Part shown: positions 1-64,000 of the stretch, in pieces
How the letters are laid out: each line of letters starts with the position of its first letter
Numbering within the stretch: the first letter of the stretch is position 1
From: Clytia hemisphaerica
Lineage: Eukaryota > Cnidaria > Hydrozoa > Leptothecata > Clytiidae
Reading direction: 5' to 3'
DNA length: 64,000 nucleotides
Assembly (NCBI GenBank): GCA_902728285.1
Contig: CACVBU010000638.1
Coordinates: 186,001 to 250,000, forward strand
Notes under the pieces: generated by a model
Seen by the model: the letters and a program-made list of their open reading frames with translations, nothing else
What the model was told of the DNA's origin: nothing
Database searches by the model: none
Translations under genes and position numbers: made by a program

Positions 1-548
1 TCTCTCTTTTCACTTTCTTCCTTCCGTTTTTGTTCTTCGGCAGATTTTAAGTCTTCTTTTTGCTTCTTGGTAATCTCGGCGTATGTTTTCTTTGATGTTT
101 CCGTCATTATTTCTGCTGTGTGCTTTATTTCCTCCTTTATCATGCTTCTTGTCTTTTCCTCCATCTCTTGTAGTTTTCCTGCCAGAAAGGTTTTGAGGTC
201 ATTTTTGATGGAATCACGGGTTTTTGTGTTGGTGTTGACCTCATTGTTCAGTTTTTGTATGACGTCGTCTTTCTTTTTAAGTTCATTTTGCATCATATGT
301 TGAGTGTTTTTTCCCACTTTATTTCTTAGGTTTTTCGTTATTCGTACGCAGTTTGAACATAAGTAATGATCGTTGTAGGATGTCACGAATATTTGTAATT
401 GATACAGGGGTAACTGTGTGCACTCATAATGAACTGATCTTTTACATTTTTTGCATGTTAAGCGATCCAGGTCATCGTCTTCAGTACATCTTGACGGCGT
501 GCAAGCTTGAGGTGATGAGGCTGCTTCGAAATGCTGATCTTTATCCAT
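1..548 (-). CDS. LINE-type retrotransposon ORF1 protein, 5' part (cut by window edge)
   Basis: The minus strand is open from an ATG at 548 to the left edge, giving about 182 residues with no stop. The N-terminal third carries a Cys/His pattern like a PHD-type zinc finger: a Cys near residue 16, CxxxxxC, then LTCKKC, SVHYEC, and YLCSNC around residue 80. After that comes a long charged, Lys/Glu-rich segment predicted to be coiled coil (for example KLQEMEEKTRSMIKEE). A PHD finger followed by a coiled coil is a known layout of ORF1 proteins in CR1/L2-like non-LTR retrotransposons of invertebrates; such proteins bind element RNA and act as chaperones. The assignment rests on that layout only, because the reverse transcriptase that would confirm it lies outside the window. 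The ORF is undamaged over its visible length, so the copy may be recent. It could alternatively be a host PHD-finger protein. Confidence 0.65.
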   Translation of the reverse strand, partial: MDKDQHFEAASSPQACTPSRCTEDDDLDRLTCKKCKRSVHYECTQLPLYQLQIFVTSYNDHYLCSNCVRITKNLRNKVGKNTQHMMQNELKKKDDVIQKLNNEVNTNTKTRDSIKNDLKTFLAGKLQEMEEKTRSMIKEEIKHTAEIMTETSKKTYAEITKKQKEDLKSAEEQKRKEESEKR

Positions 549-1084
549 TTTGATGTTATTTTCATGAATTTTGATGTTTTTATTTGTTTTCAGCCATTTT
601 TTCGAAGAGCGTTGCAAAAGCGTCTGATCTAGTTGACGTCAAATAAAAACTGGAAGGTAGGGTAGAGGCTTCCCTTAAAACAAAAGATTTTATTAAGGAA
701 GATACATTAACATGAACAAAAGGAGCGTTTCGTGCACTAAAGTATATTTCAGCAAAACAGAAAAGATAAAAAAAAGAGAGAAAAAATGTGAAAAATTGAA
801 TCATATCAATCAGTGTTGTTGATGCGTGAGGACGATTAATCTCAAAACTTCAATCTACTTATTTGGCTTTAAGCGCGACATCAAACTTTTCGTAAAACAC
901 AGTCTACAAACTTACATGAGATTATCAATTAAAAACGACCAATCAGAAGGCTTAAGCAAAATCAATTATCTGTTACCAAAAGATTTTGTGAAGCTACAAA
1001 GAACTGTGATAAACCAGTGTATTCGTTTATCATGAATCTCTTTGTTTGTTGTTAATGGATTTAATTAAGGAAGGTCTGCAGTGT
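549..1084. other. Non-coding stretch upstream of the ORF1
   Basis: AT-rich sequence on the 5' side of the minus-strand ORF1. It may be the element's 5' UTR. Only short chance ORFs on either strand; no recognised repeat or RNA gene. Confidence 0.4.
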
Positions 1085-1530
1085 GAACACGACCAAAGAT
1101 GAAGAGCAAATATTACCTTATTAATTGTCTAGCATACTTATCAGTATGCAGTTTACTATTTACGAATTCCCCAGAAACCTCCAAGTGTAATTGAAGTGAG
1201 TTTCTTTCGAAAGAAATTTTTTCAATGATCCCAAATGTATAACAGTAATTACTAAACTATTAATGTGGAAATGTCACTTTAATTGAATCGAAATAATAGA
1301 CAGACTTTATGTTATGATTTTCTATCACTGACTCTTTTTAAAAAGCATCGATGACATTTTTTAGTTGTGTTCAACGACAGGAATAAAAATATCAACTTTG
1401 AACTTCATCCAAGATCTTAGATGGTCGTCATGGTTACTTTTGTCTTCGTTGATTGCGCGCTGAATAGAATCTCGATTCGTTGGCACAGCGTCGATATATG
1501 ATTTCGACCTGTGCTTTTCACGGTAGATAG
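1085..1530 (-). repeat. Dispersed repeat with a conserved short reading frame, copy 1
   Basis: Two blocks, about 1090-1200 and 1345-1530, reappear in the same order at about 32675-32780 and 33215-33405. On the minus strand the 1345-1530 block reads as protein in both copies (motifs [34 protein letters not shown]) with only a few substitutions. It may be a remnant of a transposon protein or of a dispersed gene exon. Family not recognised. The spacer between the blocks differs between the two copies. Confidence 0.55.
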
Positions 1531-1909
1531 TTTGTTTGGTTATTTTCAGTGGCGACAAAAAGTTGGAGGATAATTTGGCCAATTTTTCTAGTGAGAAGGG
1601 GTCCCAGTAGATCAGTGAGAAGAGGGGGATTTGTGGGGGCTCGAAATACTATTTTCTCGTGAAAATATTTGCTAAATAGTGGAATCCCGAAAATTGAAAT
1701 CAAAAGATAACTATGATAACCGTCACATCGGTTTTTAGAGGGTAAAATAACGGACCAATGACAAAAAATAAGACTAAAAACCGTCACCTGTCTGATTTTA
1801 AAATACCGTTTTCCCATTTCTTTTTTCGTCAAACCCCGTGATACCATACTAAAAAAGGGCCAATCTCGTCACACCGTAAAATTACAACCCCCTGAGAAGT
1901 GGGTGTACA

Positions 1910-2275
1910 CGTTTTTTTTTATTAGAACCTAGTTTATAAGAACATTGATGCTGAAATTCGTCCAAAAATTAAGAACATCTTAAGAACATGCCCAGCCTCA
2001 GTTTGGAAAAAAATGACAAGAAACTACAATTCTTTCCTCTTTTCACGCACTTTTAACTGAACTTAGGAATGAATTTTCTAAAATCGAGAGTCAAATATGA
2101 ATTGTTCAAATTTTACCAATTTTAAGTGCTCTTTATTTTGCATGATATTGTCGATTTAGAGTAGTCTGAAAAATTAAGAACGCATTTAAGAACATTTTAG
2201 GCTGAAAGTTTCTAAAAAAATAAGCACATCCAGGCTCAGCCAAGTTTTAGGTGTTCTAATAAAAAAACGTGTATT
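1910..2275. repeat. MITE, AAGAACAT-array family (ACACGTTTTTTTTAT ends)
   Basis: Ends are inverted (ACACGTTTTTTTTATTAGAA on the left, TAATAAAAAAACGTGT on the right). The interior repeats the octamer AAGAACAT/AAGAACA several times, associated with the word AGGCT. Related copies lie near 4455, 5477, 5828, 18462, 19773 and 41041. Confidence 0.6.
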
Positions 2276-2615
2276 TTGTTGTAGAATCTAAATTAGGTCT
2301 TTTTTCTAGGCTGAATAGGTAATGTCATTGTTTCGCTGGAAGAGTCACACTCCTTAATAGTTTTTTGAGAATTTTTATCTTTTTGTTACAGGTTTATACC
2401 CTATGCCTCGTTATATTTACAAGTACCTCATAAAACAATTCACTAATTATAATGAACAAAAAAATTTCTCATAAATCTCAAAAATTCATACTGACTTAAG
2501 TATATAAAATTTTACATGATGTTATATTATTATTCGATTTTATCATAAGAATTCTTTAGTTACGCATAATAAGCTTTAATGGCCAACTCGTTCTATCATC
2601 CCGGGCTGCCGAAAA

Positions 2616-2914
2616 GGCGTATTCCAATGAAGTATAAGCCCGAAAAGCTAGAATTGAATCTCCCTGGTAGGATTTAAAGCCAACAAATCCTACCAAAGTT
2701 GCGCAGGCTACTGCGACCCGCCTGGTTTTTACACAAATGACAGATTGAAATTAAAACTTACCGAATTTCGAAAACAGTATCACTCAAAAACAAAGGAATT
2801 GCTAGATTTGATCCGTCGTCAAAAATGCGGCGCTTTTTCAAGGCTTAACTTTTTCTTGCCTGAGAAAAATTAAAGAATCGATTCTAACCCTTCGGGCTTA
2901 TACTTCATTGGCGC
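2616..2914. repeat. MITE with CCAATGAAGTATAAGCCCGAA termini
   Basis: Inverted ends CCAATGAAGTATAAGCCC and GGGCTTATACTTCATTGG. The interior has the palindrome TAGGATTTAAAGCC..ATCCTA and the block GCAAGAAAAAGT (inverted here). The same family occurs at about 11577, 12713, 14855, 23936 and 24135. Confidence 0.65.
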
Positions 2915-3217
2915 ATTCTACCTTAGACTCTGCCTTAAGATATTGGTATTAGATATATCAGAAGGAAAGAAATGTGAAAATGTGAGAATACCATTGTCAA
3001 AAGAGGAGTTAAAATGAAAGAACTAAGTACCAATAAGGATTAGGATTATAGAATGGCTACATCGTATCACCTTTTAAAATGGAAAGAATTTTTCTCGAAC
3101 TCCTAGAAAATTTTATCTCATTTTGATCCTTCAGCCTCCCCACTTTAACGGTTGTTCTGCCAGTCCGGGCCTACCCTCCCCTTTACAGAGACTGGCTTAA
3201 AGAATCCATCTATCGTA

Positions 3218-3396
3218 CAGTTGACTCACGCTAATTCAGACTCAAACCGGGAATCTTTTTTATTCAAATAACAGATAGATTCGAATTCGAATTATAGAGA
3301 GTTATTAAAGAGGGTTTTCCCTGACGGGAACTGAGAATAAGTTCGAATTGTAGAAAGATTCGAATAATAGAAATTCGAATAAGCGAGAGTGGACTG
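3218..3396. repeat. pogo/Tigger-like MITE flanked by TA
   Basis: Ends CAGTTGACTCACGCTAATTC and, inverted, CAGTCCACTCTCGCTTATTC. TA lies on both sides. TIRs of the form CAGT..ACTCTCGC.TATTCGAA are typical of pogo-group Tc1/mariner elements. The interior repeats ATTCGAAT-like words. Too short to encode a transposase. Confidence 0.6.
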
Positions 3397-3399
3397 TAC

Positions 3400-3820
3400 A
3401 AACTTTCGCGAGCAGAAACTTTCGCGAGGACGAAAAATCGCGAAATTCACGACATTTACTTTCGCGAATTTAACGGAAAAATATTTTTCGCGAGCATAAA
3501 CTTTCGCGAATCAAGACGTAAAATTGAGAATTTTCACATGAAAAAATGGCTTAGAGACACAAATACTTCTTGGGTTGGCTTGAAACATTTGTCCTTTGAC
3601 TTATTAGTCTTTTAGCAGGCTAAAAAGTGCCATAAAAGTTACATTTTATTCAAAGTTTGAAGTTTTACAGATTTTCTATTTTGTCAAGAATTTTTCGCGA
3701 GCATAAACTTTCGCGAATGGCCCTTCCTAGAATTTTTAAAGACATTTACTTTCGCGAAAAGGGCCAAAATTCGCGAAAATCGCGAAAGTTTCTGCTCGCG
3801 AAAGTTTCTACGCCTAAAGT
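3400..3820. repeat. Inverted-repeat element built of TTTCGCGAA motifs
   Basis: Terminal inverted repeats AAACTTTCGCGAGCAGAAAC and GTTTCTGCTCGCGAAAGTTT. The interior carries about a dozen TCGCGA palindromes spaced 15-60 bp apart, several as TTTACTTTCGCGAA. A short fragment of the same family lies at about 41460-41527. No coding capacity. Confidence 0.65.
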
Positions 3821-4022
3821 ATTATCCATTAACTATTGTGATTTCAAATGAAACAAAAACCAGGTCGGTGTTAAAGCAAAACACATGTCTGGTCAATGGA
3901 ATAACCATACTGTCTTTCTACGTTTCTTTCATTCTTCTAATGAAATTGAAGATTTCAGATATTAAGTAAAGAATAAAGATAGACATTATTATACCAGTAT
4001 AACTCCATCCGTTTACTGAAGC

Positions 4023-7000
4023 TTATTTACCGTTATAAGCGCTCAACAGATGAACAAAAGTCTCATCTTCTCGTGCTCCCGTAAGAAATTCTTCTAAACT
4101 CAATTTACAGTCTTTGTTAAGGTCCATCTTATTGAAAACATTAGACATTCTTGATTTACTCATGATATTTTCATCGTCAATAGCACCAACCATATTTTGA
4201 ACAGCTTTCATGATACTGAAGAGTTCGTTTTGTGTGATGAAACCGTTTCCATCGATATCATATATTTGGAATGCCCATCGTAATTTTTCATCGATAGAAC
4301 CTCGAGTTGTGACGGATAGTGACATGATGAATTCGCGGAAATCTGTTGGAAAAGAGAGGAATATTTAGACGAGGCACACTCCATTATCATCTTACAAGGT
4401 TTTTGATTTTTTAACTTACCCAAATTTCCATTATACCCTTTTTTGTAAGAAAAACTTTTTAAGAACACGAGGCTCAATTTTGTCCAAACTCTTATAAGGA
4501 TTAACCGAGTCTCAGATTTAAAAAATGCTGATAGTGAAAATACTGATTCTAAGCCCTATTAAAGGTTACAAAGCCGAGCCTTAGCCAAGGATTTCTGGTT
4601 TTTATAAAAAAAGCGTGTAAAAAATCTTCTGACCACAACTTTACCATCTCAATTCTATCGGTCTATTTACTCATTCCAGAAGTTGTACCATAGAAAGGGT
4701 TTAACATCCGCGCTTTTGCATGATGTATTTGATTTGATTGTAATTAATGATTCTATGCTAATGTGGATGTGGAAGATATTTCCAGCATTTTTTCTTTTGT
4801 TTTTTTTCGGTGTTTCATTGGCTCAAAATTCGTTACACATATTTTTGATTTAAAAAAGATTAGGCTCATGGAAAGTAGAAAAGCAACATCTGAAACTTTT
4901 CTTGCTTAGAGCATGTTATTAAATTTTTGATTCTTAAACAACTATTCTTGACTCTAAAAATGTTGTCTGCAAATATTCTGACATTTTAGAGGAAGGTGTT
5001 CAGAGTGGGGAGGTGCATCTTTCAAACTCCAAAACAAGAAATTATGATTTATAACGTCTACGAAGCTTTTATCAAAACTATATATGAGCATACTATAAGA
5101 ATATAAGGTTTCGACCCCCGGGGGGGGGGCAGCTGGGCAAAAAGACCGACGGGTATGTGCGGGTCCTAAGGGTACCTTTTCCAATATGTTTAAAAAATGC
5201 ACTGTAAGGGTCGGAAAAACTAAAGATGCACTGTAAGGGTAGAAATTTAAGAAAATTTCTGAAAAATCTAGATATTTTGACCAAAAATGCTAGAATTTTG
5301 ATAATTTTTTGCACGCCGAAAGGGATCGAAAATTTGGGGGAAAATGCACTCTAAGGGTATGATTTTCACTGATTTTTGCTGCACTGTAAGGTTGCAATTT
5401 TAAAAGCCAATTTTCGGTCTGCACATACTGTCAGTCCGCAAACCCAGTGCCCCCCCGGGGGGGGGGGGTTCGATGACCAAAATGTTAAGAACAAGTTAAG
5501 AACAATTTAAGGCTTTGAGGACTCAAAAAACATCCTATTCCTTAGGAAAATGGTAAAAAATATTTACACAATGGTCAAAATAAAAACATGCTAAGAATAT
5601 TTTTAGGCTTACATTTCAAAAAATGAAGAACATCCGAAGGCTACAAAAATTGTGGATGTTCTTATAAAAAAAAAGTCTACAAAGCTAATATCAAAACTTT
5701 TGCCTTTCAAGAATTTCAAGAATTTCAAGAATTGACATTTGTCACCTTAAAAATCACATTTCCAAAAAGTTTTACTTTAAAGACGTTAAATTCATGTTTA
5801 ATATTAATCTTGCCAAGGTTGCATACGTTTTTTATAAGAACATCTAACATTTTTCAAGCCTTCGGATGTTCTTAACTTTTTGAGTTTTAAGCCTAAAAAT
5901 ATTCTCAACATGTTCTTTTTTTTACCTTTTTTGAGTACTTTTGTCCATTTTCCTAAGAAATCGGGTGTTTTAGAGTCCGCGAAGCCTTAAAATATTTTTA
6001 ACTTGTTCTCAGTATTTTGGCTATCGAAGCCTTATGTTCTTATAAAGTTATTTCTTATAAAAAACACGTGTAATTGTAATAACATACCAAATTTGTAAAT
6101 TAAAGTTAAACCTTTTGATACTATATCTAAGGTTCTAGAAAATGGACAAAAAGGTTAACCTTTGTGGGAATGAAACAATACATAAATAAATAGTCTATAT
6201 TGTCCTAATATTTGTGAAATAAGCGTTAAAATCATTTATCTTCTACTGAGTACAATCTACAATGCCCTAATGCCAAACTGAAACTGAAAAAGATTATCTT
6301 AGACAAAGCTCGAAAATTGGGATTATTTCTTTTGAAGTAAACTCACTTAAATAGATGGAAGAATTGTAAAATGCTAGTTGTATGACATCACTGTGTCACA
6401 GACCAACTGGGACCCTAGCCCCACTGGAAAGTTTGGCAGAAATTTCGTCCCCCGTGGGAAAAGACCCTGTAATTTCAGCGCCACTGGGGAATTGAGTTTG
6501 ATTTCCTCCCCATTTGAAATTCCATGTTTAAAAATTGCACTCATAAACCATCTCCACTGGATTTTTTAACCTTGGAACAATAGAATTTCCAACGCCATTG
6601 GGATTTCAATGGGAATGTTTATCTCCACTGAGGAAAAAAGTTCCACCGGGGCTGTAAGACATGTAAAATGCTAGTTGTAATTCAAAGACAGAATCTACTC
6701 AAGCTTAACATGATGATATGTGTTCTCTGCCCGGGGGGGGGGGGTACTAGGGTTGGTGAATGAGGGGTATGTGCGGACGGGACCTCCGAAAACCGACCCT
6801 TAGAGAGACCAAATTTTAGTGAAAAAGTGACCCTTAGAGAGAATTTCCTATACCCTTAGTGAGACTTTTTTGTAATTTTTTCCCTCGAGATCAAAATTTT
6901 ATTCTAAAAATCGTGGTTTTTCCCACCCTTAGAGAGACTACTTTGAAATTTCCTGATTTTTGTAACCCTTAGAGAGACTTTGAAAGGTGAAAAACCCGAC

Positions 7001-9164
7001 CCTTACCGTCCGCACATACCCAGCACCTATTTTTGCCGAGGTTCTCTGTCTTCAATTCTTTGAATATCAAAGTTCTTTATGTCCATCGCCTCATGTTAAA
7101 ATTTAACACCCCCTTCTCACAGACCCATTGGGAACACTTCCCACTGGAAAAATCGGCCAAAATATCGTCCCCAGTGAAAAATTATCCTGAAATTTTTGTC
7201 CCGCTGAAAATGATCAGATAAGCAAACCCACACTGCAAAATATTGTGCTTAATTTTTGGCTAGAAAACAATGGATTTCAAATCCCCAGCCAGAAAAAACA
7301 TAGGAATATGAATCCGCATCGAGTTTTGGTCCGTTATTTTTATCCTCACTGGCTAATAAAATCCCACTGGGTTTGTGAGAAGGGGTGTATTTTAGAGGGA
7401 GCTAAACTCTATCCATTTTATCTACCTTTTATAAAAGGTATATTTTGGAGGAAGCTAAACTGTGTTGTTCATAGTATACTTGACCCTTTTGTGTCTCGAC
7501 CACAACATAGTTGCTAAGAAAAAAAAGAAAAGACGATTCAACATTGACAAATTGTGGTTGTTTTTAAACTATGCGGAAATCCTCGAAATAGATCTAGATC
7601 AAAAGGTCATAGCATAGCCTTTAACCTTCGACTTTTTGATAGTCCATATTTTAACAATTGTCAATAGTCAATAGTCATTTCAATTATCCATCCGACACTT
7701 TTATTCCATTCTCTCGTTCAATAAAGTGGTCACCAAGCGTCAATAATGCGTTGATAAAAGCTCGTTTATAGTTTTTTTTCGATCCACTATTACTAATAGT
7801 TGGAATTCTAAACTGTTTATACCTTGAGGAAAGCAAAAATATTTTCATGAAAATGTTAACATTTTTGTAACAGACCCTATGCGGAAATGCTCGAAATAGA
7901 TAAGTATCAAAAGGTCACAGCATAGCCTTTAACCTTGGATGTTTTACTAGTCCATATTTTAACAATATTCATCGAAAGATATTCCAAAAGAATTCCATAG
8001 CTAAAATTCTTAAAGAATCAAAAAACTTCTAAGAATCGCTAACGACCGTGAGAAAAATACCCTGATCATGAAAAAGTTCCTATTCGAGTTCACCAAATAT
8101 ATGCGACTTCCGAATTAGATCTACTGTACTATCTTTCGATTCCGTGTAATTCGCACGAAAAATGTCAAATAAAACACCCCTGTCTCACAACAAGAATTTG
8201 TATTGTTTCCAGCCCAAAAATTCATGTGATGATGGTTAGTTCAAGTTTTCCATTAAAGTGAATAAACAAAGTTAATTTCCAAGTGGGGCTGAAATTGTAG
8301 GGTATTTTTACAAACGGGGACGAAATTTCGGGCAAATTTCTCATTGGGGCTGGGGTGCCAGCAGGTCTGTGACACAGGGGTGTAATCGAGTGTATAGACA
8401 GACTCTCTAAATGTAAAATATGTACAGTTTTTAGCCAATTAGATTTTCTTAGCTTTCTAGTTTTAGCAAAATTGTAGCAAAAGTCGATTCGAGGCTGTTT
8501 GATCTAAATTTAGAAGCTCATGTTCGACAGCCGTAATACAAATAGCCTTGTTAACCTGGTTGAAAACCTTTTGGTTTATTTTTGATGTTCCTGTTTTTTC
8601 GCCTTGTCTTTTTAAAGCGATTTGAGAACCGATATCAGAAGGCAGCACATGCGTACAATTGACTCTTTCTGTAATTCGATCTTCACAGGACCAAATATGT
8701 TCTTCGAATTAGAGAAAGATTCAAATTAAAGAGAGTAGTTTAAAGACATTCCAGTTGAGGGACCCGCAATATTTTAGTTCGAGTTACAGAGAGATTCGAA
8801 TAATAGAGATTCTAATTAGAACGAGTTAATTCAATTATTGTGCAAAGCTTGAAACTTTCTGACCCTGGGTTTACACGATTTCCAGAGTATAATAAAGGAA
8901 ATAATCAAGAGACTCACCTATGTTACCATCACTGTTATAATCAAAGGTACGAAACACATGTTGTGCAAATTTCGCTGCATTCCCATGTGCGTAGAACGAA
9001 CCATACAGTTTAATGAATTGTTCCTTGCTCATTTGATTGTCAGGACATTCCTTCAGGAAACCGTTATACCATTTCTTCAACTCTTTGCTATCGAAATGAG
9101 TATGATTGACCAACTCACATAGTTGCTGAGGTGGTATTTTACTTTTTGATCCATGCACACCCAT
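4023..9164 (-). CDS. Neuronal calcium sensor family EF-hand protein (hippocalcin/visinin-like), complete, 2 exons
   Basis: Exon 1 is 8918-9164 and exon 2 is 4023-4342. Donor GTGAGT and acceptor CAACAG split a Asp codon, and the joined frame gives 188 aa, the usual family length. The protein starts MGVHGSK, an N-myristoylation signal (Gly2, Ser6). EF-hand 1 is degenerate with the Cys-Pro pair (KECPDNQ) diagnostic of neuronal calcium sensors. EF2 (DYNSDGNIDFREF) and EF3 (DIDGNGFITQNE) look functional. EF4 (DLNKDCKLSLEE) keeps the acidic ends but has Cys where most relatives have Gly, so Ca binding there is less sure. Family members change membrane association on Ca binding and regulate channels, receptor kinases or cyclases. 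I cannot say whether it is orthologous to hippocalcin, neurocalcin, VILIP or frequenin. The stop TAA overlaps a possible donor (G/GTAAAT), so an alternative C-terminus is conceivable. Confidence 0.93.
4455..4617. repeat. Diverged AAGAACA-array MITE in the calcium-sensor intron
   Basis: Contains TTTAAGAACACGAGGCT and ends TTATAAAAAAAGCGTGT. Diverged from the family seen at 5828 and 18462. Confidence 0.4.
5115..5469. repeat. G-run-capped element, CACTGTAAGGGT type (copy 1)
   Basis: Opens with CCCCCGGGGGGGGGG and closes with CCCCCCCGGGGGGGG. Just inside the caps are inverted blocks (GGGTATGTGCGGGTC on the left, GCACATACTGTCAGTCCGCA on the right). The motif CACTGTAAGGGT or a one-base variant recurs about five times in one orientation. 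Copy 2 at 40014-40358 is nearly identical, which implies recent movement or conversion. No ORF of note. Confidence 0.7.
5477..5675. repeat. AAGAACA-array MITE, truncated
   Basis: Begins with TCGATGACCAAAATGTTAAGAACAAG and ends CTTATAAAAAAAAAGT. Directly abuts the G-run-capped element. Left end missing. Confidence 0.5.
5828..6072. repeat. AAGAACAT-array MITE
   Basis: Inverted ends CGTTTTTTATAAGAACATC and TTCTTATAAAAAACACG. The interior holds GCCTTCGGATGTTCTTAA, AAGCCTAAAAATATTCTC and AAGCCTTAAAATATTTTTA in the order shared by the copies at 18462 and 41041. Confidence 0.65.
6392..6655. repeat. CCCACTGG-array MITE (ACACCCC family), diverged
   Basis: Begins TGTGTCACAGACCAACTGGG and ends CCGGGGCTGTAAGAC. 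Between them CCCCACTGG/CCACTGGG words recur about every 20-40 bp. Confidence 0.55.
6731..7028. repeat. G-run-capped element, CCCTTAGAGAGAC type
   Basis: A run of about 13 G after CCC, then TACTAGGG and GGGTATGTGCGGACGG. The right end has the inverted CCGTCCGCACATACCC but no C-run. The interior carries the motif ACCCTTAGAGAGAC about six times in one orientation. Same architecture as the 5115 element but a different internal motif. Confidence 0.65.
7109..7396. repeat. CCCACTGG-array MITE (ACACCCC family), best copy
   Basis: Inverted ends ACCCCCTTCTCACAGACCCA and TGGGTTTGTGAGAAGGGGTG. The interior is studded with CCCCACTGG-like words. Copies also at 6392, 8173, 9906, 10168 and 16430, with fragments near 16815 and 62674. 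Confidence 0.7.
7572..7966 (+). repeat. Direct duplication of about 95 bp
   Basis: The sequence at 7572-7665 (starting TATGCGGAAATCCTCGAAAT) recurs at 7876-7966 with a few changes; both copies end TCCATATTTTAACAAT. The 210 bp between them shows nothing recognisable. Confidence 0.6.
8173..8383. repeat. CCCACTGG-array MITE
   Basis: Left ACACCCCTGTCTCACAA, right GTCTGTGACACAGGGGTGT inverted. The interior has TTCCAAGTGGGGCTGAAATT and TCATTGGGGCTGGG. Confidence 0.6.
8653..8830. repeat. Diverged pogo-like MITE
   Basis: Starts TACAATTGACTCTTTCTGTAATTCGA and ends ATTCGAATAATAGAGATTCTAATTAGAAC. It matches the ends of the 3218 element with many changes. Lies 90 bp from the exon 1 donor of the calcium-sensor gene. 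Confidence 0.45.
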
Positions 9165-9905
9165 AATAAGATATTCAAATATTTAGATGATCTATATATG
9201 AATAATGTTAGATTTCTTGTCAACAGTTTGTTTTCAAAAATCTCTTTCGGTTCACTAAGGGTGAATTATTATGAGACTTGGAGGAAATCTCTTGACTCAG
9301 TTCAAAATATACCACGATACAGAAGATATTTAAAAATGGTTCTCTCTTCCAATCCAAAATGTTTGTCGCTCTGGATATCTTTCACAAAGATATATACGTC
9401 CCTATAAATGACTCGGTGGTCTCTTCAAGAAAATCACTTCGTTGTGCAAATTCAAATCTATCCAACAATGTGTAAAGACTAAAAGACGTTTTCTCGCACT
9501 CCTTTCACTCTTTCTTGCGTTTTAAGAGGTTTGTATATTTATCTTGTATGATGATTAGTGAGATTTAATACAACAACCTTTATGGTCAAATGCCAAGTTT
9601 ATCAAAACAAGTACTTGATGACCTTATCTCTTTTATATTGACAAATTTTTGGGATTCAAATTTCATCAAAAAAGATCATAAGATTATTTTTCTCATTAAA
9701 TCTACTTTAAAGGATATATTTTTCCTTTCCCTAAAATAACAATAAAATTATATAAATAACAATGTTTAATCTAGCTGACATGACTTCAAAAGACTTTAAA
9801 AGTCCCTGATAAATTTTACTTCTACTTTTAGACTCAAACATTAACAAAGTTTTATCCACTTTATAATAACACATCCATTTGGAAAACTTATCCGAATGTT
9901 TAAAT
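9165..9905. other. Upstream region of the calcium-sensor gene, no gene seen
   Basis: AT-rich. Expected to hold the promoter and 5' UTR of the minus-strand calcium sensor, but I see no convincing TATA box or other element. An 84-codon plus-strand ORF has no coding character. Confidence 0.4.
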
Positions 9906-10109
9906 ACATCCCAGTGTCACAGACCTGTTGGGGCACCAGCCCTAGTGGAAAATCTGACAAGATCTTGTCTTCGGTGGAAAAAATACCCTAGAATTTTTTT
10001 AACCTTGGAAGAATAAGAATTTTTATCCCCATTGTGCATTGAGATTTCAATCGAAATTTTTATCCCCACTGTAGGAAAAAGTTTCAACGGGGTTGTGAGA
10101 CAGGGGTGT
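9906..10109. repeat. CCCACTGG-array MITE with target duplication
   Basis: Left ACATCCCAGTGTCACAGACC, right GGTTGTGAGACAGGGGTGT. GTTTAAAT occurs immediately before the left end and again at the right end, consistent with a 7-8 bp target-site duplication (hAT-like length). Confidence 0.6.
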
Positions 10110-10167
10110 TTAAATGAAAAGTATTTCTGATTTGCAGTTAGTTCAGAAACTCGATATTTTTCTATAA

Positions 10168-10445
10168 AACACCTCCGTATCACACACCCGGTGGAATATC
10201 TACCCACTGGGAAAATCAACCACAATCGTCCCCCCTAAGAAATACCGACGAATTTCATTGTTAGAAAATTCTACTTAATTCTCATCCCCGATGAAATGAT
10301 TTTAAGAATTGTCACCGCATCTTTGATCTGTAATGTAAACAATGAAGTAGAAAATGTCACCCCTTTCCAATCGACATTCAGTACTTTCATTTTATCCTTA
10401 CTTACTAGCTTAAATATTGCAACCGGTTCACTGAGACAGGGGTGT
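10168..10445. repeat. CCCACTGG-array MITE
   Basis: Left ACACCTCCGTATCACACACC, right CACTGAGACAGGGGTGT. Separated by about 60 bp from the preceding copy of the same family. Confidence 0.6.
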
Positions 10446-10540
10446 ATCAAATATCTTACACCCAACACCAAATCTACGTACTTTATCTTTACCTTATCTT
10501 AAGATCAAGATTTGAAGATTAAAAGGGTGCAGGTCTAAAT

Positions 10541-11225
10541 TCAGGACGCAGTAGTGTAATGGTTATCAATCTTGACTGCCGTCTACAATCACGGTCATAA
10601 ATATTTTGGAAAAAAAGGGAAATTCTCACGAATTTTCAAAACCACAAACGATTTGGAAGTGCTCTAAGTTAGGTTGGAAGAGTAGAGTTTTACTTTGAGT
10701 TTTAACGCTAGACTTAAGACGACCTTAAGATCGAGGACCCAAAAGTTCAATAATGGTCCAAATATAGCTCGGAAGTCTAAAAACCCGTGCCAAATCGAAA
10801 TATCCGAATATTTCTCGCCCGAAATCCAAATCTCGAAAAACGAGGAAATAAGCTAAATTCTCAATAGATTTTGACCATAAATGTAGGAGATCGGGATTCG
10901 ATTCCCATTAGGTACTGTGATTCACAAGTGAATGTACCATCCCTCCGAGCCAATCAATGTCATGTGAGGGGAATTAAGTAGACATAAGCTCAAGAAACCT
11001 ATCGGTGACTGTGCGATCGATTTCACAATACACCAAGGATGAGTTGAGAATTCACTGTTCCCTAGTGGTTCGCACCAGACTAATACACTTGATCCGAATA
11101 ACTGTGTGTCAGTGTCTCGCAAGCTGGCAGGCACTATAAACTACAGCATAGACGGTACTAACAAGACGACTCCAAGACCACTCAATAACGAACCGGACAT
11201 CCCCTGTAAGGAGAAGCGTGTCATC
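10541..11225 (+). repeat. tRNA-derived SINE (family 2) with A and B boxes about 300 bp apart
   Basis: Begins with a tRNA-like A-box region (GCAGTAGTGTAATGGTTAT). The B-box-like GGATTCGATTCCC lies about 300 bp downstream at about 10893, followed by a body (GTGATTCACAAGTGAATG.., TGTCATGTGAGGGGAATT) that matches the intact copy at 35962-36336. The separating segment 10575-10760 is itself a repeat, present inverted at 45537-45712. This copy is therefore a SINE interrupted by, or fused with, another element. Confidence 0.6.
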
Positions 11226-11576
11226 ATTCAATCAATCATATATAAAAAAAGTTCTTTTACTATCTAACAGCTTAATTAAATCAAATCCTATTTGACCAGG
11301 ATTATTTGCAACTTCTAAATTAAGTTTTTGCAAGTTTGCAAGTTTGACTTTATTTGCGAAAATCTGTTCCCACAAGCATTTTTTGCATAAATTTTTATTT
11401 TCCGTTTGTACGGTACTATGAAAACTGTGAAACAAAATTTATCTTATGTTAATAAATTCTTGACGATCGCAAAGATTCTGAGAAAATCAAGAAAAAGTAA
11501 AATATTTCTTTATTCATTGTATCCATTTTCTTTACTGTCATGTTCAGCGTAAACCACAGAGTTCCGATCATAGATT

Positions 11577-11805
11577 TATAAAGCCCGAAGGGCTAGATGT
11601 CGTACTTTGGCTGAAAAGTGTGCTGAGGTTAGGTAGGAAATCCTAGCTAGGTCATGTGACGTTACAATAGAATTTCAGCGCTTGACCAATCAGAAGCTTC
11701 GCGGGTTTTCGAAAATAATTGCAGCAATAATTTTTGCGACTTTTTTTGCTTGGAAGAGCTTAAAACACGACATCTAGCCCTTTTGGTTTTACAGAAATCT
11801 GTGGT
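11577..11805. repeat. MITE with AAGCCCGAAGGGCTAGATGTCG ends
   Basis: Inverted ends AAGCCCGAAGGGCTAGATGTC and GACATCTAGCCCTTTTGG, 180 bp apart. A variant of the 2616 family with a different interior. Confidence 0.6.
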
Positions 11806-12711
11806 TCGGATTCCCTCTCGGTAGACCTAATGTCGTCGACACATTATCCTTTTCGTTCAAATCACAAAACCGAAAAATCTTCTAATATAATTTCCAATTG
11901 AACAAACTTTACCGATGGTTGCCAGATACACTTTGACTTCACTATAGGGCAAATCTTTAAACATATATAAAGGTCCAGTGTTTACAAGTTATAACTTGCC
12001 TTTTAAAACCCCTTCAATCTCAGTGAGAGAAATTCTCACCGGGTACTCACCGCAACGAAGAAAAAAGGCGTGGTTTTCAACTACCATTCTTTCTTTACGC
12101 GGTGATAAGATCTGAAATAGCTCCACCAAGAGAACAACAAAACCGATTCTTGCCAAACATAATTTTCTACTTGGAGAATGAATGGTGGGAAGCTATTGAC
12201 TGAAGGTATCTCAAGAGCTGTTTATTTAAAAATATGAAACAAATTTTTAAACAGTACTCCCATTATTACACAACCAAGCTACCAAAAAATGCTCATTTGA
12301 CGTCCATTTAATGTCCAAAAAACTCTACCCTTGTGAGATTAAGTGAGACTGGCCAAGTATATGAAATCTTCATCAACTTATTGTATACATCTCTAAGTGA
12401 GACTGTCCACGGCTTTGAATCTCACTAACTTCATTTTTTCCCAATAACACGCAGACGCCTTTCTTCTCACAACATTCCGAGTCTCCTTACTAAAACATGT
12501 TTCTATTTGGAAGAGAAAGACTAATTTAAGGTTCCAAACTTTCTTGAAGGGGCGTTTTTTGTGGTTTCTAAATTTTCTCAAGGTTTTAATAAACGTTGTC
12601 TTTCTATATTTAGTTTTACAGGAAAACACTACTTTTATTGTTCCAACCAGCCTGCTTTCCAGAAAAATTCTCTCTGCTTGTGAAAAAATGTGAGGGCAGA
12701 CCATTGAGTTT
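11806..12711. other. No gene or repeat recognised
   Basis: A 103-codon minus-strand ORF at 12393-12704 has no recognisable domain and atypical composition, so I do not call it. Otherwise AT-rich sequence. Confidence 0.35.
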
Positions 12712-12712
12712 C

Positions 12713-12993
12713 AAGCCCGAAGGGCTAGAGGTCAATCTCTAACCTTTCCCAGGCAAGAAAAAGTGAAGCCTTAAAATATGCGCCGTATTTTTTATGACGG
12801 ATTGAATCTAGCAATTCCTTTGTTTTCGAGTGATATATTTTTCGAAATTAAGCGGTAAATTTTAGTTTCAATCTGTCATTTGTGTAAAAACCAGGCGGGT
12901 CACTCAAGGCCGCGCAACTTTGGTAGGATTTGTTGGCTTCAAATCCTACCAAAGAGATTGACTTCTAGCCCTTCGGGCTTATACTTCATTGGG
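12713..12993. repeat. MITE with AAGCCCGAAGGGCTAGA termini
   Basis: Inverted ends TTTCAAGCCCGAAGGGCTAG and CTAGCCCTTCGGGCTTATAC. The interior shares TTTCCCAGGCAAGAAAAAGT and the CAGGCGGGTC..CGCGCAACTTTGGTAGG block (inverted) with the copy at 2616. Confidence 0.7.
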
Positions 12994-13499
12994 GCAGACA
13001 TGTACTTGCGTAACAACTTTTTCAAATTTTGATGGGCATATTGACAGACTTAGTATGTTCTGTTTAATAAACAGGTTGTCAAACATATGACGACTTAAAG
13101 GAGATCTCCAAATATTTTAAGATTTACATTATAGCTCTTTTTGTTATCTGATAAACATTTTCACCAATAAAAATTGACCGTTTTGATAAAAACTCAGTAT
13201 GTATTTTACACAAAGTCTCGTGCATATGATATGATGCTTTGATGGGAAAAGAACTTGAGGGGGGGGCAAGGTTTCTGATTTCCAAAATACTAAATTTTTT
13301 ATTATTTTCGTCATCTTGCCTAAATGACGCAAAAAATTGTTTTACGAGCATAGATACCAAAATACTTGAGCATAAACTTCTCATTACCGAAATTCCGAAG
13401 TAAAAATGGATCGATTTCTGATACCGAAGCAATTTCAGAACTCCGAAACGCCGAAAGAGAATTATATCATTTTTCGAAATTCGAAGTAAAAAAGCTCGA

Positions 13500-13680
13500 T
13501 AAAAGCTCCTTAATACTAAAACATCGTACGCCCCACCCACACCTTGCATCATGTGAAAACATTGAGCTCACCCAAGTCAACCCATGCCATATGAGGGGAG
13601 TTGAAAAGTCAGTTAAGGGTTGCCGACAGGGCACTTGCTCACATTGCCAAAATGGGCTCAATAGTCCGCCGTAGCTAAAC
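13500..13680 (+). repeat. Family-2 SINE tail fragment
   Basis: Contains GTCAACCCATGCCATATGAGGGGAGTTG, the same core found in the 10541 and 35962 copies. No tRNA-like head. Overlapping ORFs on both strands are by-products of the repeat. Confidence 0.5.
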
Positions 13681-13707
13681 CACCAGATTAATAAAGAGAT
13701 GTTACTG

Positions 13708-13955
13708 GGGAGGACAGTAGTGCAGTGGTAGAGCATCCGGCTACGGTTCGCAAGGTTGTGGGCTCATCCCCCAGCCGGGTCATACCAAACATTCCCATAA
13801 ATGGTACTTGATGCCTCTCTGCTTTATGTTCAGCAATTAAGAGAAGTGGAGCAATCCAGGGAGAAAGAGTGGCCTTCGGGTAGATAGCTATCGAAAGAGG
13901 AGCCTTCGGGTTGCATCCGACTGCGGTTGCAGACTTTTTTACTTTAATTACTGGG
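13708..13955 (+). repeat. tRNA-derived SINE, family 1
   Basis: tRNA-like head with A-box TAGTGCAGTGGTAGAGC at 13718 and a degenerate B-box (GTGGGCTCATCCC). The body has GGTCATACCAAACATTCCC, AGCAATTAAGAGAAG and GGTAGATAGCTATCGAAAG. A second copy lies in reverse at 26112-26372 and a 3' fragment at 33599-33650. Confidence 0.7.
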
Positions 13956-14213
13956 GTGGAACCAATAAAAACATCAAACATTTTGATGACCCGGTATACT
14001 GCGAATCTCACTGATTCCCTCATTTGGACTTGATATTTTTCTATGAATTTGAGCTAATTTCTAAGGCCAATTCCTTTTCTAAAACCTCGTGGAAATATAC
14101 CTTTAATTTGGATCTCTCTCTAGTTCGAACAAGTTTGGTTTCCCGTTTCAGTTCGAATTAGTGTGACATTGATAATACCTGGAAAGGCTCCTAAGTTGAT
14201 TGATTTACATACT

Positions 14214-14470
14214 ACTACTGACCTTTACATATCCCTGGACCAAGTTATATCCGCCATCTTTGATCAAAGTTTTTTTAAAAGTTGGTACCCACAAAGAAGC
14301 CATTGTAGTGTTTGAAACTTTGCCTAACGACAAACGGCGCTACATCATTAGTGTACAAGCGAAACTAGATCTAGCGCCCTTTCCGCGGGTACCAATTTCA
14401 AAAAACTCCGATCATAATATTTTGCTTGGCATTGAGTAACTTGGTTCAGGGATATATAAAGGTCAGTGTA
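14214..14470. repeat. MITE with ACTGACCTTTA(C/T)ATATCCCTG termini
   Basis: Left TACTGACCTTTACATATCCC, right GGGATATATAAAGGTCAGTG, inverted over about 35 bp. An internal pair GTTGGTACCC/GGGTACCAAT is also inverted. The plus-strand ORF covering it is a shadow of the repeat. Confidence 0.6.
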
Positions 14471-14630
14471 TACTACAAACGTGCCACCTACTACCACAGT
14501 CACATACCATTATTCTCGACTCTTAACAAAAATCGTATCGCTTCATCCTTTTGAGCGGACTAAATCAAAGCTGATACACGTTCACACACCCCTTTTCTAT
14601 ATCGATCCAAAACTAATTCTATTGGATAAA

Positions 14631-14704
14631 AAGAGAATAGCGCAGTTGGGAGAGCAATCGTCCGGCAAGCGAGAGGTCGTGGGTTCAATTCCCATTCGAT
14701 TCGT
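14631..14704 (+). tRNA. tRNA-like sequence, probably a pseudogene or SINE head
   Basis: A-box TAGCGCAGTTGG at 14638 and a perfect B-box GGTTCAATTCC at 14682, with a T-stem that pairs (GTGGG/CCCAT). The would-be anticodon loop CCGGCAA has C instead of U at position 33 (anticodon GGC, Ala, if read). The acceptor ends (AAGAGAA versus TCGATTC) pair at only a few positions. A functional tRNA is unlikely. Confidence 0.4.
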
Positions 14705-14854
14705 TACCTTTGAGAAAACTGGGAAGTACATTAGTGCAGGATCCGTTGATTCATTAAAAAGAGAATATTATCATTTTTTAACCAATGGAATTGTTTCATT
14801 TTACTTCGAAAATATAACGAACCGTAAAGCGTAGACGCCGTCTAGCTTTGGAGA

Positions 14855-15030
14855 TTAAGTCCCGAACGGTTAGAGAGAACATTTTTAACCTTTCACAAGT
14901 AAGAAAAAGATAGCCTATACTAGACGTCACCTGCGTTCTTTCTACGCAATTAAATGAAAAATCCCAGTTTGGTGAGGTGTTCGCTAGTTTCCATACAAGA
15001 AATTTCTCTCTATCCTTCGGGCTTTAAAGT
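14855..15030. repeat. Short MITE of the AAGCCCGAA family
   Basis: Starts AAGTCCCGAACGGTTAGAGAG and ends CTCTATCCTTCGGGCTTTAA inverted. Keeps the AACCTTTCACAAGTAAGAAAAAG block. Confidence 0.55.
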
Positions 15031-16429
15031 CGATACATAATAAATAGTAATAACGCATATTTTAAGTGGCTGGCTTCGAAAGATTCTAAAGCTTTTAGAC
15101 AGCTCAAGAATTGTTTCCACCAAGGGCCACTATGAACAGAACAAGAACAGTAACAAAAAGGAACAGGAAAATTGGAAAATCTCGTCGTGCTACAACTCAC
15201 GTGTAGGTATTATATTAAAACATGGAGGTATAAAGAAACAGGAGAAGTATGCTATTGTAACCATGCTCGCCCTACGATTAAAAAAATTACGAGGTATGCA
15301 TGCTCATAATCTCATATATCGTGCATTTTTAATGAGCTCTTTTTTTGATAGGTGAAATCTTATTGGCTAACTTAAGTGTTGGAAATGAGATGAGACGAGA
15401 TTCATTGTTTCTGACATTGGTGTAAGAAAATATTTGGACTAAAAAAGGGCCTGTATACTTTGCAATCCTTCATCAAATGACAAGATTTTTCGATCAACAT
15501 TTTCTTCAAGGTGAACCCTATTGCTTAATACTTTCCTCCAAAATTCTCCAGCGACTTTTTGCCTACAAATTGGGTCTGAAATTGTGTGTGCTTATAAAGA
15601 ACTTTTTATTTTCTGGCTAGAGAAAATATCTTTTCAAAACAAAATTTAATGGATGCCAAAATTGAACGCAAACTTATTTCGTGGAGCTAAATTTTATTTT
15701 ATCCTCGTATATTAGAAGGCTAGAAATCTTCGATGCTGATAGTAAGAATGTTCAGAACAGACTTGAGTTCTACTAAAAAGTCGTATTTCATCGGGCGAGC
15801 CTAGAATTTCTTTTGATTTATTACATAAAAGAAATCAAAAGACTTTAACGACCAATTACCGACAAATTCATCTCCTGTCTTTCTTTATACCTCTATGATT
15901 AAAATGAAATAATCTATTGCCTTCTAGTTTTCCTGATAAGATAACCGACTTCGTTTTGGTTCCCTTAAAAACAATCAAGCACGTCCCCCTTTACCATAAA
16001 TAAGGGGTTATGAAAAATAATCTTCAACTGAACTAACTTCAAATTAAAATCTTTATTTGATCGATCGTCTTTTTCCGTGCTTTTGAATGAGTTTAACAGA
16101 AGACTTTGGACCGCATATGAAAAGTAAATCAGAATATTAGAAGATTTATCAAAAAATCACAAAAATAAAAATATCTAAAAGGAATGGATTAAAGTTTGAT
16201 CCAAACTTAAATGAGAACTATTGTTTTCTTGTCGCCATAATTCATTTTAAGTCCAAATCTGTTAAGTTAATAAAATTTAAAAATCTCATTACTTTAAAGT
16301 CTTCACGATTTGTTTTATTATCTCAAAAAACAATTTTCTTATCATTGAAAAATCTTTATGAAAATATTATGACCGCAAGAGATTGTACGTTATTGGATAA
16401 AACATAGGTACCTGTCAGGGCATGTCAAA
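15031..16429. other. No gene or repeat recognised
   Basis: AT-rich sequence without ORFs of note on either strand and without inverted ends that I could pair. Confidence 0.35.
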
Positions 16430-16712
16430 ACACTCCATTCTCGCAGACCCCCTGGGACCTCTTCCCACTTGAAAAACTGGCAAAAATATCGTCCCCAGTG
16501 GAAAATTATTTTGGTCCCCGCTGACAATAATCAGATAAGCAAATCATGCAAAATATTGTGCTATTTTTTCCATCCCTATTGAATTTTCTGGCTTGAAAAC
16601 AATATAATTCAAATGCTCCACCATAAAAAAAAGGAATATTAATTCCCATTGAGTTTTGGTCCGTTATTTTTACCCCTACCGGCTGATCTTACTAGGTCTG
16701 TGAGGGCTGTGT
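16430..16712. repeat. CCCACTGG-array MITE, diverged
   Basis: Left ACACTCCATTCTCGCAGACC, right AGGTCTGTGAGGGCTGTGT. The interior resembles the 7109 copy (TCGTCCCCAGTGGAAAATTAT, GATCAGATAAGCAAA). A further fragment in reverse lies around 16812-16990. Confidence 0.6.
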
Positions 16713-17518
16713 CGAAGCCCAGTACATTTTTTTAAATCAGCATTCTAAAACATAATATTATCATCACATATTCATTCGGTACCGTAGATACCGACATATA
16801 TTACATATAGCAATGGGGATAGAAACTCTATTGTTCCAGACTGTGAAATATCCAGTGGGGATGGTTTTGGAGTGCAATTTTTGACATTGAATTTCTAATG
16901 GAGATGAAATGTCTTTTCCAACGACGTGATATCGTTCCATTCCGATCAGCGTACCAGTCTACCCTCGAAGGGATGAAAACATTTTCCTCACATTTTCTGA
17001 ACATTTCAAACTTAAAATCAGAAATTTTATTCAATATTAAGCCGAAGTTTTTTTTGTTTATATTAGACTTTGCATAGTTAAAATTCCGATCAATTTTCTC
17101 GCTAACTATTTTATAACTCAAGAATACGCTAGTTCAGTCACGCAATGCAATGCAATCAACATTAGAAATTTAGAACTTCTACTGACTTTTTGGGCAGACT
17201 TTGTGATTCGTGTGTTGTAGTTTTTATGAAGTAAAACTCGGAATACCGAACAAATTTCCATCAATTTACCGTCACCGGCAGTGTTTTGAATACCGAGATA
17301 TCGTATACGGAGGCTTGAAATCGTCGCTATCGCTTATCTAGATTGATTTCATGTTCCATGCAAAGTTTCTTGATAAGGGACACAGAAATATTTACCTAAT
17401 TTCAAAATTTGCCTCCCTAGTTTGCTCAAATTTTGGTTGACCCATCACCCTACTGTCAGTTGTATATCCCACTCACATTTACGCAAATCATAGAAAACCA
17501 CACATCCTTTCCAATCGC

Positions 17519-17733
17519 GTCTTATACACCTTTTCGATCGTAACCACAAATTGCTGCGCGGTCATCTTTTGTCCGTTTTACCGCCCTAAAACCGTTCCAG
17601 TCTTTTTTTCGCACCTATAGACAATAGAAAAAGGTGTAAAAAAAAGGATTGGATCGGGTTTAGGGGGATGATTAGATATTAAAGTGGCACGTGCCTGACC
17701 GCGTGACTACGGTCGAAAAAGTGTATTTAAAAC
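17519..17733. repeat. Probable MITE with imperfect inverted ends
   Basis: Left TTATACACCTTTTCGATCGTAACCACAA, right GTGACTACGGTCGAAAAAGTGTATTTAA, inverted with mismatches. Internal AGAAAAAGGTGTAAAAAAAAGG repeats the terminal word. Confidence 0.4.
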
Positions 17734-17739
17734 CACAAA

Positions 17740-18460
17740 CCATCCCATAAAATCATAAATGGAATATTCCAGGAAAATAAATCAATTAAAGAAATCCGAC
17801 TCAATAATATAGAAAGCTCTATATAAATAAAATCCTTTAAAAAATAAAATCAAAAATAATGTTGACAGGCTAACCGACTTGTCCAATATGAGAAAGAATG
17901 AGAATAGTCAAGTGTCGTCTATACAGGTCTTATAGTAGAGATTATGAGCTATCATTGAAAGATGGAGGGATTATAGACACCGCTATGCTCTAATAATCAT
18001 GACTTCAAAGCTTTACATCCTACCGAGCGCTCAATTCATAGCTTAAAACAAAATGGCAAAAAAAGTAAAAAGAAAAATCACTGATATCTTTTCATGCTAA
18101 AAAAACCGCGATAAAGCTTTACAGCTTTATCAAACAATTAATTTGGAAAAACATCTTTGGGGAAGATTTTCATAAGTTAAAGCACCAATAAAATTAACAC
18201 CTTTATAGCACTGAGCACCCTTCTTCGCAGAGCTCACCTCTTAAATTGAAAATACTGTAGTCTGTATGACAGATTTGATATATCACTCTCCATAAAGAAA
18301 AACTGTTACATTTATTTAGCTTTCTTTATCAAATCTATATTAATATATACGAACAAAAAGTACCGCCTTAAAAAGGAAGAGACACGCGCTGAAAATCATT
18401 AGAGCTAAGATCTACGTTCAACCTTTACAGCAATTTCTGTCATCCCAGTTTGCTAATACA
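17740..18460. other. No gene or repeat recognised
   Basis: AT-rich sequence. Only a small inverted pair at about 18113 (AAAGCTTTACAGCTTTATC) is visible. Confidence 0.35.
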
Positions 18461-18461
18461 C

Positions 18462-18713
18462 GTTTTTTTAATAAGAACGTCAAAAAATTTCGAAGCCTTC
18501 GGATGTTCTTAGTTTTTTGGATTTGAAGCCTAAAAATGTTCTTAAAACGTTCTTATTTTCAGCATTTTTTGAGCATTTTGATGTAATTTTTAAGAAAATG
18601 CATGTTTTTAAGTCTCCAAAGCCTTAGAATGTTCTTAGAATGTTCTTAAACTTTTGGGCCTCGAAGCCTTATGTTCTTATATAGTTTGTTCTTATAAAAA
18701 AAAAAACGTGTAT
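18462..18713. repeat. AAGAACAT-array MITE, near full length
   Basis: Inverted ends ACACGTTTTTTTAATAAGAACG and TTCTTATAAAAAAAAAAACGTG. The interior carries GAAGCCTTCGGATGTTCTTA, AATGTTCTTAAAACGTTCTTA and AAGCCTTAGAATGTTCTTAG in array. Confidence 0.7.
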
Positions 18714-18772
18714 GTAATTTCAAAGATCCCCACAACGTGAAAAGGCGTGTTATGATTTCCTTCCTAATATTT

Positions 18773-19307
18773 GAAACAAAATTTGAAAAACATTTTTAAC
18801 TGAACCTCAATCTATGTTTTCTTAAAGGTTTTGTTTTTACATATGTGTTCCTGTTTCATATCAGACACATATTTTATATCAGGACGGTGTCTGCCTTTTG
18901 GAAGCATGGGGTCCTTCGAACACTAGAAAATACCTACCGACTATAAAAGAATCGATATCTTAGGTTTAAATCTAGTTTAGAAATCTAGCTGTAAAACTGT
19001 TTTGAGCTCATAACCAGCTGCTTTCATTTGAAGGTTTTGCTTTTAAATAAGAATGATATCGTTTGCTTACTCATCAATTTTAATTTTCAAGCTTTTTCAC
19101 ATTGGATTGACATGGATGTGGAGCAAGATTAGTTAAAAAAAGGAAAATAAAATATTTTTTTGCTTACACCAGTATAATAATACAATAGGCAGACACCGTC
19201 CTGATATAAAATATGTGTCTGATATGAAACGGGAACACTTAAGTAGAAATAAAACAAAACCTATATAGATTGAGGTTCAGTTAAAAATGTTTTGAAAATT
19301 TTGTCCC
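18773..19307. repeat. Element with about 130-bp terminal inverted repeats
   Basis: The left arm (AACATTTTTAACTGAACCTC .. TATCAGACACATATTTTATATCAGGACGGTGTCTGCC) recurs inverted at 19190-19307. The loop of about 290 bp is non-coding. The long arms can fold into one hairpin. Confidence 0.8.
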
Positions 19308-19772
19308 TTCAGCTCAGAAAATACCAGCCTTAAAGTCTATTACTCTCAATAACTCGAACAAACTTAAAACACAAATAGAAGTTTTTTATAAGAAACATAG
19401 ATCTAAAAAAATCAAAAATTTAGGGTAGAGTAGAGAGTAAAAAAAGCACCATAATTTTGCCCTAAAAATAAGAACAAGATACGAACAATTTGAATCTCAA
19501 AGTGTAAAGAAAATGAAAAAAGCTTTCACAAAAAAGAGTTTTATCGAGACAAGTTTTTTCCATGAAAGAGCCTATCAAGCACAATATTTTGCAAAAAGAA
19601 TCTGACCTTTATAGCTATAAATTTTCAGTAAAGTACTCTACCCAACCAGACGAAGCTTAACACCTCCAAAAGCTCCAAAACAAATATTATATCATTTTTT
19701 CTTTATTATAATTCACACTTTGTATGTTACATTTTACAAAGTATTCATTCCAGTAAAGTCGCTAATTTTTAT

Positions 19773-19959
19773 GATACATGTTTTTTTTATAAGAACATCC
19801 AAAATTTTTGAAGCCTTTGAATGTTCTTAACTTTTGGAGTTTTAAGCCTAAAAATGTTCATGTAACATGTTCTTATTTTCACCATTTTTTGAGTATTTTT
19901 GTCCATTTTCCTAAGACATGGGTGTTATTGAGTCTGCAAAGCCTTAAAATAAAAACGTG
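19773..19959. repeat. AAGAACAT-array MITE, internal deletion
   Basis: Left end TACATGTTTTTTTTATAAGAACATCC. The right part is truncated after AAAGCCTTAAAATA and ends AAAAACGTGTA. Confidence 0.6.
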
Positions 19960-20005
19960 TAGAAAATGTGAAAATCTGTAGAGGCTGAACAGGCTTTACC
20001 ATGGT

Positions 20006-20185
20006 AATAGACCTTATCGAAATTTTTAATTGTTTTAAAAAGTGATGCATTGTGGGATTGTTTCGAGTGTATTACAATAGAATTCCCTCGAGGAATTCCT
20101 AAAAGATTTCTATTGTAATACACTCGAAACAATCCCACAATGCATCGCTTTTTTAGAAAAACCAAAAACTCCGATAAGATCTATT
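20006..20185. repeat. Near-perfect hairpin MITE
   Basis: Ends AATAGACCTTATCG and CGATAAGATCTATT. The inner arms (TGATGCATTGTGGGATTG.., 20047-20086) pair with 20113-20152, leaving a small loop with GAATTCCCTCGAGGAATTC, itself a palindrome. The minus-strand 73-codon ORF here is a shadow. Confidence 0.8.
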
Positions 20186-20627
20186 CATCTGATAGTTACA
20201 TCTATGTGTAACTAACTTTACAACCTTAAAACGCTGCAAAGCAAAGAGATTGGGTCGTAAATGGAGGAAGGTATGCCGTCAGCAAAAAAAAAGCGCACTG
20301 GGGCATGTCTCCTCTAACGAAAATTTATGCCGTCATTTAGGAGTTCAGACGTGTGATGTTAATTCTACCTTGTGGACGCTAACAGTCTCCTCGCGATTTT
20401 GATAGGTGTATCTTACAAACAATTGCATTTTTAAATAGAGTAAGACAGTTCCATATTGTGAATTCTTTGAAATGTTCTCCAGTCGACAAAAGCGTCATAA
20501 CAACGCCCACTTAATATTCATACCGTCAGTTTATAACACCAATACAACGTTATAGACTGACGCCAGATAAATGCTAACCAAACGTTGTGTGCCACGGTGG
20601 GTTATTAACTTCTCCTGTTGATAAAAA

Positions 20628-20695
20628 TCAAAGAAGCTTCCAAGAAACCAAGCAGATTCCCAGTGCAGTGATGGCTACCATGTTTGAAACCATAT
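20628..20695 (-). other. Last exon of the NIDO gene: hydrophobic C-terminal anchor
   Basis: Acceptor TTTTTCAG, 22 codons and stop TGA at 20628-20630. It encodes a hydrophobic stretch ([12 protein letters not shown]) and ends SWKLL with no cytoplasmic tail. Small residues just before it (Asp, Ser, Asn) could serve as a GPI attachment site; a single-pass anchor is the alternative. The exon was found by matching phase 1 and hydropathy, so it is the least certain exon of the gene. Confidence 0.65.
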
Positions 20696-23600
20696 CTGAA
20701 AAAGTAATCAAATATTACACCCTTTGATAGTATCATACACAATTCAGTGGCCCAGTAACTCTGTCAAGAGATACTGTATGAGGAGAATTCAGCTTGATTT
20801 TGTTTTCGTGGGTTGAATTTTACTGTAATTTTTGGTTATGGCCTAACTGATTTTCCACAGTGAGAGAGGGGGAGGACACTAGCTCTGTGACAAATGTGTT
20901 ATTGACACACCATTAGATCTTGCTATAAATATTTTAAATGTTACAATCACGTTATAATCCTATAATTATCCTTGAAATTAAGATAAATACAGAGTGAAGT
21001 CTCTATAACTTAGAAGGTTCGTTACTTAAAGGAACCAAGAAAAAACTTGTTCGAATAAAGGAGACATTACAGAGGTTCGAGTTATAGAGTCACTTCACTG
21101 TAGTAGTAAAACAAATAAAACATACCTTTATGGGCAGCTGATATCGGTTGACAATTAGTTGAATTTATGACTAATTTGCAATTCTGTTTTTCTGGCGTGG
21201 TTTGAATGTGTTTGAATGTTGTATGTTGAAAACTTTGGGTTGATTTTGAATAGTATTTTGTTGTTTGCAGTGCTGTTTCTGGAGATTTTGTTGGTATTGG
21301 TCGATGAGTTGTTGTTTGTAGAGGATGGTTTGTTGATGGTTTTAGTGAGATTGTTTTTTTCTCTGATATGGGTTTCGCTCCTGTCGTTCTTGGTGGTGGT
21401 GTTATCTTTGGCAAAGTGGTTTTTGGTGTAGAAACGATTGTCGAGGATGGACCAGTGGTCGTAGTCGTTGTCGATGACGATGTAAATGGAGCTTTAAAAA
21501 AGATACAATTTGTGTTGAAATATAAAGGGGGCACTAATTTCTGAGCGAATGAACCTTATTTTCAGTAGCGGCAGGGGGAGGGGCAGGGGGTAGTACCCCC
21601 GCCAGCGGCCAATTCTCTTGGGTGCCAAAAAGCGAAATACGAAAGGCGTAAAAGAAGATGCTTCTGATTACTAATTTCAGCGCCCCTTTTCTCTTTTTCA
21701 CCTTAGAATTGACAGTTTTTGGCCAAAAAGTGAGAAAATAGATATGCACCTTTTATTGTAGGCGCCAAAGTCTAAATCTTCTAAAATTGCCTTCCCAGTT
21801 TGCCGAATTTTAGTCGAGCCACCACGCTTCTGTTATATCTTAGGATGTTTGAAAAATATTATCTTGGTGAATTGAAAGACCAAGAAGAAATGTAGCATTT
21901 CCAAGAAGATAGAGTCTAGACAACGATGTTTCATTAGCCTATTTCAGGCTCGGCGGGAGCGGGGAGACCTCAGCCCCCCCAACTTTGAGCAAAGGAGTCT
22001 TCAGCCTCCCCACTTTTACGGTTGTTCCGCTGGGCCTGTATTTCATTCGTATGATTCGTGAATCCCAGGCCAAAAGGGGTACAGGGATGTGCTTTCTGGT
22101 CACGGTACCTTTTCTGCCTTCCATAAGTCCAAGGTAGGGTCGCAAAATCAATAAAAAGAGAAAAATCAGTCACTCGTATGGTATTTTTATGAAGGAATTC
22201 GAGAAAATTTCCCATTCAAGGTCACTTTTTTCGCAAATTTCGCAATAATAAAAAAAAACGTCCCCCTAGTAGGGTTCATTTTTTAGAACCTCAGTGGTAC
22301 ATCGCCGCCGGTTGGTAAAGGTATACCCCCTCCCCCGGGTCGTGTTTCTACTAAATTCTATTTTCTATTGAACTTACAGGGATAAAATGCACAAATCAAT
22401 GCATGTATATTTCCCTTTAAAGACATTAAAAAAATTGATTTATTTTCAATATTCAATTGACTTGGGTATCAAGAACTATTTCCGATCGTTGTTTGTCTTT
22501 CAAAAACGTTTCTCAATTTGCAAAAGAGGTGCTCTACCATAAAAAGTTGGTTACTGCAGTGACGTAGAAAAATATAATGTACTAAAAACACCAATCTTAT
22601 GATAATAATTGGAAAGTTTTGCAGTTGCTTTTTATTTTCTATAAAATAGGGTAATTAGTGAGGTCTGTTCCCGGGGGGGGGGGGTACTAGGGCAAGATGG
22701 GTTACGGGGATGCTCCGCTGGTCAGGGTACCTTTTTTAACCTCCACGAGTCCCAGGTAGGGTCGAAAAACACCAAAATAGAGAAATCAGTCCCTCGTGGG
22801 GTGCCTATTTTAGAAAATTTGGGGAAAAAGTAGAAAAATTGAGAAAATTTTGGAATTTCAGTCCTATTCAGGGTCACTTTTTTCGCAAATTTCGAGTCCC
22901 ACGTAGGGTCCATTTTTCGAACCTCAGCGGAGCACCCCCGTCGGTCGGCAAGGGTAGTACCCCCCCGGGGGTCTGTTAGCACAAAAATACTTCAGATGGT
23001 GATAAAAGCATGAAATTTGGCACAAATGATCCTTAGAGGGTCTTAAGCTTAATTTTAAACAGTAACTCCAAATTTTCATGTGGCTAACAGACCTCACTAA
23101 ATGTATATAGGTAGGAAATCGAAAAGCTAATTTTGCAGAAATTGAATGTTAAAACTTTGAAATATTTTTTTAACATATCATTATCATATATTTTCATATT
23201 GGTTTTAACCAGCAGTATATCTCCTACATGCTGCGATTTAGGATATAATATAACCTGACATTTAACTGTTACTTATCCGTCTCAATCACGCCAAGCGAAC
23301 AGCGTGAATGCGCCTCGGAAAGGATATGATACAAAAACATGTGGATTATGTTGGAACAAGATAGATTTCGATTTCCCATAAAATAATATATGAAAAATTG
23401 CTTGTTTATGTCATAACATTGACTAAAATAACAGAGGACAAACAGCTTTTCTTTTACACAAAAGGATAAGGCACTCGTGTGGATTATCTCAGTGGTAGTG
23501 TAAATCCTTTAAATGCTTGATTTCTATTACACAGGTCAAGAAAAAAGCATTTCCTTTTAAAAATCATGTGTCAATTTATTGAGCGCCAACCAAATCTGCC

Positions 23601-26600
23601 TGAAGATTGTCACCAAAGTAGCATGAAACTGCTAGTAGCAGAATAAAAAAGTGTCTTTTCTTCCTGACTAAATTTTAATCTGTAAAGATTCGTTCAAACT
23701 TGTTATAGACTTTTCAATTAACCCCCCTCCCCGAACAAGGGGTCACCCATCGGAAATTTCGTGTCTGATTAGCAGCCGACACTTGCGCGTGGACCTTTTT
23801 ATAAATTACGTCAACGAGTAGGGTTTACATCAAAATATTGCTACGGTGATTGATTCCCAGAAGAGCTCATAAGAAGTATAAAAGTAATATTTGAAGACTA
23901 AAAGGATTTAATCACCTTGGTCAAACTTACATTTATTGAGTTTGAAGCCCCGAAGAGGCTAGAGAGGAATCTGCAACCTTTCTGAAGCAAGAAAAAGTGA
24001 AGCCTTAAGTTTGCCCCGCATTTGTTTGAAAAACACGCGGTTCACATTTTTTGGATGGGAAATAAGTGGCTTCATTTCCCATCCTGTAGTTTCGGATCGA
24101 GCCCCTTCGGGGATTTAAAATCAATGGTGAGTTCTTATCTCATTGAGTTTGAAGCCCCGAAGAGGCTAGAGAAGAATCTTCAACCTTTCTCAAGCAAGAA
24201 AAAGTGAAGTCTTAACGATTTAAGCTGCATTTTGAAATTTTGTTTGATAAAATGCAGGTCAAGCGTGGCTTCATTTCTCATTCAGGAGTTTCGGATCTAA
24301 TCCCTTGGGGGCTTTGAAATCAAACTTACATTTACATTCACGATTCGTGATCGGGTACACAAACTGTCCAGGGACACCAATATTTGATTGAAATTCATAA
24401 CTCTCCGTTTGAATCAAAGAAATTTTATTAATTTGTTGCCAACGGCAACCTGGATTTGAAACACCATGCATAAATCTTGAAAATCTTGGTAAATCACCAA
24501 AATTGATGACAAGAAAAGTATCATTGTTAAGATTTTCACATGAAGCAAAGATCACTTGAAAATGAGCATTATATAACGTGTTAAATGTTGACACGACCGC
24601 ATGGTTCGTTTTACATCGGGCGCCAAATCCAGAATGCATTGAATCTGATTGGTTAATACCATATTGGGCATTGTTTGAGCTGTAAGCTGGTTGGCTTATT
24701 CCATACTGAGCATTTAGTTCCAAATATTTTGTAATAGCGTGATCTGTATGATCGAATGTCTGTTTTTCGTCAAATATCTCACGTATATAAAGAGCGTCTT
24801 CACCGTTTCTAGAAGGAAATAGAATCATTTAAAAAGGGATGAAAAACTTTGTCCCAAATTTTTCAATATCTTTTGTAAAAGAATTTTATATTGATAACTT
24901 GCTTTATTTGACATGATATCTAAGTTTTTAACCTTATCCAGAAATCTAAAGCTTCAATTTCTACCAGGGATGGCAGTGGGTTTACCAACTGACGGCATGC
25001 GCAGTGAAAAAAATGGCTTTTAGAATGACGTCCTTACAGTGCAGCAAAAATTCGGGAAATTCATACCCTTACAGTGCATTTTTCTCAAATTTTCAACTCT
25101 TTTAGAGCAAAAGAATCAAAATTTGCAATCTATCCTGAATTTACTGAAATATTTCAACCCTTACAGTGCATTTATCAAAAGTTCCACCCTTAAAAGGTAT
25201 AATTGCATTTCTGCTATCTTGAAAAGCATACCCTTAACCACCGCACATACTCGTCGGTCAATTAAAAAATGTGCCGCACTCGGGATATCTAGGCAAACTA
25301 AAACAAGTCGCTGTGATCAAGGAATAGTTTTTAATTTACACGTTTTGTGTTTTGAGAAAAGATTCAAAGGTAATTTTCAATACCTGTTAGTATGATAAGG
25401 ACTGGCATATGCAACAACTACATCCATCTTTTTTAGATCTTCATCCAAATCTAACATAGAGTCCTTGTCGTTGTTGATCACAATAAAACCATCTGGAAAG
25501 ATCTATGACAAAAATTGACAACAAATTGAATGTCTTTTTTAGAAAGAGAGAGGCTCTAGTGATTTTTTTTTCAAGTTTGTCATTTTTTGATTATCTGATT
25601 TATTAGACACTAAATATTGCTCAAAAATATGAGCGAAAATTCTTGTAAATTAATTGTGTTTTTCTTGTTTGAAAATTCAATAACCGTTAATTCTATGGGA
25701 AGTTGTTTCTGAAAGATTCTTCGAATCAACAACATTAGGAGGACAATATATTGGTCGAAAACTACAAAATATTGAGATATCAAACTATAAGAAATATTGG
25801 TTCCCTCAGTAGTGGAGAGTGGTATAAATTACCCTTTTTTCTTATTCAAATCTTCCTTTAAAAAATTCGAAAAAAATTTTAGGTCCCTTGAAAATTGAAT
25901 TAGAAAGAATCACTGTGGTATGCTATTGCTTACTTTCAATCGTGTTGCTGTTCTGTTTCCAAAAAATATCATTGGTTTTTGCAATTGAAATATTTGACTT
26001 CGTGCTGCATAATCTTCGATGAAATCCAAATAACCGAGAAACGAGTCTCCGTGTGGTAATCCATTTGCAACGAAATCTGAAATACAAAGTAACCAATCAA
26101 ATAGTGAGTAAATAAGTAAGTAAGTAAAGTCTGCGATCGTAATCGGAGGTGACCCGAAGGCTCCTCTTTCGATAGCTATCTACCCGAAGGTAGGGGAGGG
26201 CGCCACTCTTTCTCCCTAGATTTCTCCACTTATCCTTGATCTTCTCTTAATTGCTGGGCATCAAGCAGCGAGGCATCAAGTACCATTTTGGGAATCTTTG
26301 GTATGACCCGGCTGGGGGTTGAACCCAAAACCTTGCGAACCGTAGACGAATGCACTACCACTGCACCACGGTTTCAAATACAACCTCGTGGATTAAGGGT
26401 TTTGATTGATTCACAACCTGTAGACTAGTATTCTCACTCCATTAGGCTTGAAATCCATTAGGCGCCTACTTTAAAGGGATAAATTTTCGCGGGGATCAAA
26501 TTTTAAATCAAGTCCTAATGGAAATTTGGAAAGGTGTTATCCACGAAATATTTTTGAAAAAAATGTCAAATAACTACTTAAAATGTTTACTGGCATCAAA

Positions 26601-29600
26601 GTAGTAGTTTGCTGGTTACGAAATTTAATCCCCGCAAAAATTTATCCCTTTAAAGTAACTGACACATAAACTGTAGTTTTGAAAACTCATATAAAATTGG
26701 TCCTTGTAGATAAGTGGACGTTATCAAAAAGAATATTCTTGTTCATTATTTAAAAACTTACTAGTATTCGCTTTGCTTCTCCCATTAAAACATTGACCAA
26801 ATATCTTACTCAACTCATACACATATACACCAGGTGGTACATTAGGCCATTGCTTTGTGAGCTCACTCTTAGCAAAAATATAACGGCTCTCTATATGCTT
26901 ATACGGTTGTGCAACGTAACATCTAGGTACATTAATTCCAATTTGACCAATGATGGAATCTAACCGCTGATATAACAGAAAAAGCCAAGTTGCATCTTCA
27001 TTGTAAGCAAAGACAATTTGAAAATCATTTGCTTTCAAATGGGCGGGATTTTTTCCGTCCCTCTCGGGCGTGAACCATGTAATCATCACTAAATCTGTCA
27101 ACGGTTTTTCTTTGGAAATTTGATCTTTAGTTCGCAAAAGTAGTTTCGTAGCATTAGATAGCAGGGTTTGATCCTTTGATTGTTGGATATAGACGTTACC
27201 GGGCAGATCCGTGACATATCCGTATACAATTGAGGAATGATTATACGGAAACCATACGATGTCTTCTTTAGGTTTTTTGTTCAAGGAAACGAATCCATAT
27301 TTACTGACCTGAAAGATACAAACGTGTGATTCATATTAGTAATAAGAACAGCGTGTCCCAAAAAAAAAAGCGGAAAATTTTTTATATAAAGTGAAATCCT
27401 CATAATTTATGCAAAATTTTGCATATCTAATATTTTTTTCTCCAAAACCTATTTATTCATCTTGGAAATTGAATTGAATATCTATTGATTACAGAGAAAA
27501 TTGTAATCTTATTTCTATTATTCTAAACCCAGTTTAGAAATTGAGTTTTGAGGATTTTTTTTAATATAAAGATTTAGCCGCTCTTTACGGGACACACTGT
27601 ATGTTAAAGAAACTATGATAACCTTTCACACACTTTTCATCTCTGACAGTGCACGAAAAATAACGGTTTGTCCCAATAATTCTTTGGCGGTGTATCTCGG
27701 CAAACTAGTTTGTTAATTACTCATGTCGGAAGGCGAGAACATTATGGTGGCAGTCGTTTGCTGAAATATGAACTGCGTGGGAGGAAACGCTAGTCCAGGA
27801 AACCTTTGTGAGAAGGTGCAGATTTCAGCCACTTCCACCGACAGATTTTCTTGGTACGCTTACTTCGCTCATACGCTCACTATTCCCACGTGATATCGTT
27901 CTAGCCCGAATGAGGTTCTAGTCTATAATACGTTTATCGCTTCAAAAAAATTATCATTCATAACGAAGGAAAAAGAGTAAAATCTATTTACGTATATCTT
28001 GGTGACATTCTCTTGACCAAGGAGCATCGGGAATTTCAATTGAATCTCAATAAATGAATCGGAAGAGTTGTAAGGTACGAAAGCATCAGTTCGAGTCTCA
28101 TCAAATGGAAAATAATCTAAAGAAAAAGAAAGATTCGTTTCCCTAATCTTTTTTTTTCTAAAGATGCAGTTGATACCCTTTAATAGATCTTTTCATAATT
28201 ACGTCACGGACATCACTTGCCTCTTTTTGAAATCATTGCCAAGGTGATTATAACTCCCAACGGATTATATTAAAACTGCTTTCTATTCATTAAGAAATCA
28301 TTTAATGTCTCAAAAGACATAAGCACTATGGTAATTGTTTAAATACGAGGCAAAAAATGTTTGTGACGTAATTTATAAAAAGACATCTATTGGATTTTCA
28401 TCAAATAATAGATGAGCGCATCGAATGGTAGAACGTTGAATTACAGGGTGTCCCTAATTAAAGTATCGAGTTTGAACATGCGATTGAGTAGAAAAGTTTG
28501 TGTGTGTTATCGCCAAAATATAAGAACGTTCTCCATCACACAGGCTTATTACAAAAGGTAGTTACAACGTATAAATTAATCGTAATGACAAAGAAAAAAG
28601 AGGGAGAGCTTAAAATATAATTTTGTGAACACGCACATAAAACTTTCTACTCATAGTTGTGTTTCGACTCGATACTTTAATTAGGGACACCCTGTAGAGA
28701 GCACCAACCGTAACTTGAATGCGAAAATAAATTGTGTGAGTATAGTATAAGAAAGCCGCGGCTGGAATGATAACATCTGAACTTCTGTTGTTCTATCTCT
28801 GTCGTATTTGATGACTATTTTTTTATCAAGAGATCAGTAATGTAGCATCTTTAATGGTAAATTTTATTGGTTTGTCGTTAATACTTACTTCTCAGTGTGT
28901 TTTGGACATTAATGATATACCCTTGATAATACACTTGTATTATAAAATCATTGTAAAGGAAAGATCAACAATAAGAAATTTAAACAAGCACAAAATGGCT
29001 GGGCTGAAAGAACTCAAAAATAAACAAAGTGCCTCGAATGCCTTCGCAATATTTCAGTGAATCTTTTAGAAATCAAGAAAAAAGTTTAAGATAATACTGT
29101 GAAAGTTTCAAGCCAGCACCTTCAAAATTTATCATTCAAACTGACAAGAAAGTTGTCATCCTTGAATATAGTTCTTATATTTAAATTTTGGCGAAAAAAC
29201 TATTATATTTCCAAAATACCTCTAAAATATGTCCAAATTAGTTCAAGTTCTATTGGGTACATTCAAAGATATCTAGAAAATAAAAACTTTTTGTGAAGGA
29301 AAATAAGAGAAAAAATTCAAAAACTGTCTACCAATAATAAACTGAGCATCTTGATGTTCTTATAAAGCTCGGAGACAGAGATAGACAGCAATTACTGAGA
29401 AGACAATGTGGTAATATTCCAGCCCGGCTTTCTTTACTGGTGTGAGGCTGTACTCTAGGTACCAAATAAACGGGGGGGGGGTTCGAATAAACGGGGGGAG
29501 GGGGTTGGAAAATTTTTGAAATTTAAAAACGGGGGGGAACTAATGCCGGGGGGGGGGGTGGAAATTGGACTTATGAAAATCCCAAAATAAGGTAAATATA

Positions 29601-32600
29601 GGCGAAATCAGGCTTTTTGGAGCAAAATAAGGGGACTTCTTTTAGCCAATTGAAAATATTCTTTAAAATTAATAAACGGGGGGTCCTAATAAGGTCCGGG
29701 GGGGGCGGGGGTTGGAAAATTTTCGAAAAATTAACAAGCGGGGGGGGGGGACCGTTTATTTGGCACCTAAGAGTACTCTCGAGTACCAATTAAATAATAG
29801 ACGGGGAGATTGGAATCAACGTTTTTGGTGAAAACAGTGTACTTGAAATTTGTTTAGTAGCCCAATCAACTTTAGAGATATCACGTATGCATAAATCAAA
29901 GCCTTTCTATAATTGATGAACGTTTTGGAACGACGTTATCTAAGAAAAGAATTATGCTTGTCAAAATCAATTCTTGAACCCAGTTACACGTTCCATGCAC
30001 CAAATTCTGCTTAAAAACCTTTCCTCTCAGGTCCTCTGAAATTAATGAAAGGGTTGTTTTTCTTACTATTGCGTTTTTTACATCCATGATCTGTCAGTTG
30101 ATGAATTTTGGTCATTTCTTGAAAATTTGATCTTCTCAAATCCTCATATGATGGAATATGGAAATAAACGTTTTTCTCACAAGTATTATCCGAGTAACCT
30201 GCCTCAGCCCAACGCTCGCTGTCAACTCTATAGTATATTGAAATCCCAAACGCAGTTTCCCCATCACTAGCCAATATCATTTGAAAACTGTTTTTATAAC
30301 CACGGCTGAAGATATCATCAACTGCATCTCGAACGTTAATGAAAGTCACTACAAAAGCATGATTCATTCGAAAACCAGTCTGATTCAATGCTTTATTAAT
30401 CAAGTCAAGATCGGATTGATCGAATGTTTCTCGATAATAAATGTTCCCGATCGAATCTGATTCGAAGTCACTGTATAATGTAGAGAAAGCGACAGAGTCT
30501 TTGGTCATGAGCTCTGTTTCGTATTGAGAAGCCCGTAGTAGCGATAATCTGCCATTTGGTGATAGCTGGAAAGTAAAATGAAGACAAAAAATTGATTCCC
30601 TTTTCGACTGGTACTTTACCTAAAAATATTTGAGATGCCTTACAGGCATAACCTAAAGCAAAGTTCTGAGGTTAGGTTCGAGTTTGCTATAGGTGCCTGC
30701 TGGGAAACAGGGACAACACGTACCCAGTTGGCACACAACGTTGTTTTAACGTTATATGGACGTTGTGAACATTAGATAAACGTTAAAAGAACGTTACGTG
30801 TGCCAGCTGGGTATTTTCAAACTTTATGCTGTGGTCATTTTAAGATTTGGAAGAAAAGTGTTTTCTTTCATAACGGCGAAATTTGGTTAAGTTAGTTAGG
30901 TTAAATTTTTCTATCCTAACATTAATTAATGCATTGATAACTTGCTTACGTAAAGAAATCTGCTGAGCTTTGTAAACAAAGGCATTGTCTTTTTCAATTC
31001 AATATGACGTTCTGCATCGTCGAACTTGCTCAATATTGTGTCTCCGTTAGATGAACCGTACGGTATAAAGGCTGGAAAAAGAAATTACTGAAATTAGACT
31101 CTTGCAGGAATAATTGTAAGGGACTCACGTTCCTAAAAAAAATATAAAATATTTCTATAAACATATCAGGAGTCTCTTAAATAGAATCTAAAGATTCACA
31201 CGTGCAATAAATTCTTTTCCTTGACAAAGACTCTTAGGTCAGAATAATTATTCATTCTTTCGTATTAACCTCAGTAAATCGAGTTTCTACCATGGGTGTA
31301 AATTCATCACCGAAAGAAATTAGCATGCATATGCCAAGATCTTGTCTGTACACAGACCCAGCTATCTACGGCTAATTTCAAAGTTAATTGCCGTAGAGGA
31401 TCTATTGTCGTTGTCTTTTCTCATTTGAGATTTTTCAAATCAACAGCTGCGATGGAGTGCTGGTGAAAGAGGGGAGACGATTAGAGAAGTCTTGCTAATT
31501 ATAAATCATACTTCATCGCAGAGGTCTCCGTACGGGAAATTTTTATCAAACAGATAGTGCGCACAGAGTGTACTACGAAGCGATAAATGTGAGATACACT
31601 TTGGTTTAGAGTAACTAAGATGTCGGTAAATCTAAGGAATCAAAAATATTATTCCAAATGAAACAAGAGTACCTTTGTGCATACAAGTTTGATCGTACAC
31701 TTTGAAAATATACTGTCCAGATCGACCTGTATTTGATAGCACTCTGTTCTGATTTCCAGTAGTAGATGAAAAGAATACATCTAGTCTGTTCGCATCCCAG
31801 TTACAATTCTTGCTTTCATACGCATTCTTTGTTCCATACCCGAGGTAGGTATGATATTGTATGATGATATAAGCCTCCATCCCGTTACTGACCAGTGCTA
31901 CTTGAAACGATTTCTAAAGATAAAAGATTCAATTATAGTTGTGTACACAGCATGGCGTTCAAGAGTGCAACTCTTGAGTAGTGAAAAGGTACCCTTACAA
32001 TGCATTTTACTGAAAGTTTCTGACCCTTACACTGTTGTAGTTTGTTTTATATCTTGTTTTACCGAAGCCAAATGAGCCTGTTATGTCGACACAATGTACA
32101 AAACAAATCAAAATGGGTGCAAGTTAAAACTATAAATAAATATGAGATTTTTATTGTCAGACTTCCAATTGAGCTGTCCCCAAACACACCCTTGTAGTGC
32201 ACTCCATCAAAAGTACACCCTTACAGTGCATTTCAAGGGTCTCGAAAAACCTACCTTAAGGACGGCACATGCCGTGGGTCGGACCATATGAGTCCCCCCC
32301 CGGGGTTTGACTTCGAGAGATTTCATTCGGCTTCTGCTATGTATGAATTGACAAAACATCAACGAGTGTATAGACTTCGAAATGGTTATTCGCTTCAATT
32401 ATTTCAGTCCGGAGTTAATACTATATAGCAGCCTTTAAAGTAGAAAGTCAAGCTCAAGACACAGGTTTTAATTCATAGGGACGTGTTTTTTTGACTGTAT
32501 TAAAATTCATGTTTTGCACCGCCTTTATTTATTGAGATCTTTATTGTTTCTTTGAAAATACGAATTGTTACCCTGAGTATCAGAGATTAAGTTTTCAAAG

Positions 32601-35600
32601 AATATATTAACCTCTGGAGACAAATAATAGAAATTTTATCGCACATGTGTCAATCTAATCACTGTAGAAAAAAAAACAAAGATGAAGAGCAAATGTTACC
32701 ATATAAATGTCTAGCAGACTGTATCAGTATGCAGTTTACTATTTACGAATTTCCCAGAAACCTCCAAGTGTAATCGAAGGCTGCGTTTAGACCAATTGGA
32801 TTTGTAATTTGGCATTTGCTCATGAGGGATTCGATTTTGATAGCTTTTCCATTTTATTTTCTGTCATGGCATTTAAGGAATCGTCTTTTTAGAGTCATTA
32901 CTGAAAAGGTGATTCCCTCAAGTTCAACTTTGACAGATCAAACAATGAAAAGCATGGAATTTCTCAAAAACTGCAGTCATTAAGTCATTTGCCGTAGGGC
33001 TAGGCTATGGCAAATCTTGCAAATTTTACAATCTAGAAAGAAACTGAATAATAGTATTGAATAATATTTCAAATGCCAACGAAATGCCAACACGCTGGCA
33101 TCATTAGAAAGAAAGAACTGAATAATAGTATTGAATAATATTTCAAATGCCAACGAAATGCCAACACGCTGGCATCATTAGGCATTTGAAAAACCGAACA
33201 ACTGACTCTCTTTAAAAAGCATTGATGACATTGTTTAGTTGTGTTTTCAACGACGGGAATAAAAATATCAACTTTGAACTTCATCCAAGATCTTGGATGG
33301 TCGTCACGGTTACTTTTGTCTTCGTTGATTGCGCGCTGAATAGAATTTGGATTCGTCGGTACAGCGTCGATATATGATTTCGACCTGTGCTTTTCACGGT
33401 AACGAATTTTCAGTAAGCAGGAATTTTTTATGTCCGTCTACCGGCCAAAATACTCAATCAGTTTTTGAAACTCAATCCAAAATAAATTAAATTGTTTCTA
33501 GTGAATAACCTTTTTTGTAGTTTATGGTTTCAGAAGGTTCCTTTAATATTCCGAAGCTACAAATTTCATTATCGCATATATAGCTAGATAAAACAGATTA
33601 GCTATCGAAAGAGCGACCCCCCTCCGACTGTGGTCAAAGACATACTTACAGATTTCATTTTCACATAACAAATATCATAGTCTTACCGGTTTGGAGTTGG
33701 AGCCATCTTCAAGCATGTTGTCATAATCCACCATAAAAACATGATTGGTATTGAAATCCCTTCCAAGGAAAAACTTCATTTGTGAATTAGCAAGTTGTAT
33801 GACTTTAGAGGATGTGTCAGTGATCTCAAGGTAAGAAATGTTTCCTGTTGGGAAAATGATGAAAGGTAAGCAAACGTTTAAAACAATGTTCAGACGTTAC
33901 AGTTTGGTAATACTCCTACATGGTGTTTGTTACGGATAGGAAGTGCGCATATTGATTTCGGAACGTCTTGGAGTAACGAAGTGGAGCAGTACCGTTCCGA
34001 TGAAAATAGTGGATCGAAAGCGTTTCGATCTGTTTTGTTTTGTAACGTCTTCATTTTTGACGTTTCGAATTTTGAAGTTTACACAGTGTTTCGGAAAACC
34101 CGAAACGTCTGAATGTGGTTTTAGACTACGCCATGAATTCCTTCGTTTTAAGCGTAAGGCTGACCTCTTAAAAAAAAGGCCTAAAAGCCAGGTGCTGCCT
34201 ATTGTGTAGACTAGAACGTCGACAGTCGGTACTCTTGTTAACTTGAACAATTTTTCATCGTCAACTAACAGATTCCTACCCTACTACCTGAAGTTTTTGA
34301 AGAGGACTTTGATAGAGGTTTTCTTTTCCCTTTTTAAATAACCAACCCCTTACGAATCTCGAGAAAATGTGCGTTCCCCGTGCGAATGATAGACATATAA
34401 ACAAGGGCTTGAAAGGCATAGAAATAATTAGCTCTAGTTTAGACGGTCCACCTTCTACCTTGCCTTCCCTCATTTTTGACGAAAGTCGGCAGAAAATCGA
34501 CTGTCTAAAGTCAATGTGATGCCTTCTTTTGACGTCAATGCAACGACTTGTTCTATCTTTTTCAAGCAAAGATTTGAAACTGCAAACTTTTCTATCGATC
34601 TTATGCCGTCGCTTACATCGAGAGGAGGCAAGGCAGAAGCAGGCTCTTACCGATAACTAGGTCTTACAGGTAGGAACTATCAAAGAAAGGCAGGGAATTT
34701 GAGGCAACAGTATACCTCTTCCATCTTGCCCTGTATTGAAGTTGACATTCGCAAAGTAGATTTTATTGTACACCATGTTTTGAGGTTTGATTATCCAACT
34801 GAATCGTGAATTATTTAGATTCTCCAATGAAAGGTAGCCATCAGTACCCAACTAGAGTTAAAGAAAGACATCTTCAGTAGCATAGACATGAGCGGCGCAA
34901 ATTTTGTGAAGGAGAGCAGACTTTTATGAAACAGTAATTATTTATAGTCCGAATGCCACATAAAGATAGCAACTTGCCAGAATCGATTTTTTATTCTTCT
35001 TTTGTTGGTGAACTTCTCAGGATTGCTCGTTCTACGTTACTTTTCGAGGACTTGAAAGTTAAAGCCAAAGTTTTTATACAAAGAATGCGATGTCAAGGTG
35101 CTGAAAACGCAAAGTTAGATTGCAGTCTTCGACGGGTTATAGTTCGTCATTTTTCAGAATTTTCAAGATTTCAACTCTCTCAAGATTCACTCGTTCGCCA
35201 GCTCTTGCGGTGAGCGGTCACGGTGTACGGGGCTTCGAACCGGGTTATAGTCCGATTTTTTAAATTCTCATTCTTTCCCCACTCTTTCCATCTTATTCTT
35301 TGAACTGTAAAATGTGTGTGAGAGCCACAGGGTTGGATAGTGGCAATCCAATCCCAGTTCCTTCTCTTCTAGTATGCTTTCTTCAACGTTGTGGCAGAAA
35401 CGTGTCAAAGGTGTGGCAACTTTGTCTAGTAGAAAGTATACTTCTTTTCTCATTGTAATTTTAGTTTCTTCGGCTGGTTCCGTGTTACGTTTTAGTTTAT
35501 TTTATATTATTGCGCGCGTTTTATACTTTCAATAAACACATCTTTTTACTATCTTTTATCTGTGGTGGTGTCTAATTAACACTGCTTGGCCTACCTACAC

Positions 35601-38600
35601 AACCCTATTTCCATCATATAGGAGGATATTTTCACAAATGGCCGAAATCCTGTGTAGGTCGAAAACTGAGGAACAGATAATGTGTTTTCTTGAAATATTT
35701 TTTGACTCATATTGAGTTACTTCTTTCCATCTTAACTCATATTGAGTTACTTTCTTCCTTAAAGTCATTTTAGATCACTAGTTTTACATTGACGGATTTC
35801 TATGTCATCATATTTTCCTTTTCTACTCCAACCTGATTGATTTTCTGTGAATGTTCATTCTAGATTTTTGTTGTATTTGTATTGTCTTTTTGTTTTGTGG
35901 GTTTTTGTATTTATTGTTTCCATTTTGAGTAGTTGAAGGTTTTATACTTCTAGACTATATATATAGATATGCCCTCCGATGGGTCGGAATGGGTCGTACC
36001 CACGATGGAGTAGGAGTCACAGCGCAAGCAGACATTGTAACCCTACAGATGCGAGCTGCCGAGCCATGGTGTATACCACGACATTCGAACTACACGGGAG
36101 AACGGATGTCCTCGCAGGTGTAGAACCTCCTAAGTGTCTCGGCACACCACAATGTCTGGAATATCTACCCATACTCTTGTATCAGAGTTATGGTACCCAA
36201 TTCCCCTCACATGGCATGGGTTGACCCGGGCGAAGGAGCATTCACTTGCCAAGTGAATCGTAGTGCCACGGTGGGTATCGAACTCGAAACTCCTGGATAG
36301 AAGTCAGGCACGATAACCACTACACCACTACGCCGTAATTATTTATTCATAATATAAAAAGGTAACTACTGTGTCATTAAAATCTGCTCTCCTACACAAA
36401 TTTTGCACCCCTCTTGTCCACGCTACTGATCTTCGTGGTACCCCTCTTAAAAGTTCTTGCTTACTATAATAGAAAATTCAGAGCATGGAGACGAGAAATA
36501 ACAGAAGAAAGGGACAAATAATAGCAAGGGCCTCTCTTTAGGTTTCAAAAAAGCGAATACAAAAAGGGCGTTAAAAATGGCAGTCTCCTACCCAGAACCA
36601 CTTGCTCCATTTTTAATTATACTGATGGACGTGATACGCAATCTTGTGCGCTATCAGAATCATAAAAAGTGAACTGAGGTACTGAGTTCGAGTTTATAGA
36701 ATTCGAGTATTATTTGAATATGGCCTCTACATTATACTATAAAATAATATTTATGAAATATAATTCAATTATTTTACAATTAGGGCCATTCTATTTAACA
36801 TCTACAGGGGGTGGAAGAACATTTCCAGTGGATAATGTGAAGAAGATATTTCCTTGGGGTCAAACGCAGGTTTTTTTATTTTCCATTTGGTAAAAAATTA
36901 TTTTAAAATTTCCAGGCGTAAAAGACTGATTTTAGTTCGTCCACCCTCACTTTAAAATATAAAGAAAATTTTTTCCCTTGTATGTTTAAAAATCGAAATA
37001 ACCCATTGTAATTTCTTCAAATTGTTGAAAGATTTTCTTTTCTGCCAGTATTATTGGTCTATTTATGACATGCACCGTTGCAATGTCTTCCACGGACCCA
37101 ACAAGCTGATTGGTTGAAAGTGACATATTGACTGATTTTACGTCACTTACAGCCAATCAGCTACCGTGATGTAATGCCAGAAGACATGTCGATGATTGGT
37201 TGAAAGTGACATATTGACTGATTTTACGTCACTTAAAGCCAATCAGCTACCGTGATGTAATGCCAGAAGACATGTCGATGATTGGTTGAAAGTGACATAT
37301 TGACTGATTTTACGTCACTTACAGCCAATCAGCTACCGTGATGTAATGCCAGAAGACATTGCGATGGTGTATATCATAAATTGACCCAGGAAGTTCGGTA
37401 AAGATTTCATACTCCATAAGAAATATACTCACATAAAAGGTGTCATGGTAACCACTGAACAATGGCATTTGTTTTGAGAGTCGAATCTTATCCACGTTAC
37501 TGCTCCCACGTGACAAATATTTATAACCAAGAAATTCCGTCACTTTAGGAAAATACTTCTCTAAAAAAAGAAAGAGAAAGAGAAAAGTGATCACTTTTAG
37601 ATCTTAAAACCGAGCCCGGATAAAAACAGTTCAATTTTCCTTCTTCCAAATGATCGCCGAATTCCGGCACTCCGTCCGAAAAAAAGGCCTGATTCCACCA
37701 ACCGTGAAACCCAGAAGGGGGCTTTGTCTACTAACACGAAAGTCTGACAGACTCAATAGTCGGCCAATAGACCTCTTCATAAATTGCGTCATGAGGAACG
37801 CTTTTAAAACCTGCTTTTAAAATATTACTTTGGCAATTGATTCCCAGAGACGCTCACAAAAAGTTCACTCTATTTTGAAATAGAAAATAATACTTGGAGT
37901 CTCAAGGGATATAAGCACCATGGTAATGGTTTCAAAAAGAGGCAGCCTTTGCACTCAAAACAATTTATGAAAAGGCCGAAGAATCGGTAGTAGGTAGAAT
38001 CAGTGGAATCTCCCTAAACCTTCCCACTAGCTAGGTTATGAGAAAACAGCATGGCGTTATTATAGGCCATTTCACAGTCGCAAAGCGTAATGGGTAATCA
38101 GGACAATTGCGCGCTAATAACGACTTACTATTGGTCCAATGTTTTGATAATTTTTGAATATTTTTGCGTCTAACCAACGGGAAACCGTTATCGAGGCGCA
38201 ATTAGTCCTGATTACCCATGATCCATTTTGACTGATAAAAATGGAATAGAGCCTTCTCTTCCGATTCTAACTCTCCTGTGAGAAGGGAAAGAAAGATATT
38301 CCAGCGTTTGAAATTGTTTAAAGGGGAACTCAACTAATTTTTCACTTTTGGTTTTTGTTTGGATTTTTTGGATTTATTAAGTCAAACAAATACGGAAAAA
38401 GTCTATTTGACTTGTATCTTTAAACACTACATCTCAGAACACTCCTCTATCTTTGCTTCAAAAAGTGTGTTTAAAAAGAACCCCCCTCTTTTACCAGAGA
38501 AAAAAAATTATACCTGAATCACATTCTAATGCGTTGATTTCCCATATAAACTTGCCAGCTTCACCTATATTAGATTCTCTGGCCATATCCGTTGCTCTTT

Positions 38601-41600
38601 GAGGATTAATAATGGTGGATTGGCAATTAGTAATATTAAAACCAACAATTGCTGCGTCATATAATTCCTTGTAAATTGTGATGATGTACATTTTGGATGT
38701 GTTGTAGGTTATGATGATTTGGTAATGGTTAAGGTTTTTCCTCCTGAAAGTTTGATTAATTATTATTAGGACCAAAAAGCTAGATGCTGAATGAACCTAC
38801 CTGATGATGAAAGTTAGATAGCAATAAGGAAAAACATAAAAACAATCAATCAGAAAATATAGCGGTTAGCGAAAATGCATTGAATTTCATCATTGATTGT
38901 TTATGGGGGAGAGGGAAGGGGAGTAGAGAAAAAAGAAATAGAAATTTCCAGTTGCAAAAATCAGTTTTATTGACAATTGAATCATGCTTCATGGTGGGCA
39001 TTGTTTATCAATAATGTTTTTGTGCGAAAAAGCGAAGAAAAAGTCCAATGAAAATCTGCAAAAACGGCAATCTCCGGCAAAATTTCTCAAACATCGGACT
39101 TGACCATGTTTTGGGCATTGCTAATACGCATCTTTATGCAAAAAACAACAAAAAAACTAATGATGAAATCTTGAGAAAATGCCAAAAAAAACGGTTTTTA
39201 GGCACCTCCTACCTACCTCTGAGGTAGGTCTAAAAAAGAATCAATATAAACAAAAATTGCAAAGAATATCAGATTAAATGTGGGAGGATGAAGTCTCCAA
39301 AATTCCGTCTCCACCGGGCAATTAAGAAGAACACTCAATTTTAATCTCTGTCTGGGCTAGAGCTGCTGAAGCAACCATTTTAAGTAGTTCAATTTCTGAA
39401 AAATGTGCTATTGGACTTTTCCAGAAAAAAACCGTATACCCCCTGTTGAGGAGGTCCATTTCCGTTCCAAGGGGTAAGGTTTCATATGTGGCGGAATTCC
39501 ATAGGGAGATACAAAAATCTGTCTAAAATAACTGGAATTCCTTAGGGGTAGCTTTTTAAATCCTATTAAAATTCAGAATTCCGGAGGGATTTAAGCCTGA
39601 GATGGCCTGGAATTCTAGGGGGTTATAGCATTTTCAGCCACAGAGGGATGGACCTCCTCAACAGGGGGTATACGGTTTTTTCTGGAAAAGCCCATTGGGT
39701 CTCGGACTATCGTTTGCCATAGTTTAAGATTATCTAAAAAGCTTTTCATTTGGGATTTAGTGAAAAAGATAAAGCAGATTTCATGCCTACTCGTGCCTCC
39801 TGAGCAACATGGTTTGCTTATAGAAAGAAATGTGCATAGCAACAACATCCTCACCTTTTTCGACCAATTTTATAGGTAATGACAAGGGTGTTGAGTGGAA
39901 CAAAGTTTGCTACGTTCATTTTTTGAAGATCGCTATCAACCAAATCTTTAATGTTCTGAAAATAATGAATAAGTTATACGATTAAACGTTTTTTGTTGTC
40001 AGTTTTATCAATTCCCGGGGGGGGGGGGGGGCAGCTGGGCAAAAGGACCGACGGGTATGTGCGGGTCCTAAGGGTATCTTTTCCAATATGTTTAAAATGC
40101 ACTGTAAGGGTCGGAAAAACTAGAGATGCACTGTAAGGGTAGAAATATCAGAAAATTCTTGAAAAATCTAGATATTTTGACCAAAAATACTAGAATTTTG
40201 ACCATTTTTTGCACGAAAGGGATCGAAAATTTAGGGGAAAATGCACTCTAAGGGTATGATTTTCACTGATTTTTGCTGCACTGTAAGGGTGCAATTTTAA
40301 AAGCCAATTTTTGGCCCGCACATACCGTCAGTCCGCAAACCCAGTGCCCCCCCCGGGTATCAATTAGGCGAGACCAATTTAATTTGTTGTTCTACAGGCC
40401 CGACCGACCCTATTTTTGCTAAAGTCAAAAAAAATAATTATATTGAATTTCCACTACAATATATTTTACACACTAGTTATTTTTAAGAATCAAATTTGAA
40501 TAAAGCTGAAAATTAATTCAAGAAATTGAAAAATTTAGAAAATCAAGTATTCCATACACTAAGATTTTATTATGATCTTCATCAAAGATAAAATAAAGTG
40601 AATTTTTTAACCAGATATTTTTTGGAAAACATTTTCGGTGTTTACCAAACTCTGATAAATGAAAAATTTATTCTTATTTTACCGACCGACTGACATATTT
40701 TGCTAAAGTTCTGCCCGTAGAACAACAAATTAAATTTGTCTCGCCTTACCGGGCCAGTAAGGAAACATCACAATATTCAAATGTCTAAGTTTTCTGGTAT
40801 ACTGTTAATAGATTGTCAAAAGGAAGTAAAATTGGAAACACTAATGAATTACCAATGCAAGTTCTTTTAGCCTGCGAGAGAATCGAAATAGAGAGAAACC
40901 GACATTGACAATTCGTTCAATTTATTCATACAAGTAATTAAAAAAAGGAATAATTGTTTCATTGCAGAGAGTTTTGTATGTAGAAAATTAGAAGGTGCCA
41001 AAAAAGAGGGATTCGAATTATGGAGAGGCTACTGTATTAAACGTTATTTTTATAAGAACAAACTATAAGAACATAAGGCTTCGATGGCTGAAATATTAAG
41101 AACAAGTTAAGAATATTTTAAGGCTTTGTGGACTCTAAGAAAACCAAATTTCTTAGGAAATGGACTAAAATACTCTAAAAATGGTGAAATAAGAACATTT
41201 TTACGCTTGAAACCCAAAAAGTTAAAATAATCCGAAGACTTCAAAAATTTTGGAAATTCTTATTAAAAAAAACACGTACCTTTGCTTGAGATTGATAGAA
41301 GCTGACATAACCTTTCTTTCCTGGTTCGAAATCACCACAAAAAGGGTAAAACCCTCTTCGATGATCTTTGATATAATTTCCCTTCTTACTGTAATGATAT
41401 CCCTCAGTAGAAATATAGCCATGGTTTCTTATCTGAAGAAAACAAAAGATTATTTCATAAAATTCGCGAAGGTTATATCAGCTAAATTCGTTTCAAGAGT
41501 AATATTCGCGAAAGTTTCTGCTCTTTAAGTACAAGGCACTATGCTAAACAGTTCACAGTTAGGAAGACAAAGAGTATAACAGAGATTTCCTAGAAATCAG

Positions 41601-42721
41601 AACACATCATTTGTATAAAATATTGCTTCGATGGCTGCTTCTTTCCACCAGAATTGGAAATTTAAGGGATTCTGCGGTTGAGATCCAAATAAGTACGTGT
41701 ATTTAGGAACTTACATAAACATGATCTTTTGTATCGATCCCTTGAAAATTTGAGTTGAAAGGCACATCCAGCATCAATTTCACTCGATTTGAAGTCATTC
41801 GCTTTGCGCCATCCTCAGGGTAGAAAGTCAATGCTGTAAAATGAAATACATTGACAGTGAATTGGAGCGATCAACTTCTGAGTGATTACAAGTAAACTGA
41901 TTTAGTGTACTCTTTTTTTATAAGCATAACGTTTAAAATAAGCACGCTTAGGCTTAAATTCGGTAAAAAATAAGGACAATGTCAAGCATACATCCAAGCT
42001 GTAATGTAAAAAGAAATCGTACAGCTTTTCTAAAGCTTTTTAGGTTTTTTTAAAGGAATTTGAGCTTTCTTATACCAAAAAATTTCGCCTACGGCGCCAA
42101 ACTACAAAGAAATTCATTCTATGAGCCGAATCAATGTTCCGACTTAAAAATTCGAAATTTTCAAGAACCCAAGGAAAACAAATCGAAGTCCAAGCAGAGA
42201 TTCACGAGATTTTGCTAAGCATATTGAGCCTCGATCCGATTTTCCCGTATGCTTATATAAAAAGAGCGCGTACGTCAACCCTAATAAATATTCTAACATG
42301 ATAAATCGTATGTTACATCTAAATAAATTTAGCAATGTATGTATAGATGAATATTATGTTATTATTGAATAAAATTGAGCCCTTTTATAAAGTAGGAAAT
42401 TGCCCAGAGGGGATTTATCTAAATAATCCTGCATTTACTAAAAATAGACAAAAAGAACGACAAATTTCATAAAGAGCGACAAATGTTGACATACCCAACG
42501 AACCCCGACCGAAAGTGCCTGCACCACACCTACGTATTCATTCCTCTTTGCTTATCACAGGAATTAACTACATATGGTTTAAAGAACGACATACTACGCA
42601 TACGTGTTTACAATGCAGGATTCTTTAGAGGAACAGACTGCCCATTAAAGAAGCATTTACCTTCATTTAAGAACACCAAGTAAAGATTAAAAAGTAAAAC
42701 AACGTAGCATAAATTCACCAT
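20628..42721 (-). CDS. Secreted, surface-anchored protein with five tandem NIDO-like modules and a mucin-like stalk (18 exons, 1,264 aa)
   Basis: Exons from the 5' end: 42661-42721, 41715-41833, 41280-41432, 39855-39955, 38514-38743, 37433-37560, 34716-34851, 33687-33844, 31673-31913, 30950-31071, 30067-30565, 27992-28116, 26762-27308, 25934-26076, 25384-25502, 24330-24808, 21126-21491, 20628-20695. All junctions are GT-AG, phases agree throughout, and the total of 3,795 nt is an open frame. Residues 1-20 are a signal peptide (hydrophobic [12 protein letters not shown]). Then come five copies of a nidogen-like (NIDO) module of about 200-250 aa, a Thr/Ser/Pro-rich linker (residues 1121-1242) and a 22-residue tail with a hydrophobic stretch ([12 protein letters not shown]). 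NIDO domains occur in nidogen, tectorin and mucin-4-like matrix and surface proteins, so an adhesive or matrix role is inferred. The module call rests on motif order (Y/FPYG..D start, YGFVSL strand, FQVIFA strand, SNIG.PG.F end). No EGF, vWD or AMOP domain was seen. Confidence 0.85.
20987..21103. repeat. pogo-like MITE in the last intron of the NIDO gene
   Basis: Ends TACAGAGTGAAGTCTCTATA and, inverted, TACAGTGAAGTGACTCTATA. The interior has TTCGAATAA and TTCGAGTTATAGAG words. Confidence 0.6.
21126..21491 (-). other. NIDO gene exon 17: Thr/Ser/Pro-rich mucin-like stalk
   Basis: 122 residues dominated by Thr, Ser, Pro and Lys ([23 protein letters not shown]), the composition of O-glycosylated stalks. 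Near the end it has two Cys and an N-glycosylation sequon (NST). Both exon edges are phase 1, like the module borders. Confidence 0.8.
21950..22340. repeat. Diverged G/C-capped element
   Basis: Holds GGTACCTTTTCTGCCTTCCATAAGTCCAAGGTAGGGTC, which closely resembles the left part of the 22669 element. Ends TATACCCCCTCCCCCGGGTC. Lies in the NIDO gene intron. Confidence 0.5.
22669..22976. repeat. G-run-capped element, AGTCCCAGGTAGGGTC type
   Basis: CCCGGGGGGGGGGGGTACTAGGG on the left and AGGGTAGTACCCCCCCGGGG on the right are inverted caps. The interior word GAGTCCCA(G/C)GTAGGGTC occurs near both ends. Third internal-motif type of the capped family. Confidence 0.7.
22980..23920. other. NIDO-gene intron, nothing recognised
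   Basis: AT-rich intronic sequence without ORFs or paired ends. Confidence 0.35.
23936..24319. repeat. Tandem pair of MITEs next to a splice donor
   Basis: Two copies (about 23936-24125 and 24143-24319) of the AAGCCC family. Each starts ATTGAGTTTGAAGCCCCGAAG and keeps AACCTTTCT.AAGCAAGAAAA. The 15-mer TCAAACTTACATTTA flanks the pair on both sides (23921-23935 and 24320-24334), and the right copy includes the splice donor of exon 24330-24808. Confidence 0.7.
24330..26076 (-). other. NIDO module 5 (three exons)
   Basis: Exons 25934-26076, 25384-25502 and 24330-24808 encode residues about 874-1120. The start has the PHGDSFL strand and [13 protein letters not shown], then IFPDGFIVI, a lengthened middle with two near-repeats around NAQYGI, and [11 protein letters not shown]. 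The end has [13 protein letters not shown] and a final Cys pair (PGCRW .. RECKC). Longest of the five modules. Confidence 0.8.
24969..25264. repeat. Diverged capped element, CACTGTAAGGGT type, G-runs lost
   Basis: Left GGCAGTGGGTTTACCAACTGACGG matches the inverted right end of the 40014 copy. The motif CCCTTACAGTGCA occurs about three times and the right end is CCGCACATACTCGTCGGTC. An artefactual 118-codon ORF overlaps it. Confidence 0.6.
26112..26372 (-). repeat. tRNA-derived SINE, family 1, reverse copy
   Basis: Read on the minus strand, the head GTGGTGCAGTGGTAG and B-box GGGTTCAACCC lie near 26372-26310. The body matches 13708-13955, and the 3' tail is a (TTAC)n tract at 26112-26126. Sits in the intron between modules 4 and 5. 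Confidence 0.75.
26467..26660. repeat. MITE with ACTTTAAAGGGATAAATTTT ends
   Basis: Left ACTTTAAAGGGATAAATTTTCGCGGGG, right CCCCGCAAAAATTTATCCCTTTAAAGT, inverted. The second half of the interior is loosely inverted to the first. Confidence 0.7.
26762..28116 (-). other. NIDO module 4 (two exons)
   Basis: Exons 27992-28116 and 26762-27308 encode residues about 650-873. The start strand is [12 protein letters not shown], followed by KYGFVSL, VMITWF and DFQIVFAYN. The closing Cys pair is PRCYVAQ .. FGQCFNG. The whole domain core is in one exon of 547 nt. Confidence 0.8.
27348..27601. repeat. mariner-like MITE in the module 4 intron
   Basis: Left ACAGCGTGTCCCAAAAAAAA, right TTACGGGACACACTGT inverted. 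The end lies about 40 bp from the acceptor of exon 26762-27308. Confidence 0.6.
28444..28694. repeat. mariner-like MITE with TA target duplication
   Basis: CAGGGTGTCCCTAATTAAAG on the left and CTTTAATTAGGGACACCCTG on the right form perfect inverted ends, continuing to about 30 bp (TATCGAGT). TA flanks both sides. CAGGGTGTCCC ends are typical of mariner-group elements. Confidence 0.8.
29451..29774. repeat. G-rich element with AGGTACCAAATAAACGGGG ends
   Basis: Left ACTCTAGGTACCAAATAAACGGGGGGGGG, right CCGTTTATTTGGCACCTAAGAGTA inverted. G-runs of 6-10 occur about eight times, several followed by GTTGGAAAATTTT. Unrelated in sequence to the CCCGGG-capped family but similar in logic. Confidence 0.65.
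30067..31071 (-). other. NIDO module 3 (two exons)
   Basis: Exons 30950-31071 and 30067-30565 encode residues about 443-649. [13 protein letters not shown] starts the module, followed by [18 protein letters not shown] and [10 protein letters not shown]. The Cys pair is DNTCEKN .. DHGCKKR. The first exon ends phase 0 as in all other modules. Confidence 0.82.
30721..30813. repeat. AACGTT-array miniature element
   Basis: Ends TACCCAGTTGGCACACAACG and, inverted, TACCCAGCTGGCACACGTAA. Four AACGTT palindromes lie inside. A second copy at 60690-60791 sits in a hAT-like element. Confidence 0.7.
31985..32302. repeat. Diverged capped element, CACTGTAAGGGT type
   Basis: ACCCTTACAATGCA, ACCCTTACACTG and ACCCTTACAGTGCA occur in order. 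The right cap CCCCCCCCGGGG is at 32295. The middle is interrupted by unrelated sequence. Confidence 0.5.
32675..33405 (-). repeat. Dispersed repeat with a conserved short reading frame, copy 2
   Basis: Homologous in two blocks to 1085-1530 (see there). On the minus strand 33215-33405 keeps the frame ([24 protein letters not shown]). Between the blocks is a 74-bp direct duplication (33043-33182). Confidence 0.55.
33043..33182 (+). repeat. Two-copy tandem repeat, 74-bp period
   Basis: ACTGAATAATAGTATTGAAT through the TGGCATCATTAG word occurs twice, nearly unchanged. Confidence 0.8.
33599..33650 (-). repeat. Family-1 SINE 3' fragment
   Basis: TTAGCTATCGAAAGAGCGAC followed by CTCCGACTGTGGTCAAAGAC matches the end of the 13708 SINE on the plus strand. 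No head. Confidence 0.4.
34945..35215 (+). pseudogene. Reverse-transcriptase C-terminal remnant (retrotransposon)
   Basis: Plus-strand frame 34953-35213 reads [20 protein letters not shown], then [12 protein letters not shown] and a basic QRM..QGA helix before the stop. The pattern ([18 protein letters not shown]) resembles the end of reverse-transcriptase ORFs in invertebrate retroelements. The frame opens abruptly with no upstream RT motif, as in a 5'-truncated insertion. The 370 bp that follow, up to an AATAAA at about 35530, may be its 3' UTR. It lies in a NIDO-gene intron, opposite to the host gene. Family level is uncertain. Confidence 0.45.
35962..36336 (-). repeat. tRNA-derived SINE, family 2, intact copy
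   Basis: Read on the minus strand from 36336: CGTAGTGTAGTGGTTATCG (A-box region) and GAGTTCGATACCC (B-box). The body follows with ATTCACTTGGCAAGTGAATG, GGTCAACCCATGCCATGTGA and GGTACCATAACTCTGATAC. The plus-strand ORF across it is a shadow. Confidence 0.75.
37111..37368 (+). repeat. Three-copy tandem repeat, 86-bp period
   Basis: Units start at 37111, 37197 and 37283 (TGGTTGAAAGTGACATATTG) and are almost identical. Each holds TTTTACGTCACTTA and CCAATCAGCTACCGTGATG. The array ends 65 bp from the donor of exon 37433-37560. Confidence 0.9.
38320..38470. repeat. Truncated AGGGGAACTCAAC element
   Basis: Begins TTTAAAGGGGAACTCAACTAAT, the left end of the 50442 element. The right end is not visible. 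Confidence 0.45.
38793..39230. repeat. MITE with GACCTACCT ends
   Basis: Left GAACCTACCTGATGATGAAA, right ACCTACCTCTGAGGTAGGTC. The interior (AAAACGGCAATCTCCGGC, GCATTGCTAATACGCATCTT) is one unit of the composite 48236-50017 element. Starts 50 bp upstream of an exon acceptor. Confidence 0.65.
39413..39693. repeat. MITE with about 47-bp inverted ends
   Basis: GGACTTTTCCAGAAAAAAAC at the left pairs with GTTTTTTCTGGAAAAGCCC at the right. The arms continue through ATACCCCCTGTTGAGGAGGTCC. The interior has TGGAATTCC-like palindromes. Confidence 0.8.
40014..40358. repeat. G-run-capped element, CACTGTAAGGGT type (copy 2)
   Basis: Nearly identical to 5115-5469, same orientation. CCCGGGGGGGGGG.CAGCTGGG on the left, CCAGTGCCCCCCCCGGG on the right. 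Lies in a NIDO-gene intron. Confidence 0.75.
40366..40747. repeat. MITE with about 60-bp inverted ends
   Basis: AGGCGAGACCAATTTAATTT on the left pairs with AAATTAAATTTGTCTCGCCT on the right. The arms extend through TTGTTGTTCTAC and CCGACCGAC. It abuts the capped element, with 7 bp between. Confidence 0.8.
41041..41279. repeat. AAGAACA-array MITE whose end is a splice donor
   Basis: Same order of internal words as 5828 and 18462. The right end TTCTTATTAAAAAAAACACGTAC on the plus strand reads GTACGTGTTTTTTTTAATAAG on the minus strand, and its GTACGT is the donor of exon 41280-41432. Confidence 0.65.
41913..42271. repeat. AAGCATA-array MITE (sister family)
   Basis: Left TTTTTTTATAAGCATAACG, right GCTTATATAAAAAGAGCGCG. 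The interior repeats AAGCACGCTTAGGCTT and AAGCATATTGAGCC. Same architecture as the AAGAACA family with a different iterated word. A second copy is at 63543-63945. Confidence 0.55.
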
Positions 42722-43783
42722 TTTCAAAAAACTTGTGTGATTATTTTGTAACTCACATATTACTTTGTAATGAATCGTCTGTTCAGCAAAACATTGAATA
42801 TATTACTGATGAGAAATATAAAGCTTACTCCACGGTCCTGTAGAGCGCCCTTTGTTGAAAAAAAATAGGGCAATGAGTTATGGAATAAAATATGAGCCTA
42901 ACTAATTAATATTTTACCAAAAAAATAATATATTTTTTTTAATGAAAATTAGTGTTATCTCAATATTTCATATACGAGGGACCGAGACCTGGTCTTTTAA
43001 TTTTCCAAAATTGGTGTCCAATTTATCAATCTTTAGAAAGTAATCAAAAAAGCTTTTTTCGAAAGCTTGAAAAGATAATTCTTCCTACATTTACACAAAT
43101 GATTAAATCCAAAGATATTACCGATTTTAGGATGAATATAGTTCTTTAGTTGTGGTTACCGTTTAGGAAAAGGTTGCCAGCCCTCCCTTATTATTGGCTG
43201 ACAAACCAATTTTGTCGTTATAAATCCTGTATTTGATTATTTGTTGAAGCATTTTTTGCTAAACGGTCGAATAACAAAAATCATTGAAATAAACTCACAA
43301 TACTTTGAAATTCCATTAGGTGATACTCAAGTAAAAATAATTTTTTATCAGTATATTAAAGTTTTTCCAATAATGGCTGACCACACTGTATAAAAACTCA
43401 GAAAAAACCCCATAAAAATTGATATCCCGGAATTTGGATAGGAAAAGCAAGATAGAATGAAAATACCGTAGTTTATTTTCTTCAAATTATCCTAAAAACG
43501 TCCACATAAAGAAACAAGTTAAAAATGCTAAACGACCATGTCACTCCAGATATCTTTTTTTTCATAGATTCGAATTTTTGTAGGATTTAGAACTCCAAAT
43601 GCCAAATTATTAGAAAAAGTATACAAAAAGGTTTCAACGATATTGAGTGAAGTACATTTGAGATAATGGAAAAAAAAAAATAATAGTCAATTTTGATTTC
43701 AAGAAGTTTTATCAGAGAGAGAGAAAGAAAGAGAGAGAGGGAGTAGTCAACGCTCGCCCCTTTATAATTACTCGATTGTTTTG
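42722..43783. other. Intergenic region between the NIDO gene start and RBM42 3' end
   Basis: Should contain the NIDO promoter (minus strand). No TATA box is obvious. Contains a purine tract (GA-rich, 43714-43741) and short unconvincing ORFs. Confidence 0.4.
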
Positions 43784-43789
43784 TTTATT
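43784..43789 (-). terminator. Candidate polyA signal of the RBM42 gene
   Basis: AATAAA on the minus strand, about 306 nt after the stop codon at 44095. Position is plausible, no other support. Confidence 0.35.
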
Positions 43790-44094
43790 GATTTAGCCAA
43801 CTAGAAAAACATACTGCAATGTAGAGTTCAATTAGCTTTGACTAACACCATATCTTCGCCTCCAACATAATATTGTAAAGCACGCAACCATTGATGCATA
43901 TTCAATGACTATGTGTATCCAGCTTCAAATAATAAGCCAAAAAACTAGAAGTGAAAAATCTGGGACTGTTCCTACTTCATCTCAACAACAATACGATGTG
44001 AAAATCGATTGTATTCTTCTCGAAGCTACGATCGAGGGAAAAATAATAATCTCGGCCGAATCAGGTCCACGTGTACTTGCAGATCGCCAAACTT

Positions 44095-45262
44095 TCACCG
44101 TAAGCCAAGCTTCTTCTTTTCCTTTTCTTTCTTCTTTGCTGTCATGATGTTTCGATCTTTCCAATTACTTTTGCGTAACTTGATTGGTCTGTTACCAACG
44201 TATTTACCTGTGTAAATTGAGAATTTATTAGGAATCTTTATAAAATGACATCGTTTAAAGTACTCTCGGATACCTAATACGCGTCGCACCCGCTAATTAA
44301 TTTGTCGAAAACTTTCCACCCAGGACATCATTCAACCTCCCCCCCCCGATTATTAATAATATTAATGCGTCTTTTGGGTATTTCCCTCACTTTTTGTCCC
44401 ATGAAACAAAAAAAGAAACCGTGTAGACACACCTTTTTTCTTGTGTTGGTTGGAAAGAGCATGTTGCATTGCACCGACGCGAAAAAAACTTCTCGTGTCC
44501 CCAAGCCTTTAGACTCCTTTTAAGAAATTTTCCAGGATATTTTCATTCCAACCCTCTCCCTGCTTATTAACTTTCGAGAATTTTTCCACCCACACTAACC
44601 CCCCGTATATTAGGTACCCGAGAGTATCTCCTATCTGCTTATACAGCATTTCCATAAAAAAGAAAACAACTTCTCCCATTCCCGGCTATAGTAAGTACGA
44701 ATTTTAACATAATTTTATATCGGGTGCACCAAAAAAAAGTATACAAGTTTGTCGAGATATTGTGAGCTTCTGGATTTAAATTTTTAGTTTATTCTTGCTG
44801 GCCCAGCGCTAGCGATAGGACCTTTCATTTTATTATATAGAGGATGCACTTACTTGAATTTTGAGCTATCATACATTAAATTTTGAAAAAGTAGTTCGAA
44901 AGTTAATTAAAAAAAAACTGACTTTTTTTCCATGTCGAAATTTCAAAAATTCATGGTTCTTATAAAACCTACAATGAACTACAATCAGTGCCATAATATA
45001 TTGGCACTTTTGGCTAATTCACAATTTTTTGAAAATTGAAGTTCAAGCGAGAATGTCAATTTTTATCTGAAAAAGCTAATTAAAATTCAGAAAACGCGTG
45101 TCAAACTAAAAATCAAAAACATTCAAACAGAGCGAGAAATCATTTTCACCAACTTAACGCAACAAGGACAAAAGTTGAAAACCAACAAAACAAAACAGCG
45201 ACAAACCTTAAAACCAACAACAATAACAAAATAAAAACAAAGAACCAAAAAGTAACAACCCA

Positions 45263-45297
<35 letters not shown>

Positions 45298-47794
45298 AAT
45301 CTTACAATAGACAAACAATCAATATAAATCTACAAATTTAGCGGAGAGAAAACCGGTAAGTGAATTTAAAGAAAGTTGAGAAATAAATGGAAAGCGGATA
45401 GATGAAGACCAAAGTCTGGCATCAGGTGTGGCCATGAGTAAGCTTGCCCTGCTACTCTAGAGTCACCCGTCATCTTAGGCCTTCAACTTAATTTCATCGA
45501 TTATTTCGATCTGGGAGGGATGTATTGGTTTCTAGGCTATATTTCAAGCCCTACTGGATCATTTTTGAACTTTTGGATCCTCAGTCTTAAGTCTAGCGTT
45601 AAAACTCAGAGTTAAAACTCTACCCTTCGAACCTACTTTAGCACTTACAAATCGACTGTGGTTTCAAAACACCACGGTGAATTTCCCTTTTGTGCCAAGT
45701 ATTTTGTCACTGATTGTAGTCTGGAGTCTACAGAATTCGAACCTCTCTCAAATGTCACCTTAATTCGAACAATTTTTCTTGCCCCTTAAGTTAACAATGC
45801 CTTATAATCTAGTTTTCATAACTCGAACAAATTTAAGTTCTTCGTCAGTGTTTGAGTTTTGGAGACATCCAATTGTATTCAAAATTCGACCATTTTTTAC
45901 TGACCGTTCATTTCTCTCATTGCTTTCAAATAATCTTGAGGATCTTTGAAGCTGACGAAACCATAACCTTTGGTCTTCTTCGATCTCTTATCACGAACGA
46001 CGCGTGATTTGTTGAGGGAGGGGTACTTGGAGAACGCCCGAAGAAGGTGGTCGTCGCTCACTTCGTTACCCAGGTCACCGACAAAAATACGGAAATCATC
46101 TGAAAATGGAAGAAGGATTTTAGAACAATGAACTTGTAGGCTGAGAAGTGGCCCCTTCCACTTAAAGTCGTAAAAAAATAGAGGTTAAAAAAATTGGCAG
46201 TATTCCAGAGGATTCACAGAGATTTTAATAGATCTAGATAATTTGTCTGATCAAATTAAACACCGTAAAATGAATGTGTTGAAGTATTGGATGTATGTCC
46301 AACCAGGTCCAACAGCTTCTATGGCAAGGGTCGATAGTATATTTTATAATTTATTAATTTTATTATTATTCTAAGTTAGAAACCACGCCTTAACTTGAAG
46401 AATGTAGTCTCAAAAAGTTACAAACAATTCAAGACTTACTAGGATCCCAATCGAGAAGGCTATCATCTTCCCAAACACTGCTCCCTGCCACACGAACAAC
46501 CGTCTTCTTCTTATCTTTCTTCTTCTTTTCACCACCACTCCCACCGGGTCCACCTACCACATTGTCAGCGGTAGGATTGTTAATATTTGAAACAGATGAT
46601 GACATGTTATCGTTGCTTGATGTATTGTTCGCTGATCCACCAAAATTGTTTCCTATAAAATTAATGACAGGAATATTGTTGGCAGCAGGTTCTTCAACCT
46701 TCAAGTATTTTTATAACAAAATTCAGAATGTTTCATCACACCTTAAAAGGCAGCAGAACTGTGGTTTTCTAATAAATATATTTATTCTGAATCATGAACT
46801 ATGTGATACCTATACAATCTAACGAAAGATGTTGAGGTTTTCTTATGGTATCCAATTATGTTTACTCTCATTTGTAGTCATTCAGATATTTTGTTTTCCC
46901 CTCTACCCTTGACAATTGAATAAGTTTCTGAAAAGGCTCACTATAATGTAAAGTCTACTAGATTGGGGGTCTACTATATTATAGTTTTAATTGTTCCGAA
47001 AGGAAGGGTAGCTGAAAAAAGGGTAGTAAAATTTACCTGGCGCAGATGAGGGCATCGCCATTGGAGGAATCGGCATTGGCATCATGGGAGGAGGGACCAT
47101 CATTGGTGGAGGAACAGGGAGACCACGCATTGCCGGTGGTGGCGGTAGGCCACCTGGTGGTCCCCCAAACATATTAGGTGGCATCTGAGGAGGGGGACCA
47201 GGAGGGAATGACATGGGTGGCAGCCCTCCACTACAATTGCGGTTTTGGTTCATGAATGGTGGAGGGGGCATGGGAGGACGGCCCATGAAGCCAGGTGGAC
47301 CCACCATGTTGGGCATCTTTGGCATTTTTGGTGGAGGAGGGAGATTGCCAGAAATCTCCTGCTCAAACCTGGACAAAACAGAACAATAAGTATATTCCTG
47401 GGGTTTGAAGTGATAAAAGTTTTATAAGGATTCAAAGAACTTCTTTAAAAGAATATCGTTAAAGTTTCACTCAAAATGTATAATGGTCAGTCTAAAAAGG
47501 AAGGTGTAATAATGGATTTAGAATAGTCAGTCTGAGGAAGGTGTAATGATGGATTTATCATGTTCGTCATAATGATGAAACAGAAAAGCATTGCGTTGCA
47601 AAAACCGAAACCTTCATTATCTTAACCATCAAAATCGATAAATTTCAAAGTGTTGTAAGGGAATAAAAGTTTTTAATAAGGGTTGTGAGAAGATCATGAT
47701 ATCCAGAAAGACTACACAAATTATAACACACATGGCATGAATACCTGTTCATTTCATCTTCCAGGTTGAGTTTTCTTTTGTTGTCATCCCCCAT
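44095..47794 (-). CDS. RBM42: RNA-binding protein 42 homologue (RRM protein), complete, 5 exons
   Basis: Exons 47745-47794, 47037-47368, 46440-46691, 45905-46099 and 44095-44207. All phases agree and the total of 942 nt gives 313 aa. The N-terminus has a short acidic helix (LEDEMNRFEQEI) like vertebrate RBM42, then a Pro/Met/Gly-rich region (residues about 27-127), an Asn/Ser-rich stretch and a Lys block followed by AGSSVWEDDSLLDWDP. The RRM (about 212-285) has RNP2 IFVGDLG and RNP1 KGYGFVSF. The C-terminus GKYVGNRPIKLRK and KEKKKLGLR is almost the same as in other animals. RBM42 binds hnRNP K and is a component associated with the tri-snRNP and splice-site choice. At 313 aa it is shorter than the about 480-aa mammalian protein, mostly in the Pro/Ala-rich part. 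Only the acceptor of exon 3 has a weak pyrimidine tract. Confidence 0.95.
45110..45330 (+). other. Strongly A/C-biased tract in an RBM42 intron
   Basis: About 200 bp are mostly A and C on the plus strand (AACCAACAACAATAACAAAA) and include an A-run of about 32 at 45264-45295. It may be the tail of an old retro-insertion or simple sequence. A Phe-rich ORF on the other strand is spurious. Confidence 0.5.
45537..45712 (-). repeat. Inverted copy of the 10575-10760 repeat
   Basis: Shares AAGTCTAGCGTTAAAACTCA and GATTGTAGTC with the 10.6-kb copy, on the opposite strand. Lies in an RBM42 intron. Confidence 0.6.
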
Positions 47795-48235
47795 TTTTAT
47801 TTTTTATATCTATTTTCAATAAAGAATTTAATCATTATCATATATTTATAAATGGTTGCCTTCATTGTTTAATATTTTTCAGAGGGAAGGGAGGGAAAGA
47901 CAATTTAATACAATATATTACAATCTATTGATAGTCATAATTTAAAAGACAAATTCGTTCTTCTCCATTTTCGATGTTGAGGGAATGTTGAAAATGGTAC
48001 GTCAAGATTTAGATCATGAAAGCCACCATTCGTATTTAAAAACTTTGAAAGCCCCAACTTGCTATCAACTGTAATTGAAGTTATCTTTGACTATTTTATT
48101 TTGTTCAATACTACAATTTTTGTACAAAAAAATTGAGCTCAAAACTTCACAGTGAGCTGGACTGCCTATCTCTGCTATTTTTTAAATATAAAACTATGTA
48201 AGCCGGAGCAAAAATAAACAAGCAACATGCTGAAT
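47795..48235. other. Region upstream of RBM42, no gene seen
   Basis: Expected to hold the RBM42 promoter on the minus strand. No clear core-promoter motif recognised. Confidence 0.35.
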
Positions 48236-50017
48236 GGACCTACCTGATGATGAAAGTTAGTTAGCATTGATAGCAATGCGAAAAGAAAAATGAAAAAAAT
48301 CAGTCAGAAAATATAGCATTTAGCAAAAATACACAACACAATAAATTCATCATTGATTGTTGATGGGGGGGGGGGGGGGGGGAGGAGAGAAGGGTTGTAG
48401 GGAAAAAATAAATAGGAAGTTCTGGTCTCAAAAATCAGTTTTATTGACAATTGAATCATGCTTGATGGTGAGCATTGTTATCAATAATGTTTTTGTGTGA
48501 AAAATAGAACATAGAAATACCAGGAAAAAATCCAATGAAAATCTGCAAAAACGGCGATTTCCGGCAACCGGAAAATTTTTTTTCTCAAAAATCGAACTCG
48601 GCCATTTTTTGAGCATTGCGAATACGCATCTTTCTGCAAAAAATCAGAAAAAACTAAAAATGAAAATTCGAGAAAATGCCAAAAAACCAGTTTTTCCGGC
48701 ATATTTCCGGCATTTTCGGCCGGAAATGAATTTTTTCGAAAATCGGGCTCCGTCACAATTTTGGTATTGAAATTTTGCATCAGTGTGCAAAATTTCATGA
48801 AAAAATATAAAGTACAGATCAAGAAATTCAAGAAAAGAAATACCGTTTTTCCGGCGAAAATCGGCTGTTCCGGCTTTTTTTTTTTAGAAAGTTCCGGCTT
48901 CAAAAATCAATTTTTATTGAAAATTGAAACATGCTTGATGGTGGGCATTGCTATTAATAATGTTTTTGAATGAAAAAACAACCAATTATATGGAAAAGTC
49001 CAATGAAAATCTAGAAAAACGGCGATTTCCGGCATATTTCAGGCATTTTCCGCCGGAAAAAATTTTTTCTCAAAAATCGGACTCGGCCATGTTTTGAGCA
49101 TTGTTAATACGCATCTTTGAGCAAAAAATCAGAAAAAACTAATGATAAAATCTCGAGAAAATGCCAAAAACCAGTTTTTCCGGCATATTTCCGGCATTTT
49201 CGGCCGGAAATGAATTTTTTCGAAAATCGGGCTCCGTCACAATTTAGGTATTGACATTTTGCATCAGTGTGCAAAATTTCATGAAAAAATATAAAGTACA
49301 GCTCAAGAAATTCAAGAAATACCGTTTTTCCGGCGAAAATCGGCTGTTCCGGCGATTTTTAGAAAGTTCCGGCTTCAAAAATCAATTTTATTGAAAATTG
49401 AAACATGCTTGATGGTGGGCATTGCTATTAATAATCTTTTTGAATGAAAAATGAAAAAAAAAACAACCAATTATATGGAATAAGTCCAATGAAAATCCAG
49501 AAAAACGGCGATTTCCGGGGACATTTTCCGGCATTTTCGGCTGGAAAAAATTTTTTCTCAAAAATCGGTCTAGGCCATGTTTTGGGCATTGTTAATACGC
49601 ATCTTTGAGCAAAAAATCAGAAAAAACTAATGATGAAATCTCGAGAAAATGCCGAAAAACCAGTTTTTCCGGCATATTTCCGCCATTTTCGGCCGGAAAA
49701 ATTTTTTTTTTCGAAAATCGGGCTCCGTCACATTTTGGGCATTGCCATTTTGCATCATTGTGCAAAAAATTAGAAAAAACTAATGAGCCAATCCCGAGAA
49801 AAGCTGGCAACACGAAACACGAACGAACGGACGAACGACGAAACGACGACGAACGAACGAACGAACGAACGAACGAACGAACGAACGAACGAACGAACGA
49901 ACGAACGAACGAACGAACGAACGAACGAACGAACGAACGAACGAACGAACGAACGAACGAACGAACGAACGAACGAACGGACAAGGGTTAATTTAAAGGA
50001 CTACCTTAGGTAGGTCC
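48236..50017. repeat. Composite tandem-repeat element with GGACCTACC/GGTAGGTCC ends
   Basis: The left end GGACCTACCTGATGATGAAA and right end CTACCTTAGGTAGGTCC match the 38793 MITE. Inside, a unit of about 470-490 bp (AAAACGGCGATTTCCGG.., GCATCTTT, GGCATATTTCCGGCATTTTCGGCCGG) is repeated at about 48550, 49017 and 49504. Starts with a G-run of about 18 and ends with a (CGAA)n microsatellite. Apparent ORFs are shadows. Confidence 0.75.
49852..49980 (+). repeat. Tetranucleotide microsatellite (ACGA)n
   Basis: About 32 uninterrupted units of ACGA. The Arg/Thr/Asn/Glu repeat protein on the plus strand and the Arg/Ser/Phe/Val repeat on the minus strand are by-products. Confidence 0.95.
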
Positions 50018-50441
50018 AAAAAAATGCTGACGAATGGGGTAAAGGTTTATAAATAAAACCAATTGAACAAAAGGTGTTTTTTGTACTTGAGAATCGATTG
50101 AAGATTTTGGCAAAGTGTTTTTTCAGAACGCTGAAAAACTCTGATTTGGATCTTCCTTAAGGTAAAGGTTGCAGGATTTGGGTCAGCGAGGCAAAAATTG
50201 GTAAACAGCTGGTGAAATCATTATCTTAGAATATCGAAGTTCCACCTATATACACTGTTAAACACCCCTAAGACCCTAACACACAGCTTTGTTGGGCACT
50301 TTTCCATAGTTCATATTTTTGCATCAATTCTTGAAAATTAATATTCATATAAGATTTCAAATTTTTCTTTTATTGAATGATTTTTTGTGGCACTTTGTTG
50401 ACAATAATATAACTCTTGCATCAACAGTTGGGTGTGTTTAA

Positions 50442-51038
50442 AGGGGAACTCAACAAATTTTTCATTTTTATTTTTTTTCTGATTTTTGGTAATATTAAGT
50501 ATAAAAATGAGAAAGAAAGTATATAGGTTCGATCTCTCAAAAAATCACCCCCTTTCTTTTTAAAAAAGATCGACTTCTCTTTGGATTATGACGTCAAAGT
50601 ATTCAGAAAACAGAACAAATTCAGTTATGACTACAGTATGTTTTCAGAGTTCTGTTTTAAATAAGAAATAAACACATAGAATAGTATTCCTGGTAAATTG
50701 TGGGTGATTTAGCTGAATAACAATAAAAAATCCAACAAGAAACACAAAAATTTAGTCACAAACACTCTACTGAAGGGCCTGTCTTCACTGATTTTTAGCC
50801 TGAGAAGATAAGCATCTTCCTCTTTCTGAATGCAGCTACGTCATAAAACAGCTGAAAGTGCGTCTTTTTTATTTGATAAACAATTTCATTTTAGTAGAGG
50901 GGAGCCTCTTTTTAAAAGCTCATTAAACAAATTTTTAGAGTGAAAGGAGAGTTGCAACCTTGAAATTTTGAAATTTATCGTTGAAACAAACCATTTCAGG
51001 ATAGAAACAAAAAAATCCAAAATTTGTTGAGTTCCCCT
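50442..51038. repeat. Inverted-terminal element flanked by TTAA
   Basis: AGGGGAACTCAACAAATTTT on the left pairs with AAAATTTGTTGAGTTCCCCT on the right. TTAA lies on each side (50438-50441 and 51039-51042), the target used by piggyBac-type transposases. No ORF. Truncated relative at 38320. Confidence 0.7.
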
Positions 51039-51530
51039 TTAAGATAAAAACAGCAGTTATAGCCGAAAACCGTAATTTTTTTCAACAATGAAATGCTGAA
51101 TCAGGCTGGGCTTAAAAAATTTTTGGTTTGCCGTCACCCAACCCTAGATTTTGGAGATGGGTTGGTTGGTCAAAATTTTTTTTTATTTTGGCGATTTTTG
51201 AAAGTTTTGTCCATGGAAGGGTTAACAGTTGGTTTACATTTAGGTAATTTTGAATAAAAAACAGAAATACTAGCAGGGAATTTACGATTCTTATGCTTGA
51301 GACAAATGAAGGAAAAAAATCTTCTTTAAAATGGCAATAAAATTTTTTAGGTCGGTAGGTTTCGAGGTAGGGTCGGTTGGGTAACTGTAAACCAACAATT
51401 TCCAGCCTCAGCAGAAAGAATAGTAAAAAAGGCAAATAAATGAAAATTACTGTTCTTGGAAATTATTGCCGTTTTTGGAAAGAAAAGCTGAATTTATTGA
51501 ACATGTGGGATTTGACACCCTTGCAGTTAG

Positions 51531-51758
51531 TACGGTGAGATCGGGTAACTTGCATCAGTGGAGGTTAACATGCACAGCCCTCGAATGAATGACCTGTCTG
51601 GTCATTAAAATACAACTACGCAGCTCCACTCCAAGCTCTACTCTACTACCATTTTTGTTTTGATTTAACTTTGTATTTTAATGACCAGCCAGGTCTTTCA
51701 TTTGAGGGCTATGCATGTTAGCCTCCACTGATAATGCAAGTTACCCAATCTCACGGTA
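51531..51758. repeat. Long-arm hairpin MITE
   Basis: Arms of about 85 bp starting TACGGTGAGATCGGGTAACT (right arm TACCGTGAGATTGGGTAACT inverted), sharing TGACCAG..AGGTC and TCATTAAAATACAA. The loop is about 50 bp. Confidence 0.85.
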
Positions 51759-52465
51759 GGCCCACTGTACCTCACTTACTTTTGTTTTCAACTGTTTTTT
51801 ATTGGAAATGATGCAGACTAGCAAAATTGAGTCATGTGTAAACAAACTTACAACAGGGGTTTTGTTTTCTCTTTCTTGCTGTGTTTTGGCATCTATTTAA
51901 ATATTATTTTAGAACTTTCCATGTATATTGAGCACTGAAAAATTGAAATAATCATTTTTAAAAATCCGAAAAACCTTTTTCTCAATAATGCTAGGGGGGG
52001 CCAGTGGAAATTTTAAATTGGTTTGATCCAAATGAAACCAGGTTTTTCTAAAAGCCCTTTCCGTTAGAAAAACAATGAGGGGTCACCCAACTTCATAGCT
52101 CAAGCGGTTCTCAAGATATGCGTGTTCAAAGTTGCCTAAAATTTGCTTTTTTGGTACAATTTAGGAATAAGTCTACACCCTTTTATAAGCCAAACCCCAA
52201 TATAGAACGGCACCAAAAGAAGCTTTCTACATATTGAATTCAATACAAAAATTAATAGAACTTTCCATCCAATGAAGCTTTTGACCTCAAATTTTCAGGA
52301 GCTCCTCAACTATTTCACCTGTAGATTTTTTGTAATCAATACCTATCCAAAGCATATTTAAAGTGCATAAATTATGGAATAATGAGTTCAATTATTCAAA
52401 AAATTAATGCAAAAAATCAGGAAAATGGCTATAACTTCATTTAAGATGACTATTTTTTGTATAAA

Positions 52466-53110
52466 TTTTCAGAGATGCTTCACATACATAAAATGTTTCT
52501 CGCAGAAACATTTTCACACAAAAAATCACCATTAATTAACGCAAAACGACATTCTAGGAGATAATTTATGCGAAATATAAGAAAATGAAGTTAATTTCAG
52601 TTCTGCTGCCCGCTTTATACACCCATATTTTCAGAGATGCTTCACATACCTAAAAGGTTTCTCACAGAAACATTTTCACACAAAAAATCACCATTAATTA
52701 ACGCAAAACGACATTCTAGGAGATAATTTATGCAAAATATAAGAAAATGAAGTTAATTTCAGTTCTGCTGCCCGCTTTACACCCATATTTTCAGAGATGC
52801 TTCACATACCTAAAAGGTTTCTCACAGAAACATTTTCACACAAAAAATCACCATTAATTAACGCAAGACAACATTCTAGGAGATAATTTATGCGAGATAA
52901 AAGAAAATGAAGTTAATTTCAGTTCTGCTGCCCGCTTTACACCCATATTTTCAGAGATGCTTCACATACCTAAAAGGTTTCTCACAGAAACATTTTCACA
53001 CAAAAAATCACCATTAATTAACGCAAAACGACATTCTAGGAGATAATTTATGCGAGATAAAAGAAAATGAAGTTAATTTTAGTCCTGCTGCCCGCTTTAC
53101 ACTCATATTC
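52466..53110 (+). repeat. Four-copy tandem repeat, about 160-bp period
   Basis: Units begin near 52471, 52633, 52793 and 52953 (AGAGATGCTTCACATAC). Each has TTTTCACACAAAAAATCACC, CATTCTAGGAGATAATTTATG and TTCTGCTGCCCGCTTTA. The first unit is the most diverged. Confidence 0.9.
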
Positions 53111-54590
53111 TAGGACATTCTTGTTAAATTATGTGTAATTTAGGCAAAAACCAAAAAATTACTCAAACCTTTGCTATAGTGACTGCTTTTCTCTTAAAAT
53201 TCCAGAATAGCTCTACAAAAGCAAAATGAATGAAACAAACATCTTGTGTAAGAAAGCTCCCGTTAATTTGTATTTTCTATATTCTAATCACCTCTTTATT
53301 TAATTTTCAGGATCCTGGTCCAGCACAATAACAGGAATACCAAGTGTTCATGCAAAACTGATAAACAATTTTACAATTTTCAAACAGCTCTGATATCTTT
53401 GACTTTGCATAAGGACGACACATTTTGCTGACTCGGCATTTCATTGTTGAAAATATTGCTTTTTTCAGCAATAATTGCCGTTTTTAACTGATCAAAAACA
53501 AATCCCCTGCTTTTTTCTTAAAATTAAAATAATTGAAGATGGGAAAAATCCTACAAGTTAGGGGTCAGGGATTAAAACACAAATGAAAGAGGCATTCTGA
53601 AGGGTGACATTTTACAGTCGTCTATCATGCAAGGCACTAAAAGGCCACAGGCAGTTATCTCCATTGCATTGGATTGGTAGAATTTCAATCTTCTTCTTCT
53701 TTATTACAGATACAGTAACATGAACTTTTTTACAAGTTATTTTCGCGGAAAGAAAATTGATCAACAGTTTGCGAGGAGCGCCGCAAGAAAGCAATCTGTA
53801 AACTTCACACAGGGATTACTTGTCAATCAATGTGTTGTGTCAACTTGTCAGCAGCATTGTATTGTTTATTGCGAAGCGAATTTATGAGCGAAGCAGTTTT
53901 GCTATATTGTGCACGTACCTTTAACTTCTATCCCAAGAGAAAATTTGCTATAAAATTTTCTATATAAATCACATCTTCAAACTGATGATTTTATCAAAAT
54001 GACCTTGAATGGTTTGGCTTAAAGCCACGAAGACTTTCTCGGTTTGGTAGCTAGGACTGCGAAAAATGCCGTTTTAAAATGGTGTACCCTAGCAGTGAAC
54101 AGCAAAAAAATTACCGGAAGCCGAAACACGGACTTAGAATCTGAAGTTGATCAGATTGTCGCGCGGGCGGCACGCATCTAAGCAATCTAAGCAGTGGTTC
54201 TTCGGTTTTTAAATGTTTATTTTGCTGTTAGATGATGAAGATCCTTTCTGTCACCGTCTGTCAATCAATGAGAGGTTTTTGCAAGTCCCGCGGGCGGAAG
54301 GAGTGCTCTTTTAGTGAACGAAACTTACCTTGCAAAATCAAGTGGATATTCTATCTATGATAAAGAAGTACGGAGGTAATCAAATTTGTCGAATTTGTCA
54401 AGAATAAAATCAAAACTGCCCAAGAACCAACAAACCATCTTTGTACATTTTTGTTTTTGTTTTATTTTTATGTTTTGATGATTTCGACAGACGATTCGTG
54501 ATTTGAATAAAAATGTTCGATCATTCGACGAATATCGTTTGATTTTATTAAGGCACCATTTACACTAGAATAACTAGAACTAGAAGGAAA
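53111..54590. other. No gene recognised
   Basis: Contains a 60-codon minus ORF (53612-53794) and unassigned unique sequence. The 54000-54320 part has more CpG than its surroundings. No exon can be supported. Confidence 0.3.
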
Positions 54591-54835
54591 AAAAGAGCGA
54601 TGCGTTGGCGGCGGCGAGTGTTGTGCCGCCGTGGATTATGTGGTATGTTTGGCATTAAGGCTCTTACCACAAGTGTTATGCGTAAGCCAAATCGCGTATT
54701 ACGAACAACCTCTAAATTGCCGAGTACAGGAGAAAAAAAATCAAAATTCAAAATAGCGGCCAAGCCCACGATGATAACTATCAAAAAGCTTCGTTTCTCA
54801 TTCAGCTATTGCAGCTCAATAAATCAATGAAATAA
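54591..54835. other. CpG-richer patch with open frames on both strands, uncertain
   Basis: A 76-codon plus-strand ORF (54600-54830), starting MRWRRRVLCRR, is basic and is followed by AATAAA-like words at about 54818. The minus strand is also open (54560-54784). No homology recognised. It could be a first exon or CpG promoter patch, or chance. Confidence 0.2.
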
Positions 54836-55216
54836 TTTGAAATAAAAAGTAAACAAACCTTGAACCTTTCATGAATCCAAATAAATAAAAGTATTCATCT
54901 AAAGTGAAGATTACATTTCAAAATAAAACGATTTCCAAACCAACCTAAAGTCAGTGTCTGCCAACTAAAAACTTCTCTGCGGGGTCACTGACAAGGAGTT
55001 ACGACTTCAGACTTTAGATTTTAATTCTTGTATAGGCTGCAACTACACTGCCAAAGGATCTGTATTACAAAGACTTCCAATTGGGTCCACAAGTTAAGAA
55101 AATGAGATTATCTTATAGCACAGGAGTTCTGTTTTTTTAAACAAACTTCAAAACAAAATTGTTAATGAGCTTGTTACTTAAAATATCACTTACTTACATA
55201 ATTCATTTATGATATC

Positions 55217-55630
55217 CAGACAGTGTCAATCGAACGAATCAAACGAATCGAACGCCGAATCAATCAAACGCAATTGAACGCAATCGAATCATTGCAATTC
55301 GATTGTCGAACGCAATCGAATCGCAATTGAATATTACCCAGGATTTGCTGTTCGATTGCTTCGATTACGTTCGATTGTATTCGATTACGTTCGATTGATT
55401 CGGCGTTTGATTGATTCAATTGTATTAGATTTTATTCGCTTTGGTATGGTACTTCAAGCACTCGGCCGCCCACGCTAAAAAGCTCTATCTAACATAGTGA
55501 TCCAATTTAGTTTAATCGTAATCGAACTCATCGACCATAATCGTAATAGAACGAAATCGAAGATTAATCCAATGTAATTGACAATCAATCGAACCAGTCG
55601 AACATAGTCAACTATCAATCGAACCAATCT
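55217..55630. repeat. TTCGATTGCG-array element, copy 1 plus remnant
   Basis: Starts CAGACAGTGTCAATCGAACG. The words TCGAACGCAATCGAA and the inverse TTCGATTACGTTCGATT alternate around AATATTACCCAGGA. A decayed stretch of the same words continues at 55500-55630. Confidence 0.65.
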
Positions 55631-55639
55631 AACCTAGCA

Positions 55640-56650
55640 ACTCCAGAAGATTTTTCAAATTTTAATTTTTTTCTCAAAACCTATCCTATCTTGTAGAGCT
55701 TTGAAAAAGAAAGAAAATGAGGGGTCATAGGCCTCTAGAGGATAAGTGGTTGTAAAGATATTCAAATTTTAGTGTCAAAAATTTGACTAAAAATGTCAAA
55801 AAAAGGTTAGGAAAATAGCTTGGAAAAATTCGAAAAATGTGTCAAAAAAGAAAAAAAAGAAATTTTCCAGTCATGCTTCTTCAATTTTGCATATCACTTT
55901 TTCTAGTGTAGCTAGAGACCTGAAATTTGGAGGGAGAATTCTTTGATGGTGTTAGAATATTATTATATAAAAATATTTTGTAAATATTTAGTATATTTAT
56001 CAAAATAATGAAAGATATATCTTTTTTGAAAAAAGAAGACATTGCATTGTTTTTATTTTTGTTTTTGAAGAAAATTAGCTTGGAAAAGGTTGAAATGAGT
56101 CAAAAAAGGTGGTAGGACCCATTTTCAAGGGGCCTCTGGAAATGGAGGAACAAAAACTTATGAATAAAGAATAAGTTTTTCTGAAAGGAGAAACTCCAAA
56201 TGAAAAGAAAATCCATTTCGGCAGAAATAAAAACTTTTTTTTGGGACATTCCCATGCAAAAGAAGCAAAAAAGTGAAAAAAACTACATGAAAATGAAAGA
56301 ATTAGAATTAGCGAATTGTGATTTTTGAATTCCTCACCCTTTTTCTGATAAACATGCAAAGTTTCAGCCTTCAAACACATTTTCCTCCATTTCCAGACAC
56401 ATTTATTCATCGAAAGTTGCAAAATGTTTTTCTCCCGTCGGCAAACAATTTTCAAAATGTTGCAAAACGTTCGGCATTTTACCAATTTGCCGTCTAGCCC
56501 GTGTCCACAGTGTTATATACCGCTGGAAAGCTAAGATCACGGGCTTTCATTTAGTAAAAACCGGAACGCTTTAGCATACATAGAAAAGAAGTTTGAAGGG
56601 TTCAAAGTTCACGGAAAAATGAAACATTTGGTTTGACGTCAACGAAAGTT
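55640..56650. other. No gene recognised
   Basis: A/T-rich unique sequence. The 136-codon minus ORF at 56075-56485 is Phe/Lys-rich with no recognisable domain and is not called. Confidence 0.3.
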
Positions 56651-56674
56651 GCGTGACTTCTGGAGTCGCTATCT

Positions 56675-56845
56675 AACCTTACTCGAACGCAATCGAACAC
56701 AATCAAATATTACCCAGGAATCAGCCGTTCGATTGAGATTCGATTACGTTCGACAATCGAATCGCAATTATTCGATCACGTTCGATTACGTTCGATTGGT
56801 TCGATTGCGATTTTTGTTCGAAGTTGTTCGATTGACACCTTCTGG
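56675..56845. repeat. TTCGATTGCG-array element, copy 2
   Basis: CTCGAACGCAATCGAACACA at the left, ATATTACCCAGGAAT in the middle and TTCGATTGACACCTTCTGG at the right. Same design as 55217. Confidence 0.65.
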
Positions 56846-57355
56846 TGATATAACACCCCTTTCTTAAATAAATGGCCTGTTAAAGTCTTTTATGTTTGCC
56901 GCAAGAAGGAAGAAAAAATTAATTTGACCCCCGGTTTTTTCTCTCGTTTTCTAGCCATTTCCCGCGTGTTAGTGTAGACACAACTTTAATCCGGGGAAAT
57001 GAAGCGTTTTCATTGGTCTAAAATCACGGATGGTCACGCGACCAGAATTTTTATCCAGGGAAATGCTGTGGCCGCAATGTTTTGCTTTAGTGAGATTGAC
57101 CATTTTGTTGTTTAGATTTGAGCGGGCGAAATTTCTGTACAAACCAAAATATGGCTTCGTTGGAATACCGGTTGAAACACTTGTGTTACGACCCTGTCTC
57201 TATTGTCTATAGCGGCTTTATTAGAGGGATTTTTAGAGTGTCTCTTATTTTGCTAGCAACTTGCGAATTGAGGTGGAGTCTGGATCGCTTCGCAACCCTT
57301 ATACAATACGGCTAGTAATTTAAAAGAAGGGAAAGATAAAACATGTTGGACTAGG

Positions 57356-57548
57356 CCAGACGATCTCAATCGAACGGATTCGACGATCGAACCAGTCGAA
57401 TCAAATCGAACGCAATCGACCGATTGAAATTCGATTGTCGAACGCAATCGAATCTCAATCGAACGTCAAAATTTTGGGTTATATTCGATTGGTTCGATTG
57501 TTGTTCGACTGGTTCGATCGTCGATTCCGTTCGATTGAGATCGTCTGG
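57356..57548. repeat. TTCGATTGCG-array element, copy 3 (intact ends)
   Basis: CCAGACGATCTCAATCGAAC and GTTCGATTGAGATCGTCTGG are perfect inverted ends of 20 bp. Nearly all of the interior consists of TCGAAC/GTTCGA words. Confidence 0.8.
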
Positions 57549-57654
57549 CTTTATTCTTGCAGCTTCCCAACATCCAAGCTCTCAAACATCACAAGCCGAA
57601 TGAAATTACTTTCGATTTCCCGTAGAAATTATGCGATGAACCATCCGGGGGTCA

Positions 57655-57840
57655 ACGAATCGACGATCGAACGCAATCGAACATCAATCAAACGCAATCG
57701 AATATCAAGCGAATCTGAAAATTGCGGTAATATTCGATTGAGATTCGATTGCGTTCGACAATCGAATTTCAATCGGTCGATTGCGTTTGATTTGGTTCGA
57801 ATGGTTCGATCGTCGATTCCGTTCGATTGAGATCGTCTGG
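57655..57840. repeat. TTCGATTGCG-array element, copy 4
   Basis: The right end GTTCGATTGAGATCGTCTGG equals copy 3. The left end is replaced (GTCAACGAATCGACG). Confidence 0.7.
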
Positions 57841-57843
57841 ACT

Positions 57844-58194
57844 AGGACTCTGTCGACGCACCGGACTGTCCGGTGTATTTGTCCGGTGGCAAAAAGTATC
57901 CTTTCGCTACACCGGACGCAATAAGTCTGGTGCCAGTCCGGTGTTGCATACAGGGAATTCTGGACGCCTGACATTTATGAAACAAAAAATTTAGAAACAC
58001 CGGGCGCACCGGACTGGTCATGTCTGGTGTTTTGATTGTTCGGTAGGAAAAATATCCTTCTCCAACACCGGACTTCCGACTTCCTTAAGTCCGGTGTAGA
58101 AATTGTCCGGTGGTTAAAAAAATTCTCATTTCACACCGAACTTTCGCGTGTCCGGTGTTCACGTTCGTTAAGTCCGGTGCGTCGGCAGGGTCCT
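57844..58194. repeat. ACCGGAC/GTCCGGT-array element
   Basis: Inverted ends AGGACTCTGTCGACGCACCG and, inverted, AGGACCCTGCCGACGCACCG. The interior carries more than ten ACCGGAC or GTCCGGT words in both orientations, spaced 10-40 bp. Directly follows TTCGATTGCG copy 4. Confidence 0.8.
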
Positions 58195-58460
58195 GTTGGA
58201 CTAGCTGACTGAGCTGTTATCAGAAGATAAAAATAGAAAGAAAGGATGAACATAACTTGGAAAATATCCTTTAAAAAATAACTTTCTCACATCTCACTTT
58301 CGTATCTCAGATTTGTAGCACAAGCCGAGCAGGAAGTTACAGGCAGCAGTGCCAAACCGTGCCAAACAACGTTTTCAGGCCAAATGACGGGTCATAGCTC
58401 TGTCTACCATTTTGAGCTTCTAATGAATTTTATTACGGCTGCCGATTTTTGTAAACATGC

Positions 58461-58467
58461 TATAAAA
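58461..58467 (+). promoter_or_regulatory. Candidate TATA box
   Basis: TATAAAA about 95 bp before the ATG of the 58556 ORF. It would place transcription start near 58490. Confidence 0.4.
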
Positions 58468-58555
58468 TTGAAAGGTGCAGAAAGGTGACAGAAGCGACCT
58501 GGACCAGACAAAAGAAACATCACACGTGCAAAAAAAGGAGCTTTTTTAATTTAAA

Positions 58556-58870
58556 ATGTCCAAAACTAACAGTATGCCAATGCTGATTTGGAAAACAAAA
58601 CCACAAATGATCAAAGGGTCTTCGAGTTCAAACTTACTTGGATCTTCATGTCCTACTACCACAACAATATCAGCAGCAATTCCAATAAATTCTCCAACAA
58701 CCACTCAATCATCCTCGTCGCCATCTTCCTGTTCTGACTTTCAACATGTTGGTTCTGCACCAAATTTTCCACTGTCCCCAAGAAAATTTCAACGTTCAAA
58801 TAGTGTAGAGGGTAATGCCACCAGGCAAAGAAGAATCAGTTTTCTAATTGGTGGAGATGATGAAGATTGA
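58556..58870 (+). CDS. Small Ser/Pro/Thr-rich protein of unknown family (104 aa)
   Basis: An in-frame TAA lies two codons before the ATG and no acceptor sits between, so the start is well placed for a single-exon gene. A TATAAAA lies 95 bp upstream and an AATAAA 156 bp after the stop. The protein starts MSKTNSMPMLIWKTKP, has a Ser/Thr/Pro-rich middle (about residues 20-62), then SAPNFPLSPRKFQRSNSVEG and ends RQRRISFLIGGDDED. RRIS and FQRSNS look like basophilic kinase or 14-3-3-type sites. The composition suggests a disordered, cytosolic or nuclear regulatory protein. I recognise no family. It could also be the last exon of a longer gene or a chance ORF, although codon use and the compact promoter and polyA context argue for a real gene. 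Confidence 0.55.
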   Translation: MSKTNSMPMLIWKTKPQMIKGSSSSNLLGSSCPTTTTISAAIPINSPTTTQSSSSPSSCSDFQHVGSAPNFPLSPRKFQRSNSVEGNATRQRRISFLIGGDDED

Positions 58871-59025
58871 TGATGATGGGAAAAATTTTGGAAGTAAAGT
58901 TTCATCTTTTTTGCCATCATACCGACCAGACACTTTTACAATACCTACCGACTCGTTTAATTTCTACAAAAAATAGTTTTCCTCAACTTTTCCTTGACTA
59001 AGTGATTCCACAAGAACTTTATTGC

Positions 59026-59031
59026 AATAAA
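59026..59031 (+). terminator. Candidate polyA signal of the 58556 gene
   Basis: AATAAA followed by a T-rich stretch, 156 bp after the stop codon. Confidence 0.45.
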
Positions 59032-59039
59032 GCTTTCAT

Positions 59040-60289
59040 TTTTTTATACTGGGATGGATATATACCATTATATACCAGGTAAAAAAATATATTGAGGTAA
59101 AAATCTATTTGAAAGAGCAGAAGTAAATAATTTTCTTGCTTAGCAAAGACAACATAATTGTTGCTTTCATTATATGGGTGACGTGCTTTGAGTTTGTTTC
59201 TACATGCTCTGTTGACTATCTGGAAATTTTTATAGCATGCTGTTGATGAAATGCTTTGTTTGTAAAAATTTCTAAATATCTATGGATGTTTTACATTGCT
59301 TTTACATGACTGTCTTTAAAAAAGATATACTATCGTAACTAACTTGGTAGTGTCCACATCCGTCATCTAGGTTGGACAGCCTTTTTTAGAGCTGAAAATA
59401 ATACCGTAACTCTTGGTCTAATGTCGAAACCCATCCTCTAATTCCGACACCTTTTTTTCAGCTGAAATTTATAGAAAGGTTGAAACTGTTGCTCTTTGCT
59501 TAGTGGTCAGAGAGAAATAATCCTTTTTCAATCAGTGATTCAAGCTCTCATATTATTCCTTTTTCTAAAGAAGGGTGTCTAATTAGACGAGGGATGTCGA
59601 TATTAGACCAACTCACTGTAGAAGGTGGAAAGTTTTTTCTTTGCTTAGTGGTTGGAGAGGAAAAATCCTTTTTCAGTCAGTGATTCTAACTTTCATATTA
59701 TGTATATCTCTTAAGAAGAGTATCAAAATTGATGGGGAATGTCGATATTACAAATTTTAAAGCCAGATATAGAAATAAATTAAAAATGAGATTAGACATA
59801 TCTTAAAAAAAGTAATTGATAGTATTAAAGAACCCAGGGATCATACTCTCCAATATATACATATTAATTTTGTTGAAGTAATTTTGATCAAAACCTGATT
59901 TTGAAACGATTTTTATCATCTGTATTTGTGATAAATTTCTGATCAAAATGTACTTTAGTTTTATAAAATTCATATGCGGAATTGTGTCAATTTTATCTCC
60001 ATTAGGAAATATATTGACATATTATTTTAAACTTTGCTACATTTCTTAATTACAGCTGGTATTACCGTTACTCTTGGGGTAACTTTCATTACCTTTTAAT
60101 CACAGTATTTTCTGGTCCTTGGTTTTAATTAATTATATATCAGTGTTATTTTGATGCTGGAGTTTTATTGAAAAAACAAACATTGTGATTAAGAAAAGGT
60201 CTATTCATATCTTGCAGACCAGAGAAGTCTGCTGTTTGAAAGCTTTGAAAGTTATCCTTAATTAACCCCAATTAAAGGTAAATAATTAA
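59040..60289. other. No gene recognised
   Basis: AT-rich. At 59380-59610 two decayed inverted blocks (GGTCTAATGTCGAAAC and GTCGATATTAGACC) hint at an old MITE, and a partial second copy follows to 59750. Confidence 0.35.
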
Positions 60290-60297
60290 CTTGCAAT

Positions 60298-61344
60298 CAG
60301 TAGCGGCCTGGCTTAATTTTCTTGGTGGTGCAAAACATGAAATTGGCGCCCCTGTTTTTTTGTCCTTATTTGCGCCCTCCATCATTAACCATTAAGTGAA
60401 AATATTAAACTGTAAGAGCAGTGACTGGTGGAAAGTAACGCCCGGAAACTTTGAGTTATCTGTTTCCTTGTTATAATTTGAAATGTCATACTCATCTAGA
60501 AATGCCCCAATTTATACCGATTTAGCATAAAAAATAAAGCTCCTAAAATAAAAAACATGAGCTGTTGATACTTGAAATGGAAGTTTTATACCTAGTAAGT
60601 CGATTTGCTCAATATTTTTATTTTCTAAAACTTTTTCAGAAAAATTCATACCTGATAATCTTTAAACTTTTGCGGCACTGGTCTTACTTTACCCAGCTGG
60701 CACACAACGTTGTTTTAACGTTCAAATAACGTTATTTGGACGTTATGAATGTCAAATGGACGTTGTTTTGACGTTGTGTGCCGTCTGGGTACTGTCGATT
60801 AAAGATAAAATGGATGAAAGAGGCCCCAAAAGTCGAAGGTTGGCAGGAATAAGAGTTATTAGTAATTTTTGCGCCGCAGGCAAAAAAATTTTGTATGCAA
60901 AAGGTCAAACAGCTTACAAGATCTTCTAAAAAGGAGAAAGTTAGTCTTATGACCACAAAACACCACAGCGAGCATCAATAAGTTTCGATCTTTTTCTTTT
61001 TTGGCAATCTCTAATTTGGGGGGGGGGGTGAGCATCCTCTTTAACCCCTGGTGGATACACAACACTTCTCTTGCTTTGACTTTTTGCGATTCAATGTTGA
61101 TAGTATTTTTGAAAAAATTCAAGAGAAAGGATGCAAGAGCGTAAAATAAAACGAAGCGCCGCAGGCAAAAAAAAATAAACATTGCACTTATAGAAGGCGC
61201 TATAAACTTGTCGAAAGGCGCCAAATCGCCCAATCAAACATCAACTAAATTTTGGCGCCCCTTTGAAAAGCTCTTTTGGCGCCCCTCTCAGATCTTTCTG
61301 GGTGGTGCACTGCACACCCTGCACCCCCTGCCAGGCCGCCACTG
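60298..61344. repeat. Non-autonomous hAT-like element with 8-bp target duplication
   Basis: Ends CAGTAGCGGCCTGGC and, inverted, CAGTGGCGGCCTGGC. CTTGCAAT lies directly before (60290-60297) and directly after (61345-61352). CAGTGGCGG termini with 8-bp duplications are characteristic of hAT elements. The interior repeats TTGGCGCCCCT near both ends and CGCCGCAGGCAAAAAA twice. A 124-codon minus ORF has no transposase motif. It hosts the nested AACGTT element. Confidence 0.85.
60690..60791. repeat. AACGTT-array miniature element nested in the hAT-like element
   Basis: ACCCAGCTGGCACACAACGT on the left pairs with ACGTTGTGTGCCGTCTGGGT on the right. AACGTT-type words recur about seven times. Confidence 0.8.
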
Positions 61345-61958
61345 CTTGCAATAAACATTTTATGAAGTGAGGCAAGAAGTTTAATTTCTGTATTGTTTTA
61401 GATTTTTCGTATCATATCAGAGTATTGTGTTGTATTGTACCTATTATATATTTGTTTGATGTTTATTCTTATTGTTATGTTATCTTATTAATAATATTTA
61501 GCTAATGTAAAAATACTCAAAATCAAAACTAAGAGTTATGCTGTTCTGATACTGATATTGCAAACTTTCATATCATCAGATTGAAATAAAGTGTTTTTGT
61601 ATCTGTTTTGATTTTCAAAGAATGTAAACAACGAAAAAAACCATAGTTTACACAACCCTTTCCTAAAGGATGCAGTTACTACCTAGTATTTAAAAATAAA
61701 ATTTACTTTTTCTTGATAACACACATGTATATATCATATTATTATGAAACATTGTAGATAGATTTTTATATATATTGTACGTAGCAAAATATTGTTTAGG
61801 AAAAAATACTTGGATAAAATAAAAAAAAATAGTTGAATGTGTTTCTTGATCATCTCTTTTGCTTTTGTGATGAATTTACCTGCATGGATCTAGCGTTGGA
61901 GAATGCATGTAATTGTCTAATATAAATAAATAGTCCTTTTAACAAAATGTACAATATA

Positions 61959-62106
61959 GTAAGTGGCCCCAAAGGGTCGTTTTTCACGCTTCTCAAAGTA
62001 TATTTTCAAGAAAGTACACCGTAAAGGTCGATCGGCCAAATATTTTTTTTTCACATTGTAAAGGTCTGATTTCAAAGGTCTCATTTTTGGGCCGCACATG
62101 TGGTCG
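61959..62106. repeat. Decayed capped-element remnant
   Basis: GTAAAGGTC words in one orientation and a terminal GGGCCGCACATGTGGTCG recall the CACTGTAAGGGT elements. Caps lost. Confidence 0.35.
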
Positions 62107-63540
62107 TTTTGAAATCAAGTGGTTCTTTTTGTCTGTATTTTAGTGTGGATGTATCTTTTTTTTAACGTCTGTCTCACAATTTTTATAGGGTAAATTATAT
62201 CAAAGAATCATCAGTGCAGTGAATGTATCAAATTTGAGATGGTAATTTTGGTAGACTCTGATGATGAAATATGGGAAGATTGGTCATGCTTTTACTTGGA
62301 GGAGCCATCATACGATAAACTACAGATTATCTTGATATAAGGTAACACATTGAGATTTTACAGATATTATTCTTTTCTACCGAGGCGTGCTTACATGCCC
62401 AGAAAGCAAAATACACAGAAGAATTTCTCAAATTCTCTGCTCTCGCACAGAGCAGAAAGGGGAGAATAAGTTGTACTTCCTTTTGTAAAAAAGGCTGTGT
62501 ATGGTAGATAATGTTTTTAATATGATAAATGTACCTTTGGATACACATAAACAACGATAAATTTGATAAACAGAGATTTCGTGACTGACAGTTTATGACT
62601 GCCAAATAGCTAGGATCATATTATTTTATTTTTTACTATAATAATAATTGTGGTTTACTGTACTCTGTATGCTACACCCCTTCTCACAGACCCGGTAGAT
62701 TTCTTGTATTGCTTCTCAGGACCTCCTGAAAATGGTCCCTACTAGCAGTGTTTTAAGTACAGCTATTATCTGGAGTCTGGTACTTGATAAATAATTACTA
62801 GAAGACGTAGAAATAAAATTGATATTTTGCATGTTTAAGGGGGATACGACCTGACTGACGAAGAAAGCCAAATCATCTTCGATGAAAGTAGAACTTGGTG
62901 TCCTCTTTAAGGTCATGCTTTGATGTGACTTCTCTTTTCCTCCGCCATTTTATTTTCCTTTTGACAGTAGCTTTCCTCAAAATAACAAGTTCTACTCAAA
63001 AACCAGCAGAAGTGACCGTTTCGGGAAGTAAAAGCTGCCAAAATTACGCTAAATCACTGTAACTATGCAGCTGTAACTTCAGTTAAAAGCATCGAAATGT
63101 TGTGTTGTTGTCTTTAAAAAGACTAAGAAATGATGGAATGGTAATTTAAAGTTTGTTAGAGCTGGTGTCCATCCTAAAAATTTAGGTTTTTGAGGAAACT
63201 TCAGTAGTAATTTCGTACACCTTATTACTTTTTTATGGGTCAAATGGGCCCAAAAATCAATAAAAATTTATAAAAATCCACTAAAACGGATAATTTTACC
63301 CCCTGGTTTGTCCAGTTGCACTCTGAATGTGATAGTTTCAAGCCAGAATTGTAATTTTCCAGAGTATATTACACAAAGATCAAGTTAAAACTATTTTCGA
63401 AGATATTTTAGGCGAGATAAGCAGTGAAAATTGCTCAAATTAAATGTAAAAATTCAATAAAATGGGCATTTGAATCGTCAAAAATGAAACTAAATACAAT
63501 TGACAAGAAATTTTTCTGGTGTATCGCATCAAATTTTATC
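62107..63540. other. No gene recognised
   Basis: AT-rich. A 26-bp fragment of the ACACCCC MITE (ACACCCCTTCTCACAGACCC) lies at about 62674. No supported ORF. Confidence 0.35.
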
Positions 63541-63542
63541 AT

Positions 63543-63945
63543 ACATGCTTTTTTTTTATAAGCATATGTTTTTTGGGAAACAAGCTCAGTTATGCTTAGA
63601 GATATTTTAGACTCAGGCTCGAAGTATGTTTATGATATGCTTATTTTACCGAAAAATTTGAGTCTCCAATTTTTTCAAAATCTGTCGTTGCTATACATGA
63701 GGATATTTATAAGATTTTTCAGGAAAGTTGTGAACAATTGCCGCGTTTACGCTTTTATTTTTTAAAATTAAAATGCCGTTTGAAGACACGTTTTGTTAAT
63801 TTAATGCAGGCTGTGTACTGTATTAAACATTTTCACTTACACACCTCAAAAGCAAGCTCAGTAATATGCTTGTAATATGTTTATTTTTTAGACAAATTCA
63901 GGTCTTGGTATGCTTATAAACGTTATGCTTATAAAAAAAACATGT
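63543..63945. repeat. AAGCATA-array MITE, copy 2
   Basis: Left TACATGCTTTTTTTTATAAGCATATG, right GCTTATAAAAAAAACATGTTA inverted. The interior holds AGCTCAGTTATGCTTAG, TATGTTTATGATATGC and GCTTGTAATATG words. Confidence 0.65.
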
Positions 63946-64000
63946 TAAACAAAGTGTGTGCCTCATTAAAAGTTGTTTTGGTAGGTCCCAGTCTTATAAA

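What the first reader, a model, noticed from the sequence alone, without database searches (positions are those of the whole stretch)
20628..42721. A 1,264-aa surface protein made of five tandem NIDO-like modules, a mucin stalk and a C-terminal anchor
Seen: 18 exons whose phases all match, a signal peptide in the first exon, five repeats with the same order of motifs, a Thr-rich stalk and a hydrophobic end. Known: NIDO domains usually occur once, next to EGF, AMOP or vWD domains (nidogen, tectorin, mucin-4). Inference: five tandem copies with no other globular domain, plus an anchor, is an unusual architecture and may be a lineage-specific adhesion or matrix protein.
Basis: partly seen in the sequence, partly recalled or inferred. 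Interest (0 to 1): 0.85.

Follow-up and report, generated by a model that had tools for sequence, protein, structure and literature searches.

The report
Anchored protein with five NIDO domains
An animal gene encodes a probable cell-surface protein built from five tandem copies of the NIDO matrix domain on a sugar-rich stalk, an uncommon arrangement of a well-known building block.

Summary
On the minus strand, 18 exons (42721-20628), 17 of 17 introns GT-AG, join in frame into 1,264 aa with one stop. Four of five modules pass Pfam's cut-off for NIDO, PF06119 (E 1.2e-7 to 1.3e-11). Module 5 does not, but matches a profile of modules 1-4 (hhalign 95.2%; 32.6 bits against at most 10.5 for 2,000 shuffles). 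All five modules share a phase-0 intron four residues before the same glycine, and all seven borders between signal peptide, modules, stalk and end are phase 1: serial duplication of a phase-1 unit. No sixth module and no other Pfam domain was found. Signal peptide and Ser/Thr/Pro stalk stand out among candidate exons; the GPI-like last exon is the weakest part. Structure models were too poor to decide. Best reading: an anchored, probably GPI-linked, multi-NIDO adhesion or apical-matrix protein. In the papers I could search, at most two NIDO domains occur in one protein (C. elegans DEX-1). New variant of a known kind; organism, relatives and expression could not be tested.

The parts
42661..42721 (-). 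Exon 1: start codon and signal peptide ([20 protein letters not shown]), ends phase 1
   Evidence: only signal-peptide-like one of 5 phase-1 candidates
41715..41833 (-). Exon 2: module 1, N-terminal part
41280..41432 (-). Exon 3: module 1
   Evidence: PF06119 1.2e-7 over spliced module 1
39855..39955 (-). Exon 4: module 1
38514..38743 (-). Exon 5: module 1, C-terminal part with the module's Cys pair
37433..37560 (-). Exon 6: module 2, N-terminal part
34716..34851 (-). Exon 7: module 2
   Evidence: PF06119 9e-9 over spliced module 2
33687..33844 (-). Exon 8: module 2
31673..31913 (-). Exon 9: module 2, C-terminal part with Cys pair
30950..31071 (-). Exon 10: module 3, N-terminal part
30067..30565 (-). 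Exon 11: rest of module 3 in one exon
   Evidence: PF06119 1.3e-11 spliced, 6.1e-9 unspliced; structure model, mean pLDDT 53.5
27992..28116 (-). Exon 12: module 4, N-terminal part
26762..27308 (-). Exon 13: rest of module 4 in one exon
   Evidence: PF06119 2.2e-9 spliced, 1.9e-6 unspliced; structure model, mean pLDDT 47.3
25934..26076 (-). Exon 14: module 5, N-terminal part
25384..25502 (-). Exon 15: module 5
24330..24808 (-). Exon 16: module 5, with an insertion
   Evidence: no PF06119 hit; hhalign 95.2%, 2.5e-8 against modules 1-4; 32.6 bits against at most 10.5 for 2,000 shuffles
21126..21491 (-). Exon 17: mucin-like stalk, 122 aa, 48% Ser/Thr/Pro, phase 1-1
   Evidence: only such exon candidate found; acceptor ends AAAG, weaker than the others
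20628..20695 (-). Exon 18: hydrophobic C-terminus and stop; GPI-signal-like
   Evidence: weakest exon: 2 of 34 candidates look like this, background 2%

Best explanation
A protein-coding animal gene for a secreted, membrane-anchored glycoprotein: signal peptide, five tandem NIDO-type modules of about 200-250 aa, a Ser/Thr/Pro-rich and probably O-glycosylated stalk, and a C-terminal signal probably exchanged for a GPI anchor, with SAA at 1238-1240 as candidate attachment site. Shown by sequence: gene structure of the modules and their NIDO relationship. Inferred from intron sites and phases: origin by duplication of a phase-1 exon unit. Inferred by analogy: the stalk lifts a row of five NIDO modules off the (probably apical) surface, where they act as a multivalent adhesive or cross-linking rod that ties a cell to its extracellular matrix, working like DEX-1 or alpha-tectorin but without their EGF, ZP or vWD parts. 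The two Cys kept in all five modules probably form one disulfide near the end of each module.
For: 18 exons in frame, 17 of 17 introns GT-AG; PF06119 in 4 of 5 spliced modules and in exons 11 and 13 unspliced; module 5 by profile; same intron site in 5 of 5 modules and phase 1 at 7 of 7 borders; six invariant columns, two of them Cys; no other Pfam domain and no sixth module; stalk composition and 13 N-glycosylation sequons; signal peptide and stalk stand out. Function by analogy: DEX-1, two NIDO domains, is found in apical matrices and appears to work with ZP proteins (passages of PMC6325711, PMC11304992); the MUC4 NIDO domain is reported to act partly through fibulin-2 (passage of PMC4902942 citing others).
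Confidence: 0.6

Rival explanations
1. The five modules are real, but the true 3' end differs: the protein is secreted, or ends in a conventional transmembrane segment, and exon 18 (perhaps also exon 17) is not part of it.
For: Exon 18 is 1 of 2 similar candidates among 34, background 2%; exons 17-18 have no codon-usage support; the exon 17 acceptor ends AAAG; the exon 16 frame stays open 19 codons past its donor; no AATAAA within 900 bases of the stop.
Against: Exon 17 was the only candidate of its composition and has the needed phases; exon 18 is the first such tail downstream, has a pyrimidine-rich CAG acceptor and fits a GPI signal; the exon 16 donor is GTAAGT, and its read-through is similar by eye to a stretch about 200 bases on, as in repeat sequence.
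Confidence: 0.25
2. An immune-type or self-recognition surface receptor: five strongly diverged modules on a stalk offer different binding faces, rather than a structural matrix rod.
For: Modules 2-5 are only 15-19% identical to module 1; a NIDO orthogroup is expanded in bivalves (passages of PMC8059625); stalk and GPI-like end suit a receptor without a cytoplasmic tail.
Against: The divergence looks old rather than recent; the passages I read do not describe NIDO as a recognition domain; one gene seen, no family.
Confidence: 0.1
3. A decaying gene or a prediction artefact: the exons look joined but the locus no longer makes this protein.
For: No transcript; repeats lie in the introns.
Against: 17 of 17 introns GT-AG, no stop in 3,792 coding bases, coding frame best in 15 of 15 module exons.
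Confidence: 0.05

Closest known systems
C. elegans DEX-1
   Same: More than one NIDO domain, C-terminal membrane anchor, extracellular (passages of PMC6325711 and PMC11304992)
   Different: Two NIDO domains, with an EGF-like domain, a low-complexity zonadhesin-like part and a transmembrane segment; here five, no EGF found, mucin-like stalk, GPI-like end
Alpha-tectorin (TECTA)
   Same: NIDO domain in an apical matrix protein (PMC7886070 passages); GPI-anchored precursor (recalled, not read)
   Different: Listed in that review as a ZP and a nidogen+EGF protein, vWD domains recalled; none of these found here
MUC4 and cnidarian mucin4-like proteins
   Same: NIDO in a protein with Ser/Thr/Pro-rich sequence and an anchor (passages of PMC9080433 and PMC4890752)
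   Different: NIDO with AMOP and vWD, often EGF, and a transmembrane segment; that the mucin part is long and N-terminal in MUC4 is recalled
Nidogen (G1 domain)
   Same: The domain that gives NIDO its name; G1 is essentially one NIDO domain (passage of PMC4227867)
   Different: Soluble basement-membrane linker with EGF and further globular domains (recalled); single NIDO

Membership tests
NIDO domain family (Pfam PF06119), modules 1-4 | Score above the curated cut-off of 25 bits | tested here: met
   32.4, 36, 45.3 and 38 bits; exons 11 and 13 also unspliced, 36.6 and 28.4 bits
NIDO domain family (Pfam PF06119), module 5 | Score above the curated cut-off of 25 bits | tested here: not met
   No NIDO hit up to E 1
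NIDO domain family (Pfam PF06119), module 5 | Homologous to modules that are NIDO | tested here: met
   hhalign 95.2%, E 2.5e-8; 32.6 bits against at most 10.5 for 2,000 shuffles; same intron site
NIDO domain family (Pfam PF06119) | NIDO three-dimensional fold | tested here: inconclusive
Nidogen | NIDO plus EGF and further globular domains | tested here: not met
   No other Pfam domain in the modules, stalk or minus-strand frames of the gene; a domain split over short exons could be missed
MUC4-type mucins | NIDO with AMOP and vWD | tested here: not met
   No AMOP or vWD, same caveat
DEX-1 / alpha-tectorin type apical matrix proteins | NIDO with EGF (DEX-1) or with ZP and EGF/vWD (tectorin) | tested here: not met
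   No EGF, ZP or vWD, same caveat
GPI-anchored proteins | N-terminal signal peptide and C-terminal small-residue site, short spacer, hydrophobic end without cytoplasmic tail | tested here: inconclusive
   Shape fits by rules that I recalled, no trained predictor; such tails occur in 2% of background candidates
Membrane-anchored adhesion or matrix proteins | Localisation and binding | not testable with these tools
   No experiment or expression data

The most novel reading that the evidence does not exclude
A previously undescribed class of surface protein in which NIDO, otherwise known as a single or paired domain among others, has become a stand-alone repeat unit (like Ig or cadherin repeats), multiplied by phase-1 exon duplication into an anchored rod that links cells to a matrix in one animal lineage.
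Probability: 0.35. Interest if true: 0.55.

Novelty: new variant of a known kind. Interest (0 to 1): 0.38.

Why it matters
It would show that the NIDO domain can serve alone as a serial repeat. What NIDO binds is little known, and a 2014 study found no structural homologue for the nidogen-1 NIDO domain (passage); a protein made of little else is a clean object for asking both. The shared intron gives a marker for tracing how such proteins arose. For a general biologist it is one more case of domain duplication.

Tried and rejected

Literature: ten searches. 'NIDO domains' 3 papers, 'nidogen domains' 4, 'nidogen-like domains' 1, 'PF06119' 1; six phrases for tandem or multiple NIDO 8 papers, seen as listings except PMC4227867, of which I read passages. 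Searches listed 25 of 399, 15 of 17 and 8 of 17. Nothing that I saw describes more than two NIDO domains in one protein; the library lacks most subscription papers, and domain databases were not on hand. Seen as passages: PMC8059625, PMC7144078, PMC11229196, PMC6325711, PMC4227867, PMC10280926, PMC7886070, PMC8260672, PMC9080433, PMC7853314, PMC4902942, PMC4890752, PMC11304992. PMC12549020 and PMC8162421 were looked into for NIDO with no passage found. The rest as search listings only.

Full report
What was checked. The finding lies on the minus strand. From the raw sequence I set exon borders by eye and tested them with a script: 18 exons, phases consistent, 1,264 codons and one terminal stop at 20628; 17 of 17 introns begin GT and end AG.

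Are the modules NIDO? Given one by one, spliced, to Pfam-A, modules 1-4 hit NIDO (PF06119) with 32.4, 36, 45.3 and 38 bits against a cut-off of 25; module 5 has no NIDO hit. Without any splicing of mine, exons 11 and 13 hit NIDO in the three-frame translation of the gene's strand (6.1e-9 and 1.9e-6); the other two frame sets hit nothing. Module 5 matches a profile of the other modules: 43.5 bits leave-one-out on the common alignment, 32.6 bits on an alignment made without it, where the best of 2,000 shuffles reached 10.5 and the reversed sequence 1.2, and hhalign gives 95.2%, E 2.5e-8. Single pairs are weaker: 2 of 10 reach an hhalign probability above 60% (modules 2-3, 3-4), the other 8 stay under 8%. 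Modules 2-5 are 15-19% identical to module 1, so the copies are old or fast.

Gene anatomy as evidence of origin. In 5 of 5 modules a phase-0 intron lies four residues before the same glycine ([30 protein letters not shown]), and 7 of 7 borders between signal peptide, modules, stalk and end are phase 1. The further introns in modules 1, 2 and 5 have differing phases and places, and modules 3 and 4 have none. Serial duplication of a 1-1 exon unit, with later intron gain or loss, would leave this picture; that it happened so is inference.

Cysteines and glycans. Six columns are invariant among the five modules, two of them Cys near the C-terminal end. The protein has 17 Cys: one in the signal peptide, one in the hydrophobic end, two in the stalk, ten in the module pairs, two more in module 5 and a lone C92 in module 1 (pairing inferred). 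There are 13 N-glycosylation sequons and one furin-like RKRR at 143-146 in module 1.

Ends. Exon 1 is the only signal-peptide-like one of five phase-1 candidates upstream (background 45 of 823). Exon 17 (122 aa, 29 Thr, 15 Ser, 15 Pro) was the only candidate of its kind on either strand (which left out the first 100 and last 2,000 bases of each strand). Exon 18 ends in [17 protein letters not shown]; with SAA at 1238-1240 and a short spacer this has the shape of a GPI signal by rules I recall. But 2 of 34 phase-1 terminal candidates downstream have such a tail and the background is 46 of 2,355, so it is plausible, not proven. Codon statistics favour the model frame in 15 of 15 module exons; exon 1 is best of three but negative, exons 17 and 18 are negative and not best. 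The first AATAAA behind the stop is at 19707, an ATTAAA at 20030.

Other domains. No sixth module (next profile hit E 0.13) and no other Pfam family at E up to 0.05 in any frame of the gene's strand between 20601 and 42800. Domains split over short exons could be missed.

Comparison with print. C. elegans DEX-1 has two nidogen domains, one EGF and a transmembrane segment, appears to work with ZP proteins in apical matrices, and can act as a secreted protein (passages). Mucin4-like proteins have NIDO with AMOP, vWD and others (passages). A NIDO orthogroup with 63 proteins, 51 of them bivalve, is expanded in bivalves (passage). A glass-sponge sequence annotated as nidogen showed only a NIDO domain (passage), so NIDO-only proteins as such are not new. 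In ten searches I saw no protein with more than two NIDO domains; this does not exclude entries in domain databases, which I could not query.

Function. Inference by analogy: signal peptide, probable glycosylated stalk, probable anchor and a row of NIDO modules point to the extracellular face of a cell and to attachment to matrix. The MUC4 NIDO domain is reported by others to act partly through fibulin-2 (passage). I put a structural or adhesive role well ahead of a recognition receptor, without direct evidence for either.

Verdict. A sound and correctly read gene model; an unusual combination of known parts; its lineage range, expression and function are untested.

Noticed in passing
window 4023-4364, minus strand (and 8871-9182, minus strand): Exon of a neuronal calcium sensor-like EF-hand protein; 4023-4364 matches hippocalcin-like protein 1 and neurocalcin delta (8.4e-29, 1.2e-28) and Pfam EF-hands. 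8871-9182 looks like its first exon by eye but has no Pfam hit.
   Followed up: partly
window 45897-46184 (and 46987-47421), minus strand: RRM exon (PF00076, 7e-17) behind a Pro/Met-rich open frame without Pfam hit; reminded me of RBM42 (recalled, not tested). It is the nearest gene that I recognised upstream of the NIDO gene.
   Followed up: partly
window 3-638, minus strand: Open frame with a PHD-finger match under the cut-off (0.00015, 22.1 of 24 bits) and a charged stretch, perhaps a retroelement ORF1.
   Followed up: no
window 52465-53109: Tandem array of a 160-base unit, 4.0 copies, 96% matches.
   Followed up: no
window 37107-37366 and 33035-33181: Two near-perfect short tandem arrays (86 bases x 3, 74 bases x 2) in introns of module 2; on the minus strand the first starts 67 bases behind exon 6, where that exon's frame is still open.
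   Followed up: no
window 24964-25093 and 40227-40356: Inverted pair of a 130-base repeat, 78% complementary, in two introns of the gene.
   Followed up: no
window 24808-24330, minus strand: Module 5 is longer than the others, with an insertion that holds a doubled AQYGI motif; two extra Cys, C1026 and C1051, lie near and behind it.
   Followed up: no
window 14637-14696, plus strand: tRNA match just over Rfam's gathering score (31.1 against 29 bits, E 0.016) not found by ARAGORN; perhaps a tRNA-derived repeat.
   Followed up: no
join of exon 4 (39855) and exon 5 (38743), minus strand; residues 143-146: Furin-like RKRR in module 1; possible cleavage site.
   Followed up: no
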